Assembly (NCBI RefSeq): GCF_030817075.1
Contig: NZ_JAUSYU010000001.1
Span: 3,534,001-3,598,000, forward strand
Source of the DNA: Arthrobacter sp. V1I9
GTDB lineage: Bacteria; Actinomycetota; Actinomycetes; Actinomycetales; Micrococcaceae
Direction: 5' to 3'
DNA: 64,000 bases
Shown: positions 1-64,000 of the stretch, one piece after another
Position numbering within the stretch: the first letter of the stretch is position 1
Layout: every line of letters begins with the position of its first letter
Made by a program: the position numbers and the translations under genes
Notes under the pieces: model-generated
The model's database searches: none
Told to the model about the DNA's origin: nothing
The model's input: the letters and a program-made list of their open reading frames with translations, nothing else

Positions 1-1090
1 CGTTACTGCCCGGCTGGCCTGCCGCGATTGATGCCATCCGGCCAAGGACTTCCGCGAGGTAGTTGTCCGATTCCTGCAGCATGTGGTCCACCTGCTCCGC
101 CACCGTGGCCGACTGCACTTCGGCCAGGACTGCCGGCTCCCCTGCAGCATCTTCCGCTGGCTCACCCGCCGGTTGCCCCGGCCGCGGGGAACGTTCGACG
201 GCGGCTGCGACGGTCAGTCCCGCGGCCGCGCCTGCCGTCCGCAACCGGGCCGCGAATTCCTCGGCCACTGTGATTGCGGAGTCCTTCGGGCGCGGGCCGG
301 TGGTGACGGCAGGATCGTAGCGGGCCGAGTTCAATGCCAGGGGAAACAGCGGCGCCACTTCCCCGGCAGCCACATCCCCCTCCTGCCATGCGGGGTTGAG
401 TGCCGGACCGGTAAACAGGGAGTCATCCACAAGGACCTGGATCCCGCCCGCAGTTCCCGCGGACTTCAGTGCCTCGACAGTCGCGGCAGCCAGGGTAGCC
501 AAGCCGGCACGTCCCATGACCTGGTCCGCCTTGGAGTCCCCCGACGTAAGGAGAACATCGCCGCCGCCCACCAACACGACCTGCCCGGCGGCGGAACCTG
601 CAACCACGGAGGTGGTAAAGCGGTGATCGGGGCCAAGGGAGCGCAGGGCAGCCACCGCGGTCAGCAGCTTCAGGTTGGAGGCCGGCACCCTGTTCTCGGA
701 ACCGCCGCGGTCAAAGAGAACCTGCCCGGTGAGCGCATCCTGCACCAGCCCCGTAAACGATCCGCCGCCGTCGGCCTTCAACAGAGGCTCCAACTTCGCT
801 GTCACGCTGGACGCCCGCGGGACGGCGGCTCTGTCATCCAGCGGGGCAAGTCCTTGCCCGGGCGCCAACGTGGTTGGAGCCTGCTGCCATGCCGGTACCG
901 GCGGAGGGGGCGCAGGGGGCTCGGGCCCCAGGAAACCCGGGGCCACCAGCAGGGATGCGGGGACCAGTAGGACCACCAGGAGGGCCGTCAGCAAAAACGC
1001 TGGCCAGGACCGCCGCAGGCCGGTGACGCCGGCGCGGACACGGTGGCGGACATGGTCCAGCCCAGGTTCCGGGGCAGTTGGTTTGGTCAT
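1..1090 (-). CDS. dacB: D-alanyl-D-alanine carboxypeptidase/endopeptidase (PBP4, peptidase S13), 3' part outside window
   Basis: Read directly on the minus strand from an ATG at 1090; about 363 codons are present and the frame stays open to base 1, so the C-terminus is missing. A short cytoplasmic N-terminus and one membrane segment (about residues 30-50) lead into a Pro-rich linker, then the penicillin-binding fold. The active-site SxxK motif is S138-N-L-K141 and the second motif SDN lies near residue 341. The KTG box would be beyond the window. The family trims peptidoglycan stem peptides outside the membrane. It is transcribed away from ppa, with 155 bp between the two starts. The S13 family call is secure; the gene symbol follows from the family. 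Confidence 0.9.
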
Positions 1091-1245
1091 GCTGGTGCTG
1101 GTCCTCAAGTCCTGAAATATCCCCACAAGTTCCTGATTCCAGGGCCTCTCGCTATATCCTCAATAATAGTCGGCGGCACGGACACTCCTTTTTGGTGAGC
1201 CGTCAGGTGTGCCGCGAACCCCCTGCAATTGCCGAGGAGCATTCC

Positions 1246-1734
1246 ATGAAGCATGACGTGACCATCGAGATCCCCAAGGGATCACGCGTCAAGTACGAAG
1301 TTGACCACGAGACCGGCCGCGTCCGCCTGGACCGCGTCCTCTTCACCTCCATGCAGTACCCCACGCACTACGGGTTTTTCGAAAACACCTTGGGCGAGGA
1401 CGGCGACCCGCTGGACGCACTGGTGCTCCTGCAGGACTTCGACCTGCACCCGGGCGTTATTGTTGAGTCCCGCCCCATCGGCGTGTTCAACATGACCGAC
1501 GACGGCGGCGGAGACGCCAAGGTCCTGTGCGTCCCGGTCGACGCCCGTTTCGACCACATCCAGGAAGTCAGCGACGTCAGCGACTTCCTGATCAAGGAAA
1601 TCGAGCACTTCTTCACCCGCTACAAGGACCTGGAGCCGGGCAAGTGGGTCAAGGCCGAGGGTTGGGGCGACCGCGCCGCCGCCGAAGCCGAGCTGGAAGC
1701 CTCCATCAAGCGTTACGTCCCCACGGGCCACTGA
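1246..1734 (+). CDS. ppa: Inorganic pyrophosphatase
   Basis: A 162-residue family I soluble pyrophosphatase that hydrolyses PPi to two phosphates in the cytoplasm and drives biosynthetic reactions forward. The metal-binding DxDPxD signature is visible as DGDPLD about residue 60, preceded by the conserved EVDHETG and YPTHYGF segments. The length matches actinobacterial Ppa. The frame is open upstream, but the ATG at 1246 is the right start: it follows GAGGAG and begins the conserved [12 protein letters not shown] stretch. It stands alone, with a strong hairpin after the stop. Confidence 0.96.
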
Positions 1735-1774
1735 CCCCCGGGTGGCTGAGCGCATCTCAACCACTGAAGCAGTT

Positions 1775-1818
1775 CGACGGCGGGTGCCCGGTTCGCGAGA
1801 GCCGGGCACCCGCCGTCG
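1775..1818 (+). terminator. Hairpin downstream of ppa
   Basis: A perfect 17-bp stem (1775-1791 with 1802-1818) around a 10-nt loop lies about 40 bases after the ppa stop. There is no T-run, so it is a terminator-like hairpin of the kind common in high-GC actinobacteria rather than a textbook intrinsic terminator. Confidence 0.6.
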
Positions 1819-1861
1819 TCGTCTGTCAGGACCTCCCAGCCGGATATGAAACTCTTGGTGC

Positions 1862-3268
1862 GTGAACTCCGCACCAACTTTTACCCCGCCCTGCGGCCCC
1901 GTCACCGGATGGCGGGACGGCGATGTCGTCCGGGCCACCGGCATCCCTTACGCCACCGCCGGGCGTTTCCAAGCCCCCAGCCCTGCGCCGGACAGGACTG
2001 AGCCGTTTGCCGCAACCTCCCTGGCTCCCGCCTGTCCCCAGGGGCCGGTGCCGTTCCTCGACGACGTTTTGGGCACCCGCTACGGTGAACTTCCAGGCAG
2101 CGAGGACTGCCAGAACCTCTCCGTCACGATGCCGGCGGACCTCGCCATGAACGAACGCCTGCCCGTGATGGTTTGGATCCACGGCGGTTCCTACACCACG
2201 GGTTCCGGCGACCTCGCCATCTTCGACCCCGCGGTACTGGTGGCCGAGAACCGCGTGGTGGTGGTTTCCGTGACCTACCGGCTGGGGCTGTTCGGCTTCC
2301 TGGCCACTCGCTCGGGCCGCCCAGGCAACCTTGGCCTGCTGGACCAGCTCGAGGCGTTCCGCTGGGTACAGCGGAACATTGCCGCGTTCGGCGGCGATCC
2401 CGGCCGGGTGACCGCCTTCGGCCAGTCCGCCGGCGGCGACGCCATCGCCCATCTCATGGCCACTCCGGAAGCACCGTCGCTGTTCCAGCGGGCCATTATC
2501 CAGAGCGCACCTTTGGGCATCTCGCGCGGGCGCGCCAAAATGAACCACGCAATGGGCATCGCTGCCGAAGCGGTCTCCGAGGAAACTCCCGCGATGGAAG
2601 TGGTGGAACGCGAGGACCACGTGGCGCAGGTGGCCCGGAAATTCGGAATGCTCGCCGCCATGCCTTTCGGGACCCAATACGGGCACGAGCCGCTGCCGGA
2701 AGAACAGGATACTGAACCCGCATGGAATCGTTCCGCCCCCGGCATTGAAGTGCTGATCGGACATACGTCGGAGGAGGCTCGGCTGTTCCTGCCGCGCAGC
2801 CCGTACCTCAGCCGGCTTGCCCGGATTCCCCTGGCAGGAACCGCCGCCATCCGCACCATCGACTGGGTGGTGACCGAAACCGTCTACGGCAGGGCTGCCC
2901 GTAAATTCGCCCGGCGGCATGCCCAAGCAGGCGGAAGGGCCCATAGCTACGTCCTGCACTGGCACGCGCCCGGCAACATCTTCGGTGCCGCCCACACCAT
3001 CGACCTGCCACTCCTTTTTGGCAACCGGAGCACGTGGGACGGCGTGGGTCTGATTGCAGGAGCCAGCTGGGAGGACGTGAACGCGGTGGGGCGGGAACTG
3101 CGGAGCCTATGGGCCGCCTTTGCGCGGGGTGACGACCTTAGCGGACAGGACGGGATCCCGGGTGCCCTGAAGCTCACATCAGAGCAACTTCGGCCGCGTC
3201 AGCGGCCCCGTTTACTGGCGACCGTGTTGCGGATGGCTTCCACCAGGATGTCCTGGCGCTGGAAGTAG
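1862..3268 (+). CDS. Carboxylesterase type B family protein
   Basis: A 468-residue alpha/beta-hydrolase of the carboxylesterase/para-nitrobenzyl esterase family; the natural ester substrate is unknown. The oxyanion-hole HGGSY motif is near residue 107, the nucleophile elbow GQSAGG puts the catalytic Ser at 189, and a likely catalytic His lies in the AHTIDLPLLFG segment near the C-terminus. No signal peptide is seen. The start is GTG at 1862; an ATG at 1846 is out of frame. The last 70 bases overlap the convergent hydrolase gene, so the final 20 or so residues, which are not family-like, may be read-through of a lost stop. Confidence 0.87.
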   Translation: MNSAPTFTPPCGPVTGWRDGDVVRATGIPYATAGRFQAPSPAPDRTEPFAATSLAPACPQGPVPFLDDVLGTRYGELPGSEDCQNLSVTMPADLAMNERLPVMVWIHGGSYTTGSGDLAIFDPAVLVAENRVVVVSVTYRLGLFGFLATRSGRPGNLGLLDQLEAFRWVQRNIAAFGGDPGRVTAFGQSAGGDAIAHLMATPEAPSLFQRAIIQSAPLGISRGRAKMNHAMGIAAEAVSEETPAMEVVEREDHVAQVARKFGMLAAMPFGTQYGHEPLPEEQDTEPAWNRSAPGIEVLIGHTSEEARLFLPRSPYLSRLARIPLAGTAAIRTIDWVVTETVYGRAARKFARRHAQAGGRAHSYVLHWHAPGNIFGAAHTIDLPLLFGNRSTWDGVGLIAGASWEDVNAVGRELRSLWAAFARGDDLSGQDGIPGALKLTSEQLRPRQRPRLLATVLRMASTRMSWRWK

Positions 3269-4037
3269 GCGTTGTGCCCGGCGTCTTCCACCACCAGGAG
3301 GTGGGCTCCGGGGACCGTGGCGGCAACGTGTTCAGCCCCGCGGCGGATGCGTGGCCTTTCCTGGTCCCCGATCAAAACCGTCAGCGGGCTGGTTACTGAC
3401 TCCAGTCCCTTCTGGAACCAGTCGACGTCCTGCGGCTCGGCGCTCAGGAATTCTCCTTGGCTTTGCTCGAGGCTGCGCGGGTAGCGGGCGGCTTCGATGG
3501 CAGTGGCGGTTGAACGGATCCGGATGTAGCGGGCGTAGTCGCGCGGGTTCTCCGCGATCCAGCGGTCAGTGAACGAGTTTCCGACGCCCAACCAGATCCG
3601 TTCGTCGGAGTCGAGGGAGCTGAACACCTCAAACTTCTCCGGCTGCCCAGGCTGGCCGGGAGGCGGCACCACCAGCGGCCAGCCCATGCCGCACACCACC
3701 AGGGCGGCGGCACCGCCGGGATGCCGGACGGCCCAGCGAAGCGCAGTCATGCCGCCCATGGACTGCCCCACAATCACCGGGTTCTCCAGGCCGAGGGAGT
3801 TGAGAAAGTGCTCCAGCTCTGCAGCCCGGTCAACCAACGGTCCGTTTCGCGGCGAGTTGGAGGACCAGCCGTGATCGTAGGTGTCGTACGTCAGTACCCG
3901 GAAGTCCTGCTCCAGCTCAGCGGCGATTGGTTCCCAGCAGCCGACGCCGATGCGTGGCCGTGCAGCAACACCACCGGCCGACCGCGGCCGGAGTCCGTGT
4001 AGTGGATGTCGTTGCCGAGCACATCAAGCCATGGCAT
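3199..4037 (-). pseudogene. Alpha/beta hydrolase, frameshifted near its N-terminus
   Basis: The gene begins with ATG at 4037 (MPWLDVLGNDIHYTDSG), runs through the oxyanion motif VVLLHGHA and then reaches a stop in that frame. The rest of the protein (VGCWEPIAAELEQ, then nucleophile elbow GQSMGG, then AGHN with the catalytic His) continues in another frame to 3199. Restoring one base between about 3951 and 3953 joins both parts into a normal hydrolase of about 280 residues. It starts 3 bases after the phosphoketolase stop, so the two were co-transcribed. It is either a real 1-bp deletion or a sequencing error; the 212-residue downstream piece lacks the oxyanion strand and is unlikely to work alone. 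Confidence 0.8.
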
Positions 4038-4040
4038 GGG

Positions 4041-6423
4041 TCAGCCGCCCAGCTTCCAGTTCCGGATCTCTTCCGGATCCTCTCCGTGGGTGCGGGTGTG
4101 CTCGCGGGCGCGGATCCTGCTGTCCTGAAGTTCCTGCCGCAGCATCGAGTGCTTCTCCGCCAGGCCCGGCACGCGGTCGATGGCGTCGATGGCCAGCTGG
4201 AATCTGTCGATGCCGTTCAGCATGGCCATGTCGAAGGGCGTGGTGGTGGTGCCCTCTTCCTTGTAGCCGCGCACGTGCAGGCCCTCCTGGTTGCTGCGGC
4301 GGTAGGCCAGCCGGTGAATGAGCGCGGGGTAGCCGTGGTACGCGAAAATTATGGGCTTGTCCGCGGTGAAGATACCGTCAAAGTCACGGGTCGGAAGCCC
4401 GTGCGGGTGCTCCCCCTCGTCCTGCAGCCGCATCAGGTCAACCACGTTCACCACGCGGACCTTCAGCCCCGGCGCGCCTGCCTTGAGCAGCTCGGCTGCG
4501 GCCACCGTCTCCACCGTGGGCACGTCGCCGGCGCAGGCCAGGACGACGTCGGGCTCCTCCCCGGGGACTTCGGACCCCGCGAACTCCCAGATGCCCAGCC
4601 CGCGCTGGCAGTGGGTGGCGGCGTCAGCGGGCCCGAGCCATGTGGGGGACGGTTGCTTCCCGCTGACCACAATGTTCACGTAGTCCGTTGACGCGAGGCA
4701 GTGCTCCATCACGGACAGCAGTGTGTTCGTATCCGGCGGCAGGTACACCCGGATGACCTCGGCCTTCTTGTTCACCGCGTGATCGATGAACCCCGGGTCC
4801 TGGTGTGAAAAACCGTTGTGGTCCTGCTGCCACACATGCGAGGACAGCAAGTAGTTCAGCGAGGCCACGGGCTGGCGCCATGGCAGCTTGCGGTGCACCT
4901 TCAGCCACTTGGCATGCTGGTTGAACATCGAGTCAACGATGTGAATGAAGGCCTCGTAGCAGCTGAAGACACCGTGCCTGCCGGTCAGGAGGTAGCCCTC
5001 GAGCCAGCCCTGGCACAGGTGTTCGCTCAGCACCTCCATCACCCTGCCGGAACGCGCAAGGTGCTCATCGACGTCGTCAATCCGGTACTGCCACACCTTG
5101 TCCGTGACCTCGTAGACGTTCTGGAGCCGGTTCGACGCCGTCTCGTCCGGGCCAAACAGCCGGAACGTTTCCATGTTCAGCCCAATGACGTCCCGCATCC
5201 AGGAGCCAAGCGTGATCATGGGGCTGACCCGCTCGGTCCCTGCGCGGGCGACCTCGACGGCGTGGTCCCGGTAGTCGGGCAGCTTCAGCGCGCGCCGCAG
5301 CAGGCCGCCGTTGGCATGCGGCGTGGCGCTCATCCGGAAATCACCCGTGGGCGCACCCTCAGCAACGTCGGGCCGGAGCCGGCCGTCGCCGTCGAACAGT
5401 TCTTCCGGGCGGTAGGACTGCAGCCACTCCTCGAGCAGCCGCAGGTGGTCTTCGTTGGTGTGGACCTCGGACAGCGGCACCTGGTGGCTGCGCCGTCCCC
5501 TCAACCTGCAGCCCGTCCACCTCGCGGGGTCCTGTCCAGCCCTTTGGCGAGCGCAGCACGATCATCGGCCATCGGGGCGCTTCGTTCGCATCCTCGTCCG
5601 ACCCGGCCGGGGGCGTCCGCCGGGAATCCTGGATGGCGCGGATGCCCGCCATGCAGTTTTCCAGCGCCTCGGCGAAGTCCCGGTGCGCCTGCTCGGTGCT
5701 GTCCGGGTCCTTCACGGTGACGAAGTAGGGCTCGTGGCCGTAACCGCGCAGGAGTTGTTCCAGCTGCGCTTCGGGCATCCGCGCCAGGATGGTGGGGTTG
5801 GCGATCTTGTACCCGTTCAGGTGCAGGATGGGCAGCACCGCGCCGTCCGTGGCCGGGTCCAGGAAGTTGTGGGAGTGCCAACTGGCAGCCAGCGGACCCG
5901 TCTCGGCCTCGCCGTCACCAATCACGACCGCCGTCACCAGCTGGGGATTGTCCAGCACCGAGCCATAGGCGTGGGCGAGGGAATACCCCAGTTCGCCACC
6001 CTCGCTGATGGAGCCGGGGCTCTCTGGAGCGGCGTGACTGGGAATGCCGCCCGGGTAGGAAAACTGGCGGAACAACTCCGCCATGCCGTCGGCGTCGTTG
6101 CCCACATGCCCATAGATTTCGGAATAAGTCCCTTCCAGCCAGGCGTTGGCGACGACGGCGGGCCCACCATGCCCGGGCCCTGCCACAAAGAGCATCTCGG
6201 CGGAGTCGCGGCGGATGACGCGGTTCAGGTGGGCGTAGACGAAGTTCAGCCCGGGTGTGGTGCCCCAGTGGCCCAGCAGGCGCGACTTGGTGTTTTCTGC
6301 CTTCAGTGGTTCGCGCAGCAGCGGGTTGGAGCGGAGATAGATCTGGCCCACTGAAAGGTAGTTGGCGGCGCGCCACCAGCGGTCCACAAGTTCGAGTTCG
6401 TCCTGCCCCATGCTGCCGGCCAT
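4041..6423 (-). pseudogene. xfp: Phosphoketolase (xylulose-5-P/fructose-6-P), frameshifted
   Basis: Phosphoketolase is a TPP enzyme that splits xylulose-5-P or fructose-6-P with phosphate into acetyl-P and an aldose phosphate. The N-terminal part from ATG 6423 (GAGGA ribosome site) shows [22 protein letters not shown], the GPGHGG motif and the TPP-binding GDGEAETGP. It stops matching the family after EVDGLQVEG at about 5496. The remainder ([10 protein letters not shown] through [17 protein letters not shown]) is in another frame and ends at 4041. A 2-bp loss (or 1-bp gain) at 5493-5496 explains the break, since the family usually has a W/F-R-S-H-Q sequence there. The reconstructed length of about 794 residues is normal. 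The next gene in the operon is also frameshifted. Confidence 0.85.
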
Positions 6424-6541
6424 AACCATCCTCACGTAACGTTTGCCGCCAAGGCGGCCGTCGGTCCATCGCATCAGATGGTTCCGGGCGAGGCAACCCC
6501 GCTTGCCTGCACTCTGCTACCAGCGGGTAGTCTTTGGTTCA

Positions 6542-7141
6542 GTGTTCACGCTGACTATCAACCAAACGGACAGCCGGCGCGATGGTGACCGGGTGCCGCA
6601 GTTGCTCAAAGACCTGCGGCATATTCCTGCGCGCCTGGACTTTGACCGGTCGGTGGAGGACGAGGTCCAGGGCATCGTGGACTGTCCGCACCAGGCCGTG
6701 GAGGCTGCGCTGATCGCACTGCGCTGCGGTTCCTGGTACGTGGGGATCGGCGTTGGGCCCGTCAACGAGCCGTTGCCCAACCAGATAAAGGACGCCTCCG
6801 GCCACGGGCTGGTGTATGCCCGGCGTGCTGTTGACCGGCTGCGGAACAGCAAAGAGCGGATTCCGGTGGCAGTGGAGGGGCCCTTGGCCGATGTCGCCCA
6901 CGACGCTGAGGCCGTGCTTCGGCTCCTGGGACATATCGTCCGTGACCGTTCCGACGCCGAGTGGCGGGTCCTTGACCTCCTGACCCCCGGCGTCCGCGGC
7001 CAGCAGAAGGCCGTGGCCCAGGAACTGGGCATCACCACACAGGCAGTCAGCAAGGCCGTGGCGCGCTCGCAATGGAACGAGGAGCATGCGGCGCGGCCCG
7101 CTGCGGCCAGGCTCCTGGCGCTGATCCTTGAGGTGCGCTAG
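6542..7141 (+). CDS. SatD-like protein with C-terminal helix-turn-helix
   Basis: A 199-residue protein that I match, from memory of the family, to SatD-like proteins. The N-terminal part (TINQTDSRRDGDRVPQLL, then DFDRSVEDEVQGI) resembles the SatD core. The C-terminus (about residues 150-180, QKAVAQELGITTQAVSKAV) is a clear helix-turn-helix. It is likely a DNA-binding regulator, but the target is unknown. The GTG at 6542 is preferred because upstream codons in the same frame have no family character. It diverges from phosphoketolase with 118 bp between starts, so it could regulate that gene (inference). Confidence 0.7.
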   Translation: MFTLTINQTDSRRDGDRVPQLLKDLRHIPARLDFDRSVEDEVQGIVDCPHQAVEAALIALRCGSWYVGIGVGPVNEPLPNQIKDASGHGLVYARRAVDRLRNSKERIPVAVEGPLADVAHDAEAVLRLLGHIVRDRSDAEWRVLDLLTPGVRGQQKAVAQELGITTQAVSKAVARSQWNEEHAARPAAARLLALILEVR

Positions 7142-7294
7142 CGGCTTTAACTGGCCTGCAGGGTCCTGCGAAAAATCATGCTGAGGACGCCTGCACCCAG
7201 GAGTTCGCACGCAAGCCCGGTTTGCATCGCCGTGCTCGAAGCCAAGTAGGTTTACAAGTGCAAACATCCCGCGAACCGAATTGAGGCCTGCCTT

Positions 7295-8218
7295 TTGGAA
7301 GGTGTATTACAGGGCTTTTTTGTTGTGGGCGTGGTGCTGTTTGCTGGCTACCTCCTGGCCCGCTACGACGTGCTGGGGCCGCAGGGAACCAAAGTTCTTT
7401 CGGCCCTCTCATTCACGGTGGGCCTCCCGAGCCTGATGTTTTCCATGATCGCCACCCGGCATGTCTCCGAGGTCCTGAGCGCCACCGGCCTCATTTCGGT
7501 GATCACCGCCGTCGCCTGCATGATGATCTTCGTGGCCGTGGGGGCGCTCCGCCGGTGGGGCACCCGGCGAACCGTCATCGGGGCGCTGACCACGGGGATA
7601 GTGAACTCCACTAATTTGGGCGTGCCGCTCTCCGTCTACGTATTTGGCAGCGCCACTTACGTCACCCCCATCATGCTCTTCCAGCTGGCCCTGCTGACAC
7701 CGGTTGCCCTCACCATCCTGGATCTGGCAGACCCCAAGGGACACAAGCTGTCGGTCCTGAAAGTCGTCAGCACGCCCTTTCGCAACCCCGTCACCGTCGC
7801 CGCCATTCTGGGCATCCTGCTGAGCGCACTCGAGGTGGAAGTACCGGACCTGGTGCTCGCGCCCATATCCCTGGCCGCCCAGATGACCGTCCCGCTCATG
7901 CTGATCATTTTTGGCATGTCCCTGCACGGCATCAGCCTGCGCGGAGGCACTGGCGACGCGGCCCCTACCACCGTCGCCGTGGTACTGAAATCAGCGGTCC
8001 AGCCGGCATTTGCCTGGGTTTTGGCAGCCTACGTCTTTCACCTGGACCAATTCAGCATGTTCGTGGTCACTGCCTGCGCAATCCTGCCAACGGGACAGAA
8101 CGTCGTCCTGTACAGCATCCGCTACGGCGTGGGCCAGGCGCTGGCACAGTCCACCGCGGTCATCACCACCGTACTGTCAGTCCCGCTGCTGCTCGGAGCC
8201 GCACTGCTGTTCGGGTGA
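7295..8218 (+). CDS. AEC (auxin efflux carrier) family transporter
   Basis: A 307-residue integral membrane protein made almost wholly of hydrophobic segments, about ten in number, with the AEC-family halves recognisable (VVLFAGYLLARYDVLG at the start, CAILPTGQNVVLYSIRYG near the end). Family members export small organic acids or take up malate-like substrates; the substrate here is unknown. The only plausible start is the TTG at 7295. It is monocistronic and convergent with the phosphatase gene, with 31 bp between stops. Confidence 0.88.
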   Translation: MEGVLQGFFVVGVVLFAGYLLARYDVLGPQGTKVLSALSFTVGLPSLMFSMIATRHVSEVLSATGLISVITAVACMMIFVAVGALRRWGTRRTVIGALTTGIVNSTNLGVPLSVYVFGSATYVTPIMLFQLALLTPVALTILDLADPKGHKLSVLKVVSTPFRNPVTVAAILGILLSALEVEVPDLVLAPISLAAQMTVPLMLIIFGMSLHGISLRGGTGDAAPTTVAVVLKSAVQPAFAWVLAAYVFHLDQFSMFVVTACAILPTGQNVVLYSIRYGVGQALAQSTAVITTVLSVPLLLGAALLFG

Positions 8219-8249
8219 CGCTGGGCGGCCCCACACTAAGTGGCTTTGG

Positions 8250-8834
8250 TCAGCCCTGGCTGGCTGCCATCACCGGCTGGCCGTTGAAGTATTCGAGCTG
8301 CCAGCCGTCGATCGCGTGGTGGTGCGCGAGGTTCAGTACCGCGTTGTCGATGCTCGCCAGTGTGCTGCCGACGGCGCGGCTAAGGGTCACGCGGAGCAGG
8401 GTCCCGTGGGCGACGACGAGAAGCCGTCGTCCCCGGAACTCCTCGGCCAGTGCCTCCAGGGCTGCCAGTCCCCGGTCTGCTGCCTCGTCCTCGCTTTCGG
8501 CGCCGCGGAAACCGCCGGGAATACGCATGGCGTCCAGTTCCGGCCCGGCCTGCATGCCCTCGGCGGGCCCGAAGCTGCGCTCGACTAGTTCAGGAACGCG
8601 ACGGACGTCGCTCAGCCCGAGTCCTGCGGCAATCACATCGGCAGTCTCGGCGGCGCGGCTCAGCGGCGAGGACACAATGGCGTCCCATTCGTAGGCGGAC
8701 AAAACGGCGACGGCGTCACGTGCCTGGGCCCGGCCGACGTCGTTCAACGGAATGTCCGTGGATCCCTGCAGCCGGCGCTGCGCATTCCAGTCAGTCTGGC
8801 CATGGCGGATGAGGGCGAACGTCGTAAGGGTCAT
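8250..8834 (-). CDS. Histidine phosphatase family protein
   Basis: A 194-residue phosphoglycerate-mutase-like phosphatase. The catalytic RHG motif is in LIRHGQTDWN at the N-terminus, followed by the usual LQGSTDIPLNDVGRAQA stretch, IVSSPLSRAAETA and the second catalytic His in VVAHGTLLR. The substrate cannot be assigned (phosphosugar, phosphonucleotide or sugar-phosphate cofactor precursors are all possible). The ATG at 8834 follows GGAAAG; an in-frame ATG at 8843 lacks a ribosome site. Confidence 0.9.
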   Translation of the reverse strand: MTLTTFALIRHGQTDWNAQRRLQGSTDIPLNDVGRAQARDAVAVLSAYEWDAIVSSPLSRAAETADVIAAGLGLSDVRRVPELVERSFGPAEGMQAGPELDAMRIPGGFRGAESEDEAADRGLAALEALAEEFRGRRLLVVAHGTLLRVTLSRAVGSTLASIDNAVLNLAHHHAIDGWQLEYFNGQPVMAASQG

Positions 8835-8902
8835 GCTTTCCATTCTGCCCGACGGCGGGCGTCCCCCTGACGCAGGGCTCGGGCGGGCTGTCTGCAGGGA
8901 GA

Positions 8903-9289
8903 TCAGTTGACGGCGAGAACCAGGTAGGCGATGGCAAGTAAAAGCGCCACCGGCGTCATAACGGTGCGCTCCGGTTTGCTCCGCGAGATGGCGTTCATCA
9001 GCACACCCAGCACGAAATAGCCTGTCAGGACCCAGGCGATGACGGACGTGACAGTCTCATCACCGAGGGGCGGCACCATGTTTGCCTTGGCGAGCGCGGC
9101 ATATCCGAAGGCCGCGTACAGGACGATGGACACTGCGCTTCCCACCCGCAACCCGTGGGGAAGGACGTTGTGCTGTCCGCCCCAGGCGAACCTGCCAAGC
9201 GGGGCACCGGCCAGCAGTGCGGCCTGGAAAACGGCCAGGCCGGCCAGTACCGCACAGGCGGTCAAGGCCGCAGTCTGAACCAGGAGCAC
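8903..9289 (-). CDS. Small integral membrane protein of unknown function
   Basis: A 128-residue protein with four predicted membrane segments (about residues 7-28, 50-68, 82-100 and 110-127) and short charged loops such as RSKPERT. I do not recognise a functional motif. The start is a GTG 17 bases after the stop of the upstream HAD hydrolase, so the two are probably co-transcribed. Confidence 0.72.
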   Translation of the reverse strand: MLLVQTAALTACAVLAGLAVFQAALLAGAPLGRFAWGGQHNVLPHGLRVGSAVSIVLYAAFGYAALAKANMVPPLGDETVTSVIAWVLTGYFVLGVLMNAISRSKPERTVMTPVALLLAIAYLVLAVN

Positions 9290-9306
9290 CGCAAGCCCCC
9301 GGCAGC

Positions 9307-10167
9307 TTAGAGGAGGCTGCGCAGCACGTGGGCGGCGCCGTCGTCGAACACTGAGTGGGTGACCTCGTCCGCGGCGGCGATCACTTCCTCGGGAGCCTGG
9401 CCCATGGCCACGCCCCGTCCGGCCCAGCTGAGCATCTCGATATCATTCCGGCCGTCACCGACGGCCACTGTGAGGTGCGGCTCGATGCCGAGCCGGCCGC
9501 GCAGGTTTTCCAGCGCGCTGGCCTTGGTCACTCCGGCAGCGGCGATGTCCAGCCAGGCGGTCCAGCCCACCGAGTACGTGACCCCGGCAAGGCCGATGTG
9601 CTCGATTGCCTCCGTAAACTCTTCGGGCGTGTTGTCGGTGCTGAAGACCACCACACGCACGGCAGTGGCCTCGAGCATGGTCTGGAAGTCCACGCCGACG
9701 GCCTCGACGCCGAAGCTGGGGTCCTGGAAGCGTTCGGTCGAAAGGAAGTTACCGTCCTCGTCCTCCAGCGCGTACTTGGCGGACGGAAGCCGTTCACGGA
9801 GTGCACGGAGGGCAGGAGCCGGGTCGAAGGTGGCCTTGTGGATGACCTCGTAGCCGGATTCAAGCTCCGGGTGGAGCCGCAAAGTCACACCGCCGTTGCA
9901 GCAGACCGCGTAGCCGCGCTCGATGCCGATGTTCTCGATGATGGGCAGCATGGCGTTGAGGGAGCGGCCGGTGGCAATCATGACCTCGTGCCCGGCGGCT
10001 ACTACTGCCTGTGCCGCTTCGCGGACGGCCGCCGACATGTGCCCGTCGTGGTCCACCAGGGTGCCGTCCACGTCCAGGGCAACCATCAGCTTATGGTCTG
10101 TGTTGTTGTTTTCGTTCTCTCGCCGGTCATCGTTGCCGGCGACTGAGGTTTCAGTCAGGGTTGTCAT
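9307..10167 (-). CDS. Cof-type HAD family hydrolase
   Basis: A HAD-superfamily phosphatase of the Cof/YidA type (cap class II). Motif I is LDVDGTLV, motif II is the ATGRS segment, and motif IV is VAVGDGRNDIEMLSWAG near the C-terminus. Substrates of this family are small phosphorylated sugars or cofactors. The start at 10167 gives 286 residues with a disordered N-terminal tail rich in Asn/Asp; an ATG at 10086, right before the catalytic core, is an alternative. Confidence 0.88.
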   Translation of the reverse strand: MTTLTETSVAGNDDRRENENNNTDHKLMVALDVDGTLVDHDGHMSAAVREAAQAVVAAGHEVMIATGRSLNAMLPIIENIGIERGYAVCCNGGVTLRLHPELESGYEVIHKATFDPAPALRALRERLPSAKYALEDEDGNFLSTERFQDPSFGVEAVGVDFQTMLEATAVRVVVFSTDNTPEEFTEAIEHIGLAGVTYSVGWTAWLDIAAAGVTKASALENLRGRLGIEPHLTVAVGDGRNDIEMLSWAGRGVAMGQAPEEVIAAADEVTHSVFDDGAAHVLRSLL

Positions 10168-10450
10168 CCATCAAGTAGAGCAGACGCCTCCAAAAACCTG
10201 CTAGGACGCGCACCACAGTGTTATTGAACAGTTGGTAAATACCCACAGGGTGTGCCCGGTGTCAGTGTTCACCCCCGCTTCCCGATCCCCGGATCCTAAC
10301 CTAGTTCGCGGATTACACCCGCCCATGGACAAAGCACCGCCGCACTCGGTGGTGCAAGGACCGTTTCACGGTGTGATTGATGATGTGCAGTTGTCCACAT
10401 AGAGCAGCATCGAGCTACCTGCTCCGCCAGCGTGCAGCGACCCTGAGGGC
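10168..10450. other. Intergenic region with no recognised gene
   Basis: 283 bases between the HAD gene and the interrupted DUF559-type gene. No convincing small ORF, tRNA or hairpin was found. Promoters of the two divergent genes should lie here, but none was distinct enough to place. Confidence 0.5.
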
Positions 10451-11446
10451 ATGCAGCTCATTGATGCCAGCCATCTCCGGCGCAGTACCGGGGACGCCCG
10501 ATCCCTCAGCAGACGCTACGTCCGCGGCGAGCTGGTCCGCGTCCGGAAAGGCATATACGCCCCCAAAGACGAGTGGATCTCGCTGACGCCGTGGGAAAGG
10601 TACCGCCAAACAGTGTTCGCTGTGAACCTTGAACTACCTTTGTCAAAGTTTTGCCTCAACACGGCCGCTTCGCTGTAAAACCTGCAGCTGCTGGATGTTC
10701 CGAGCCACGTCCACCTGGCCGGTGCATCGAGGGGCCACATGGGCCGGAGCCTTCCCACCACGTCCGCGGCTTTGATGCCGTCCGGACAGTCTGGACTTGA
10801 GAGGCTCACTTCCTACGGGGTCGCGCGCCACTCTTTGCAGACAGAAACCCTCCCGCATGAAGGGCTGCTGGTAACGCCAGCGCCGCAGACGGTGGTGGCA
10901 GTTATCGCCAGGGAAGGATTCACCGCCGGGGTAGTGCTCGCCGACCACGCCATCAGTCGGCGACGTTCGTCCGGACCGCCTGTTACCAAGGAGGAATTGC
11001 TTGCGCACTCTGCGCGTCTCGAGTCGGGAGCGCGCCGGCGGTGGGTCATGCAGGTGCTTGAATTTGCGGTTACTGATTCCGAGTCGGCAGGGGAGTCTTT
11101 GAGCAGGGCGCAGATGCACCTCATGGGGTTCCCTGTTCCCTTGCTGCAAGTGACGTTCCGCCCAGGAGGGCGCTTCCTTGCCCGAACCGACTTCTTTTGG
11201 CCCCAGTATCGTCTGATTGGAGAGTTCGATGGCGACGCGAAATACCTGCGTGACGAGTACCTCGGCGACCAAACGGCACGTCAAGCCGTACTGGCCGAGA
11301 AGAAGCGCGAGGACAAGCTACGTGCAGCCGGATTCAAAGTGGTGCGCTGGGATTGGGCCACTGCCTCTGATCCAGCCCGGCTCGGCGCACTGCTACGCCA
11401 GGCAGGTCTGCCCAACAGCAGAAACAAAACCAAAAACACCCCCTGA
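10451..11446 (+). pseudogene. AbiEi-like/DUF559-type protein interrupted by an in-frame stop
   Basis: The frame from ATG 10451 encodes an N-terminal winged-helix-like part (RRYVRGELVRVRKGIYAPKDEW) similar to the antitoxin-type domain of AbiEi relatives. After residue 75 it meets TAA at 10676-10678. The same frame continues without shift to 11446 with the C-terminal part of an endonuclease-like DUF559 domain (IGEFDGDAKYL, EKKREDKLRAAGFKVVRWDW). In actinobacterial relatives both parts form one protein of about 330 residues. A single substitution would create this stop, so it is a nonsense-mutated gene, unless the second part is re-initiated at 10739 or the base is miscalled. No toxin partner is adjacent. 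Confidence 0.75.
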
Positions 11447-11448
11447 CC

Positions 11449-11482
11449 GACTCTGCACCCGCGGATTCGCGGGTGCAGAGTC
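11449..11482. terminator. Bidirectional hairpin between DUF559 pseudogene and serS
   Basis: A perfect 15-bp stem (11449-11463 with 11468-11482) with a 4-nt loop sits between two convergent genes. On the minus strand the downstream flank contains T-rich runs, so it is a good intrinsic terminator for serS. Confidence 0.75.
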
Positions 11483-11517
11483 CCCCAAAGGGGGGAAACC
11501 CAAAAAGCAACGGAAAC

Positions 11518-12798
11518 CTACAGGACCGGGAGGACCTCAAGCCCGCCGATGTACTTCTGCAGCGCCTTCGGAACGTTGACCGAGCCGTCCGCGTTCTGGT
11601 GGTGCTCCAGGAGGGCCACGATCCAGCGGGTTGTGGCAAGGGTTCCGTTCAGGGTGGCAACGGCACGGGTGCCCTTGGCCACGCCCTCCGCATTGACTGC
11701 GCGTTCGCGGATGTTGAGGCGGCGGGCCTGGAAGGTGGTGCAGTTGGACGTCGAGGTCAGCTCGCGGTACGCGCCCTGGGTGGGTACCCATGCTTCGCAG
11801 TCGTACTTCCGGGCGGCGGACATACCAAGGTCGCCGGCAGCCGTGTCAATAACGCGGTACGGCAGCTCGCACTTGGCCAGCATTTCCTCTTCCCACGCCA
11901 GCAGCCGCTGATGCTCGGCTGCGGCCTCCTCCACCGTGGTGTAGATAAACATCTCCACCTTGTTGAACTGGTGCACTCGGATGATGCCGCGGGTGTCCTT
12001 GCCGTGCGAACCGGCCTCGCGCCGGTAGCACGAGCTCTGGCCCGCGTAACGGATGGGGCCTGCCGAGAAGTCCAGGATCTCGTCGGCGTGGTATCCGGCC
12101 AGCGCAACCTCGGAGGTGCCCACAAGGTAAAGGTCGTCTTCGGCGAGGCGGTAAATCTCGGCGTCGTGCTTTACGTCGAAGCCGGTGCCCTGCATGGTCT
12201 CCGGGCGGACCAAAGTGGGCGTGATCATGGGGACGAAGCCGGCCTCGATGGCCTGGTCCATGGCCATCTGCAGCAGCGCCATCTCCAGCCGGGCACCCAC
12301 GCCGCGGAGGAAGTAGAAGCGTGCGCCGGACACCTTTGCACCGCGTTCCATGTCGATCGCGCCGATCAGCTCACCGATCTCCAGGTGGTCACGGGGCTCG
12401 AAGTCGGGGAACTCGCGGGGCGTGCCGACGGTTTTGACCACCACGTAGTCGTCCTCGCCGCCTTCGGGAACGCCGTCCTCGATGAGGTTGGGAATGGTGC
12501 GCAGCAGTTCTTCCTGCTTCAACTGCGCGGCGTCAGCCTCGGCGGAGGCGGCCTTGACCGAGTTGGCCAGTTCCTTCACCTCCGCCAACAGCGCCTTCTT
12601 CTCATCGCCCTTGGCCTGGGCCACCTTTTTGCCGAAGACGTTCTGCTCGGCGCGGAGGTTCTCGAAGCGGATCAGCGCCGCCCGGCGTGCAGAGTCCGCG
12701 GAGATGATCGCGTCCACCACTGATTCGTCCGCGCCGCGGGCGCGCTGGCTGGCTCGGAACTTGTCCGGGTTTTCGCTGAGGTCTTTTACGTCGATCAC
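11518..12798 (-). CDS. serS: Serine--tRNA ligase
   Basis: Class II aminoacyl-tRNA synthetase charging tRNA-Ser (and tRNA-Sec where present), 426 residues. The N-terminal coiled-coil tRNA-binding arm spans about residues 25-110. Motif 2 is seen in the [24 protein letters not shown] region and motif 3 in [19 protein letters not shown]. The reading frame is open further upstream, but GTG at 12798 begins the conserved IDVKDL sequence, giving the normal length. Diverges from the lipid kinase gene, with 91 bp between starts. Confidence 0.97.
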
Positions 12799-12889
12799 CC
12801 CATAAGGGTATCCAATCCGCAGGGGTACGACGGCGGCTGGCCGGCGAACGGGACCGGCGCACCTGCCGCCGGGATACTGTTGAACCACC

Positions 12890-13954
12890 ATGAGCGACCT
12901 GATTCTCTACCTGCTGATCGCGGTGGCGCTTGCCTTCGCGGTCTCCAGCTGGTGGGGAGTCCGCAGGCTTAAGGCGCTGCATGTGCGCAGCGCGGTTGGC
13001 GAGGACGCGCACGAGCCGGGGCTCAGCCAGCAGCGGGTAGCGGTGATTCTCAACCCGATCAAGGCCCGCTCGGACGAAGCCAAGGCCACCATCCAGCGCG
13101 CCTGCCTGACGGCTGGCTGGGACGAGCCGGTGTTTTACGAGACGACGGCGGAAGACCCCGGCTTTTCGCAGGTGCAGGCAGCGTTGGAGCACAAGCCCGA
13201 CGTCGTAGTGGTCGGCGGCGGCGACGGCACCGTCCGGGTGGTGGCTGAGTCCCTTGCCCGCACCGGTGTTGCGATGGGCCTCATTCCGCTGGGCACCGGC
13301 AACCTCCTGGCCCGCAATGTGGACCTTGACGTCAACGACCTCCACGGCAACGTGCAGACGGCCCTCTTCGGCCACCAGCGCTACATCGACACCGCCCGGA
13401 TGGGCATCGAAAACTCCTGGACCGGCCATTCCTCCGAACACGCGTTCCTGGTGATCGCGGGCATCGGCATGGACGCAGAAGTCTTGGCCGACACCAACGC
13501 CGGCCTGAAGAAGACGTTCGGCTGGCTCGCCTACACCGAGGCGGGCATGCGCCACCTGCCCGGCCGGCGCAAGAAGATTTCCATCTCGCTGGACGGCAGC
13601 CCGGACCAGGTCCGGAACATCCGCAGCATCCTTTTTGCCAACTGCGGCCTGGTTCCCGGCGGCATCGACTTCATCCCCCAGGCCATGATCGATGACGGCA
13701 TGCTGGACGTGGTGGTGATGAGTCCGCGCAGTGCGATCGGCTGGGTGCTGATGTACGTAAAAATCATGTTCAAGCACAGCGGGAAACTGCCCATCATGAC
13801 CGTTTACCGGTCGGGCAAAGTGGTCATCAAGTGCCCCGAGCCGATGCCCACGCAGCTTGACGGCGATACGGCAGGCGAAGCCACCAGGGTTACCGTGCAG
13901 GTGGAACCGGGTTCGTTATTGATCAGGGTTAAGGGGCAAGGCTCGCTGGCCTGA
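12890..13954 (+). CDS. Diacylglycerol kinase-type lipid kinase family protein
   Basis: A 354-residue protein with one N-terminal membrane segment (about residues 3-22) followed by a DAGK catalytic domain. The nucleotide-binding GGGDGTVR motif is near residue 110 and [11 protein letters not shown] follows about 25 residues later, as in bacterial DgkB/YegS-type enzymes. It probably phosphorylates diacylglycerol or a related lipid at the membrane. The single N-terminal anchor is a variation; most relatives are soluble. Confidence 0.88.
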
Positions 13955-13964
13955 CGCGCAAGGT

Positions 13965-14171
13965 TCAGGCGTGGGCTTCCCTGTGTGCCTCGGCGGCGGC
14001 CTTTGCTGCGGCGCGGGCCTCGGACTGCTCACGGATCATGGCCTGCTCCTCTTCGAAGCGCAGGCGGTCCGCCCGGTCGGCCTCGTCGCCGTCCCAGTCC
14101 TGGTTGTCGGCGGCGGGACGGGGATTAACAATCATCCCCTGGCCATCGTTGTCAGAGCCGTTGGTACTCAT
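13965..14171 (-). CDS. Small charged hypothetical protein
   Basis: A 68-residue protein with an acidic, disordered first half (DNQDWDGDEADRADRL) and an Ala/Glu/Arg-rich helical second half. No family is recognised. A ribosome site (GAAGGGAGCG) precedes the ATG at 14171 and a GTAAGCATAC element, similar to palindromes before other small-protein genes in the window, lies about 45 bases upstream. Confidence 0.65.
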   Translation of the reverse strand: MSTNGSDNDGQGMIVNPRPAADNQDWDGDEADRADRLRFEEEQAMIREQSEARAAAKAAAEAHREAHA

Positions 14172-14213
14172 GACCCGCTCCCTTCGCTAAGGGCCATCCC
14201 CCAATGTGGATCA

Positions 14214-14224
14214 AGTAAGCATAC
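14214..14224. promoter_or_regulatory. TAAGCATGCTTA-like element, degenerate copy
   Basis: AGTAAGCATAC, matching the left half and centre of the perfect palindrome at 18694-18709, placed about 45 bases upstream of the small gene starting at 14171. Role inferred only from recurrence at similar genes. Confidence 0.35.
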
Positions 14225-14266
14225 GCATTGTCCACAGCCCGCGGAAGTGGTAAGGAAGGCAATCAC

Positions 14267-15244
14267 CTACGCTGTGGGCGAAGCGCCGGAACCGCTTTCC
14301 GGACTCCCGATTTGCGGCCGTAACCCGTCCACCCACTTCTTCGCTGCTTCGAAGACATCATCAGAAGTGTGCGGCTCCACCACCGTCTCCTGGTTGTCCG
14401 CCCGCGGGTAGGAGCCAAGGAATCGGGTGGCCGGGCTGATGCGGTGGAGTCCCGCCAGGGCATCCGCCACACGCGCGTCTTCGAGGTGGCCGTCTGCGTC
14501 GATACTGAAGAAGTAATGCCCCAAGTACTGTCCCGTGGGCCGGGATTCAATGCGGCTGAGGTTCACGCCGCGGCTGGCGAACTGGTCCAGGATCTCCATC
14601 AGTGCACCGGGGCGGTCTTCGGGGAGGGGCACTACAACCGTGGTCTTGTCCGCTCCCGTGCGTTCGGGCAAAATGCCGGGCCGGCTGACCAGGATGAACC
14701 GGGTCACTGCGCCGGAGTTGTCACCGATATCCTCCGCGAGTGCGGAAAGTTTCGGCTGCTCCTGGGCCACGAGCGGGGCGCAGATGGCGGCGTCGTAGTG
14801 GCAGTCCTCCTCCAGCAGCCCCAGGGCTGCTGCGGCGGTGGACGATCCCGGCACGTACTCCGCCCCCGGAAGGTTGGCGTCCAGCCAAAGCCGGCACTGC
14901 GCCCAGGCATGGTCATGCGTTGAGACCCGCCGGATGTCCTGCAGCCTTACGCCCCGCCGGGCCACCAGCACAAAGCTGATGGGCACCAGGACTTCCCGTA
15001 CGATCCGCAGTTCCGGACCGGTGGCGATGGCATCGAGCGTGGCCGTCACGCCGCCTTCCACCGAGTTTTCGATCGGCACCATCGCAGCGTCAGCTGACCC
15101 CGCCCGCACCGTGTCCAGCGCCACGTTGACGTTCGACGCCGGTACGCGGCTGGCCTGCGCCGCTCCCGGCACCTTCAGCAGGGCTGCCTCGGTAAACGTG
15201 CCTTCGGGCCCGAGGAAGGCGTAGGTAGCAGAGGGCGCAGGCAT
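14267..15244 (-). CDS. pheA: Prephenate dehydratase
   Basis: Converts prephenate to phenylpyruvate in phenylalanine synthesis. The 325-residue protein has the catalytic PDT domain at the N-terminus (YAFLGPEGTFTEAA, then VPIENSVEGGV near residue 57, and the catalytic SGAVTRFILVS segment near 180) and a C-terminal ACT domain carrying the Phe-binding ESRPTG motif near residue 237. The last 40 residues are a low-complexity tail. It is monofunctional, without a chorismate mutase domain, as usual in actinobacteria. The ACT domain implies feedback inhibition by Phe. Confidence 0.95.
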   Translation of the reverse strand: MPAPSATYAFLGPEGTFTEAALLKVPGAAQASRVPASNVNVALDTVRAGSADAAMVPIENSVEGGVTATLDAIATGPELRIVREVLVPISFVLVARRGVRLQDIRRVSTHDHAWAQCRLWLDANLPGAEYVPGSSTAAAALGLLEEDCHYDAAICAPLVAQEQPKLSALAEDIGDNSGAVTRFILVSRPGILPERTGADKTTVVVPLPEDRPGALMEILDQFASRGVNLSRIESRPTGQYLGHYFFSIDADGHLEDARVADALAGLHRISPATRFLGSYPRADNQETVVEPHTSDDVFEAAKKWVDGLRPQIGSPESGSGASPTA

Positions 15245-15307
15245 AGGTATTCCTTCGGAGGCATGGGAGCGCCCTTGGCGCGGGCACCCGGGAACGGCAG
15301 CGGTGCG

Positions 15308-15634
15308 CTAGAGAACCAGGGGCTTCAGCCCGTTGTCCGAGACGAGGGGCTTGCCGGCCTCGAGCCACTGGTCCATGCCGCCGGAGACATTGATCGCCGT
15401 GTAGCCCTGGCCGGTGAGCCACTGCGCGGCGCGGAAGGACCGGCCGCCGGTGCGGCAGATGATGTACAGGTCCTGGTCCGGATCGAGCTCGTCCAGCCGT
15501 GCGGGAAGCTGGTCCAGGGGGATGTGAAGGGCGCCCTCAGCATGCCCGGCCACCCATTCGTAGTCCTCGCGGACATCCAGGATGGCGGCGTCGGCAGGGA
15601 GGTCGTTGACGCGGACGGTATCAAAATCGCTCAT
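15308..15634 (-). CDS. Rhodanese-like domain protein
   Basis: A 108-residue single rhodanese domain. The active loop is CRTGGRS with Cys about residue 62, which fits a sulfurtransferase binding a persulfide. The start is ATG 15634, preceded by AGGACT; the frame is open further upstream without family similarity. Partner and substrate are unknown. Confidence 0.88.
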   Translation of the reverse strand: MSDFDTVRVNDLPADAAILDVREDYEWVAGHAEGALHIPLDQLPARLDELDPDQDLYIICRTGGRSFRAAQWLTGQGYTAINVSGGMDQWLEAGKPLVSDNGLKPLVL

Positions 15635-15744
15635 GGGAAGTCCTGTCTGGCAGATCGGGTTCAGTGTTAAGCCTAGTGCCCGCGGCCCGGTGTGCCCGGA
15701 AGTACAGCAAGTTAGGCTTCTGGAAAGACCCCTAGGAGGAACCC

Positions 15745-16479
15745 TTGCCTGCAGAGCAGCCCACCATCCTTGCAACCTCGGGCGGCCTTAAGCCCGGCAC
15801 GCGCACCCGCCTGGAGTTCGACCGGTTGCTGCACCACGCCGTCGAACTCTCAGGAGTCAGCGGCAGGGCGCCGAAGGTGACGCATATCGGCACCGCTGCG
15901 GGCGACCAGCGCGCGTTCAACTCCGAGATGGACGAGGCAGCACGGCTGGCGGGGTTTGACTTCAGCCACCTTAATCTCTTCACGATGCCCAACCATGCTG
16001 ATCCCGAGGCGCATGTGCTGGACCAGGACGTCGTGTGGGTGAACGGCGGCTCGGTGGTGAACCTGCTGGCGGTGTGGCGGGCCCACGGCCTGGAAAACAT
16101 TCTGCACAAGGCATGGCAAAGCGGAGTGGTCCTGGCAGGGGTGTCCGCCGGGTCCATCTGCTGGTTCCAGGGCGGCACCACCGATTCCTTTGGCCCCGAA
16201 CTGCGCGCCGTGACCAACGGCCTGGCCTTCCTGCCGTTCGCCAACGGCGTGCATTATGACTCGGAGGAGCGCAGGCGGCCGCTGGTTCACCGGCTGGTGG
16301 CGGACGGGACGCTGGGCGAGACGCACTGCACGGACGACGGCGTCGGGCTGGTTTACCACGGCACGGAACTGGTGGAGGCGGTAACCGAAGTCCCCGGTAA
16401 GGGCGCGTATATCGTCACGGCCTCCGAGGGTGCGGACGGCGCTGTTGAGGAACGCCTGGAGCCGCGGTACCTTGGCTGA
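15745..16479 (+). CDS. Peptidase E-like (S51) family protein
   Basis: A 244-residue protein of the class-I glutamine-amidotransferase-like fold used by S51 dipeptidases. The nucleophile lies in GVSAGSICWF about residue 136, and VWVNGGSVVNLL about 20-40 residues earlier matches the family. PepE enzymes cleave Asp-X dipeptides in the cytoplasm. The start is TTG at 15745 after an AGGAGG site. Its stop overlaps the start of the amidase gene, so the pair forms an operon for peptide/amide breakdown. Confidence 0.88.
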   Translation: MPAEQPTILATSGGLKPGTRTRLEFDRLLHHAVELSGVSGRAPKVTHIGTAAGDQRAFNSEMDEAARLAGFDFSHLNLFTMPNHADPEAHVLDQDVVWVNGGSVVNLLAVWRAHGLENILHKAWQSGVVLAGVSAGSICWFQGGTTDSFGPELRAVTNGLAFLPFANGVHYDSEERRRPLVHRLVADGTLGETHCTDDGVGLVYHGTELVEAVTEVPGKGAYIVTASEGADGAVEERLEPRYLG

Positions 16480-17896
16480 ACTCCACGACCTATCCGCCGT
16501 CGCCCTCCGGGACTGCCTCCGGAAAGGCGAGGTCTCATCGGCGGAAGCGGCAGCTCATTTCCTGGCCCGGATCGAACAGCATAATTCCCTGCTCGGGGCG
16601 TTTGTCACGGTGACGGCCGAACAGGCGAGGGCCAGTGCCCGCGCGGCCGACGCGCTCCGAAGCAGCATTCCTCCTGACGAGTTGCCCTTGCTGCACGGCA
16701 TGCCCCTGGCCTTCAAGGACCTCACAGACGTGGCCGGTGTGGTGACCACCCACGGCAGCGCTGCCCTGGACCACAAGCCTGCCGTCAGCGACGGGCCGCT
16801 GGTAGCCCTTCTCAAGGACGCGGGCGTGGTTTCCCTGGGCAAGACCCAGGTGCCCGAGTTCGGGCTGACGGCCTACAGCGAAAACCGCGTGGCGCCGCCG
16901 TCGCGCAATCCCCACGCACCCAGCAGAAGCTCCGGGGGGTCCTCCGGCGGAAGCGCCGCGGCGGTGGCCGCCGGGCTCCTTCCGTTTGCGCCGGGCACGG
17001 ACGGCGGCGGCTCCATTCGCATACCGGCCGCAGCCTGCGGGCTGGTGGGACTGAAGCCGGGGCGGGGTTTGGTGCCTGCCGGTGAAAGCCTGGGCGACCC
17101 TGCCCGGCTGGTCGTGGACGGCCCCCTGGCCCGGAGCGCCGCCGACGCCGCCCTGCTGCTGGACGCACTGGCCCCTTCGCCTGGGTTCGTACACAACGGC
17201 GGCTACCTCGCGGCGATTGAACAGGAGCCGCCGCGGCTGAGGATCGGCGTGACCCTGGACAGTCCTTGGTCCGGCACCTTTCCGTTCACTCCCGACCAAG
17301 AGGCGCTGGACGCGCTCCGGACGGGGGAGGAACTCTTGGAGCACGCGGGCCACTCGCTCAGCGAAGCAAGCATCCGTTACGACAACCGGTACCCCGATGC
17401 GTTCACCACGGCCTGGACGGCGCCGGTGGGTGCGGCCAGGATCAGTCCCCACCGTGAAGCGCTGCTGGCACCCCTGACCCGGACCTTCCGCCGTCGGGCC
17501 CAACAGCGCAGCCCGGGCAAGTTGAACGAAGCCACCGCGTTCCTGCGCCAGTTTCAGCGGGATACGGTGACGCAATACGCGCAGTGGGACCTGCTGCTGA
17601 TGCCGGCCCTCGCCCAGGCTCCGCGCCCGGTGGGCTGGTTCACCGGAACGGCCCACGGCAGCGACCGCTGGCCGGCCGCGCGGTGGGCAGGGGATGCCGA
17701 CGGCGACTATCGGAAACAGTGCGAATTCGCGCCGTGGTCCTCCATGGTCAACGTGTGCGGCCTTCCCGCCATCACCATCCCCGTTCACTGGACCGGCAAC
17801 GCCCCCGGCCTCGGACTTCCGATGGGGATCCAACTGGTAGGGCCCATGGGCTCCGAGGCACTCCTGCTGCAGGTGGCCAGGGAATTGGGATACTGA
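16472..17896 (+). CDS. Amidase (amidase signature family)
   Basis: An amidase-signature hydrolase of 474 residues that cleaves a C-N amide bond. The Ser-cisSer-Lys triad is visible: Lys in AFKDLTDV, the Gly/Ser-rich SSGGSSGGSAAAVAAG region, and the nucleophile region GTDGGGSIRIPAA. The natural amide is unknown. The TTG at 16472 overlaps the upstream gene by 8 bases and begins the conserved AELHDLSAV stretch; an earlier in-frame ATG (16430) lies well inside peptidase E and is unlikely. Confidence 0.88.
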   Translation: MAELHDLSAVALRDCLRKGEVSSAEAAAHFLARIEQHNSLLGAFVTVTAEQARASARAADALRSSIPPDELPLLHGMPLAFKDLTDVAGVVTTHGSAALDHKPAVSDGPLVALLKDAGVVSLGKTQVPEFGLTAYSENRVAPPSRNPHAPSRSSGGSSGGSAAAVAAGLLPFAPGTDGGGSIRIPAAACGLVGLKPGRGLVPAGESLGDPARLVVDGPLARSAADAALLLDALAPSPGFVHNGGYLAAIEQEPPRLRIGVTLDSPWSGTFPFTPDQEALDALRTGEELLEHAGHSLSEASIRYDNRYPDAFTTAWTAPVGAARISPHREALLAPLTRTFRRRAQQRSPGKLNEATAFLRQFQRDTVTQYAQWDLLLMPALAQAPRPVGWFTGTAHGSDRWPAARWAGDADGDYRKQCEFAPWSSMVNVCGLPAITIPVHWTGNAPGLGLPMGIQLVGPMGSEALLLQVARELGY

Positions 17897-18029
17897 AGCT
17901 TTGCGCCGGGGCTTGTTGACCTGCATCTAACGCGGGTTTAATTCTGCCGTAACCGTAGTGCGTAAGACTGGCAGGATCCGCACGGTTTCCGTTCCACCCA
18001 AGGCCGATACTCAACGAGGAGTTGCCCCA

Positions 18030-18257
18030 ATGAACGCTGAACATCCCACCACCGCCAGCGAAGCCTCCCGCCAGATGCGTCCAGGCAGGCCCGATCTCAG
18101 CAACGCCAATGTCAGGGAGGACCTGGCCAGGACCGGGCGCTGCGCCCTAATGCATTTGCCCACTGGCCGGGTCTGTCTTCTCCCGCTCCGGCACCACGGC
18201 CCCTGTGAGTTCCACCGGCCGCAGGATGCCGACGACGTAATGTCCGGCCGCAACTGA
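18030..18257 (+). CDS. Small hypothetical protein
   Basis: A 75-residue protein with a Cys/His-containing C-terminal half (CALMHLPTGRVCLLPLRHHGPCEFH). The three Cys and four His could bind a metal, but no known zinc motif fits. The ATG at 18030 follows GAGGAG. Codon usage agrees with neighbours, so it is probably a real gene of unknown function. Confidence 0.65.
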   Translation: MNAEHPTTASEASRQMRPGRPDLSNANVREDLARTGRCALMHLPTGRVCLLPLRHHGPCEFHRPQDADDVMSGRN

Positions 18258-18375
18258 TCCGCACCCACCTGACCTGCACCCACCTCTGCCCCACCTGATG
18301 TACAGGGTTGAACTCCTCGACTCCGTGGGCGAACAGGAGGACGATTAAAGGGCAGTCACCATGAGGAGGCCTGTC

Positions 18376-18579
18376 ATGTGTTATTCCTACAACAAGGACT
18401 TCGGGCGGAGCACCAGAAAAGAAGCTGACCGCCAGCCCGAGGCCAAGCAGGAAACCCCGGTAGAAACGCCGGAGAAGCCGGTCAAGGCACAGGACTTTAC
18501 GTTCTGGGCATTCCCTAACTGGCGCAGGACACCAGCCCCGCGCACCCCGTCAGCTGAACGGAGCGAGGAGAGGGTCTGA
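18376..18579 (+). CDS. Small hypothetical protein
   Basis: A 67-residue, charged, Pro/Glu-rich protein starting MCYSYNKDFGRS. An AGGAGG site 7-8 bases before 18376 fixes this ATG over the one at 18361. The middle (KQETPVETPEKPVKAQD) looks disordered, and a WAFPNWRR patch follows. No family recognised; a hairpin terminator follows 18 bases after the stop. Confidence 0.65.
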   Translation: MCYSYNKDFGRSTRKEADRQPEAKQETPVETPEKPVKAQDFTFWAFPNWRRTPAPRTPSAERSEERV

Positions 18580-18597
18580 CGCCTGCACTGCAAATGA

Positions 18598-18632
18598 CAA
18601 CGGAAGGGACTCCAGCGGAGGCCCTTCCGTTG
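18598..18632 (+). terminator. Hairpin after the 67-residue hypothetical gene
   Basis: An 11-bp stem (18598-18608 with 18622-18632) around a 13-nt loop, 18 bases after the stop codon. No long T-run follows. Confidence 0.6.
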
Positions 18633-18693
18633 CGTCGAGGGGCGGCGCCTCTCCCGCGTTGTGCTGCAGGAAGACCTCCTACTAGGGTAGGAC

Positions 18694-18709
18694 AATAAGC
18701 ATGCTTATT
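18694..18709. promoter_or_regulatory. Perfect 16-bp palindrome upstream of the LapA-domain gene
   Basis: AATAAGCATGCTTATT is a perfect 16-bp inverted repeat in otherwise GC-rich DNA, 27 bases before the ATG at 18736. Its TATTAT end could serve as a -10 box. Similar elements occur at 14214, 35677 and 41588 before other small or envelope-protein genes. It is likely an operator or a conserved promoter element; the binding factor is unknown. Confidence 0.5.
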
Positions 18710-18735
18710 ATTACGCCCCCAGGAAGGGAAGCATC

Positions 18736-19191
18736 ATGAGCACCGGAAACTACCCGTCCCCCGCACCTGACCGACAGCCGGAACCTGGCAACGGAAACTA
18801 CTCCGACGCGCCGTCCTCGGCCGGGACCTCCTCCGCCGCTGATTCCGGGGCCCCCGGGACCGGCGTAAGCCCGAACAGGCCGGCTGCAGATTCCACTCCA
18901 GCAACTGCAGCCCGGCCTGCTGCAGACCAGCCGGGGGTGACCCGGGCCGGAGTTGTGTGGGCCGCCGTCGTCGCCGCCTTGGTACTCCTGATCCTGCTGA
19001 TCATCTTCATCCTGCAGAACCAGGACCAGGTGGCCGTCCGCTACTTCGGGCTCGAAGGATTCGTCCCGCTCGGAATGGCACTGTTTATCGCAAGCGTGAC
19101 CGGCGGGGTACTTGTTGCCGTGGCCGGCGGAGCCCGCATCCTGCAGCTTCGCAGGAATGCCCACCGCGCCCGGTCCCCGCAGCGGAAGTAG
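18736..19191 (+). CDS. LapA-domain (DUF1049) membrane protein
   Basis: A 151-residue protein. The first 70 residues are a Pro/Ala/Ser/Gly-rich disordered cytoplasmic tail. Then come two membrane helices (about residues 75-97 and 112-134) separated by QNQDQVAVRYFGLEGFVPLG, the typical LapA-domain signature, and a short basic tail. Proteins of this family sit in the envelope; the specific role in actinobacteria is not known. The ATG at 18736 is preceded by GGAAGG. Confidence 0.85.
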   Translation: MSTGNYPSPAPDRQPEPGNGNYSDAPSSAGTSSAADSGAPGTGVSPNRPAADSTPATAARPAADQPGVTRAGVVWAAVVAALVLLILLIIFILQNQDQVAVRYFGLEGFVPLGMALFIASVTGGVLVAVAGGARILQLRRNAHRARSPQRK

Positions 19192-19479
19192 CACGACGGC
19201 GGCCGGTGCCTGCTGCGCCTAGCAACAGAACCAGCGCGGCCGGTTGGCCGCCCGGAGGTGAAGCGACAGGGCACAGGATCCCAAGCGGAAGGGACGCGAT
19301 GCTGGCCCACATCGAACTGGTGTCGGACGTGGAACTGCTCCGCCGAGGTCCCGCACAACCCGACACGCCGCAACCAGCCAACACTGTCTCCCAGCCCAGA
19401 CAGCGTGGCACCAGTTCCGGTTCTCTTTGCGCGCCCGAACCGGTGTGATGGAACTTACGTTCTTCACAAGGAGTTGGCC

Positions 19480-20928
19480 ATGGCCGCCACAAGCAGTGCC
19501 GTAGAGGCACGATCGATTGAAATGATTCCGCCGCGCGAGCGCCACGGCCACCCGCGGGGGCAGTTCACGCTCTGGTTCGGCGCGAACGCCCAGATCACTG
19601 CCATCGTTGACGGTGCCCTCGCGGTTGTTTTTGGTGCCGATGCTTTCTGGGCGATTGTGGGGCTGCTGGTGGGCAACGTGGTGGGCGGCGCCGTGATGGC
19701 CCTGCACTCAGCCCAGGGACCCAAACTCGGCCTGCCCCAGATGATCTCCAGCCGTGCGCAGTTCGGCGTCTACGGAGCAGTCATCCCGCTGGTCCTGGTG
19801 ATCCTGATGTATGTAGGGTTTGCCTCCACCGGGACGGTGCTCTCCGGCCAGGCGATCAACCTGATGCTCGGTGTGGAAGCCCCGGCGGTCGGCATCCTGA
19901 TCTTCGGCGCCGCAACCGCCCTGCTCGCGATCTTGGGTTACAAGTACATCCATGCCCTGGGCCGCATCGCCACAGTGGTGGGCGTGGCGGGATTCCTGTA
20001 CCTCACCGTCGCCGTCTTCACAAAGTTCGACGTCACCCAGGTGATGATGGTCAAGGGCTTCGAATGGCCCACGTTCCTGACCGCCATCGCGCTCGGGGCG
20101 GGGTGGCAGCTCACGTTCGGCCCCTACGTAGCGGACTACTCCCGCTACCTGCCCGCCGGCACTTCCGAACGCAGAACGTTCTGGTACACCTTTGCCGGGT
20201 CTGTTGGCGGCGCGCAGTGGGCCATGACTTTGGGCGCCATCGCCGGCGGGCTCTCGGCAGCCAAGCTCGGCGGCGACTTCCTGAAGAACCAGGTTGGCTA
20301 CATGGGCGACCTTGCCGGCGGCGGACTGATCGCCATCTTCATCTACCTGATGATTGTCACCGGCAAGCTCACCGTTAACTGCCTCAACGCCTACGGCGCC
20401 TTTATGTGCGGCGTCACCATCAGCACCGCCGTCAACCGCCGGAACTCGGTTTCCAAAGCCATGCGGATCTTTTTTATCATCGCGGTGATAGCGGCCAGCG
20501 TCCTCATTGCGCTTTTCGCCAGCAAGGACTTCCTGAACCTCTTCAAGAACTTTGTCCTGCTGCTGCTGATGGTGTTCACTCCCTGGTCCGTGATCAACCT
20601 CGTGGACTACTACAAGATCTCCCGGGACCGCCTGGACATCCCCGCGCTCTATAACCCGGACGGACGCTACGGCCGCTGGAACGCCGCCGCCCTGGTGTCC
20701 TATGGAATCGGCGTCGTGGTCCAGATCCCGTTCCTCGCGCAGGCGCTGTACACAGGACCCGTGACCCGCTGGCTGGGCGGCGCGGACATCTCGTGGCTGG
20801 TGGGGATCGCTGTCACCCTCGCGATCTACTACCCGTGGGCGAAGGCCACCAACCGCGCGCCGGCCGAATCGATTTATCCGGACAGCCCCGCGGAGACCCT
20901 TCCGCTCCCGGCCGGGACCAAGGCATAG
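19480..20928 (+). CDS. NCS1-family purine/cytosine permease
   Basis: A 482-residue cation symporter with about 12 membrane segments. The N-terminal FTLWFGANAQI and the GWQLTFGPYVADYSRYLP segments are characteristic of NCS1 carriers of the cytosine/purine group. The frame is open upstream, but ATG 19480 follows AAGGAG at the right distance. The exact nucleobase or vitamin substrate cannot be read from sequence. It is monocistronic. The 288 bases before it hold no recognisable gene. Confidence 0.88.
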   Translation: MAATSSAVEARSIEMIPPRERHGHPRGQFTLWFGANAQITAIVDGALAVVFGADAFWAIVGLLVGNVVGGAVMALHSAQGPKLGLPQMISSRAQFGVYGAVIPLVLVILMYVGFASTGTVLSGQAINLMLGVEAPAVGILIFGAATALLAILGYKYIHALGRIATVVGVAGFLYLTVAVFTKFDVTQVMMVKGFEWPTFLTAIALGAGWQLTFGPYVADYSRYLPAGTSERRTFWYTFAGSVGGAQWAMTLGAIAGGLSAAKLGGDFLKNQVGYMGDLAGGGLIAIFIYLMIVTGKLTVNCLNAYGAFMCGVTISTAVNRRNSVSKAMRIFFIIAVIAASVLIALFASKDFLNLFKNFVLLLLMVFTPWSVINLVDYYKISRDRLDIPALYNPDGRYGRWNAAALVSYGIGVVVQIPFLAQALYTGPVTRWLGGADISWLVGIAVTLAIYYPWAKATNRAPAESIYPDSPAETLPLPAGTKA

Positions 20929-20934
20929 AGGCAC

Positions 20935-20971
20935 GACGGCGGCTTGGGCACCTCAGCCCCGGGCCGCCGTC
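20935..20971. terminator. Hairpin between convergent permease and DUF4190 genes
   Basis: A 9-bp GC stem (20935-20943 with 20963-20971) and 19-nt loop in the 53-bp gap between two convergent stops; probably used in both directions. Confidence 0.5.
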
Positions 20972-20981
20972 GGCTGCTGGT

Positions 20982-21404
20982 TCAGAAGGTGGAGGTGGTA
21001 CCGGTGGTGGTACTCGCGACGGCCAACCCGATAATGGCCAGCAGCCACAACGCACCGTAGCCCAGCAGGCAGAGGTACCCCAGCACCAGGCCCGTGATCG
21101 ACATGCCCTTGCCGGACGGTTCGCGTTTGAGCGCCATGTGGCCGGTGATGATGGCGGCGATCTGCGGCAGGAGGAGGAAGCCCATGATCACCGAGGCGAT
21201 GCCGCAGACCATGCTCGCGATGCTGAGTGTCTTCGGCTCGGGCACGCCGTAGTAGCCGGGCTGGCTGTAGGGGATTCCGCCTTGGCTGTACGGGCCCGGC
21301 TGGTATGAGCCCGGCGGCTGGTTGTACGGGCCCGGCTGGTATGAGCCCGGCGGCTGGTTGTACGGGCCCGGCTGGTTGTACGGGCCCGGCGGCTGGTCAG
21401 TCAA
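20982..21404 (-). CDS. DUF4190-domain membrane protein with a Gly/Pro/Tyr repeat tail
   Basis: A 140-residue protein. The N-terminus consists of repeats of PPGSYQPGPYNQ type (to about residue 45); the C-terminus has two membrane helices around ITGHMALKREPSGKGMSITGLVLGY, the DUF4190 signature. The start is TTG 21404 with an AAGGGGG ribosome site; the longer open frame up to 21689 is read-through of non-coding sequence. Function unknown; such proteins are common in actinobacterial envelopes. Confidence 0.85.
   Translation of the reverse strand: MTDQPPGPYNQPGPYNQPPGSYQPGPYNQPPGSYQPGPYSQGGIPYSQPGYYGVPEPKTLSIASMVCGIASVIMGFLLLPQIAAIITGHMALKREPSGKGMSITGLVLGYLCLLGYGALWLLAIIGLAVASTTTGTTSTF
21292..21381. 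repeat. Tandem 36-bp coding repeats in the DUF4190 gene
   Basis: Two perfect 36-bp copies (21292-21327 and 21328-21363) followed by an 18-bp partial unit. They encode the Pro/Gly/Tyr repeats and are prone to copy-number change. Confidence 0.85.
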
Positions 21405-21450
21405 AGTTTCCCCCTTGGAAGTTTTGCTCTCCAGCCTACCGGCGGCAGGT

Positions 21451-22326
21451 CTATTGCCCCCAGTACGGCAGCACGTAGACGGCGAAAATAACGAACGCGG
21501 CCAGGAGTGCCAGTGTTCCTGCCCCGGTTGTGCCGTGCCGGCGGGCCTCTGGGTTCCGCCTGCCAGCGGCCGTTTCCGGCGCGGTCCCCCGAACCCTGGA
21601 TCGGGGAGGCATAGGACGGGCAGAGACGCGCCGGGCAGGCACGGGACGATGCTCCCTATCGCTGTTCGAGGGCGCCTGACGCGGGTCAACCGGCCTTACC
21701 ACCGTGCCCGGCCTGACATTCCTGAACGCCGTGATGCCCGGCTCCTGTTCATGCGTGAGCTGCTGGCCGAGGTGGGCGTAGAGCCCCACCACGGCCTGCT
21801 GGTCCAGCACCGGGGGCAAGGCCTCGATGGCCCCCACAACACGCTGGGCGCCGGCCACGGGCACGTCCGCGTTCGTCACACCAAAGAGATCCGGCTGCGC
21901 AGCCATACAGATCAACGGACGGACCAGCCTGCGGTGTGGCGGCGCCATGACGGAGGCGACGGCGGCGCACTGGGCCAGCGCGCCTTCTACCGCCTGGGTG
22001 CGTGCGTAGCGGCCCTGCCACAGCACACCGGAGGCCACCCGGACTTCGCCGGTCCAGTTCTTGGCGTCCACCACCACCACGCCGCCCGGCCCCACCAGGA
22101 CGTGATCCAGGTTGGCCTTGGGCCGACCCGGCCAGTGCACGTCGTGCAGCACGTACCAGCCGCGCGGCACCAATTCGCTGAGCTTCTCCTCCACCACCCG
22201 CCCGTGGGCGGCGCCGGCATCCCAGGCCTTGGTGGAGCGCTCTGCCTGGTCGAGCTGGCGCTTGAGCCTCGCGACCCTTTCCGCAGCCAGCCTGGAATGC
22301 TCCGCTGCCCCGTCCCCTGCCCCCAT
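21451..22326 (-). CDS. NERD-domain protein with C-terminal membrane anchor
   Basis: A 291-residue protein. A helical N-terminus (about residues 10-35) precedes a NERD (nuclease-related) domain: HGRVVEEKLSEL, VLHDVHWPGRPKANLDHVLVG and the VVVVDAKNWTGEV segment with D and K of the nuclease-like core, residues about 40-165. A basic, Pro/Arg-rich linker leads to one C-terminal membrane helix (about 270-288). The function of NERD proteins is unproven; a membrane-attached DNA-processing role is a guess. Confidence 0.85.
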   Translation of the reverse strand: MGAGDGAAEHSRLAAERVARLKRQLDQAERSTKAWDAGAAHGRVVEEKLSELVPRGWYVLHDVHWPGRPKANLDHVLVGPGGVVVVDAKNWTGEVRVASGVLWQGRYARTQAVEGALAQCAAVASVMAPPHRRLVRPLICMAAQPDLFGVTNADVPVAGAQRVVGAIEALPPVLDQQAVVGLYAHLGQQLTHEQEPGITAFRNVRPGTVVRPVDPRQAPSNSDREHRPVPARRVSARPMPPRSRVRGTAPETAAGRRNPEARRHGTTGAGTLALLAAFVIFAVYVLPYWGQ

Positions 22327-22575
22327 GGCCCGTCCCTGCTTTCCCGACTGGAATACCGACGGCGGAAGGCCGCCGTCGCCCTTTTGCTTGCGGACATTCC
22401 GCCCGATTTTTCGAAAGTAACAGTGTGCAGGGGCGCCGGTATATAAGTACTTTGATGGCCCTGTACTCAGGTGGGCTACTTGGTTGATGACGTTGTTCCG
22501 TCACAGGGCCGGACACAGTGGCCGGATTGTGGACGGGTCGTTTTGACTGCGGCCCGGGTCTGGCATGCTGTAGCC

Positions 22576-24252
22576 ATGGCTAGCCGCGCGGGTACAGTTG
22601 CCCAACCCCAGGACCTTGTTGACATCACTGCCCTCCTTGACGCGTATTACGACATCACACCGGATCTGGGTGATCCAGGCCAGCGCGTGGCGTTCGGCAC
22701 TTCCGGGCACCGCGGCTCGAGCCTCAAGGCGTCATTCAACGAGAAGCACATCGTGGCCATCACCCAGGCCATCGTGGAGTACCGGGCGGGGCAGGGCATC
22801 ACTGGCCCGCTGTTCCTGGCCAAGGACACCCACGCCCTCAGCGAGCCGGCGCAGAACTCCGCGCTCGAGGTGCTGGCTGCCAACGGCGTCCAGGTCCTCA
22901 TCGACGCACGCCACGGCTACACCCCCACCCCTGCCCTTAGCCACGCCATCCTCACCTACAACCGGAACGCCGGCGCCGGTGCTCCCCAGGCTGACGGCAT
23001 CGTGGTCACCCCCAGCCACAACCCGCCGGCCGACGGCGGCTTCAAGTACAACCCCCCGCACGGCGGGCCCGCCGATTCGGATGCCACCGGCTGGATCGCC
23101 AACCGCGCCAACGAACTGCTCGAAAACGACCTGCGCGGTGTGAAGCGCATCCCGCTGGCGGACGCGCTGGCCGCCGACACCACCGGCAAATTCGACTTCC
23201 TCAGCAGCTACGTGGATGACCTGCCTTCCGTCCTGAACCTGGATGCCATACGCGAGGCCGGCGTCCGCATCGGGGCTGATCCCATGGGCGGCGCTGCTGT
23301 GGACTACTGGAGCGAGATCGGCGAGCGCCACCACCTGAACCTCACAGTGGTCAACCCCACCGTGGATCCGCAGTGGGCCTTTATGACGCTGGACTGGGAC
23401 GAGAAGATCCGGATGGACTGCTCCTCCCCCGCCGCCATGGCCTCGCTGATCCAGCGCATGGCCGATGCTTCGTCTTCGGGCCAGCCGGCGTTCGATATTG
23501 CCACGGGCAACGACGCCGACGCAGACCGCCACGGCATCGTCACACCTGTTGTTGATGGGGTGGGCGGGCTGATGAACCCGAACCACTATCTCGCCGTCGC
23601 GATCGACTACCTGTACCGCAACCGCAGCGGCTGGAACCCCAACTCGGTGGTGGGCAAAACGTTGGTGTCCTCCTCCATCATCGACCGCGTGGCGGAGAGC
23701 CTGGGCCGCAAGCTGGTGGAGGTCCCGGTGGGGTTCAAGTGGTTCGTTCCGGGGCTGCTCTCCGGCGAGGGTGCATTCGGCGGCGAGGAATCGGCCGGTG
23801 CCTCCTTCAATAAAAGGGACGGCAGCGTCTGGACCACGGACAAGGACGGCATCCTGCTGGCCCTGCTCGCCTCCGAGATCACTGCGGTCACGGGCAAGTC
23901 CCCGTCCCAGCTCTACAAGGGCCTCACGGACCAGTTCGGCGCGCCCGTTTACGCCCGCATTGACGCAGCAGCCACGCGGGAGCAGAAGTCGGCACTTGGC
24001 AAGTTGTCGCCGTCGGACGTCACGGCAACTGAGCTGGCCGGCGAGCCGATCATTTCCAAGCTCACCGAAGCCCCGGGGAACGGCGCGTCCATCGGCGGGC
24101 TCAAGGTGGTCACGGAGAACGCCTGGTTCGCTGCCCGCCCGTCCGGCACGGAGGACGTCTACAAGATCTACGCCGAGTCCTTCAAGGGCGAGGAGCACCT
24201 CAAGCAGGTGCAGGCGGAAGCCAAGGCCCTGGTGGACGGCGTTATCGCCTAA
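22576..24252 (+). CDS. pgm: Phosphoglucomutase (alpha-D-glucose phosphate-specific)
   Basis: Interconverts glucose-1-P and glucose-6-P, linking glycolysis with glycogen, trehalose and cell-wall sugar synthesis. The 558-residue protein shows the phosphoserine loop [13 protein letters not shown] (Ser about residue 152), the metal-binding [10 protein letters not shown], the sugar-binding GEESAG and the phosphate-binding [12 protein letters not shown] near the C-terminus. ATG 22576 is the start; the longer frame has no family match. The 249-bp upstream gap holds an AT-rich TATATAAG stretch at about 22440 that may belong to the promoter. Confidence 0.96.
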
Positions 24253-24257
24253 GCGGT

Positions 24258-24749
24258 TTAGTCCCGGCTCCACAGTTTGAGGATGCGCCGGACGGTTCGG
24301 TCACCGTCCGGCGCCATGTCCATTAGCGCGATCCGGTCCAGCACGACGGCGTCGCCCGGGTTCAGCCGTTTGTCACCGTGGTGCGACACGTGGGGCCGGT
24401 AGCCGGACAGGGTGTGGGCCGGCGTCAGGACTTTGCCGGCAAGGCTCCTGACTGCGGCAACCAGCTGCTCGTGCAGTGCCTGCAAGTCCTTTTGCGGCTG
24501 GATGAGGCTGACGGCCACGGACCCGTTCCGGCCGAACCCGGCGTCCTCCCCTACGGTGAGAGTCGCACCCAGGGCCGGCTCGGCGAGCGGGCCCGCCACT
24601 GCGGCGAGCTGTCCGGCAGCACCGTCACTGTCGACGTCGAACCTCACCAGCGTGATGTGCAGGGGCCAGTGCGTCCGCGGGAAAACCAGCTCGTCCGTCA
24701 CGGGCTCGACGAAGGCCACGAAGATGAGGTTCCGTACGGGCATAGCCAT
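24258..24749 (-). CDS. 2'-5' RNA ligase/cyclic phosphodiesterase family protein
   Basis: A 163-residue 2H-phosphoesterase-fold protein. The two catalytic H-x-T/S motifs appear as LHITL (about residue 32) and PHVSH (about residue 125). Such proteins act on RNA or cyclic phosphates; the substrate is unknown. ATG 24749 is preferred over an upstream GTG at 24767 that falls in the inverted-repeat element. Convergent with pgm, with 5 bp between stops. Confidence 0.8.
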   Translation of the reverse strand: MAMPVRNLIFVAFVEPVTDELVFPRTHWPLHITLVRFDVDSDGAAGQLAAVAGPLAEPALGATLTVGEDAGFGRNGSVAVSLIQPQKDLQALHEQLVAAVRSLAGKVLTPAHTLSGYRPHVSHHGDKRLNPGDAVVLDRIALMDMAPDGDRTVRRILKLWSRD

Positions 24750-24766
24750 AGTCTGCCACTGCCCCA

Positions 24767-24924
24767 CGACGCTCTCTCAGTTAATGCCGGTTGAACACAA
24801 ACGCTCTCTCATGGGTGAACTGGTCCCCGGAAGTTGGACTGAGAAATTCAGTTTCGACTTCCGGGGACCAGTTCATGGGTGAGAGAGCGTCTGGCCAAAA
24901 GGCGCATTAGGTGAGAGAGCGTCG
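24767..24924. repeat. Nested inverted-repeat element built on ACGCTCTCTCA
   Basis: Outer arms CGACGCTCTCTCA (24767-24779) and its perfect complement (24912-24924) enclose two 34-bp arms (24801-24834 and 24857-24890) that pair at 30 of 34 positions. At the centre is a small ACTGA/TCAGT hairpin (24838-24852). The ACGCTCTCTCA core is thus present four times in a symmetric layout. It fits a REP/BIME-like mobile palindromic element and could also terminate the nitroreductase transcript. Confidence 0.8.
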
Positions 24925-24941
24925 GGTTGGACGGTGGGCGG

Positions 24942-25547
24942 TTAGACGGTGCGGACGACGTCCTCGTAGGAGAACTTGGGCTTGGCTTCACCAAAAGCGT
25001 CCTCTGCGGGCCGGCCGATGTTGACCACCAGGAAGCTCTTCTGGTCGCCCTTCGGGAAGAAGGCGGCGTCAATCGCGCCGAAATCTGCGCCGGTCATGGG
25101 GCCTGCGGCAAACCCAAGGGAGCGGACGGCCAGGATGAAGTAGCCGGCCTGCAGGTGGGCGTTGTTGCTGCCCGTGGCGGCGGCGAGTTCCGGGTTGGCG
25201 TCGTACATGGCCTTCGGGGCGTTGTAGCCGGGGAGGAAGTTGTCCCACTGCCCGGCCCAGTCGGTGTCGTAGCTGAGGATGGCCACGAGCGGCGCGGAGG
25301 CGGTCTTGGCGCGGTTGCCCGGCATGAGGGCTTTAACGAGCGTGGCGCGGGCCTCGTCCGACCGGACGTAGGTGACCCGCAGCGGCTGGGAGTTGAAAGC
25401 CGTGGGGCCGAACTTGGTCAGCTCATAGATGGCCTGCGCCTGCTCGTCGGTCACCTCTCCGGTGAAGGAGTTGGCTGTGCGGGCCTGGGCAAAAATGGCG
25501 TCGACGGCGGCCGAATCGATTACTGCTTCTTCGTGGGCAATGGTCAT
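24942..25547 (-). CDS. Nitroreductase-family protein, RutE/HadB-like
   Basis: A 201-residue FMN-dependent oxidoreductase of the RutE-like group (malonic semialdehyde reductase in uracil breakdown). Recognisable blocks are FTGEVTDEQAQAIYELTKFGPTAFNSQP, the AGPMTGAD segment and FLVVNIGRP. ATG 25547 begins the conserved part; the frame is open further upstream. It diverges from a uracil/xanthine permease, which supports a link to pyrimidine use, but no other rut genes are in the window, so a general nitroreductase role is also possible. Confidence 0.8.
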   Translation of the reverse strand: MTIAHEEAVIDSAAVDAIFAQARTANSFTGEVTDEQAQAIYELTKFGPTAFNSQPLRVTYVRSDEARATLVKALMPGNRAKTASAPLVAILSYDTDWAGQWDNFLPGYNAPKAMYDANPELAAATGSNNAHLQAGYFILAVRSLGFAAGPMTGADFGAIDAAFFPKGDQKSFLVVNIGRPAEDAFGEAKPKFSYEDVVRTV

Positions 25548-25746
25548 TGGCTTACCTTTCGCTGCGCCTCCCTCTGCTTGGGGCGGCCTCGATGCTTTCC
25601 ATCCTTGCAACTTCAACTAACCGGGGCCTCTTCCCGTAACGGCGGGTGACGTTGGGCACAGCGGTCCGGCAGCGAACGCTGGCGGTATTCTGGAGCCAGT
25701 TGATCTTCGCCCTCCGAGGCACCACCCTTTTGAAAGGCCTCCGCCC

Positions 25747-27099
25747 ATGAGCATGCTCGGAATCAAATGGAAGCTGCACGGCACCGGCAAGTCCATCAAG
25801 CCCGGCCACGTTGTGGCACCTGATGAGCGGCTCGCCTGGCCACTGACCATCGGCGTTGGCATGCAGCACGTGGTGGCCATGTTCGGCGCCACGTTCCTGG
25901 TGCCCATCATCACCGGCATGCCGCCCGCCACCACGCTGTTCTTCTCAGGCATCGGCACTCTGCTTTTCCTGGTGATCACCAAGGGCCGGGTGCCCAGCTA
26001 CCTTGGCTCAAGCTTCGCGTTCATCGCTCCCATCATGGCGTCCCAGCAGCAGTTCGGCGTGCCCGGGGCACTCGGCGGCGTGGTGCTGGCGGGCGCAACC
26101 CTGGCCCTGGTGGGCGCCATTGTGCAGAAGTTCGGTGCAGGCTGGATCAACCGGCTCATGCCGCCGATCGTCACCGGTGCCATCGTGGCGCTGATCGGCC
26201 TTAACCTTGCCCCCGCCGCCAAGAACAATTTCGACGCCGCCCCCGTCACCGCCGTCGTCACGCTGGCCACCATCATCCTGGTGAGCGTCCTCTTCCGCGG
26301 CATCCTGGGCCGCCTGAGCATCCTCGTGGGCGTGGTGGTGGGCTATTTCGTGGCCATGCTGCGCGGCGAGGTGAGCTACGGGAAGATGGACGCCGCCGCC
26401 TGGGTGGGCCTCCCGCAGTTCCAGACCCCCGAGTTCCATGTGGGCGTCCTGGGCCTGTTCGTACCCGTGGTACTGGTGCTGGTGGCTGAAAACATCGGCC
26501 ACGTTAAGTCAGTCGCCGCAATGACCGGCCAGAACCTCGACGGCGTCTCCGGCCGCGCGCTGATGGCCGACGGCGCCGCCACCGTCCTGGCCGGATTTGG
26601 CGGCGGTTCCGGAACCACCACTTACGCCGAGAACATCGGCGTTATGGCCGCCACCAAGGTCTACTCAACGGCGGCCTACTGGGTGGCGGGCGTCTTCGCC
26701 ATCCTGCTGAGCTTCTCCCCCAAGTTCGGCGAGCTCATCGCCACCGTTCCGCCAGGTGTTTTGGGCGGCGCCGCCACCATGCTGTACGGCATGATCGGTA
26801 TTCTGGGTGTGAAGATCTGGGTGCAGAACAAGGTGAACTTCTCGAACCCGGTCAACCTCACCACCGCAGCCGTGGCCCTGATCATAGGCATCGCCGACTA
26901 CACGTGGACCATCGGCGACCTCACGTTCACGGGCATCGCCCTCGGTTCCGCCGCCGCCCTGGTGATCTACCACGGCATGAAGGCCATCGCGAAGGCCCGC
27001 GGCACCGTGGCGGAGCCCGAGACAGAGCAGGCCGGCCTGCCGCCGGCAGCCAAGGCGGCCATGAACGCAGCAGCCAAGCGCGCGCCCAAAAAACGCTAG
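25747..27099 (+). CDS. Uracil-xanthine permease (NCS2 family)
   Basis: A 450-residue nucleobase:cation symporter with about 12-14 membrane segments. The family pieces are visible: GMQHVVAMFGATFLVPI near residue 38, the LVAENIGHVKSV segment with the substrate-binding Glu, and GFGGGSGTTTYAENIGVMA. Closest in style to UraA-type uracil carriers. ATG 25747 follows a GAAAGG site. The C-terminal 40 residues are an Ala/Lys-rich cytoplasmic tail. Confidence 0.93.
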   Translation: MSMLGIKWKLHGTGKSIKPGHVVAPDERLAWPLTIGVGMQHVVAMFGATFLVPIITGMPPATTLFFSGIGTLLFLVITKGRVPSYLGSSFAFIAPIMASQQQFGVPGALGGVVLAGATLALVGAIVQKFGAGWINRLMPPIVTGAIVALIGLNLAPAAKNNFDAAPVTAVVTLATIILVSVLFRGILGRLSILVGVVVGYFVAMLRGEVSYGKMDAAAWVGLPQFQTPEFHVGVLGLFVPVVLVLVAENIGHVKSVAAMTGQNLDGVSGRALMADGAATVLAGFGGGSGTTTYAENIGVMAATKVYSTAAYWVAGVFAILLSFSPKFGELIATVPPGVLGGAATMLYGMIGILGVKIWVQNKVNFSNPVNLTTAAVALIIGIADYTWTIGDLTFTGIALGSAAALVIYHGMKAIAKARGTVAEPETEQAGLPPAAKAAMNAAAKRAPKKR

Positions 27100-27110
27100 C
27101 GCCACATCAG

Positions 27111-28088
27111 CTAAGCCACTTCACCGGCTTCCTCCGCGTCCTCAGGCCCGTCCCCGCCCTCCGGCCCGGAGGCGGTCCGGAGCCCGAAGCCGTCCGCCGT
27201 CGAAATACCGTCCTCCGGCAGGTTAGCCACGCCCATTCCGGCCGGATGGCCGGGAGGGAACGGACCAGGCAGGCCAACGCCGAAGACCGGGCCCGCCTGC
27301 GGCCGCTTCGCCGCCAAAGACTCCACCGAGTGGGGCCGCAGGCGGTCAAGGACCCAGGGGAACAGGTACTGCCGCGCCCAGATCAGGTCATCCGCCCTGG
27401 CCTGTTTCCAGCCATGGGACGGAACAGGCCGCGGCTGCAGGGTCTTGAGCGCATGCGGCACCCCCAGCGCGTCAAGGGTGGCGACGGCGACTACGTGGTG
27501 GCCCAGCGGCGAAAGGTGCAGCCGGTCCCTGTCCCACATCCGGGCGTCGTGGAGCGCCGGCAGGCACCACAGGTCCACCATCACCGCGTGGTGGCGTAAT
27601 CCGATGGTGTGGAGGTGTTCGTTGTAGACGGCCAGCCTTCCCCTGATCTGGCCGAACACCGGCGTACTGCCCCAGTCCGGCCCGGCGAACAGCAGGACGG
27701 TGCCGGCGGTTCCAGCCAGCTGGCCCACGGCCGAGTCCATCTTCTCGGCCAGCTTGTCAGGATCACCGCGGTGGAAAACCACATCGTTTCCGCCGCCGGA
27801 CATTGCTGCCAGGTCCGGTTTGAGGGCAAGGGCCGGCTCGAGTTGCCGGTCCAGGATCTCCTGGAGCACCATTCCCCGCACCGCAAGGTTGGCGTAGGCG
27901 AAGTCGCTCTGGCCGTGGCTGAGTTCCTCGGCGGTCCGGTCAGCCCAGCCGCGGAGCCCGCCGGGGCTGCGGGGCTCCGGGTCGCCGATTCCTTCGGTGT
28001 AGGAGTCGCCGAGGGCTACGAAGCGGTGCCACGGGTGCCGCTCAGCCGGCGGCCGCCCGGGGCGCGTCTCTTGCTCTTCGATGGTCAT
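27111..28088 (-). CDS. SGNH/GDSL-type hydrolase
   Basis: A 325-residue esterase-like protein with the SGNH blocks: GDSYTEG (nucleophile Ser about residue 28), the SGGGNDV block and DRLHLSPLGHH with the catalytic Asp/His about residue 190. It lacks a signal peptide and carries a long disordered C-terminal tail rich in Gly/Pro/Glu. Its ATG overlaps the stop of the upstream GAF-ANTAR gene (ATGA), so they are co-transcribed and probably translationally coupled. The ester substrate is unknown. Confidence 0.88.
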   Translation of the reverse strand: MTIEEQETRPGRPPAERHPWHRFVALGDSYTEGIGDPEPRSPGGLRGWADRTAEELSHGQSDFAYANLAVRGMVLQEILDRQLEPALALKPDLAAMSGGGNDVVFHRGDPDKLAEKMDSAVGQLAGTAGTVLLFAGPDWGSTPVFGQIRGRLAVYNEHLHTIGLRHHAVMVDLWCLPALHDARMWDRDRLHLSPLGHHVVAVATLDALGVPHALKTLQPRPVPSHGWKQARADDLIWARQYLFPWVLDRLRPHSVESLAAKRPQAGPVFGVGLPGPFPPGHPAGMGVANLPEDGISTADGFGLRTASGPEGGDGPEDAEEAGEVA

Positions 28089-28954
28089 GCCGGCCGTCCT
28101 TTCGCCGTCGTCGTCGTCGTGGAAGGGTAGGTTTCCGGGGCAGCAACTGCCTCGAGCGGCTGGTCCAGTTCCGCCGGGGCCATCAGGCGGAAGTCCTCCA
28201 GGTCATCAGCCAGGTCCCGCCGGGGCGCTGACGGATCCCTGCCGGGGCCAGGAGCAACAACATTCAGGGCCGCATCCCGCAGGCCCAACTCGTGGTGCGA
28301 CGCCTCCCGCTGCAGGAAGCGCAGGGCACCTTCCCGGCTGAGGCCGTACTCGTCCATGAGGCTGCGCACCGCCAGATCCACCAGGACCAGCGAACTTTGG
28401 GCGACGGCAAGGCCCGCCGTGGCCTCTGCCCGCTCGGCCACCCTGACCACTACGCGCAGCGAGCGCGCCACCTGCTGCACGTAGCTGCGGCTTCGGAGGA
28501 GGTCATCACTGGTAAACGCATGGGGCGAAGCTGCATAAAGATTGATGGCTGCACTCGTCCCGCCCTCGGACACGATGGGCACTGACAGGAGTGACCGGAC
28601 ACCGTGGCCGGCCGCGGCACTCGCGTACCCGGGCCAGCGCCGGTCCCGCCCGACGTCGGAAAGCAATACGAACTCGCCGCTGCGCAGCGCTTCGATGACC
28701 GGTCCGTCAGCAAAGGAACACTGTTCCCGGTCCGCCTCGCGCGCCCGGTCGGTGCTTGCAGCCAGGGTGCGCGCCTTCCCGAGGCGGAAGAGGGTGGCGG
28801 CCCAGCCGATGCCGCGGATTTCGCCCTTGATGTCCGTCATGAACTCGCGGGTGACCTCCCAGAGGTAGTTTTCGACGTCCTTGCTGTCGAAAACCGGCTC
28901 CGGGGATAGTGGAAGCGGTCCCCAGCCGACCTGCTCCGGATGTCCTGCGGCCAT
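28085..28954 (-). CDS. GAF-ANTAR transcription antitermination regulator
   Basis: A 289-residue protein with a GAF sensor domain (about residues 25-155, including FADGPVIEALRSGEFVLLSDVGRDRRW and RSLLSVPI) and an ANTAR RNA-binding helical domain (about 165-230). ANTAR proteins bind tandem hexaloop RNA hairpins and prevent termination. A 55-residue acidic/Pro tail follows. The ligand of the GAF domain is unknown. It heads an operon with the SGNH hydrolase. Confidence 0.85.
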   Translation of the reverse strand: MAAGHPEQVGWGPLPLSPEPVFDSKDVENYLWEVTREFMTDIKGEIRGIGWAATLFRLGKARTLAASTDRAREADREQCSFADGPVIEALRSGEFVLLSDVGRDRRWPGYASAAAGHGVRSLLSVPIVSEGGTSAAINLYAASPHAFTSDDLLRSRSYVQQVARSLRVVVRVAERAEATAGLAVAQSSLVLVDLAVRSLMDEYGLSREGALRFLQREASHHELGLRDAALNVVAPGPGRDPSAPRRDLADDLEDFRLMAPAELDQPLEAVAAPETYPSTTTTTAKGRPA

Positions 28955-29055
28955 GTTGCACGCCTTGGTTGAAGCGCTGGCGGCCTACTGCAAAACCTGG
29001 TTCTAAGGATACTCCCGCTCCGTGCGTGCGGGAGGCGGCAGCGGGGGTTGCCTAC

Positions 29056-29961
29056 CTAGTCTGCTGCCGCGGCGTTCCCTGCGTATGCCTGCGCGTTTGC
29101 GCTGAGTACGACGTCGTATGCCTCCACCCGCCGGTCCGTCACCGTGGTGGGTGACTCCAGATGGACCGCGCCCGAGGGCAGGATCCCGGCGGCTCCGTAC
29201 CTTTCCATGACCTGCCATTGGGCCACAACGTCCTCGCCCGCGTGGTCAACGGGAAGGCTCGTCCAGAAGGCAAAGCCACCGGCGGTGTTCAGGGCTTCCC
29301 GGCGGTAAAGCACGCAGCCGCCAAGCCAGGCCACGCGGTAAGGCACCCACTCCCCCGGTTCCAGGGAAAGGTCCGCGCTGAGATGGCTGAGGTTTGCGGC
29401 GTTGTGAAGCGGCCAGCGGTCAAATCCAGGGGCACCCGGCCGGATGCGCTCCGCGGTCACGGGACCGTCCCACGCTTCAAAGCCGGCTGTCTGCTCCGGC
29501 CGCCTGTCATCAAGGTAGGACAAGCCCTGCGGAGCCATCCCGACAAAACCGCAGTGCAGCTCGTCGAGTGCCCGGCTGAGCCGCTCCAGCGCTCCCGGTT
29601 CCAGCCAGATGTCATCATCAAGGAAAAGGCACTGCTCGGCCGTCGACTGATCCAACAGGAACTGGCGGTGCTCCGCCAGTCCGCGCCGGGGCAGGTGCCG
29701 GAGCAACGTGACCGGGCGGCCCTGGGCTTCAAGGACGCGGACCATCGCCGCTGCCGCCGGGTGTTCCCAACCGGGAGAATCCGTGGACTGGTCGCTGACC
29801 ACCACGCGGAAGGGCGGGTCGGCCTGCCCTGCCAGCCCGGCCAGCGTCACGGCCAGTTCTGCCGGGCGGTTGCACGTGGGAATCAGCACGTCCACTGCAA
29901 CACTGACCGGCACCTCGACACGCCGTGCCCACTGTTCCGATGATTTCCTGCTCACACCCAA
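29056..29961 (-). CDS. Glycosyltransferase family 2 protein
   Basis: A 301-residue GT-A fold enzyme. The N-terminal VDVLIPTCNRPAELAVTL binds the nucleotide sugar, the metal-binding D-D-D motif is LFLDDDIWL about residue 115, and a likely acceptor-side acidic motif is DHAGEDVVAQW near 245. No membrane segments, so cytosolic. Donor and acceptor are unknown; no polysaccharide genes are adjacent. Confidence 0.87.
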   Translation of the reverse strand: MGVSRKSSEQWARRVEVPVSVAVDVLIPTCNRPAELAVTLAGLAGQADPPFRVVVSDQSTDSPGWEHPAAAAMVRVLEAQGRPVTLLRHLPRRGLAEHRQFLLDQSTAEQCLFLDDDIWLEPGALERLSRALDELHCGFVGMAPQGLSYLDDRRPEQTAGFEAWDGPVTAERIRPGAPGFDRWPLHNAANLSHLSADLSLEPGEWVPYRVAWLGGCVLYRREALNTAGGFAFWTSLPVDHAGEDVVAQWQVMERYGAAGILPSGAVHLESPTTVTDRRVEAYDVVLSANAQAYAGNAAAAD

Positions 29962-30135
29962 CCTCCCGGCGCCTGCCTCGGCATAGATAGTGAATGGGGT
30001 TCGTCGTGTGCCGTACCCACATCAGCGTCGATGTATGCCCGGGCACGGCGAAGGCCTCCGCCCGGAGCCGCACGTGGCAACGGGGGAGGCCTTCAGCGGT
30101 CAGGTGCACTGCTTGAGGGAGCGGCACCTCACCGG

Positions 30136-30498
30136 TTACCCGGCGTCGAAGCTCTCGCCGCCGTCGTCGTTCGGTGACTTTTCCTTGGGCAGGTCGTTGC
30201 CGCTGCCGTCCGGGATCCCGGTGGCTTCCTGCCCGGGCTCGGAGGACACCGGGGCCGAGCCCTGGGAGTCGTCGTTCGACTCATCCAGTTCAGCTTCCCC
30301 GGAGGGGAGATCCACATCCCGGGGCACGGGATCGCTGCCGGTGCCGGACTGCGGCTCATTAGTGTCCACGCCGCCTGTGCTGCCTGCGGCCGGGCTGTCT
30401 ACGGAGCCCTGGGCTCCTCCCAGTTCCTGCTCAGCGGTGGGAGTGCCATATCCGCCGGGGTCCGATTCCGGCTGGGCGTGCTGGTTTTCCTGCGTCAT
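30136..30498 (-). CDS. Small acidic low-complexity protein
   Basis: A 120-residue protein almost wholly of Gly, Ser, Asp, Glu, Pro, Asn and Gln with one Tyr and no Cys or Trp; strongly acidic and predicted disordered. Such composition resembles hydrophilin-type stress proteins, but no family is recognised. An AGGAGG-like site precedes ATG 30498. It lies 47 bases after the SDR gene stop and is probably in the same operon. Confidence 0.65.
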   Translation of the reverse strand: MTQENQHAQPESDPGGYGTPTAEQELGGAQGSVDSPAAGSTGGVDTNEPQSGTGSDPVPRDVDLPSGEAELDESNDDSQGSAPVSSEPGQEATGIPDGSGNDLPKEKSPNDDGGESFDAG

Positions 30499-30545
30499 GG
30501 TTCCTCCTGTTGTGCGTTGGATGAAAACTGAACGTCGGGGGCTGC

Positions 30546-31445
30546 TCAGAGCCCCTTTCCGCCGGTGACCGGCAGTACGGCGCCGGAAATGTAGGACCCG
30601 TCCTCTGATGCCAGCAGCACGTAGGCCGCGGCAAGCTCGGCGGGCTGCCCCGCGCGTTCCAGTGGGGTGTCCTGGCCGAACGTCGGAAGCTTATCCGGCC
30701 ATTCGGTCGCGGGAATCAGCGGGGTCCAGATCGGTCCGGGAGCCACCGCATTGACCCTGATGCCCTTGGGGCCAAGCTCCTGCGCCAGCGCTTTGGTGAA
30801 TGCCACCTGGGCCGCCTTGGTCATGGCGTAGTCGATCAGGCCGGGCGAAGGATTGAAGGCCTGGATGGAGGCCGTGGTGATGATCGAGGCACCCGGCTTC
30901 AGGTGGGGCACGGCCGCCCGCGCTGTCCACAGCAGCGAGTACAGGTTGGTCTTGAAGACCCGGTCGAATTCCTCGGTGGGCAGTGACTCCAGGCTCTCGC
31001 GGTTCTTCTGGTACGCCGCGTTCAGCACCACCACATCAAGGCGTCCGAACTCGGCCGCTGTTTCATTGGCGATCCGGGTGCTGAACTCCTCTTCGCGGCC
31101 GTCACCGGGAAACAGGAGGACCCGCTGGCCCGCTTTCCGGATCCAGTCCGCGGTGTCCTGGGCGTCTTCCTCCTCTTCGGGCAGGTAGGAGATGGCAACG
31201 TCGGCGCCCTCGCGGGCGAAGGCGATGGCGGCTGCCTTGCCAATGCCCGAATCGCCGCCTGTGATGAGGGCTGACTTGCCCTGCAGCTTCCCGTGCCCCT
31301 CATAGCTGAGTTCCCCGTGGTCCGGCTTGGGCTCCATGGGCGCCGTCAGGCCGGGCTGCTTCTGCTCCTGCTCGGGGAACCCGGCGGTGTGGTAGCCGCC
31401 CCGGGGATCCTTTGGCTGGTCTGTTTGCTTTTCCGTCTCGCTCAT
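30546..31445 (-). CDS. SDR-family oxidoreductase (stress-type, with N-terminal extension)
   Basis: A 299-residue short-chain dehydrogenase. A 50-residue N-terminal extension rich in Gln/Pro precedes the Rossmann fold (TGGDSGIGKAAAIAFA about residue 60, NAA segment) and the catalytic YxxxK (DYAMTKAAQ). This extended type resembles general-stress SDRs such as B. subtilis YdaD (from memory). Substrate unknown. ATG 31445 is preferred over 31460. Divergent from the DUF6328 gene. Confidence 0.88.
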   Translation of the reverse strand: MSETEKQTDQPKDPRGGYHTAGFPEQEQKQPGLTAPMEPKPDHGELSYEGHGKLQGKSALITGGDSGIGKAAAIAFAREGADVAISYLPEEEEDAQDTADWIRKAGQRVLLFPGDGREEEFSTRIANETAAEFGRLDVVVLNAAYQKNRESLESLPTEEFDRVFKTNLYSLLWTARAAVPHLKPGASIITTASIQAFNPSPGLIDYAMTKAAQVAFTKALAQELGPKGIRVNAVAPGPIWTPLIPATEWPDKLPTFGQDTPLERAGQPAELAAAYVLLASEDGSYISGAVLPVTGGKGL

Positions 31446-31657
31446 AGTCCGCCTACTCACTGTGTCGGTTTTCCGAGGGCCCAGCCGTGCACCGGCCCTT
31501 CGAAGCTATCCCGGCCGGAGGAGCAAAGTCCACCGTTCCGTGCAAATCATCAGTAAACTTATCAAATGTGGGGCGCGGCGCAACGTTGCCCTTTGTTTCT
31601 GGGTACTTGGGGAGTAGCAAGGCTCCCAGGGACTGGGCGGCGCAGAAAGGAGAAGCA

Positions 31658-32155
31658 ATGTCGGATGTGGAGGATTACACCGGCCGGACAGGCAGGAATG
31701 AAACCCGTGAGGAACAGCTGGACCGCAACTGGGCGGAACTGCTGCAGGAGATGCGGGTGCTGCAGATGGGCGTACAGATCCTGGGCGGCTTCCTGCTGAC
31801 CCTGCCGTTCCAGGAACGGTTCGAAGACCTCGATGACTTCCAGGTTGCCCTCTACCTGACCAACGTGATGGTCGCTGCGCTGACCACAGCGCTCATCCTT
31901 TTGCCGGTCAGTGTCCACCGGCGGCTCTTCCGGAAGCGGCTTAAGGAGACCCTGGTTTCCAGCGGCGACACCATCGCCAAGATCACCCTTGCCGGAATCG
32001 CGCTGTTGAGTGCCGGCACAGCGGCCCTGGTGTTCGACGTGACCGCAGGACGCACAGCCGGCCTCACCGCCGGCGGAGCATTGATGGCCGTGATGGTGGT
32101 CCTGCTGGTCTACGTGCCCATCCACCTGAACAGGCGCGCCGAGGCCGGCCGGTAA
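31658..32155 (+). CDS. DUF6328-like four-helix membrane protein
   Basis: A 165-residue protein starting with an acidic cytoplasmic segment (TREEQLDRNWAELLQEMRVLQMGVQIL) followed by four membrane helices (about residues 40-55, 66-85, 105-124 and 130-150). I associate it with DUF6328, common in actinobacteria and of unknown function. The AAAGGAG ribosome site fixes ATG 31658. A degenerate TAAGCATGCTTA-like element (31552-31563) lies about 95 bases upstream. Confidence 0.8.
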   Translation: MSDVEDYTGRTGRNETREEQLDRNWAELLQEMRVLQMGVQILGGFLLTLPFQERFEDLDDFQVALYLTNVMVAALTTALILLPVSVHRRLFRKRLKETLVSSGDTIAKITLAGIALLSAGTAALVFDVTAGRTAGLTAGGALMAVMVVLLVYVPIHLNRRAEAGR

Positions 32156-32301
32156 CTTACCACCCACAACACGGCTGCACGGCGCCCGTCCGCCGAACCG
32201 GATCCCGAGCCGGCCTACCACGCTGATGTCCAGCTACAACCCATGCCCTTACCAGCCACGCGGCCGGACAACAAGCCGCGGGACAACGACAGGAGAACCC
32301 T

Positions 32302-32613
32302 ATGAAAACACTTTTGAAGATCGCACTGGCGGCCCTGCTGGTGCTTGCAGCACCGGCACTTTCGCTCGGCGCCGCCCATGCCTCGCCGGCCGCGCACACC
32401 ACGGCAACTACTGTTGCGCTGTCCGCCGCCTCCCCCACGCCTTCGCCCGGGGATACCAACTCAGCCGGCCCGGTCAATCCGGGAACGGGGGAATCAGCTG
32501 AGAACGAGTCCACCCGGCTGGATTACACGCCGTGGGTTATCGGTGCAGTGGTCCTGGTGGCGCTGATCGCGATCCTGGTCTGGCAGCGCCGGCGCAACAA
32601 GACCATCGTTTAG
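32302..32613 (+). CDS. Small exported protein with C-terminal membrane anchor
   Basis: A 103-residue protein with a clear signal peptide (basic start, hydrophobic core, AHASPA cleavage region about residue 27), a Thr/Pro/Ser/Gly-rich extracellular middle and one membrane helix (about 78-95) followed by the basic stop-transfer RRRNK. The layout resembles a surface-anchored small protein. No enzyme motif. An AGGAGAA site precedes ATG 32302. Confidence 0.75.
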   Translation: MKTLLKIALAALLVLAAPALSLGAAHASPAAHTTATTVALSAASPTPSPGDTNSAGPVNPGTGESAENESTRLDYTPWVIGAVVLVALIAILVWQRRRNKTIV

Positions 32614-32646
32614 CCGCCCGGCGCCCGGTAGCGGCGCCGCACTTTC

Positions 32647-33771
32647 CTAAGCGCCTTCAAGTACCTGGCTTGTAGCCCAGGCCAGGTACTTGGCGGCGTT
32701 GGCCACTGCATCCTCCGGGCTTGCCGCCACGTCCAGCAGTTGGGCAGCAGCAACCACTCCGTGCCCGGCGAGGTCCTCGGGAGTCACCAGGATCCTCCCG
32801 GCCACCACGATGACCGGAATGCCGCGTTCCCTGGCAGCATCCGCGAGCGCGATGGGGGCTTTGCCAGTCAGTGATTGGTGGTCCATGGATCCTTCCCCCG
32901 TGATCACCAGGTCGCTTTCCGCCAGCTGACCTGCCAGACCCGTCAGTCCCGCCACCAGCGCGAACCCGCCTTCCAGCGCGGCGTCGGTAAAGGCAAGGAA
33001 CGACGCCGGGAAGCCGCCGGCGGCGCCTGCCCCCTCGATGTTGACGTCCCGGCCCGTTGCTTCGCGCAAGAGTGACGCCCAGTTGCGGAGCCCGGCGTCG
33101 AGCAGCTCCACGGCCTCCTCGTCCGCGCCCTTTTGCGGGGAAAAGACGTGTGCGGCACCCAGCGTGCCGTAGAGCGGGTTCCGTACGTCCACGGCGATAC
33201 GGAAGCTGGTGGCGGCCAGCCGGGGGTCCAGTTCGGAGGAATCCAGCGCCACAATGTCGGCGAGTGAGCCGCCACCCAGCGGCACCACATTCCCGGCCCG
33301 GTCCAGCGGCTTCAGGCCCAGGGCGCGCAGGGCGCCGCTGCCGCCGTCGGTCATTGCCGATCCGCCGAGCCCCAGCACAATTTCCGTGGCACCGGCGTCC
33401 AGCGCTGCCGCAATCAGTTGGCCGCAGCCGTAGCTGTGGGCACGGACCGCGTTGGCGGGGGTGGGCTCCATCTCGGCCAGGCCGGAGGCCTGCGCCGTTT
33501 CAATGACGGCGGCAACCCTGCCGCCGTCGCCCTTCCGGATGGCCCAGGCCGCGCCGACAGGGGCAAGGATGGGGCCTACCACCGCATTGATCCGCTCCTC
33601 GTAGCCGGCAGCGACGGCCGCTTCGAGGGTTCCCTCGCCGCCGTCGGCGATGGGGAACTGTGTGGCGACGGCATCCGGGTAAACGCGCAGGGCACCCTCC
33701 GCGATGGCGGCAGCTGCTTCAGCGGCTGTGAGGGAACCCTTGAACTTGTCCGGAGCAATAAGAATGCGCAT
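32647..33771 (-). CDS. Glycerate kinase (GlxK/GarK family)
   Basis: Phosphorylates D-glycerate to 2-phosphoglycerate (or 3-phosphoglycerate), feeding glyoxylate or serine-derived carbon into glycolysis. The 374-residue protein shows the N-terminal APDKFKGSLTAAEAA signature, FPIADGGEGTLEA, LGLGGSAMTDGGSGAL and TGEGSMDHQSLTGKAP, all standard for type-2 glycerate kinases. ATG 33771 gives the usual N-terminus. It stands alone; glycine/serine produced by the betaine pathway further along could supply glycerate (inference). Confidence 0.93.
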   Translation of the reverse strand: MRILIAPDKFKGSLTAAEAAAAIAEGALRVYPDAVATQFPIADGGEGTLEAAVAAGYEERINAVVGPILAPVGAAWAIRKGDGGRVAAVIETAQASGLAEMEPTPANAVRAHSYGCGQLIAAALDAGATEIVLGLGGSAMTDGGSGALRALGLKPLDRAGNVVPLGGGSLADIVALDSSELDPRLAATSFRIAVDVRNPLYGTLGAAHVFSPQKGADEEAVELLDAGLRNWASLLREATGRDVNIEGAGAAGGFPASFLAFTDAALEGGFALVAGLTGLAGQLAESDLVITGEGSMDHQSLTGKAPIALADAARERGIPVIVVAGRILVTPEDLAGHGVVAAAQLLDVAASPEDAVANAAKYLAWATSQVLEGA

Positions 33772-33859
33772 GGGCTCCATCATGCCAGCACCGGCGAGGA
33801 AAGCGCTTGCCAGATGTCATACGGTGGGGCACCTTTCCCGCAGGTCCGGCCGGAAGCTC

Positions 33860-34669
33860 CTACCCTTCGCGCCATTCGTGGCCGGTAATGTGCGAGCCGC
33901 CCTGCGGGCCCATCTGCAGCATGCCGCCATCCACCGCCCAGGAAGCGCCGGTGACGTAGCTCGAAGCGGGCGATGCGAGGAAGGCAATCACGGCAGCCAC
34001 TTCCCGCGCGTCGCCCGGCCTGCCCAGCGGTACGCCGGGCCGGTCCTTCGTCGTCGGGTCCTCATCCTCCTGCCCTGTCATGGGGGTGGCTATCTCGCCG
34101 GGGGCAACGCTGTTGGCGGTAATGCCGTGCTCGGCGAGTTCCAGGGCCAGCGTCTTCATCAGCCCGCCCAGGCCGTGCTTGGAGGCGTCGTAGGCGGACG
34201 ATCCCACCCGCGGCTGGAACTCGTGCACGCTGGTGACGGCAATCAACCGCCCTCCCCTGCCGGCCTGGACCATGCGCCGGGCGGCCGCCTGCAGGCAGAC
34301 GAAGGCGCCGTTGAGGTTCGTGTCCAGGGTTTGCATCCAGGTGTTTACATCCAGGTCCAGGAACTTGGTCCCGTCGCCGGTGCCGGCATTGTTGACGAAC
34401 ACGTCCACCCCGCCTAGCTCCTCAGCCAGTTCCTCGATTACCCTGCCGGCGGCCCCGAGCTCAGTGGTATCCAGCTGCCGCACCACTGCCTTACGTCCCA
34501 GGCTCCGGATTTCTTCGGCTGTCGCTTCGGCGCCCGCCTTGTCCGAATGCCAGGTCACGCCCACGTCCATGCCCGCCTTGGCCAGCGCAACGGCCGTGGC
34601 CTTCCCGATGCCGGAGTCTGACGCGGTGACAATGGCGGTGGTGGGGCTGAACCCCGTGGTGTCCTTCAT
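33860..34669 (-). CDS. SDR-family oxidoreductase
   Basis: A 269-residue short-chain dehydrogenase/reductase. The cofactor-binding SDSGIGKATAVALAKAG is at residues 18-34, the NNAG motif near 92, and the catalytic YDASK near 160; the C-terminal WAVDGGM is typical. Substrate unknown. The start is ATG 34669 with AAGGAG just upstream. It lies 16 bases after a hypothetical gene and is co-transcribed with it. Confidence 0.88.
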   Translation of the reverse strand: MKDTTGFSPTTAIVTASDSGIGKATAVALAKAGMDVGVTWHSDKAGAEATAEEIRSLGRKAVVRQLDTTELGAAGRVIEELAEELGGVDVFVNNAGTGDGTKFLDLDVNTWMQTLDTNLNGAFVCLQAAARRMVQAGRGGRLIAVTSVHEFQPRVGSSAYDASKHGLGGLMKTLALELAEHGITANSVAPGEIATPMTGQEDEDPTTKDRPGVPLGRPGDAREVAAVIAFLASPASSYVTGASWAVDGGMLQMGPQGGSHITGHEWREG

Positions 34670-34685
34670 GGTGGCTCCTTTGTCT

Positions 34686-35105
34686 TCAGGCCGGACGGCG
34701 GAGTTCCGGCGGCGAGGGGTAACCGTCATCCTTGGAGTCGCCCGCGGCGTCCCGCATGGTCAGGAGCGGGACGGCGAAGGTAACCACCGGACGGGCGTGT
34801 GCGTCGTCAGCCGACTTGACCGTAAGGCTCCTGGTTCCGGGCGGCACCGAGGGGGTGAATACCTGGAGGTTGCGGGAGCCCAAATTCGCCGAGTTGAGCA
34901 GCGAATACTCGGTACCGAAGTGGTCCTGGAGGATGATGTTGGGCTCCGGCCCGTCGTCGGACGCCATCTGGATGTTGACCACCAGGCCGCTGGTCCAGAT
35001 CTCGACGGACAATACGGTGAATGCGGTGCTGTCCGTGACGTGCCGGCCGTAGGTTGGTGGCAGCAGCATCCCGCGGAGGGAACCGGAAGGGATAAGTTTG
35101 CGCAT
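34686..35105 (-). CDS. Hypothetical protein, beta-rich
   Basis: A 139-residue protein of mainly beta-type sequence (VLSVEIWTSGLVVNIQMAS, NIILQDHFGTEYSLLN, LQVFTPSVPPGTRSLTV). The pattern suggests an immunoglobulin-like or jelly-roll fold, but no family is recognised. The ATG at 35105 follows AGGAAC. First gene of a two-gene unit with the SDR at 33860. Confidence 0.65.
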   Translation of the reverse strand: MRKLIPSGSLRGMLLPPTYGRHVTDSTAFTVLSVEIWTSGLVVNIQMASDDGPEPNIILQDHFGTEYSLLNSANLGSRNLQVFTPSVPPGTRSLTVKSADDAHARPVVTFAVPLLTMRDAAGDSKDDGYPSPPELRRPA

Positions 35106-35199
35106 GGTTGTTCCTGTTGGTTTTGCGCCTGCCGACGACGGGACGGCACCGGAGGTGATCCGGTGCTGGTCTTGCGGGGTACGGCTGGACGAATGCGGC

Positions 35200-35649
35200 T
35201 TAGGCGTCTTCCCGGCCAGGGTTTTCAAGCCGGAAGAAGTTTGATTGTTGGCCGTCGCTGCGCTGTTCCTGGTATATGAAGTTCAGCTGGCGGGAGTCAA
35301 AGGTTTCAAACCATTCCTCCCAGCTGACGTGGCGGAGCTTGTCATTTTCGCCACCAAAGTCGATCCGCAGCACGCCAAGGTGGTCACCGTGCTCGGTGCC
35401 TTCCACCGTGGCGGGAACGCCGTCGCGGTCCTCTGCCCACTGCCTGATGACTTCATGGTGCGTGGTAACCAGGCTCCGGCCCTCGCGCTCCGGTTCGTCT
35501 TCCGTTGAGGTGACCTCCTGGGAATACTTCAGTGATTTGGATGATTCCGGTCCAGTGCGGACCTTCCCGTCGTCCGGGCCTGCGCCCAGGTCCTCTTCGT
35601 CCTGGTCCGTTTCAGACTCGCGGCTCTTACTGCCTTTGTCCTGCGCCAT
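35200..35649 (-). CDS. Conserved hypothetical protein (mini-domain with acidic N-terminus)
   Basis: A 149-residue protein: about 60 acidic, charged disordered residues, then a compact domain beginning TTHHEVIRQWAEDRDGVPATVEG and continuing GVLRIDFGG, WEEWFETFDSRQLNFIYQEQ. I recall this domain from other actinobacterial proteins, sometimes mislabelled as glucan-branching enzyme, but its function is unknown. ATG 35649 (MAQDKG). A strong palindrome lies 28 bases upstream. Confidence 0.75.
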   Translation of the reverse strand: MAQDKGSKSRESETDQDEEDLGAGPDDGKVRTGPESSKSLKYSQEVTSTEDEPEREGRSLVTTHHEVIRQWAEDRDGVPATVEGTEHGDHLGVLRIDFGGENDKLRHVSWEEWFETFDSRQLNFIYQEQRSDGQQSNFFRLENPGREDA

Positions 35650-35676
35650 GGTGGCCATCCTTCCCCTACGACTAAC

Positions 35677-35694
35677 TAGTAAGTCTACTTACTA
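35677..35694. promoter_or_regulatory. Palindrome TAGTAAG-N4-CTTACTA upstream of the 149-residue gene
   Basis: Perfect 7-bp arms with a 4-bp centre, 28 bases before ATG 35649 on the minus strand, in an AT-rich patch within GC-rich DNA. It is related in spacing and sequence to the elements at 14214, 18694 and 41588. It is probably an operator overlapping the promoter; the regulator is unknown. Confidence 0.5.
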
Positions 35695-35781
35695 TGTAGC
35701 CTCCCGCTCCGCCTCCCTGTCAAGGGGGCAGGTCCATGGGACGGGGCGGATGAAGATTGTACCTCTGCCCCTTTCGTGCGG

Positions 35782-36603
35782 CTAGGTCCGGGGACGCGCC
35801 ACCGCGTAGTAGCCGGGGATCAGGCTCTGCTCGGCCACGTCCGTCATCGGGTTCGTCTGGATAGCGACGGCACCGTCCTCAAGGAGCTCCCAGGTTTCCC
35901 CGGGAAGGACACGGGCCCGTTCGGCAGGGCCAAAATGGCCGGGCATGGGCAGCTCACGGATGGCGCGCTCCAGCGGCGCCGGAATACCCCTGGTAGTTGC
36001 TCCCAGGTGCGAGACATAGTCCACGGGGTTTCCCTGGAAGTTGGTTTCTGCAAGGAATACGGTGCCGTGCCTGCCGGCCAGGCTCCAAAGGTTTTCCGCC
36101 AGTGCCATCTGGTCATCGGCGGTGAGTACGTGGAACACGCCGCGGACAAAGACGTTCGCCCCGCGTTCGTCCGCCAGCCCGGTTGCAGCGCCAGGCGCTG
36201 TCATGTCCCGCACCTCGTAGCGGACGCACCCTGCCCCGGCGCCCTCCTTTTCGGATTCAGACCGTGCGCGCTCAATTGCATGGGCCGAGACGTCTACGCC
36301 AACTACGGCTGGGAAGACCCCGGCGAGCGCTCGCGTGAAGCTGCCGTGCCCACATCCCACGTCAACCGTGGGAAGCGCCGGGTCCAGGTACCGCACGAGC
36401 ACCTCCTTGTACCCCAGGAATTCATGGTCCCTGCCGGAGTCCCAGAGAACCTCGCCATCCGCTCCGGTCACGTTGATGCCTGCCCAGTACCTGTCCCACG
36501 CCACCGGCCGGTCCTTGTGCGCGGAGCGGGACAGGCGGACGAGTTTGGGAATCATCAGGTACTTCTGCCAGGCAGAGCGCACTGATTTCGCTGGAGAGGA
36601 CAC
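35782..36603 (-). CDS. Class I SAM-dependent methyltransferase
   Basis: A 273-residue protein. The SAM-binding motif I is TVDVGCGHGSFTRAL about residue 80, followed by VVGVDVSAHAIERA and the FVRGVFHVLT region. A basic N-terminus (RSAWQKYLMIPKLVRLSR) precedes the fold. The substrate is unknown. It stands alone, divergent from the histidine kinase gene, with 172 bp between starts. Confidence 0.87.
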   Translation of the reverse strand: MSSPAKSVRSAWQKYLMIPKLVRLSRSAHKDRPVAWDRYWAGINVTGADGEVLWDSGRDHEFLGYKEVLVRYLDPALPTVDVGCGHGSFTRALAGVFPAVVGVDVSAHAIERARSESEKEGAGAGCVRYEVRDMTAPGAATGLADERGANVFVRGVFHVLTADDQMALAENLWSLAGRHGTVFLAETNFQGNPVDYVSHLGATTRGIPAPLERAIRELPMPGHFGPAERARVLPGETWELLEDGAVAIQTNPMTDVAEQSLIPGYYAVARPRT

Positions 36604-36775
36604 GGATCAAATATATGGGTTGCGCTGCCAAACCGGCGGCCGAGCGTCCCGTTTGGCCATGCGGGGTGGTCCGCGTCCGGTTGTTTCGTCACTCTTGCGG
36701 GATGTTCAACTTCTTCGGGTCCATCCAGCCTGCGTCCGCCCTACAATGTACTCAACTGGGAGCGAAGGGGGCATT

Positions 36776-38425
36776 GTGACGGCTGACATGCCGTGGGACT
36801 CGGCTGTGCCCTGCACTGCTGTTATGGCGGACCCCGACGGCGGAAGGCTGGCGGTCAACGCGCAGGCACTGCGCGACGCCGGCTACGAGGTGCGTACTGC
36901 CGGCGATGCGGGCGCGCTGGCCGCCCTGCTCGAGGCAGGCGAACCCTCGGTGGTCGTCGTGGATACGTCCTTGTCGGCGGTGGAAGCAGAAGCCCCCGTC
37001 CTGGTGATGGTGGACCTGGACAGCGCCGCAGAACTTGCATCCATGCAGCCTCCTGGCATCCACGACTGCGTAGCCAAACCAGTGCCGCCGAAAGAACTGG
37101 TTCACCGGGCCACAGCACTCATCAGGCAGGTGTCCCGGCGGGCCGCGGCCCGGCAGGAAGCCGAAGGCCTCCGTGAGCAGCTGCGCCTGGTCTCGGCTGC
37201 CGTCCGGGGCACCAATGATCCGCAGGAAATTGCCCGCCTGGTAGTGGAGGGATTCGGCAGGACGTTCAAGGCGGACCATGTCCGGCTGACCACGTTTGCC
37301 GATGAGCGGGTTCCTCCGATTACCGCAACATGGACCCGGCCGGGGCTCGACAAGCTTCCAGCAGAAGCACTTCCGGATGAGGACTGCGCCCGGCACACGG
37401 CCAATAGGCTCTGGGCAGCGGCTGAAACCCTTTCCTTCGACGGGTCGGAAGAGGACACGAGGGCGGGTGAAGCATCGGGCACCCCGCGCCTTGCCCCTGC
37501 TGCTTCCCTGCTGGCGGTGCCGATGGGCGACGGAGGCTCCTCGCTGGGCATCATCTGGATCGTGATGCTGGACCAGCCGCGGCAATGGTCGCGCGCCGAG
37601 CTCGGACTGATCCAGCACGTGGCGGGCAACGCCGCGCACGGCCTGATCCAAAGCCACCTGATCAGCAGCCAGCAACAGGTGGTGAAGCAACTTCAGCAGC
37701 TCGACAAGGCGAAAACCGACTTCCTGGCCACCGTTAACCATGAGTTGAGGACGCCGCTGACGTCCATCATGGCGTATCTGGACATGATCCAGGAAAGCAC
37801 TGATCAGCCCGTCTCCCCCGAAGTCCACCAGATGCTGGACATCGTGGTACGGAACACTGAGCGGCTCCGCATGCTGATCGAAGACATGCTGAGCGTGTCC
37901 CGCAACGGGCTCGATGACAACCTGATGCATCTCACCCCGGTGCGCCTGGGACAGACCCTGGACCTTGTTGCGGGCGCACTGCGTCCCCTGGCCCAACTGC
38001 AGAACGTAACCATCGCCGTCCACCCCCTCCCTGACGATCCGGAAATCCTGGCGGACGAGGTACAGCTGCAGCAGGTGTTCACCAACCTGGTGTCCAACGC
38101 CATTAAGTTCACCCCCAGCGGGGGCCGGATCGAGGTGGGCAGCGAATCGCGCGCGGCGGCCGACGGCACCAGGTGGGCCACCGTCCGCGTCGCGGACAAC
38201 GGCATTGGCATCTCCAGCGAGGAAATCGACCAGGTCTTCACCCGGTTCTACCGCGCCTCCAACGCGATGTCCGGGGCCATCCCCGGAACCGGGCTGGGCC
38301 TGGCCATCACCAAGGATATAGTGGCGCGCCACGGCGGCCGCATCGACGTGGCGTCCACCCTGGGCGCGGGGACAACGGTCACCGTCAGCCTCCCGCTGGA
38401 TCCCTGCCGCAGCCGGGCCAACTGA
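36776..38425 (+). CDS. Sensor histidine kinase with degenerate receiver and GAF domains
   Basis: A 549-residue cytosolic hybrid-like kinase. The N-terminal 110 residues resemble a response-regulator receiver: MADPDGG at strand 1, VVVVD at strand 3 and CVAKPVPPKEL at the end, but the segment after the aspartate is too short to hold helix 3. A GAF-type domain follows (about residues 125-285). Next are HisKA with NHELRTPL (His about 322) and HATPase_c with NAIKFTP, DNGIGIS and GTGLGLA. No membrane segment is seen. GTG 36776 with AAGGGGG is preferred over ATG 36746. The two downstream genes are c-di-GMP enzymes; no separate response regulator is adjacent. Confidence 0.87.
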   Translation: MTADMPWDSAVPCTAVMADPDGGRLAVNAQALRDAGYEVRTAGDAGALAALLEAGEPSVVVVDTSLSAVEAEAPVLVMVDLDSAAELASMQPPGIHDCVAKPVPPKELVHRATALIRQVSRRAAARQEAEGLREQLRLVSAAVRGTNDPQEIARLVVEGFGRTFKADHVRLTTFADERVPPITATWTRPGLDKLPAEALPDEDCARHTANRLWAAAETLSFDGSEEDTRAGEASGTPRLAPAASLLAVPMGDGGSSLGIIWIVMLDQPRQWSRAELGLIQHVAGNAAHGLIQSHLISSQQQVVKQLQQLDKAKTDFLATVNHELRTPLTSIMAYLDMIQESTDQPVSPEVHQMLDIVVRNTERLRMLIEDMLSVSRNGLDDNLMHLTPVRLGQTLDLVAGALRPLAQLQNVTIAVHPLPDDPEILADEVQLQQVFTNLVSNAIKFTPSGGRIEVGSESRAAADGTRWATVRVADNGIGISSEEIDQVFTRFYRASNAMSGAIPGTGLGLAITKDIVARHGGRIDVASTLGAGTTVTVSLPLDPCRSRAN

Positions 38426-38443
38426 GCGCGGGAAGGAGGACCG

Positions 38444-39976
38444 ATGTTTGCTGACAACGACCCCCGGCTCTCCCAACTGCTGGAGGGCATTGTCCGGTTG
38501 GCGTCCGGGGACCTCAGCTCCCGGATCGAGGTATCCGACGCCCGCGATGAGCTCGACGCCATCATCATGGGCACCAACCTCCTGGCCGAGGACCTGCAGA
38601 TTATTTACGAGGAACTCGAACAGCGCGTGCAGGTGCGCACCCAGCTGTTGCACGAGGCCCACTTGGAAATGCAAAAGATGGCCATGCAGGACCCGCTGAC
38701 CGGACTGGCGAACCGCTCGGCGCTCCTCGAGGCTTTACGCGCGGCCATTGACAACGGCGATGCCAATGAAGGGCCTGTCATCCTGCTGCTCGACCTCGAT
38801 GCCTTCAAATCCATCAACGACAGCCTGGGCCACACCGCCGGGGACAACGTCCTGATCACTGTGGGGGAACGGATCCGCGGCGCAGTGCGCGCCACGGATG
38901 TCGTCGCACGCCTTGGTGGGGACGAATTCGCGATCGTGATGCCGGCGGTCTCCTCAGACCAGGCGGCCATCGTGGGGCACCGCATCCTTGCGGCCCTCAG
39001 CGAACCGATTGAGCTGCCGGGGAGAAGCGTGCGCTGCGGCGCGAGCATCGGGCTAAGTGTCGGCGGAACCGGCCAGACCCCCGAGGACATGCTGATGGAG
39101 GCCGACGTCGCCATGTACGCCTCCAAGGCGGAAGGCCAGAACAGGCTCCACCGGTTCGAGCCAGGCCTCCTTCTGGTCCGCAGGCTCCGCAGCCAACTGG
39201 TGGAGGATCTCCGGGCGGCGATCAAGAACGACGGACTGACCCTGCACTACCAGCCCGTTGTGGAACTTAGCTCCAGCCGGATCGAAGGCCTGGAGGCCCT
39301 GGTCCGCTGGAACCACCCGACGCGCGGACTCATCATGCCGGATGAGTTCATTCCACTGGCCGAGGATGCCGGCCTGATCTCCGAGCTTGGTTTGTGGGTG
39401 CTTCGCACGGCAGTGCGCCAGCTTCGGCAATGGATTGCCGCGTCCCTTGTGGACAGCCACTTTTCCGTCCGGATAAATATTTCCGCCACTGACCTGCAAA
39501 GCCTGCAGTTCATCGAGGATGTGCGGAATGTCCTGAAGGAAACCCGGGTCCGGCCGGAGCAGGTGGTCCTGGAACTGACGGAAGTGGCTATCGTCAAGGG
39601 CAACGAACTGGACCGCTACTCGCTCGGCGGGCTGCGCGGCCTTGGCGTGGGGATCGAGATCGACGACTTCGGAACCGGATATTCATCCATCAGCTACCTG
39701 CGCCGGCTGCCGGTGGACCGGGTGAAGGTGGACCGTTCCCTTATCTCCGGCCTCGGCACCGACCCCACCCAGCCCGCCCTGGTGGCTGCTGTCCTGCAAC
39801 TCGTGCGCGCGTGCGGCCTGGAGGCTGTCTGGGAAGGCGTCGAGACCGCGGAGCAGGCCGAAATACTCCGCGGACTGGGGTGCCTCAGCGCCCAGGGCTA
39901 TTACTTCAGCCGGCCTGTCCCGCCCGACGAGGTTCCCGGATTGCTCGCGGCCCAGCCGGAAAGCGCGAAGCAGTAA
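38444..39976 (+). CDS. GGDEF-EAL bifunctional c-di-GMP enzyme
   Basis: A 510-residue soluble protein. A HAMP-like/coiled-coil N-terminus (residues 1-80) leads to a GGDEF domain with DPLTGLANR, the RxxD inhibitory site (RATD) and RLGGDEF (158-162). An EAL domain follows, with EAL, NIS, ELTE, DDFGTGYSS, KVD and EGVE all intact. Both cyclase and phosphodiesterase sites therefore look competent. An AGGAGG site precedes ATG 38444, 18 bases after the kinase stop, so the kinase and this enzyme are co-transcribed; the kinase may set its activity (inference). Confidence 0.93.
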   Translation: MFADNDPRLSQLLEGIVRLASGDLSSRIEVSDARDELDAIIMGTNLLAEDLQIIYEELEQRVQVRTQLLHEAHLEMQKMAMQDPLTGLANRSALLEALRAAIDNGDANEGPVILLLDLDAFKSINDSLGHTAGDNVLITVGERIRGAVRATDVVARLGGDEFAIVMPAVSSDQAAIVGHRILAALSEPIELPGRSVRCGASIGLSVGGTGQTPEDMLMEADVAMYASKAEGQNRLHRFEPGLLLVRRLRSQLVEDLRAAIKNDGLTLHYQPVVELSSSRIEGLEALVRWNHPTRGLIMPDEFIPLAEDAGLISELGLWVLRTAVRQLRQWIAASLVDSHFSVRINISATDLQSLQFIEDVRNVLKETRVRPEQVVLELTEVAIVKGNELDRYSLGGLRGLGVGIEIDDFGTGYSSISYLRRLPVDRVKVDRSLISGLGTDPTQPALVAAVLQLVRACGLEAVWEGVETAEQAEILRGLGCLSAQGYYFSRPVPPDEVPGLLAAQPESAKQ

Positions 39977-40147
39977 GCAAAAAACTACTGCGCTTTTGTT
40001 CGCACCGATATACGATCATCGTGCTGGGTCTGTTTTTCGTCGCCGCGGGTATCGCGGTTTGCCAGCAGCATGGAACTTTAGAAGCGGTTGGAAATTGAAC
40101 AAAAAAGGGCCAATGGGTCATTACTTCGTCAACTGGGGGCGTAGCTA

Positions 40148-41212
40148 ATGTCGGTTCGTGTACAGGCGTGGGGAATCATCGCCGCTGTGCTGGCGGATCC
40201 GGATCCTTCCGGGGCCGCTGTCCGGCAGCGACTTAGCAACAGCCTCGATGAGAATCCCGGCGTGCCCGAACGGGCTTTGCTGGAGTACCTCCTGGAAACG
40301 CGGCGCAGCGATGCCAATACCGTGGAAACGCTGGACAGCGCCCGGAAAATGCGCCTCGAACCAACGGCCATGCCACCGAAACTCGCTGAACAACTCGATG
40401 CGATCCGCAGCATGTCACGCATCAGCGCACTGCTCGAGAGCCAGATGCTGATGACGGCGTTCCAGCCCATCTACGGACTGTCCGAAGAAACCGTGGTGGG
40501 GGTCGAGGCACTGTCCCGGTTCGTCAGCGATGACGGCGCCGCCGCGGAACTGTGGTTCGCCGAGGCGGCGGCCGTGGGCCTGGGCGCCAACCTTGAGTTT
40601 TCGGCCCTCGGATCCGCCGCTGCGGCGGCCAGGGACCTTCCTGCGGATCTGTATGTTTCGCTCAACATTTCGCCCACGTCGTGCCTGGACCCGCGCCTGC
40701 CGGAACTGTTCCAGCACATAGACCTTCCCATCAGCCGCGTGGTGCTTGAACTGACGGAAACCATCAGCGACGAGGAGTACCCGCAGTTCATTGCAGCGGT
40801 CAACCCGCTGCGCGAGAAGGGCCTGCGCCTCGCCGTCGACGATACCCACTCGGGAGCCGGCGCGCTGAGCCGGATGGTGCACCTGCGGCCCGACTTCCTG
40901 AAGGTGGGCCGGAACGTCATCGGTGATGTGGACAATGACGGCATCCAGCGGGCCATGGTTGCCTGCCTGGTGGACTTCGCCGAGCAGATCGGCACCACCC
41001 TGGTGGCGGAGGGCATCGAGACAGTCGGCGAACTGAAGGTCCTGACAGAGCTTGGGATCAGCGCGGGCCAGGGCTACCTGCTGGGCAGGCCGTCCGTCCG
41101 GCCCCAGGACTGGACAAGCTGGAACACCAGCGTTGATTTGGACGGGCTGAAGCGCCAGCTGGTCGGCCCTGAAACGTCCGGCCGGATTTCTCCGCCCACC
41201 GATTCCCGCTGA
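40148..41212 (+). CDS. Stand-alone EAL-domain c-di-GMP phosphodiesterase
   Basis: A 354-residue protein: about 100 helical residues of no known family, then an EAL domain. The catalytic set is present (EAL in VGVEALSRF, LNISP, ELTET, VDDTHSGAG, KVGR, AEGIE, GQGY), so c-di-GMP hydrolysis is likely; loop 6 has DDTHSG instead of the usual DDFG. Third gene of the signalling cluster, 171 bases after the GGDEF-EAL gene. The start at ATG 40148 has only a weak ribosome site (GGGGG 8-9 bases upstream). Confidence 0.85.
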   Translation: MSVRVQAWGIIAAVLADPDPSGAAVRQRLSNSLDENPGVPERALLEYLLETRRSDANTVETLDSARKMRLEPTAMPPKLAEQLDAIRSMSRISALLESQMLMTAFQPIYGLSEETVVGVEALSRFVSDDGAAAELWFAEAAAVGLGANLEFSALGSAAAAARDLPADLYVSLNISPTSCLDPRLPELFQHIDLPISRVVLELTETISDEEYPQFIAAVNPLREKGLRLAVDDTHSGAGALSRMVHLRPDFLKVGRNVIGDVDNDGIQRAMVACLVDFAEQIGTTLVAEGIETVGELKVLTELGISAGQGYLLGRPSVRPQDWTSWNTSVDLDGLKRQLVGPETSGRISPPTDSR

Positions 41213-41295
41213 CGTCAGGCAGGGTCCGCCGAACCCTCAGGCGTCACCGCGACCCAACGGGCTTCGGGGACGGGTTGCTATCCGTTGCAGACCGG

Positions 41296-41532
41296 CTATT
41301 CGTCGTGGCCTTGGTCTGCGCTCATTTGATCCTCCGCGGGTGGAGTTTCCCCGGGCGGTACTCCCCCGCCGGGTTCCAGCCCCGTGACGTTGCCTGCCGC
41401 CGGGTCCGGATTGGCTGAACCGGCCACGTCCCGGCCACCTTCCCGGCCCGGACCGGCTTCCTTGGTTCCCTGCTGCTCTTTGCCCGGCTGGTCCGGGTTC
41501 GCGGGGTCGTTTTCCGGATGGTAGCTGCTCAC
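41296..41532 (-). CDS. Small acidic hypothetical protein, DUF6480-like
   Basis: A 78-residue hydrophilic protein rich in Gly, Pro, Glu, Asp and Gln. The segment TGLEPGGGVPPGETPPAED is what I remember as the hallmark of DUF6480 proteins of actinobacteria; the usual C-terminal membrane helix is absent here. Predicted disordered. It is divergent from another acidic-protein gene, with a shared upstream region holding a TAAGCATGCTGA element. Confidence 0.65.
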   Translation of the reverse strand: MSSYHPENDPANPDQPGKEQQGTKEAGPGREGGRDVAGSANPDPAAGNVTGLEPGGGVPPGETPPAEDQMSADQGHDE

Positions 41533-41587
41533 AGTACTCGCCCTTCCTGCCCGGCCGTGGTCTGGTGCCCCAGCTCTGGACTAATTG

Positions 41588-41599
41588 TAAGCATGCTGA
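41588..41599. promoter_or_regulatory. TAAGCATGCTGA element between two divergent small-protein genes
   Basis: Near-perfect palindrome flanked by AATT and TAATT, in the 138-bp gap between the genes starting at 41532 (minus) and 41671 (plus). It matches the core of the perfect palindrome at 18694-18709. A GATAAT at 41598-41603 could be a -10 box for the plus-strand gene. Confidence 0.45.
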
Positions 41600-41670
41600 T
41601 AATTCTGGAAGGGTAATGTTCCGGAAGTCCACCGGGGGCACCGGCACGCAATGTCAGAAGGAGCAGTCAC

Positions 41671-42135
41671 ATGGGTATCGGCGACAGCATCGGCAAGGCA
41701 GCAGAGAACGCCATGGAGGACCTGGCAGGAACAAGCAAGCCCACTGAGAAAATGGATGTTCCGGACCCTTCGGATCCCAACGACGATGTGGAAGTCCACT
41801 CCTCCCTCAGTGAGGGGTCCAACGCAATGGAAGCCGAGAAGCAAAAGGCTCCCGGGTTGAAAACCGGTGCGGCGCCGGGACCGGTTTCCGAAGCTCCCCT
41901 GGGCGGGGACGTCGAGGAAGGGGAAGACACCGGGACGCCGCACAGCGTCCAAGGTGGCAGGGGGGCGGATGCAACCGGAGTGGCCGGCAACGCCTCTGCG
42001 CCATCGGGCGGCACGGAAGGAGTTCCGCGCGATGTTCCGGGATCAGCAGGCCTGCCGGACGGCGATCCGGACGAACTGCGCGCAGATCCTTCCGAAGGGG
42101 ACCAAGACCCGTCGACCAGCACCGGCCGGGGCTAG
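41671..42135 (+). CDS. Acidic low-complexity protein with CsbD-like N-terminus
   Basis: A 154-residue protein. The first 25 residues (MGIGDSIGKAAENAMEDLAG) resemble the start of CsbD-type stress proteins; the rest is a Gly/Asp/Glu/Pro-rich disordered region with many PSDPND, GGDVEEGED and PDGDPDEL patches. No enzyme motif. An AAGGAG site precedes ATG 41671. Probably a stress-related hydrophilic protein (inference from composition). Confidence 0.65.
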   Translation: MGIGDSIGKAAENAMEDLAGTSKPTEKMDVPDPSDPNDDVEVHSSLSEGSNAMEAEKQKAPGLKTGAAPGPVSEAPLGGDVEEGEDTGTPHSVQGGRGADATGVAGNASAPSGGTEGVPRDVPGSAGLPDGDPDELRADPSEGDQDPSTSTGRG

Positions 42136-42944
42136 GAAACCTCCGGGTCAGGCCACTCGCCGCGCTCCTGCAGCACGTCCCGGAGAAGGTCCGCCCGGTC
42201 GGTCACGAGCCCGTCCACTCCGAGCTGCAGCAGCCAGCGCATCTCCTCGGGATCATTGACCGTCCACACATGGACCACGAGTCCCAGGGCGTGAGCGCGG
42301 CGCACAAACCCGGGCGTGACCACTTCAACCGCCCCGTACCGCACGGGAACCTGAAGCGCGTGGACGTCACGCAGGATGCGGCGGAGGACCAACCGGAAGA
42401 CTGGTCCGGGCAGCACCCGGCCCAGGACCGTGAACAGGCCCACCGTGACAACCCCCGCCGACGACGCCACCGGACGGCTCAGCAGCTTCAGCACCGCCCG
42501 CCGTCGCCGGTCCGAGAAGCTGGTGACCAGGACGCGGGAGTGTGCTTGGTGGCGTTCAATCGCCGCAGCAAGGCTCCGGACCGAGTTCCAGTCCTTGACA
42601 TCCACGTTCAGCCGGACACCGGGCAGCCCGGTGACCAGGTCATCGAAGGTGGGGATGGGCTCGCGGCCATCAATACGGGCGCGGGCCACCTCGGCTGCGG
42701 TGAGGTTCGCGACCCGCCCCGTCCCGTCCGTCACCCGGTCCAGTGTGTCATCGTGCAGGACGAGCACCACGCCGTCCGCCGTGGTGTGCACGTCGGTTTC
42801 CAGGTACCGGTAGCCGAGCTCGACGGCGGCGCGGAACGCGGCCATTGAATTCTCCAGCCCATCGTAGGAAAACCCGCGGTGGGCCATGGCGACAGGCAGC
42901 TGGGGGCCAGCAGCACCAGGGCTGCTGAAGAACGGCAAACTCAC
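42132..42944 (-). CDS. Glycerophosphodiester phosphodiesterase
   Basis: A 270-residue GDPD-family TIM-barrel enzyme that hydrolyses glycerophosphodiesters to glycerol-3-P and alcohol. The signature MAHRGFSYDGLENSMAAF (His about residue 20), ETDVHTTADGVVLVLHDDTLDRVT and VDVKDW hold the catalytic His, Glu and Asp residues. No signal peptide, so cytosolic. The start is GTG 42944; the longer open frame is non-coding. Its stop overlaps the convergent acidic-protein gene by 4 bases. Confidence 0.92.
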   Translation of the reverse strand: MSLPFFSSPGAAGPQLPVAMAHRGFSYDGLENSMAAFRAAVELGYRYLETDVHTTADGVVLVLHDDTLDRVTDGTGRVANLTAAEVARARIDGREPIPTFDDLVTGLPGVRLNVDVKDWNSVRSLAAAIERHQAHSRVLVTSFSDRRRRAVLKLLSRPVASSAGVVTVGLFTVLGRVLPGPVFRLVLRRILRDVHALQVPVRYGAVEVVTPGFVRRAHALGLVVHVWTVNDPEEMRWLLQLGVDGLVTDRADLLRDVLQERGEWPDPEVS

Positions 42945-42988
42945 CCTGCGAGCGTACCGGAGTCCCCGGACGCCGGACTTGCCGGGCC

Positions 42989-43237
42989 CTAATCCTCTTC
43001 GGGAAGAACCTCCACGCCGTCGCTGCAGTGCAGCAGGGTGCGGCCACGGCCGCCGTCGAGGTTGATCCACACTGCCGCGTGGTCCCCGGTGATTGCGTCC
43101 ACCAGGCCGCCGGCCTCGAATCCGGGTGAGAAGACCACGCGGACGCGGTCGCCCTGGCGCAGCTGCTTCCAGTGCGGCGCGGGGGTTGCCCTGCGCAGCG
43201 GCGCATCAACAGCGTCGTGCTTGACGTTCTTTGCCAT
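42989..43237 (-). CDS. Small conserved-looking hypothetical protein
   Basis: An 82-residue protein with a basic N-terminus and a beta-rich body (GDRVRVVFSPGFEAGGLVDAIT, AAVWINLDGGRGRTLLHCSDG) that resembles an SH3-like barrel. Function unknown. It lies 44 bases before the GDPD gene on the same strand. Confidence 0.65.
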   Translation of the reverse strand: MAKNVKHDAVDAPLRRATPAPHWKQLRQGDRVRVVFSPGFEAGGLVDAITGDHAAVWINLDGGRGRTLLHCSDGVEVLPEED

Positions 43238-43335
43238 CATTACCCCTTGACCCGAGAAGGGGAGGTGTCGGCTCCCCGCCCTCCACGTTACAGAGAAGAA
43301 GTGAACGCAAGGTGAGCGTCAGCTGTGAATTGAGC

Positions 43336-44154
43336 TCAGGGAAGTTTGACACCCAGCGACGCCAGGCGGGCCTCGAGAACCTGGGCCACGCCGTCGTCGT
43401 CGAAATGGGGTGCCTGCTGCCCTGCGGCGAGAATGGCTTCCGGGTGTCCGCTGGCCATTGCGTAGCCGTGGCCTGCCCAACGGAGCATCTCGATGTCGTT
43501 GGGCATGTCTCCGAACGCCACAACATCGGCGGCGCCGATACCCAGCGAGGCGGCATATTCGGCGAGCGTCACTGCCTTGTTGACGCCGGGAAGGCACAGC
43601 TCCAGCATGGACACGCCGGGCGAGGAGTGCGTGGCGGCGGCCAGGTGTTCGACGGCGGGCCGCACCTCAGCCAGGAAGTCGTCGGGATTGCCCTCCCGGA
43701 CAATCGCCAGGAACTTCACGACGGCGTCATCCGCGGTGAGAGTTTCGGCCAGCGGCGCCGGGGTGAATTCGGAGAGCAGTTCGCTGGACTCGTTTTCGAT
43801 GAAGCCGGGTTCGAGGTGGAATCCGGTCAGTGTTTCCGCCGCAAACAGGGCGCCCGGCCGGAGCTCCTTGATGATGTGGCGGATCTCCAGCACGGACTTG
43901 ATGGCGAGGGTGCGGGCGGAGACCAGCTGCTCGGCTTCGAGGTCCCAGACCACGGCACCGTTGGAGCAGATGACCGTGCCGGCGTGGCCGAGTTGGTCCT
44001 GCAGGGGGTGCAGCCAGCGCGGCGGCCGGCCGGTGACAAAAACGAGTTCGACGCCGGCGTCCCGGCAGGCATGGAAGGCGCGGACAGTGCGGTCACTGAT
44101 CTTTCCGTCGTGCCCGAGGATCGTTCCGTCTATGTCACTTGCCACCAACCGCAT
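43336..44154 (-). CDS. Cof-type HAD family hydrolase
   Basis: A 272-residue HAD phosphatase. Motif I is ASDIDGTILG (residues 5-14), motif II FVTGRPP, motif III Lys in VNKAVTL and motif IV FGDMPNDIEML. It resembles the HAD gene at 9307 but is not a close copy. Substrate unknown, probably a sugar phosphate or flavin-type phosphate. Its start is 9 bases after the IclR gene stop, so they may be co-transcribed. Confidence 0.9.
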   Translation of the reverse strand: MRLVASDIDGTILGHDGKISDRTVRAFHACRDAGVELVFVTGRPPRWLHPLQDQLGHAGTVICSNGAVVWDLEAEQLVSARTLAIKSVLEIRHIIKELRPGALFAAETLTGFHLEPGFIENESSELLSEFTPAPLAETLTADDAVVKFLAIVREGNPDDFLAEVRPAVEHLAAATHSSPGVSMLELCLPGVNKAVTLAEYAASLGIGAADVVAFGDMPNDIEMLRWAGHGYAMASGHPEAILAAGQQAPHFDDDGVAQVLEARLASLGVKLP

Positions 44155-44163
44155 CCTGCCAGT

Positions 44164-44973
44164 CTACGTGGCGGTTCCGCGCACCCTTCCGCCCAGGCGG
44201 GCTGTGACCTTCCCGGCTGCGGCGGCGCATGATTCACCGAGCGCCTGCAACCGGTCCTGGGATACGCGGAACCGGGGCGCCGGGATCAGGACCGCGGCCA
44301 CCACTTCGCCGCGGTGGTCGTAGACAGGCGCTGCCAGGCCCACTTCGTCAATGGAGGTTTCCCCGTAGTTGATGGCCCAGCCGCGCCGGAGGTCGTCCTT
44401 CAGACGGACAAGGTAGGCGTCCAGGCTGGGCTCATCCAGGCCCGGGTAGGTGATGGCACCACTGCTGAGGAGGGAACGGACGCGGGGTTCCGGTTCCCGG
44501 GCGAGGAACACCTGCACGGAAGCGCTGAGGGCGTCGCTGTAGCGGGCACCGAGCGGGGTGGTGTGCTTGATCTGGTGGTGGCTGGGGATCTGCTCCACAC
44601 AGATGGACTCGTCCCCGCTCCACACCATGAGCGCGCTGGTTTCGCCGGTCTGCTCCGACAGTTCGCGCAGCACCGGGTAGGCAACGCGCCGCTCCTCGAG
44701 CTCCGCCAGCAGGGGTCCCGCCACCGCAATCAACCCGAGTCCCAGCCGGAAGCGGCGGGTCTCGGCGTCCCGTTCCACCAGGTGTTCCTGCTCGAAGGTG
44801 GCCAGGATCCTGGAGACGGTGCTTTTGTGCAGCCCGACGCGGTTGGCGATCTCGGTGACCCCGAGGAGCGGCTCATCCGCCGTGAAGGTGCGGAGGACGG
44901 CGATCGCGTTGACGATGACGGACGCACCCTTGCTGTCGCCGCTGCCTGTGGTCTCGGGTTCTGTTGCGCTCAT
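44164..44973 (-). CDS. IclR-family transcriptional regulator (candidate creatine-use regulator)
   Basis: A 269-residue regulator: N-terminal winged helix (VIVNAIAVLRTFTADEPLLGVTEIANRVGLHKSTVSRILATF, about residues 18-60) and C-terminal IclR effector domain (ALMVWSGDESICVEQIPS, GWAINYGETSIDEVGLAAPVYD). IclR proteins usually repress neighbouring catabolic genes until an effector binds. It lies directly downstream of creatinase on the same strand, so creatine, sarcosine or a related compound is a reasonable effector (inference). ATG 44973. Confidence 0.9.
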   Translation of the reverse strand: MSATEPETTGSGDSKGASVIVNAIAVLRTFTADEPLLGVTEIANRVGLHKSTVSRILATFEQEHLVERDAETRRFRLGLGLIAVAGPLLAELEERRVAYPVLRELSEQTGETSALMVWSGDESICVEQIPSHHQIKHTTPLGARYSDALSASVQVFLAREPEPRVRSLLSSGAITYPGLDEPSLDAYLVRLKDDLRRGWAINYGETSIDEVGLAAPVYDHRGEVVAAVLIPAPRFRVSQDRLQALGESCAAAAGKVTARLGGRVRGTAT

Positions 44974-45003
44974 GGTGCTACCCATCATTCCCTAAGGGCG
45001 GCC

Positions 45004-45038
45004 GGAAGCGGCGCCACCGGATTGATGACGCCGCTTCC
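45004..45038 (-). terminator. Hairpin between creatinase and the IclR gene
   Basis: A 10-bp stem (45004-45013 with 45029-45038) with 15-nt loop, 22 bases after the creatinase stop. No T-run follows on the minus strand, so attenuation rather than full termination is possible. Confidence 0.45.
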
Positions 45039-45059
45039 AGGTATGGCACCGTTGAAAAA

Positions 45060-46313
45060 CTAGGCACCGATGATGTTGTACTCGGGACCGAACGGGAACT
45101 TGGTGATGTTCTCGGCACCGTCCTCCCCCACCACCAGGATGTCGTGCTCGCGGTAGCCGCCGGCGCCCGGCTGGCCGTCCAGGACCGTGATCATCGGTTC
45201 CATGGACACCACCATGCCCGGTTCGAGCACGGTATCGATGTCCTCGCGGAGCTCCAGACCGGCTTCCCGGCCGTAGTAGTGGCTGAGGACGCCGAACGAG
45301 TGTCCGTAGCCGAAGGTGCGGTTGGCCAGCAGGCCATGGCCGACGTAGATCTCGTTGAGTTCGGCGGCGATGTCCTTGCAGACCGCCCCCGGCTTGATAA
45401 GTTCGAGGCCGCGCTTGTGGACTTCGACGTTGATGTTCCACAGCTCCAGGGAGCGGGCGTCGGGTTCGCCGTAGAACAGGGTGCGCTCAAGGGCGGTGTA
45501 GTAGCCGGAGGTCATGGGGAAGCAGTTCAGGGACAGGATGTCGTGTTCCTGGATTTTGCGGGTGGTGGCCCAGTTGTGAGCGCCGTCGGTGTTGATGCCG
45601 GACTGGAACCACACCCAGGTGTCGCGGATTTCGGAGTCGGGGAAGGTCCGGGCGATCTCGTGCACCATGGCCTCGGTGCCGATCAGGGCGACCTCGTACT
45701 CGGAGATTCCGGCGGTAATGGCGTTGCGGATGGCTTCGCCGCCTAGGTCACCGATCCGTGCTCCGTGCTTGATGACCTCGATTTCCTCGGCGGATTTGAT
45801 CATGCGCTGGCGCATGGCTGCCTGCGCCACGTCCACCAGGGTTGCGGAGGGGAATGCGGCCTGGATCTTGTTGCGGTTCTCCAGCGGTAGGGAGTCGTCC
45901 TCGACGCCGAGACGGCGGGGGTTGATGCCGCGGGTGCGCAGGACTTCCTGGATGGCGAAGATGTAGTTGTCGCGGCGCCAGTCCGTGTAGACGATGTTAT
46001 CGCCGTAGCTCCGCCGCCAAGGCATCCCGGCGTCGATATTGGCGGTCACGGTGACGGTGTCATCCTTGGTGACCACCATGCCGTAGGGGCGGCCGAACGT
46101 GGTGAACAGGAAGTCGGAGTAGTACTTGATGGAGTGGTAGCTGGTGAGGACGACGGCGTCGAGGTCCTTTTCTTCCATGATGCGGCGGAGCCCGGCGAGC
46201 CTGCGCTCAAACTCGGCGGCAGAGAAGGTGAGGCGGACTTTTTCGCCGTTCTTGAGGACCTTCGTGCGCTCCAGTTCGGCGACGGTGGTGGCGTTCTCGG
46301 TGGTGATGGTCAT
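45060..46313 (-). CDS. Creatinase (creatine amidinohydrolase)
   Basis: Hydrolyses creatine to sarcosine and urea in the cytoplasm. The 417-residue protein has the creatinase N-terminal domain and a C-terminal pita-bread fold. Its sequence follows Pseudomonas putida creatinase closely as I remember it: TSYHSIKYYSDFL, SGINTDGAHN, TALERTLF, GYGHSFG.LSHYYGREAGLELREDIDTVLEPGM. His246, Glu276 and Glu372 fall where that enzyme has H232, E262 and E358, which distinguishes it from metal-binding Xaa-Pro peptidases of the same fold. ATG 46313 follows AGAAAGG. A promoter and TTGC-type operators lie upstream. No creatininase or sarcosine oxidase gene is next to it. Confidence 0.93.
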   Translation of the reverse strand: MTITTENATTVAELERTKVLKNGEKVRLTFSAAEFERRLAGLRRIMEEKDLDAVVLTSYHSIKYYSDFLFTTFGRPYGMVVTKDDTVTVTANIDAGMPWRRSYGDNIVYTDWRRDNYIFAIQEVLRTRGINPRRLGVEDDSLPLENRNKIQAAFPSATLVDVAQAAMRQRMIKSAEEIEVIKHGARIGDLGGEAIRNAITAGISEYEVALIGTEAMVHEIARTFPDSEIRDTWVWFQSGINTDGAHNWATTRKIQEHDILSLNCFPMTSGYYTALERTLFYGEPDARSLELWNINVEVHKRGLELIKPGAVCKDIAAELNEIYVGHGLLANRTFGYGHSFGVLSHYYGREAGLELREDIDTVLEPGMVVSMEPMITVLDGQPGAGGYREHDILVVGEDGAENITKFPFGPEYNIIGA

Positions 46314-46357
46314 CGTGGTGGGCCTTTCTGGGGTTCTACGAAGCTAGAAGAGGAGCG

Positions 46358-46385
46358 GTTGCAATCTGCGCAACGCTGTTGCAAC
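46358..46385. promoter_or_regulatory. Candidate IclR operator upstream of creatinase
   Basis: GTTGC-N7-GCAAC (46358-46374) is followed at once by the palindrome GTTGCAAC (46378-46385). The block lies immediately downstream of the creatinase -10 box, where a repressor would block transcription. More GCGAT/TTGCG repeats occur further along (46429-46438, 46504-46520). Confidence 0.5.
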
Positions 46386-46414
46386 AGCCTAGGGGTGATT
46401 TTCACCACGGTCAA
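46386..46414 (-). promoter_or_regulatory. Predicted promoter of creatinase
   Basis: On the minus strand TTGACC (46414-46409), a 17-bp spacer and TAGGCT (46391-46386) form a good vegetative actinobacterial promoter, about 73 bases before the start codon. Confidence 0.55.
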
Positions 46415-46586
46415 TGGGCTTCCGTATCTGCGATCGCAATTTTGGCGGCAATGCAGGACGGTACGGCACCGATGCATTCACTGAAGCAATCTCGCCATAC
46501 GTTGCGATAATAGGAATCGCGTTGCGCAGGTGCGGCTACGAGGCCTGAAAATATAACAAGGGCGGGCGTTGTACTCGGCACTTCTC

Positions 46587-46615
46587 TTGACACCCGTTGT
46601 GACGGCTGACATATT
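46587..46615 (+). promoter_or_regulatory. Predicted promoter of the mscR operon
   Basis: A consensus -35 TTGACA (46587-46592), 17-bp spacer and -10 CATATT (46610-46615). The leader to ATG 46787 is about 165 bases. Confidence 0.6.
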
Positions 46616-46786
46616 TTCAGTACGCGCTATGTGCATCGTGTTGTGCATTACGCAATTAGGACGTGAGCGGCCAAAGCGCACTGGGCTGGGGAGCGGCAGC
46701 AATGAGAAGGTTGAACCCGGGCCGGTTGGCCTGCCCGGAATACCGCGGCCAGGAGTCCGGGGACTTAGGAAAGGAACACCAGTTTC

Positions 46787-47890
46787 ATGGTTCACAAAGT
46801 CAAGGCAGTCATTGCCAAGGAAAAGAACGCCCCGGTGTCAGTGCAGACCATCCTGGTTCCGGACCCGGGTCCGGGTGAGGCCCTGGTGGACATCCTGACC
46901 TGCGGGGTCTGCCACACAGACCTGCATTACAAGCAGGGTGGCATCACCGACGATTTCCCCATCCTGCTGGGCCACGAGGCTACGGGTGTGGTCAGCGCCG
47001 TTGGCGAGGGCGTCACCGAAGTTGCCCCGGGTGACCGCGTCATCCTGAACTGGCGTGCCGTCTGCGGTGAGTGCCGGGCATGTGCCAAGGGCCAGCCGCA
47101 GTACTGCTTCAACACGCACAACGCCACGCAGAAGATGACCCTTGAGGACGGTACGGAGCTCTCCCCCGCGCTGGGCATCGGTGCTTTCGCCGAGAAGACC
47201 CTCGTGGCGGCAGGGCAGTGCACCAAAGTCGACCCCGAGGCTGATGCTGCCGCCGTCGGGCTGCTGGGCTGCGGCGTGATGGCCGGCATCGGTGCCGCCA
47301 TTAACACCGGCGAGGTCAAGCGCGGCGAATCCGTGGCCGTGATCGGCTGTGGCGGCGTGGGCATCGCCGCGATCGCCGGGGCCAGGCTGGCCGGCGCCAC
47401 CACCATCATCGCCGTGGACATCGACGCCAACAAAGTGGAAATGGCCAAATCCCTGGGCGCCACCCACGGCGTGGACTCCAGCAAGGAAGACCCCATCGAG
47501 GCCATCCGCGCCCTCACCAACGGCAACGGCGCAGACGTGGTGATTGACGCCGTCGGACGTCCCGAAACGTACAAGCAGGCGTTCTACGCCCGCGACCTCG
47601 CTGGCCGCGTGGTGCTGGTGGGCGTCCCGACGCCGGACATGCAGCTCGAGTTGCCCCTGCTGGACGTCTTTGGCCGGGGCGGGTCGCTGAAGTCCTCCTG
47701 GTACGGCGACTGCCTGCCCTCCCGCGACTTCCCCATGCTGGTGGCGCACTACAAGCAGGGCAACCTGGACCTGGACGCGTTTGTCACCGAACGCATCACC
47801 ATCGAGCAGGTGGAAGAAGCCTTCGCCAGGATGCACGAGGGCAAGGTCCTGCGCTCCGTCGTTGAGATCGAGCCGGCGGTGGCTTCCTGA
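46787..47890 (+). CDS. mscR: S-(hydroxymethyl)mycothiol dehydrogenase (mycothiol-dependent formaldehyde dehydrogenase)
   Basis: A 367-residue zinc medium-chain alcohol dehydrogenase. It oxidises the formaldehyde-mycothiol adduct to S-formylmycothiol with NAD+. Catalytic zinc ligands lie in [10 protein letters not shown] (about residue 38) and GHEATG; the structural zinc site is [15 protein letters not shown] (about 90); the NAD-binding [13 protein letters not shown] follows near 190. It heads an operon with a beta-lactamase-fold protein and an FdhF-type gene, a full formaldehyde-to-CO2 route. Formaldehyde would come from betaine and sarcosine demethylation. ATG 46787 follows AGGAAAGGA. Confidence 0.93.
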
Positions 47891-48510
47891 TGGGTGTCCA
47901 GATCGAGAACCTGGTCACCTCGGGCACGTTTTCGCTCGACGGCGGCACCTGGGACGTGGACAACAACGTCTGGATCGTGGGCAACGACGAGGAATGCGTC
48001 ATCATCGACTCCCCGCACGACGCCGCCGCGATCATCAACCAGGTGAAGGGCCGGAAGGTCCTGGCCATCCTCCTCACGCACGCGCACAACGACCACATCG
48101 GTGCCGCCCGCGAGGTAGCCGACGCCGTCGGAGCCCCGATCCACCTGAACCCGGAAGACCACATCCTGTGGGAGCAGGTCTACCCGGACTTCAAACCGGA
48201 CCGTTCCCTGGCTGATGGTGACGTATTCGAGGTGGGCGGGGCGACGCTGCAGGCGATCCACACGCCCGGCCACTCCCCCGGTTCCACCTGCTTCTACCTC
48301 GAAAGCGAAGGGACCGTCTTCACCGGGGACACACTCTTCAACGGCGGCCCGGGTGCCACCGGCCGCTCGTACAGCGATTACCCCACCATCCTCACCTCCA
48401 TCCGCGAACGGCTGCTGACGCTGCCGCCCGAAACCGTGGTCCGCACAGGGCACGGCGACAACACAACGATCGAGGCCGAGCGGGAAACGCTGGCGAAGGT
48501 TTCGCAGTAG
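47890..48510 (+). CDS. Metallo-beta-lactamase-fold hydrolase, candidate S-formylmycothiol hydrolase
   Basis: A 206-residue metal-dependent hydrolase. The metal-binding THAHNDH motif is at about residues 60-66, followed by HTPGHSPGS, GDTLFNGGPGATGRS and GHGDNT. Its ATG shares one base with the mscR stop, so translation is coupled. In actinobacteria this pair is usual, and hydrolysis of S-formylmycothiol to formate and mycothiol is the natural missing step (inference); glyoxalase-II-like thioesterase activity is the family background. Confidence 0.88.
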   Translation: MGVQIENLVTSGTFSLDGGTWDVDNNVWIVGNDEECVIIDSPHDAAAIINQVKGRKVLAILLTHAHNDHIGAAREVADAVGAPIHLNPEDHILWEQVYPDFKPDRSLADGDVFEVGGATLQAIHTPGHSPGSTCFYLESEGTVFTGDTLFNGGPGATGRSYSDYPTILTSIRERLLTLPPETVVRTGHGDNTTIEAERETLAKVSQ

Positions 48511-48535
48511 TCAGTGAACTAAGGAAGTTGGAACA

Positions 48536-50888
48536 ATGAAGTTCGGCAAGCAGCCCGCCCCCGTGGCGGACATCAATGAGGACAACCTCGAAGTCCACAA
48601 GCCGAAAACGGAGGCGGCGGGCGTCAAGGCCGTGATGGTGGCGCTGGAGCGCGCCGTGGCCCAGGCCGGGGTGACGCGGACGACGCAGTCGCTGCTGCGG
48701 TTGAACCAGCGGGGCGGGTTCGACTGCCCGGGCTGTGCCTGGCCGGAGTCGGACAAGAAGCGCAAGGCTGCAGAGTTCTGTGAGAACGGCGCCAAGGCCG
48801 TGGCCGAGGAAAACACCCTTCGGACGGTGGGCGCCGAGTTCTGGGCCCGGCATTCCATTGCTGAGCTCGCAACGAAGACGGAGTACTGGCTGGGCAACCA
48901 GGGCCGGCTGAGTGAACCGGTGGTGATCCGGGAGGGTGAAACGCACTATTCGCCGATTTCCTGGGCGGACGCCTTCGAGCTGATCGGCGAGCACGTCCGG
49001 GCCAGCACTCCGGACCGCTGTGTCTTCTACACCTCCGGGCGCACGGCGAACGAGACGGCCTTTATGTACCAGTTGTTCGCCCGTGCCCTGGGTACCAACA
49101 ACCTGCCGGACTGCTCAAACATGTGCCACGAGTCCTCGGGCTCGGCGCTGAACCCGACCATCGGGATCGGCAAGGGGACAGTGTCGCTGGATGATATCCA
49201 CGATTCCGAGCTGATCTTCGTCGTCGGGCAGAACCCGGGGACCAACCACCCCCGGATGCTGTCCGCGCTGAAGGAATGCAAGGACAAGGGCGGCAAGGTG
49301 GTGGCAGTCAATCCGCTGCCCGAGGCCGGACTGTTCAACTTCAAGGATCCCCAGACGGTCTCGGGTGTGGTGGGCGGCGGAACGCCGCTGGCCGACGAGT
49401 ACCTGCAGATCAAGGTGGGCGGTGACCTGGCACTGTTCCAGGCGCTGGGCCACCTCCTCCTGGCCGAGGAGGCACGCAACCCGGGCACCGTCGTCGACCA
49501 TTCCTTCGTGGAAGCGCAGACGGACGGGTTCGACGCCTACCGCGAGGCCCGCGGTGAGCTTGACTGGGCGGAAACCGAAAAGGCCACCGGCCTGTCCCGC
49601 GAACAGATCGAAACCGTGGCCGGGATGCTGATCCGGTCCAAGGCCACCATCTTCTGCTGGGCCCTGGGCGTCACACAGCAGCCGCACTCGGTGGACACCA
49701 TCAAGGAAATGGTCAACGTCCTGCTGCTGCAGGGCAACTTCGGCAAGCCAGGCGCCGGAGCCTGCCCGGTCCGCGGCCACTCCAACGTCCAGGGCGACCG
49801 GACCATGGGCATCTGGGGAAAAACCGAAGGAATGGCTCCTCGAAGCCTTGGATGGCGAGTTTGGGATCACTTCCCCGCGGCACCACGGCCATGACGCAGT
49901 GGAGGCCATGGAGGCCTTCGAACGCGACGAGGTGGACGTCTTTGTGTCCATGGGTGGCAATTTCTCCCTGGCGTGCTCAGACACCGAAACCCTCGAGGCC
50001 GGCATGCAGCGGATCGGCCTGACCGTGCACATTTCCACCAAACCGAACCGTTCGCATGTGGTGCACGGCCGCACCTCGCTGATCCTCCCGACCCTGGGCA
50101 GGACGGACAAGGACGACAAGCACCCCAAGGGCGCCCAGTTCCTGTCCGTGGAGGACTCCATGTCCGTGGTCCACTCCACACAGGGCAGGCTGACGCCGGT
50201 ATCCGAGCACCTGCTGGCCGAGCCGGTCATCGTGGCGAGGATGGCCGAGGCGACCTTTGGTCCGGACCACCCGGTGGACTGGAAAGGCATGGCCGAGGAC
50301 TACGACGTGATCCGCGAGCACATTGAACGCGTCCTGCCTGGCTTCGAGGACTTCAACGCCCGGGTCCGGACCAAGAACGGCTTTGTCCTGCCCAACCCGC
50401 CGCGGGACACCCGTTCCTTCAAGACGGACATCGGCCGCGGCCGGTTCACGGTCAGCCCGCTGGAATACCTCACCCCGCCGGACGGGCACCTGGTGCTCCA
50501 GACCATCCGCAGCCACGACCAGTACAACACCACCTACTACGGCCTTGACGACCGCTACCGCGGCATCTCCGGCGGCCGCCGCGTGATCCTGATCCACCCG
50601 GAGGACCTGGCCGAGCTCGGCTTCCAAGACCGGGACCTCGTGGACGTGGTCAGCACCTTCCGCGGTGTCGACCGCCACGCCGAGAAATTCCGCCTCGTGG
50701 CCTACCCCACCGCCAAGGGCTGCGCCGCGGCGTACTTCCCCGAGGCCAACGCCCTGGTCCACAAGGAGAACGTGGCGCGGGAGTCCAACACTCCGGGCTT
50801 CAAGGCGATGTTTGTCCGCTTTGTCCCGCATCTTGCGGAAACCACCGAGGTGGAGGCTTCCGGGGAGCTTGAGCCGGCGACGGTCTAG
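48536..50888 (+). pseudogene. fdhF: FdhF/YdeP-family molybdopterin oxidoreductase (candidate formate dehydrogenase), frameshifted
   Basis: A molybdopterin-dependent oxidoreductase of about 780 residues in two frames. The first piece (48536 on) has RGGFDCPGCAWP, SGRTANETAF and NMCHESSGSAL, where the Cys is the likely Mo ligand, and VRGHSNVQGDRTMGIWG. At GGGG 49815-49818 followed by five A, the frame breaks. Removing one G restores TMGIWEKPKEWLLEALDGEFGI and the rest runs to 50888 with FVSMGGNFSLACSDTETLE, HVVHGRTSLILP and VVSTFRGVD. The intact protein would oxidise formate in the cytoplasm, but YdeP relatives also have other suggested roles. It is the third gene of the mscR operon, ending at a strong terminator. 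Confidence 0.85.
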
Positions 50889-50909
50889 TTCCTCACGCCG
50901 TTACACAGC

Positions 50910-50959
50910 GACGGCGACATTCGGGTTTGTGCCGAATGTCGCCGTCGTCAGTTTTTTTT
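50910..50959 (+). terminator. Intrinsic terminator of the mscR-fdhF operon
   Basis: A perfect 15-bp stem (50910-50924 with 50932-50946), a 7-nt loop and a run of eight T (50952-50959), beginning 22 bases after the fdhF stop. A textbook intrinsic terminator. Confidence 0.9.
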
Positions 50960-50969
50960 GAGTCTCCGC

Positions 50970-51188
50970 CTACACCGGGTTGTTTCCGTCAGGCTGGGCT
51001 TCGGGATCCAGGTCCTTGCCGTAGCCGGTGGCAGAAGCAAGCCCTCCCACCTGTTGTCCGGCGTTGGTTTGTCCCGGCGTGAAACCGCTGTCCGGCGCGT
51101 CCTGCGCTTCTCCCCCGGAATCTGGCGCAACGTCCTGCCGCAGGTGCTCGTCGTCAGGAATGTCTTTGGAAACCTCTTCGTCAACCAT
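50970..51188 (-). CDS. Small acidic hypothetical protein
   Basis: A 72-residue acidic protein (VDEEVSKDIPDDEHLRQDVAPDSGGEAQD) with a Gly/Gln-rich end, predicted disordered. An in-frame TTG at 51200 could add four residues. No family recognised; similar in composition to the proteins at 30136, 41296 and 41671. Confidence 0.55.
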   Translation of the reverse strand: MVDEEVSKDIPDDEHLRQDVAPDSGGEAQDAPDSGFTPGQTNAGQQVGGLASATGYGKDLDPEAQPDGNNPV

Positions 51189-51304
51189 TTCACCAGCCAA
51201 GCATCAGTGGCCTGCCACCGCAAGGGGTTCCGCGCGTGGTGGCAGCTATGGAGTCTTGGGCTGAAACCTTCCGATGGCAAGGGCTGGCGTTGTAACGTGA
51301 TGGC

Positions 51305-52150
51305 GTGATCGTCCCCGATATTCCCCAGAACGCCGTGGCGGTCGCGGATCACTACGACGAGCTCGATCCGATCTATCGTCGAGTGTGGGGCGAGCATGTT
51401 CATCACGGGCTCTGGGCAACGGGTCGCGAGACGCCCGCCGAGGCCGTCGAGGCGCTAGTCGACACGGTCGCTGACCGGCTGCGTCTTATGCCCGGCGAGG
51501 CGTGCGTCGACATCGGCTGCGGCTATGGCTCCACCGCACGGCAACTCGCGGTGACGCGCAAGGTCCGCGTCGCCGGCTTCACGCTTTCAGCTGAGCAGGC
51601 CCACTACGCCGCCGCCCATCCCGTACCCGATGTGGACATCCATCTCCGCGACTGGCTCGTCAACGGACTGCCAAATACCTCGGCCAATGCCGCATGGGCG
51701 ATCGAGTCGAGCGAGCACATGGTCGACAAGCCCAGGTTCTTCGACGAGGCGCATCGCGTGTTATCGCCCGGTGGCCGCTTCGTCGTCTGCGCGTGGCTCG
51801 CCGAGACTGATGCCAGCGGTTGGAAGGTTCGCCACCTGCTCGAGCCGATCTGCCGTGAAGGGCGCCTGCCCTCGATGGGCACGCGCGAGGAGTATGAGGC
51901 GATGGCAGTGGCGGCAGGCTTTGCGATCGATGGCTATGAGGATGTCAGCCGCCGCGTCGCGCGCACATGGACGATCTGCGCCCGTCGACTTGTGAAAGCC
52001 TTGCTCGTCGACCGCGAGACCCGTCGCCTCGCCCTTGGCGCACGCAACCGCATCTTCGTTCTGAGCTTCCCCCGCCTGATCCTGGCCTACCGCACTGGTG
52101 CGATGCGCTATGGGATATTCACGCTGTCTAAGGCGACGGAGAGCAGCTGA
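51305..52150 (+). CDS. SAM-dependent methyltransferase, UbiE/tocopherol-methyltransferase-like
   Basis: A 281-residue class I methyltransferase. The N-terminus YDELDPIYRRVWGEHVHHGLW is typical of the small-molecule (gamma-tocopherol/sarcosine-type) group; SAM motif I is CVDIGCGYGSTARQLA about residue 70, followed by AIESSEHM and RVLSPGGRFVVCAW. GTG 51305 is the start. Codon choice differs somewhat from neighbours (more GCG, TCG, ATC-G contexts and a TTA codon), which hints at acquisition. Substrate unknown; no biosynthetic partners lie nearby. Confidence 0.85.
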   Translation: MIVPDIPQNAVAVADHYDELDPIYRRVWGEHVHHGLWATGRETPAEAVEALVDTVADRLRLMPGEACVDIGCGYGSTARQLAVTRKVRVAGFTLSAEQAHYAAAHPVPDVDIHLRDWLVNGLPNTSANAAWAIESSEHMVDKPRFFDEAHRVLSPGGRFVVCAWLAETDASGWKVRHLLEPICREGRLPSMGTREEYEAMAVAAGFAIDGYEDVSRRVARTWTICARRLVKALLVDRETRRLALGARNRIFVLSFPRLILAYRTGAMRYGIFTLSKATESS

Positions 52151-52379
52151 CACTCGTGTGGGCGCTCTAGTGAGGTGGTCGGGTAGGCAGGTAGAGGTGC
52201 CGGGAAAGACAGGTAGCAGCGGCTCTGGTGCCTGTTTGCCCGCCAGTCGTAGGCTCTGAGCAATCACGCCGGCCGGGTGGGCAGGTTCACTGTGCGGCCA
52301 CTCCACCATAGAGGGTGCGATTCCGGGATGTGCCCGCGAAACCCGCGGGCAGGCCGGCCCAAGGGGACGGGAATAATTC

Positions 52380-53117
52380 ATGCATCGAAGCATTGCACCA
52401 GCGACACTTGCCATCGCAGCAGCGGCGTTAAGCCTCACAGGCTGCGGCGGGCCGGACCAAACAAACACGACCCCACCGCCCGCGGCCACGTCCTCCTCCG
52501 CGACGACCGCCTCAGCGCCGGCCAAGGCCTACAGCAACGAGGACCTCAATGCAATTGTCACCGGCCTCAAGGATGCCCAGGGGAATGCCCTGACCGTGGT
52601 CCCGGCCGCCCAGATCGACCAGGGGTTGATAGCAGCCCGGGAAATGCTCAAAACCGCGGTTATAACGCCCGAGGCCTGCGGGGTGCTGTTTGATAACAAC
52701 ACCCAGGTTCCCGAGGGCAGCACCTACGCCGCCGGGGCGAGCCTGGCGGGGAAGGCTCAGACGGCGACGGTCATGACGGTGTTCGCGGTCAAAGACCCTT
52801 CGGTGATGAGTGCCCAATACGAGAAGAGCGCAGCGGCGCTGGATGACTGCTCCACCTACACCGTCGAGTTGAAGGGCAAGAAGATCACCAGCGAATTGAA
52901 ACCTGTGAGCGCCGAGGTGCAGGCCGATAATTCGATGGCTGCACTGACCATCCAGACCACCCCGGAGGGGCAGAAGCAGGTCTGCAATCTCACCGTCTTC
53001 GGAGTCAAGGGGAACCTGGCGGTCACTGCTATGAAGAGCGGTACCGTGGGTGCAGTCACCGCAGCCGACGCACCCGAACTCGCCAAGCTCGTCAACGCAG
53101 CCCTCGCCGCAGGCTGA
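52380..53117 (+). CDS. Predicted lipoprotein
   Basis: A 245-residue exported lipoprotein. A type II signal peptide (ALSLTGCGG, lipidated Cys about residue 22) is followed by a Thr/Ser/Pro-rich linker and a domain of about 190 residues with two Cys (EACGVLF and DDCSTY) plus QVCNLTVF. The domain resembles mycobacterial and actinobacterial LpqN/PknH-sensor-like lipoproteins in outline only. ATG 52380 lies after a GGGACGGG stretch. Function unknown. Confidence 0.8.
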   Translation: MHRSIAPATLAIAAAALSLTGCGGPDQTNTTPPPAATSSSATTASAPAKAYSNEDLNAIVTGLKDAQGNALTVVPAAQIDQGLIAAREMLKTAVITPEACGVLFDNNTQVPEGSTYAAGASLAGKAQTATVMTVFAVKDPSVMSAQYEKSAAALDDCSTYTVELKGKKITSELKPVSAEVQADNSMAALTIQTTPEGQKQVCNLTVFGVKGNLAVTAMKSGTVGAVTAADAPELAKLVNAALAAG

Positions 53118-53272
53118 CGAATGCATCGTGCGGGCGCCCGTTTCAGAGCCGCTCTGGAATTCATCCGGGCAACCAGCTATGGCATTTGGCCACGTAAGTC
53201 AGTTGAACCCTCTAAACGAAGGAGCAGCGTTATGCGTGCAGCCGAGGTGACGGGTGGGGCATGATCGGGAAT

Positions 53273-53578
53273 TCACAGGGCGTTGTCATCCTGAGAGGGT
53301 TCAAGCCCTTCCCCCGGTTTGGTTCCGTTTTGGCTGTAGGGTGCCAGACGCCGCGGGGGCAGCTCTTTGATCAGCTCATTGACGGCGTGGGCGACGAGGT
53401 TACGTTCGTGGGCTGACAATTCCATGGAACCGTTCAGGTACGCGTCGAGCTCGTACTCGCCGGCAGCGCCGGTGAAGCTGAAATAGCGCATCCAGACAGC
53501 ATGCAATGGAAGCCCGGCTTCTTCCATTGCGTCCCGGGTGGCCTGTGCCTGTTCGTCCGGGTCATCTAAAACCTCCAC
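53273..53578 (-). CDS. Hypothetical protein
   Basis: A 101-residue acidic, mostly helical protein (RDAMEEAGLPLHAVWMRYFSFTGAAGEYELDAYLNG, SAHERNLVAHAVNELI). No family recognised. It lies 8 bases after the stop of the GAF-ANTAR gene on the same strand and is probably translated from the same mRNA. Confidence 0.65.
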   Translation of the reverse strand: MEVLDDPDEQAQATRDAMEEAGLPLHAVWMRYFSFTGAAGEYELDAYLNGSMELSAHERNLVAHAVNELIKELPPRRLAPYSQNGTKPGEGLEPSQDDNAL

Positions 53579-53586
53579 CGGGACTC

Positions 53587-54303
53587 CTACTCGTCGGTCA
53601 TTCCACTGACGATTTCCCTTGCGACAAGATACAGAGGCTTATCTTCTCCCCGGGAAGCCGACAGCATGACGTTGAGTGCATCCTGGGATGTGATGTTCAT
53701 TCGCCCGATGAGCACTCCTTGTGCCGTGGAAATCATGTCACGCTGAGCCAGGGCGTCCACCAGCTGTGAACTCAGCCGCTGGGTGGCTTCCCTGTCCCGG
53801 GCGTTACCGAGCATGACGGCGGCAGGAACGGCCAGCCGCTCGATCAGGAAGATCGAGTGGTCATCAAAGACGTGAGGCGCCGGGGAGTAGACCTTGAAGG
53901 CTCCGATATGCCGTCCCTCGGTGGTGAGAGGGGCACTCAGAACGGACCGTAGGGGCAGATTTGCTACTGCCGCGGTCCATTCCGGCCACCGCGTCTCTTC
54001 CCTGGTGTCTTGAATGATGACGGCGCGCTGTTCTGCCCAGGCGCTCAGGCATGGCCCCTGGCCGAGCTCGTACTGCAGTTTGTCCGCCTGAAGCACCACC
54101 GGATCAGTTGCCCCGGCGCTTTCCCTGCGGCCTCGCGCGTTGATCAGCGAAGCGCCGGCGCCGGTTGCATTGGGTACCGAGTCCTTGAGGACGTACGCAA
54201 GGGACTGCACGGCTTTGGATGCCTTCTCCTCGGTGAGGAACCCACCTGCCATCTGTTCCGTCAGCGCAGCAAGCCTGCCTGTTAGTGGCAATGGATTGTC
54301 CAT
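53587..54303 (-). CDS. GAF-ANTAR regulator
   Basis: A 238-residue protein with a GAF domain (about residues 25-165, including ELGQGPCLSAW, ETRWPEWTAAV and RSVLSAPL) and a C-terminal ANTAR domain (QRDMISTAQGVLIGRMNITSQDALNVMLSASRGEDKPL). It would bind nascent mRNA hairpins. Two ANTAR proteins (this and the next gene) sit in tandem just downstream of the dimethylglycine oxidase operon. Confidence 0.88.
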   Translation of the reverse strand: MDNPLPLTGRLAALTEQMAGGFLTEEKASKAVQSLAYVLKDSVPNATGAGASLINARGRRESAGATDPVVLQADKLQYELGQGPCLSAWAEQRAVIIQDTREETRWPEWTAAVANLPLRSVLSAPLTTEGRHIGAFKVYSPAPHVFDDHSIFLIERLAVPAAVMLGNARDREATQRLSSQLVDALAQRDMISTAQGVLIGRMNITSQDALNVMLSASRGEDKPLYLVAREIVSGMTDE

Positions 54304-54390
54304 GGCTGCCTCACCTCTGTCATGCCCCGTGCGGTCCGGGCTGACGCGGAACGTGATCGTCTCATTTCTGCTTCCTTCCGCTCTGGGCGT

Positions 54391-54615
54391 TTATGACATT
54401 GAATCGGAGTGCAGGGTGTGAGCGGCACCGTTGAAGCGTGCCAGGACGGAGAGAGCGACGTCCCGCAACTTCTCGTTGCGGTTGCTGAAAGCTTTCATCA
54501 GATTGTTCACGGCTTCCTGCTGTGAGCAACCGGTCTGGGCCATGCTGACGCCGGAGGCTAAATCAATAGCCGTCCGGCACTCCAAAGCAGCCGCCAGGTC
54601 GCACCACGGTCCCAC
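54391..54615 (-). CDS. ANTAR-domain-only small protein, possibly a remnant
   Basis: A 74-residue protein that is little more than an ANTAR domain (ECRTAIDLASGVSMAQTGCSQQEAVNNLMKAFSNRNEKLRDVALSVLARF). A stop codon directly precedes the GTG start, so no sensor domain is attached. It may be a truncated GAF-ANTAR gene or a genuine minimal RNA-binding protein. GTG 54615. Confidence 0.6.
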   Translation of the reverse strand: MGPWCDLAAALECRTAIDLASGVSMAQTGCSQQEAVNNLMKAFSNRNEKLRDVALSVLARFNGAAHTLHSDSMS

Positions 54616-54710
54616 TCAAAAGTCTAGCCTTATCGCCCAGCTATGCCGCCCCCTGAAGCTGGCGTTGAAAAAGCCGCACAGTGAAGGTCCCCACCGGGTC
54701 CGGACACGAG

Positions 54711-54753
54711 GAAGGCCTGCCGGCTTGGGAACTTCCCAAGCCGGCAGGCCTTC
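54711..54753. terminator. Long perfect hairpin downstream of dimethylglycine oxidase
   Basis: 21-bp perfect arms (54711-54731 and 54733-54753) with a 1-base centre, about 44 bases after the dmg stop on the minus strand. GC-rich, no T-run; likely the terminator of the BCCT-purU-dmg operon. Confidence 0.7.
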
Positions 54754-54796
54754 GTTGTCGGCGGTGACCGCAGGGCTCAACCAGCGGACAGGCCGG

Positions 54797-58271
<3,475 letters not shown>

Positions 58272-58280
58272 GGTGTGCTC

Positions 58281-60221
58281 CTAGGGTGCTTGCGTGTGCT
58301 TGGTGGCGACGGCGGAATCCGCCGGAATGGGATTGACTGCGGTGGAGCCGGCCGTACTGGAACTGCCGTGGCACGGCGCGTCCTCTGAACAGCGTTCACC
58401 GCATTCATGCTTTGTCACGAGGTCAAACTGGGCGCCGCCGTGCTGGTCCACGCCCGTGCGGATGGCGCGCTCCACCACCGAATCAGCCAGCCGCCGTCGC
58501 AGGGACAGCGGATCCCGGCGCAGGTCCTTGACCAGGGCGAAGCACAGCAGCAGCATGACCAGCACGAACGGCAGGGCCGCCACAATGGTGATGCGCTGCA
58601 GGCCGGAGAGCGCCTCGGACGGTTTGTCGCCGCCGGCCAGCATCATCACGGCAGCTACTGCACCTGTCAGCAGGCCCCAGAAGATGATCAGGCCGCGCTT
58701 CGGGTCAGAGGATCCGTTGGAGCTCAGGGACGCCATGATGATCGACGCCGAATCCGCTCCGGTGATGAAGAAGATGGCCACCAGGACCATGGCCAGGACA
58801 ATGACCGCTCCGGTCAGCCAGGCAGGCATGGACATGTTCTTCACGAGGTCGAACAGTGCTCCGTCGAAGTTGATCGAAGGTGATCCGCTTGCCATGGACA
58901 CCAGGCCAGGGGTGCCGGCCTTGTCCGCCTCCTGCTGGACGTGGAAGGCCGTGCCGCCAAAGATGCCGAACCAGATGACGCTGACCACGCTGGGGACGAG
59001 CAGGACGCCGGTGACGAACTGGCGGATGGTGCGGCCGCGGCTGATGCGGGCAATAAACATGCCCACGAACGGCGTCCACGATACCCACCAGGCCCAGTAG
59101 AAGATGGTCCAGCCGGACAACCAGGTCCGCAGCGCTTCGTCACCTACGGCCTCGGTCCGCGAGGACATTTCGGCGAGGTCCCTGGCGTAGTCTCCTACCG
59201 CAGCGGGGATGAGGTTGAGGATGAACAGGGTGGGCCCGGCGACGAAAACGATGAGCGCCAGGATCACGGCCAGGACCATGTTGATGTTGGACAGCCATTG
59301 GATGCCACGGCTGATCCCGGAAATGGCCGAGGCGACGAAACAGGCGGTCAGGATGGCAACAATGGCCACCAGGACAGGGGTGCCGGTTTCGCTGATCCAC
59401 CCGTTGGATGTCAGTCCGCTGCCGATCTGGAGTGCGCCGAGGCCGAGGGACGCCGCCGTGCCGAAGAGCGTGGCAAAGATCGCCAGGATGTTGATGAACC
59501 TGCCCACCGGCCCTTCCACTGTCCTAATCCCGAACAGGGACGTGAACGCTGCGGAGATGAGCTGCCGGCGGCCGAGGCGGTAGGTGCCGTAGGCCATGGC
59601 AATTCCGACGACGGCGTACATGGCCCAGGGGTGAAGGGTCCAGTGGAAGATGGAAGTGGCCATGGCCGTCTGGACGGCCGCGGGCGTCCGTCCATCGACG
59701 GTTCCCGGCGGCGGGGAGACGAAGTGGTAGAGCGGCTCGGCCACGCCGTAGAACATTAGGCCGATGCCCATGCCGGCCGCGAACATCATGGCAATCCATG
59801 AGACCGTCCGGAACTCGGGCTTTTCGCCGTCTTTGCCCAGCGGGATGTTACCCCACTTGCCCAGGGCCAGCCACAGGACAAAAACGACGAACAATGAAGC
59901 CAGGACCATAAAGAGCCAGCCGGTGTACTCCATGACCCAGTCCAGGGCGAGGGTTGAGGTGGAGGACAGGCTGTCCCGACCCAGGAAGCCCCATGCAACA
60001 AAGGCCAGGGCGAGGATGCCCGTGATGCCGAAGGTGACTTTGTCCAGGGTGAGCTTTCGGTTTCGGCGCTCTGCCACGGCCTGTTCAGCACGGCCTTGGC
60101 GGAGTTCCTGCATGATCTGTTCGGTGTCCTCCACCTCGGCCTCCGGATGGTGGGAGACCGGCTGGGGATCCGGTTCGGGCCGGACGTCGTTGTCCGGACG
60201 GGTTTCACTGTTTAAAGCCAT
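58281..60221 (-). CDS. BCCT-family betaine/choline/carnitine transporter
   Basis: A 646-residue secondary carrier with 12 membrane segments. The Trp-rich TM8 signature is clear (GWTIFYWAWWVSWTPFVGMFIARISRGRT), as is GMGIGLMFYGVAEP in an earlier helix. It probably brings glycine betaine or dimethylglycine into the cell for the downstream enzymes. The C-terminal 45 residues are unusual, with a Cys/His cluster (HECGERCSEDAPCHG). ATG 60221 is chosen over a longer in-frame start. First gene of the BCCT-purU-dmg operon. Confidence 0.92.
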   Translation of the reverse strand: MALNSETRPDNDVRPEPDPQPVSHHPEAEVEDTEQIMQELRQGRAEQAVAERRNRKLTLDKVTFGITGILALAFVAWGFLGRDSLSSTSTLALDWVMEYTGWLFMVLASLFVVFVLWLALGKWGNIPLGKDGEKPEFRTVSWIAMMFAAGMGIGLMFYGVAEPLYHFVSPPPGTVDGRTPAAVQTAMATSIFHWTLHPWAMYAVVGIAMAYGTYRLGRRQLISAAFTSLFGIRTVEGPVGRFINILAIFATLFGTAASLGLGALQIGSGLTSNGWISETGTPVLVAIVAILTACFVASAISGISRGIQWLSNINMVLAVILALIVFVAGPTLFILNLIPAAVGDYARDLAEMSSRTEAVGDEALRTWLSGWTIFYWAWWVSWTPFVGMFIARISRGRTIRQFVTGVLLVPSVVSVIWFGIFGGTAFHVQQEADKAGTPGLVSMASGSPSINFDGALFDLVKNMSMPAWLTGAVIVLAMVLVAIFFITGADSASIIMASLSSNGSSDPKRGLIIFWGLLTGAVAAVMMLAGGDKPSEALSGLQRITIVAALPFVLVMLLLCFALVKDLRRDPLSLRRRLADSVVERAIRTGVDQHGGAQFDLVTKHECGERCSEDAPCHGSSSTAGSTAVNPIPADSAVATKHTQAP

Positions 60222-60379
60222 GAGCAAGTCCTTAGTTCGGATTCATGGGGTGGCGCTGTACTCCGGCGTCCCCAAGCCGGGCGGAAGATCGGGCTTCCTG
60301 GTATTCAGTAATCAAGGCCAGCTTTGCTTCCATCGTGGCGGCTGTTCCGTAAAGATCAACACGTCTCGCAATAAGCAAC

Positions 60380-60409
60380 AGAGTGGCTCGGATCACAGCC
60401 TGGTGTCAA
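60380..60409 (-). promoter_or_regulatory. Predicted promoter of the BCCT-purU-dmg operon
   Basis: On the minus strand TTGACA (60409-60404), an 18-bp spacer and CACTCT (60385-60380), in the 252-bp gap between gbcB and the transporter gene. The -10 box is poor, so this is tentative. Confidence 0.4.
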
Positions 60410-60479
60410 GGTTTTTCTGAACTCTTAAGCTCTATTTCTCGGTTTCCGGCCGCGCCTTGACGGTGGACCGGAACAGGGG

Positions 60480-61895
60480 CTAGGCATCGATCACCAGGTC
60501 CGTCTGCGCCGTGGAGCAGCAGGGCAGGAACTTGCCTGCCGAGATTTCCCGCGCCCGGATTCCGCCCTGGTGGTTCATATCGACCTCCCCTGAAAGCTTG
60601 ACGACCTTGCAGGAGCCGCACATGCCTTCCTTGCAGTTCGCGCCGATCCTGACGCCGGCGCGCTGGGCCGCCTCAAGGATGTGTTCGGTAGGGTCGATTC
60701 GCACATTGATGCCGGTACGCATAAAGGACATAGTGAGGCTGCCTGCTCCCACCGTGCTGAAGGTGGATGCGTCAGGGGCACCGGCTTCCGGCTCCCCGCC
60801 CGGGCTGTCGGCAGAGGGGTCGGAGCCGGGCTTGTCCGGGTCGCTGATTTCCAGCGGCAGTCCCGAGGCCTGCAGAGTTCCGTCTGCGTCGTAGCCAGGC
60901 TCGTAGAGCCCGAACGCGGCGGGCTGGCTTTCGTAGTAGTCCTCCGCGGATTCTGCGATTTCCTCGGCAATTTCCTCCGCGACGTCGGCTGCAAGTGCCA
61001 CCTCCGCCTGGTATTCAAGGAGTGTCTGGCGGTCTCCGGAGAAGAACTCCATGTAGATGGAAGTGTCGTCGACACCGACCTTCGTGAGGAGCTCGGTGGC
61101 GGTGTTCAGGTAACCCTCCGGGCCACACGCGTACACCTGGCGCCCGTTGGCGTCCGGAGCCACCTCCTCGAGCATTGCCGCCGTCAGCCTTCCGCTGAGT
61201 CCTTCCCATCCCTCCGGCGCACTGCGGTCACCCAGGGAATAGTAGACCTTGACGCGCGAGTCTACGGAGGCGATATAGGCCAGTTCCCGGTGGAAGGCAA
61301 AGCCGCCAGCATCCGAGCCGTGGTACAGCACCACAACATCGGCGTGTCCAGGCAGGGAGTGGATGGTCCGCACCATGGACATGATGGGAGTGATGCCTGC
61401 GCCGGCGGCAAGCAAAAGGTATCGTGCCCGCCGGTCGGCATCGGGCAGGTGGAATGCTCCCACCGGTCCCAACATCTCAAGGACGGTGCCGGGCTTGACG
61501 TTTTCGTGTACCCATGGCGATACCAGTCCCGTGGAGTCGCACTTGACGGTAATGCTGAAGGTCCACGGCTCGGTGGGCGAACTGGACAGCGAGTAGCTGC
61601 GGTCCACCGGTTCCTGGTCCTCACCATTTACGGGAAAGGCGACGTTCACGTACTGGCCGGCACGGAACGCCAGGGGCGCGCCGTCGCAGCGGCGGAACAC
61701 GAAGGTCATCATGGCGCCGGCCTCGGGAACCGTCTCGACGCATTCGGCCATGAACTCCTGGGGATGCCACGGGCCCAGTGCACGGGCTGCCCGGGCAGGC
61801 GTCTCAGTGCTTCCCATCACCCTGTTCCACGGCATCTCAAGACCGCGAATGCGCTGTGGTTCCTGGATTGCCGTTTCAGTGAGGAGTTCAATCAT
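60480..61895 (-). CDS. gbcB: Glycine betaine monooxygenase reductase subunit (GbcB-type, ferredoxin reductase)
   Basis: A 471-residue electron-transfer protein. The FNR-type module holds the FAD-binding RSYSLSSSP (about residue 100) and NAD-binding AAGAGITPIMSM (about 168). The C-terminal plant-type [2Fe-2S] domain has the CKEGMCGSC and C-C motifs (about 430-460). Between them lies an unusual Asp/Glu/Gly/Pro-rich linker of about 100 residues, absent in typical GbcB proteins of about 370 residues. It passes electrons to the Rieske oxygenase. ATG 61895 overlaps the gbcA stop by four bases (ATGA). Confidence 0.9.
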   Translation of the reverse strand: MIELLTETAIQEPQRIRGLEMPWNRVMGSTETPARAARALGPWHPQEFMAECVETVPEAGAMMTFVFRRCDGAPLAFRAGQYVNVAFPVNGEDQEPVDRSYSLSSSPTEPWTFSITVKCDSTGLVSPWVHENVKPGTVLEMLGPVGAFHLPDADRRARYLLLAAGAGITPIMSMVRTIHSLPGHADVVVLYHGSDAGGFAFHRELAYIASVDSRVKVYYSLGDRSAPEGWEGLSGRLTAAMLEEVAPDANGRQVYACGPEGYLNTATELLTKVGVDDTSIYMEFFSGDRQTLLEYQAEVALAADVAEEIAEEIAESAEDYYESQPAAFGLYEPGYDADGTLQASGLPLEISDPDKPGSDPSADSPGGEPEAGAPDASTFSTVGAGSLTMSFMRTGINVRIDPTEHILEAAQRAGVRIGANCKEGMCGSCKVVKLSGEVDMNHQGGIRAREISAGKFLPCCSTAQTDLVIDA

Positions 61896-63196
61896 GCCAA
61901 GTGCTCCTGCACGCGCTGCACGTACCAGTTGATGAATGCCTCCACCTGGTATTCGCTCTTCATGTACGGGCCGGGCTCGTAGGCGGGACTGCCGGCACCC
62001 TGCTGGCAGAGCTCGACGAACGCCTTGTCCTGCAGGTTCGTCTGCTTCCAGGTGTAGGTGAGCTTCTCCAGGTCGTAGTCGACACCTTCCACCGCGTCAT
62101 CAGCTACCAGCCAAGTGGTGCGCACGAGGCTCTGGTGTTCGTTGATGGGGAAGACGCCGAACGTGATGACATGGTCTCCGAGGAAATGGAACCAGCTGTT
62201 GGGCTGCAGGTGCATCGAGCAGCGGCCAAGGCGGAAGTCGGGCAAGTCCCCGAGCAGCTTCTTGGAAAGCCTGCGCCCGTCGGCGGAGAACGATTCGCCC
62301 TCTCCATCGAGTGGCTCCCGTGAGATGCGGATTCCCGCGATGCGCGTGTCAAGCTGCTCCACCACCTCGTAGGGAAGACCGTAGCGGCGGCAGCGCTCCT
62401 CGAGGGACGATTCGGCCTCCTTGTTCCGGTCCCACACTTCCTCAAGATGAGCCGGGATCAGGCCCTCCGTCAGGCCCCAGGTGGGGAAGAGGGAGCAGGC
62501 GAGCTCAGGGTGGCCGTCGCAGTGGTAGCACTCACGGTTGTTCTCCATGACGAGCTTCCAGTTGCTTTCTTCAATGATGTTCTGCTGGTACGCGATCTTG
62601 GTTTTCGAAAGATCGTGGGGCGCCAGGTAGGGCTCGAAGATCTTTGCGGTTTCGTCGAAGTCCGTCGGCGGTTCATCCGCAATGCAGACGAAGATCAGTC
62701 CGGCGACCTCGCGGCCGTGGGCGCGCTTGAGGCCGAAGCAGCTCTTGTCGAACTTCGTTTCCCCCGGCGCGGAGGCATGGATCAGGTTGCCCTCCGGGGA
62801 GTAGGTCCAGGAGTGGTAGCCGCAGACCAGGTTTCCGGTTGACCCGGCAGCTTCGGTGAGAACACGTGCGCCGCGGTGGCGGCATACGTTGTGCAGGACG
62901 TTGACGCCGCCGTCGTCGTTGCGCAGCACAATCAGGGAGTAGGGCCCGTAGTCGACGGTTACGTAGTCGCCCGGCTCCGGCAGTTCCGCGGTGCTGGCGG
63001 CATAGATCCAGTGCTGGCCGAAAATGGCCTCCATGTCGATCTTGAAGATCGAGGCATCGGTATAGAAGGGGGCATCGAGGGAGTAGCCGGTGCGCCGGAA
63101 CTCAAACAAGGCGGTAATTTCTGCCAGCTGCTCGCCAGGCAAGGAGGCAGCGATTTTTCCGCGTGTATTGAGGGGCACGTTCACTGGAGCAGTCAT
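61892..63196 (-). CDS. gbcA: Glycine betaine monooxygenase oxygenase subunit (GbcA-type Rieske)
   Basis: Demethylates glycine betaine to dimethylglycine with O2 and releases formaldehyde. The 434-residue protein shows the Rieske [2Fe-2S] ligands Cys105, His107, Cys125 and His128 (CRHRG and CGYHSW), and the mononuclear iron site in NNRECYHCDGHPEL (His225, His229). The match to GbcA, including the ENNRECYHC stretch, is strong, but choline- or carnitine-type relatives share the fold. ATG 63196 has a GGGAGGAAA site. It heads the gbcA-gbcB operon and is divergent from the LysR gene. Confidence 0.9.
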   Translation of the reverse strand: MTAPVNVPLNTRGKIAASLPGEQLAEITALFEFRRTGYSLDAPFYTDASIFKIDMEAIFGQHWIYAASTAELPEPGDYVTVDYGPYSLIVLRNDDGGVNVLHNVCRHRGARVLTEAAGSTGNLVCGYHSWTYSPEGNLIHASAPGETKFDKSCFGLKRAHGREVAGLIFVCIADEPPTDFDETAKIFEPYLAPHDLSKTKIAYQQNIIEESNWKLVMENNRECYHCDGHPELACSLFPTWGLTEGLIPAHLEEVWDRNKEAESSLEERCRRYGLPYEVVEQLDTRIAGIRISREPLDGEGESFSADGRRLSKKLLGDLPDFRLGRCSMHLQPNSWFHFLGDHVITFGVFPINEHQSLVRTTWLVADDAVEGVDYDLEKLTYTWKQTNLQDKAFVELCQQGAGSPAYEPGPYMKSEYQVEAFINWYVQRVQEHLA

Positions 63197-63275
63197 GGGT
63201 TTCCTCCCGGGAGGCATGGGTAGTGGGTGTAGCGTTGGCCACGGGTGCGCGGATGCTACCGACATGGTCGAAGAA

Positions 63276-63303
63276 CTTGTAGTAATGAGATTAGGGTCAC
63301 AAG
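63276..63303. promoter_or_regulatory. Candidate LysR binding site between gbcA and the LysR gene
   Basis: An inverted repeat CTTGT-N18-ACAAG in the 157-bp divergent gap. LysR regulators commonly bind such T-N11-A-type dyads near the promoter they activate. Position fits control of both genes. Confidence 0.4.
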
Positions 63304-63353
63304 AGCTGCAACAAAAGCGCAAGTTTTTGAAGATAACCATGCAGAATTGATGC

Positions 63354-64000
63354 ATGATCGATCCAAGGCTCATCACACTCCGCGTGTTCGCCCGGTGCGG
63401 CACCATAGGCGCGACCGCGGAGCTGACCGGATATTCCCCTTCTGCCGTCTCCGCGCAGTTGCGGGAGCTCCAGCGCGTGCTTGGAATGCAGCTGCTGACG
63501 AAAGACGGCCGGGGCGTCCGGCTTACCGCCACGGGTCGCTTTCTCGTGGCGGGCTCGGATCCCCTCATTGCCCAGTGGGAGAGCCTGCGGGCCGCAGCCA
63601 TGGAGGCCGGTGACCAGGTGCAGGCCCATTTTGGCCTCGGCGGATTTTCCACTGCAGCCGCCCAGTTGCTCGCGCCGCTGGCCGCCGCACTGCGCTCAAC
63701 ACGCCCGCTGCTGGAGGTACAGGTTCTTGAGGCTGATCCAGCCCGCTGCTTCGATTTGTTGGTCGCGGAACGAATAGACCTTGCGGTCATTGTCGCCACG
63801 CAGTCCGACACTTATGGCGAGGACGATCCCCGCTTCGAGCAGACAGTTCTGCTCGACGATCCACTGGACGTGATCATTCCTGGTGACCATCCGCTGGCGT
63901 CACGGGAAACAGCGACACTTGAAGACCTGGCATCGGAACCCTGGATCACGGAGGCCGCTGGTTCCACCTACCATTCCCTTTTCATCGCGGCCTTCACTGC
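63354..64000 (+). CDS. LysR-family transcriptional regulator, 3' end outside window
   Basis: Read directly: ATG 63354 opens a frame without a stop to base 64000 (215 codons). The N-terminal winged helix (IDPRLITLRVFARCGTIGATAELTGYSPSAVSAQLRELQRVLGMQLL) is the LysR DNA-binding domain, followed by the start of the effector-binding domain (AHFGLGGFSTAAAQLLAPLAAAL). Divergent from gbcA, so it is a good candidate for the betaine-pathway activator. The C-terminal half is missing. Confidence 0.88.
   Translation, partial: MIDPRLITLRVFARCGTIGATAELTGYSPSAVSAQLRELQRVLGMQLLTKDGRGVRLTATGRFLVAGSDPLIAQWESLRAAAMEAGDQVQAHFGLGGFSTAAAQLLAPLAAALRSTRPLLEVQVLEADPARCFDLLVAERIDLAVIVATQSDTYGEDDPRFEQTVLLDDPLDVIIPGDHPLASRETATLEDLASEPWITEAAGSTYHSLFIAAFT

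Follow-up and report, generated by a model that had tools for sequence, protein, structure and literature searches.

Positions 44164 to 64000 of the DNA analysed here (the window, 64,000 nucleotides from an Arthrobacter genome) are very probably a mosaic of catabolic units, each under its own control and each supplying sarcosine and one-carbon metabolism. Creatine and betaine can be nitrogen and carbon sources for soil bacteria, and creatinine and creatine enzymes serve in clinical tests. The first-pass annotation had joined these genes in a single combined island; a single regulon seems unlikely, since the creatine and betaine parts of the stretch have different operators, each with its own regulator.

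Based on domain and structure-library searches, the genes named in that annotation (those for creatinase, mscR, MBL hydrolase, N,N-dimethylglycine oxidase (DMGO), purU, BCCT transporter, and gbcB-like and gbcA-like proteins) are all present, as is a gene for an IclR regulator; fdhF, as assembled, is broken by a one-base frameshift. The enzymes are already known and all belong to known families, as annotated, and the reactions proposed for them fit those families. Our comparison set comprised 101 same-genus genomes, the window's own included; at the E-value limits set, creA was present in 88, gbcA in 68, DMGO in 85, mscR in 97 and soxA in 91 of them.

The creatinase unit and its operator

44164..44988, - strand: IclR-family regulator, candidate creatine regulator (PF01614, PF09339), 71 bp behind creA
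45060..46313, - strand: creatinase gene creA (1chm, 584 bits, 65.7% identity over 397 aligned positions)
46358..46382, - strand: exact copy of the creA operator, GCAAC-N3-GTTGC-N7-GCAAC, at a distance of 44 bp from the creA start
46501..46525, - strand: further site resembling the creA operator (2 mismatches), 143 bp farther upstream

By full-length similarity the creA product is a creatinase, predicted to hydrolyse creatine. Its AHN, ALERTLF, YYGREAG and MEPM regions are identical to 1chm in the alignment, and we take these to be the catalytic His, Glu, Arg and Glu regions. Both domains of the regulator score above their cut-offs (HTH_IclR, 52.4 against 22; IclR_C, 80.7 against 24).

The exact operator occurs at 86 sites in 72 of the 101 genomes, and a reversed-pattern control gave 0. 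Eighty-four of these sites are on the creA strand, no more than 4 kb upstream of the gene; of the two others, one is located 38 bp before the start of a relocated IclR gene (genome G004), and one, in G072, has no creA nearby. None of the 13 creA-less genomes has an exact site or the IclR orthologue, which is present at 73% identity or more in 85 of the 88 creA genomes. Eleven of the tested genomes had served to derive the operator; among the creA genomes outside these 11 the exact site is found in 61 of 77. Sixteen creA genomes are without it: the 13 with IclR have a one-mismatch site before an MFS gene, and in the three without IclR the best site is no better than four mismatches (2.6-2.8 kb of sequence examined). 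Counted without regard to phylogeny, as are all site and regulator associations given here, a site with at most two mismatches is found at 45 of 49 loci with IclR and at 2 of 26 without (75 scorable of 80 named loci). The exceptions are L124 and L129, with the operator and no IclR within 3 kb, and L084, L126, L133 and L142, with IclR and no such site, the upstream sequence of L084 being incomplete.

In close relatives creA is preceded by the MFS transporter gene, which the window strain has lost; the best homologue remaining in its genome is 41% identical, and a match to the transporter is found somewhere in 56 of the 80 named creA loci. Six genomes, that of the window included, have a site no more than 200 bp from creA itself. 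A second upstream site (up to three mismatches) occurs at 27 of 51 loci with a spacing of 121-168 bp, which weakly suggests looping at the creA promoter; in the window, the site 143 bp upstream could support it.

Based on these distributions, we propose that the IclR protein would repress, rather than activate, the creA-iclR unit from the GCAAC-N3-GTTGC-N7-GCAAC promoter sites, and that creatine or a related compound would release the repression. The compact and nearly unique operator thus defines a testable candidate IclR-type creatine regulon in Actinomycetota.

The betaine unit and its box

54797..57304, - strand: DMGO (1pj5, 1329 bits, whole length)
57342..58271, - strand: purU, formyl-THF deformylase (TIGR00655, 330 bits over 286)
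58281..60227, - strand: BCCT transporter (TIGR00842, 489 bits over 408)
60480..61895, - strand: GbcB-like reductase (NF058606, 237 bits, below the cut-off of 500)
61892..63196, - strand: GbcA-like Rieske oxygenase (NF058607, 386 bits, below the cut-off of 670; 3n0q, 4qup, 3vca)
63306..63322, - strand: second conserved gbcA promoter element, TTGCGCTTTTGTTGCAG
63333..63358, - strand: gbcA box, ATCATGCA-N3-A-N3-TGCA-N2-G-N-T-N-T
63354..64000, + strand: LysR-type regulator, candidate betaine regulator, extending beyond the window end (PF03466, PF00126)

DMGO has the DAO-FAO-GCV_T architecture and matches the Arthrobacter enzyme over its full length. The oxygenase carries PF00355 and PF00848, and the reductase PF00970, PF00175 and PF00111. 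The conversion of betaine to dimethylglycine, which the first-pass annotation assigned to this pair, agrees with the family chemistry; both proteins score below their NCBIfam equivalog cut-offs, so that betaine as the substrate is suggested by context. The transporter also scores below the cut-off of the betaine-specific model NF047988 (526 against 650 bits). Read from its first start, the gbcA frame overruns the LysR gene, and 63196 is the better start.

The exact gbcA box was found at 52 sites, against 0 for the reversed pattern. It lies upstream of gbcA in 48 of the 52, at 134-149 bp in 47 of these and at 531 bp in one. A divergent LysR gene accompanies 27 of 27 boxed gbcA upstream regions and 0 of 13 unboxed ones; overall, the upstream region was inspected for 40 of the 69 gbcA matches, and box and LysR agree in every one; 20 of the 40 were chosen for having no exact box. 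Because the box is co-inherited with LysR and gbcA, independence from linkage comes only from the G004 case above and from fdhA. Three of the four other box sites, one of them in the window genome, precede a thiol-independent fdhA (TIGR02819, about 750 bits against a cut-off of 637) whose promoter block is nearly identical to that of gbcA; the fourth, in G041, is not before fdhA. By contig coordinates, the boxed fdhA of the window genome is at a distance of about 3.2 Mb.

The divergent LysR|gbcA-gbcB-BCCT-purU-DMGO unit would import betaine and demethylate it to sarcosine. Through the ATCATGCA...TGCA box, the LysR regulator may also control the distant fdhA in trans, and this enzyme would remove the formaldehyde released by the oxygenase. 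The neighbouring mscR had been annotated as the formaldehyde gene of the betaine route; no gbcA box was found at mscR, and the common box instead ties betaine demethylation to one distant formaldehyde dehydrogenase, correcting that assignment.

As the first-pass annotation had noted, the sarcosine-consuming enzyme is absent from the window. Just past its end lie glyA-soxBDAG-sdaA-purU, pucR|NCS1 permease-CE4 hydrolase, and a betaine-aldehyde-dehydrogenase-like gene with betA. The sox operon, with glyA first, begins 3.8 kb beyond the window end, and the soxA match begins at 7.1 kb; this operon completes the predicted route to glycine, serine and pyruvate. A glyA-soxBDAG-(sdaA)-purU operon and a dmg operon have been described in Arthrobacter and Corynebacterium (Meskys 2001; Suzuki 2005, as relayed in the excerpts of PMC3534580 and PMC4941409). 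Compared with those excerpts, the gene order glyA-soxBDAG-sdaA-purU is the same just outside the window, and DMGO with purU inside it resembles the dmg operon; here, in contrast, the dmg unit begins with the genes for betaine uptake and the oxygenase, and has creA, NCS1-CE4 and betA in its vicinity.

The mscR unit and the frameshifted fdhF

46787..47890, + strand: mscR, S-(hydroxymethyl)mycothiol dehydrogenase (TIGR03451, 670.5 bits over the cut-off of 512.9)
47890..48510, + strand: MBL-fold hydrolase (PF00753)
48536..49894, + strand: fdhF/YdeP family, 5' part of the frameshifted gene (TIGR01701 positions 1-409)
49848..50888, + strand: fdhF/YdeP family, 3' part (TIGR01701 positions 416-741)

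By its TIGR03451 score, mscR belongs to the mycothiol-dependent formaldehyde dehydrogenases, and mscR-MBL-fdhF would be a general formaldehyde oxidation unit. The fdhF gene had been placed in the route from formaldehyde to CO2. As assembled, its reading frame is shifted near 49,815, the two pieces lying in different frames with 550 and 338 bits, each below the cut-off of 582. The pieces share one continuous frame in the four relatives examined, so that a recent mutation or a homopolymer assembly error is the more likely cause, and we rejected a programmed frameshift. A second, intact FdhF-family gene is present elsewhere in the window genome. Selenocysteine in mscR was considered, as one in-frame TGA was flagged in many relatives, and was rejected: the 12 aligned copies have no internal stop, and the stop seen in one of them is at the natural C-terminal end.

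One regulon or several

A 40-kb scan, allowing up to three mismatches to the creA operator and four to the gbcA elements, found no operator common to the whole island and neither kind of site at the DMGO or glyA promoter. Further three-mismatch matches to the creA operator are located upstream of BCCT (two, 60363-60399) and inside glyA (one), and the four-mismatch matches are all inside genes. The only tie of mscR to the creA operator is the common creA intergenic region. No Rfam match at gathering thresholds was found in the window, L023, L174 or L175 (island and fdhA leader); a sub-threshold match at L174:5000-5700 was judged to be due to chance.

The gene-neighbourhood comparison proposed in the first-pass annotation confirmed that the full clustering recurs, but only in a minority: creA, gbcA, DMGO and mscR fall inside 25 kb in just 9 of the 101 genomes, the window's own counted. 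Both creA and gbcA are present in 62 genomes and lie on separate contigs in 25 of them. An integrated betaine-creatine-formaldehyde island, with common control and genes gathered by joint use, would account for products that all meet at sarcosine and methylene-THF/formaldehyde, and for the proximity of creA to soxA (20 kb or less in 27 of 85 genomes with both genes) and to DMGO (likewise in 25 of 78). We consider it very unlikely in view of the minority clustering, the two unrelated operators with separate regulators, neither having an exact copy at the promoters of the other units, and the betaine box, which recurs before the distant fdhA instead. It is also unlikely that a different regulator, one of global nitrogen or carbon control, binds the creA operator and that IclR is a mere neighbour. 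Such a regulator has a precedent in AmtR, the nitrogen regulator that controls creatine genes in Corynebacterium according to the excerpt of PMC8864220, and we infer IclR binding at the operator; a global regulator, however, is expected to have many sites, whereas this site occurs almost exclusively at creA units, is missing in the three creA genomes that have no IclR and moves with IclR in G004.

Separately controlled units thus remain the preferred reading, and for creatine they depart from described systems. As excerpted, those clusters have a transporter adjoining creatinase (PMC8864220) or, in Arthrobacter TE1826, the order soxA-crnA-creA (PMC4941409). The MFS gene before creA in the close relatives of the window strain fits the former; the strain itself has neither this transporter nor a creatininase, and in place of AmtR or the LysR-type SoxR its candidate regulator is an IclR protein for which an operator is defined. 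Among the matches listed in open-licence literature, we found no IclR creatine regulator or LysR betaine regulator of these kinds.

A candidate creatininase beyond the window

81174-82133 (window coordinates, 17 kb beyond the window end; 3615174-3616133 on the contig): carbohydrate-esterase-4 (CE4/PuuE-branch) protein, behind the NCS1 permease

The window genome has no PF02633 creatininase match. We tentatively propose the CE4/PuuE-branch protein as a non-orthologous creatininase: NCS1 would import creatinine, this metal-dependent hydrolase of polysaccharide-deacetylase fold would open it to creatine, creA would split creatine to sarcosine and urea, and sarcosine would go through soxBDAG. This would explain why creA is kept without a PF02633 creatininase or a creatine transporter. 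The candidate also faces contrary evidence. At E 1e-8 its only Pfam match is PF01522, and the Pfam and NCBIfam searches gave no match to the creatininase family (PF02633/TIGR04448), so that creatininase-like action could be proposed only by analogy. If correct, it would be a second protein fold for creatinine opening and a new creatininase scaffold, and genes of this group now named polysaccharide deacetylase would be renamed. Among the matches listed in a related search of open-licence papers, none had the phrase polysaccharide deacetylase.

That pucR|NCS1-CE4 is instead a system for allantoin or another cyclic imide has a little under an even chance. The protein differs from the PuuE allantoinase: it is about 24% identical to it, scores 80 bits against a cut-off of 424.6 for the PuuE model (TIGR03212) and keeps both histidines that we presume to bind metal, the second of which is lost in PuuE. 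Eight genes near CE4 genes included no allantoin-specific family, one of them, in L130, being an Amidohydro_3 protein, and the CE4 neighbours lead to sarcosine. The creatinine reading draws on the place of the gene: in the arrangement pucR|NCS1-X beside creA, X is either a creatininase or, as here, the CE4/PuuE-branch protein. Beside creA, 12 loci have the CE4 protein and 30 the creatininase, none of 84 has both, and the two are directly exchanged between L081 and L082.

Gene content of the region and its flank

The first-pass annotation described a combined betaine, dimethylglycine, creatine and one-carbon island. All the gene families named in it are present in the window, and the enzymes are ordinary, already-known parts; the island exists as described, but its unity is not supported. 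The fdhF family is represented, although not by a single gene, since a frameshift splits fdhF in two; an intact second FdhF-family gene is located at 2,888,073-2,890,283 of the source genome, a single contig of 4.05 Mb. The oxygenase and reductase assigned as gbcA and gbcB are also present, but both score under the NCBIfam equivalog cut-offs, and the gbcA start should be relocated to about 63196. Directly left of the island lie a HAD-family hydrolase gene (43336-44154) and a glycerophosphodiester phosphodiesterase gene (42132-43070), neither clearly linked to the pathway. Between fdhF and the dimethylglycine oxidase (DMGO) gene, a gap of 3.9 kb in the window vs 2.1 kb in the fetched locus L031, three genes (51305-54303) encode a CMAS-like methyltransferase, a possible lipoprotein and a GAF-ANTAR protein, with no match in L031, L034 or L035.

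The downstream flank was read from two stretches, L023 (genome 3597000-3616999) and L223 (3614000-3633999). In window coordinates, it contains:

from 67792, glyA
70809-73751, soxBDAG, soxA part
downstream of soxBDAG, past the window end, sdaA, then a second purU
77959-79506 (-), pucR
79463-81136, NCS1 permease
81174-82133, CE4 (carbohydrate-esterase-4) hydrolase
84018-85571, betaine-aldehyde-dehydrogenase-like gene (596 bits, under the cut-off of 668.6)
85600-87336, betA (844 bits, over the cut-off of 732)

On this gene map, a stretch of about 43 kb takes in the genes for choline, betaine, dimethylglycine, creatine and sarcosine. A urease is encoded at 3,441,472, and no creatininase (PF02633) was found anywhere in the source genome. 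We propose the PuuE-like CE4 protein as a candidate creatininase, a new prediction. On an Aminobacter plasmid (L227), a CE4 relative (45%) is located directly behind an M24 'Xaa-Pro peptidase' gene, and the pair adjoins ectoine-type ABC transporter genes.

Among 101 same-genus genomes, creA (creatinase) occurs in 88, gbcA in 68, DMGO in 85, soxA in 91 and mscR in 97; so wide an occurrence of mscR is in keeping with a housekeeping function in removing formaldehyde. Comparison of neighbourhoods recovered the proposed grouping, but in few genomes: creA, gbcA, DMGO and mscR lie together within 25 kb in only 9/101, and with soxA within 40 kb in 6/101, counts depressed by draft assemblies, in which creA and gbcA fall on different contigs in 25 of the 62 genomes holding both. 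DMGO gave 112 matches over its 85 genomes; many (G001, G003 and G007 among them) carry a second copy, 67-69% identical to that of the window and frequently sharing a contig with the first. Arthrobacter Rue61a, which carries both DMGO and the sox operon, can use creatine, sarcosine, betaine and choline for growth, but not creatinine (PMC3534580).

The creatine unit

The creatine and betaine units each have a putative regulator-operator pair, both new predictions from sequence. Upstream of creA, or of its MFS transporter gene, we identified the element GCAAC-N3-GTTGC-N7-GCAAC. A pattern scan found 86 exact sites in 72/101 genomes (reversed-pattern control, 0), 84 of them at most 4 kb upstream of creA. 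Exact sites occur in 72/88 genomes with creA vs 0/13 without it, and in 61 of the 77 creA genomes not used for deriving the pattern. Of the 16 creA genomes without one, 13 have a site with 1 mismatch ahead of the MFS gene; in the other three (G018, G049, G086), the best site within the stretch fetched has at least 4 mismatches. These are exactly the three creA genomes without an orthologue of the IclR gene found behind creA (best match in G049, just 51%), and in them creA instead follows pucR and an NCS1 permease. Such units contain a creatininase in G018 and G086 (L180, L182) and a CE4 gene in G049 (L181). In G004, the IclR gene is about 46 kb from creA, and an exact operator of its own precedes its start by 38 bp. 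Among creA loci from named organisms, a site with at most 2 mismatches is present in 45/49 with IclR vs 2/26 without (Fisher p 2e-13, descent not corrected for); 75 of 80 loci were scorable, L127 being excluded for its short upstream region and L093, L105, L117 and L132 for being cut off downstream.

A second operator-like site lies 143 bp upstream of the first in the window, and such a site is present in 27/51 loci (50 named plus the window; control interval, 0/51). The creA regions of A. hankyongi and A. mangrovi (L100:5590-8825, L111) hold several operator cores, as well as two NCS1 permeases of different clades.

The mscR-creA gap is MFS-sized in L031 and L035, and that of L031, when read, contains an MFS transporter gene; in the window it is 473 bp and the gene is absent. 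The closest match elsewhere in the source genome shows 41% identity. We newly predict that the source strain has lost its creatine transporter.

Search for shared operators

The intergenic region holding both creA sites is common to mscR, whose start is >260 bp from them, and contains no gbcA box, the betaine-unit element. The further matches in a 40-kb scan were two 3-mismatch creA-operator ones upstream of the BCCT gene (60363-60399), a further one inside glyA (68700-68724), and 4-mismatch gbcA-element matches located inside genes.

The betaine unit and fdhA

ATCATGCA...TGCA and TTGCGCTTTTGTTGCAG recur in most of the 21 gbcA promoters that were read, those of G001 and G003 being exceptions. 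Exact matches to the box number 52, spread over 48 genomes (0 for the reversed pattern); 48 are located upstream of gbcA, and the remaining 4 lie elsewhere in genomes that also hold gbcA. A divergent LysR gene accompanies 27/27 gbcA upstream regions with a box (at most 2 mismatches) vs 0/13 without, among 40 regions out of 69 matches, 20 chosen for lacking the exact box and 20 having it. In three of these 4 cases (the source genome, G021 and G029), the box lies ahead of fdhA, which encodes a thiol-independent formaldehyde dehydrogenase, and the promoter block is conserved; the fourth box (G041) has no fdhA behind it. The simplest reading, new here as a prediction, is a LysR-type betaine regulator that would also turn on fdhA, clearing formaldehyde.

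The fdhA leader contains a 90-nt near-perfect hairpin of -56 to -65 kcal/mol (about L174:5315-5405 (-); also L175, L176), which matched no Rfam family at threshold. Its core is also present in L016 and L017, and the hairpin may be a repeated extragenic palindrome.
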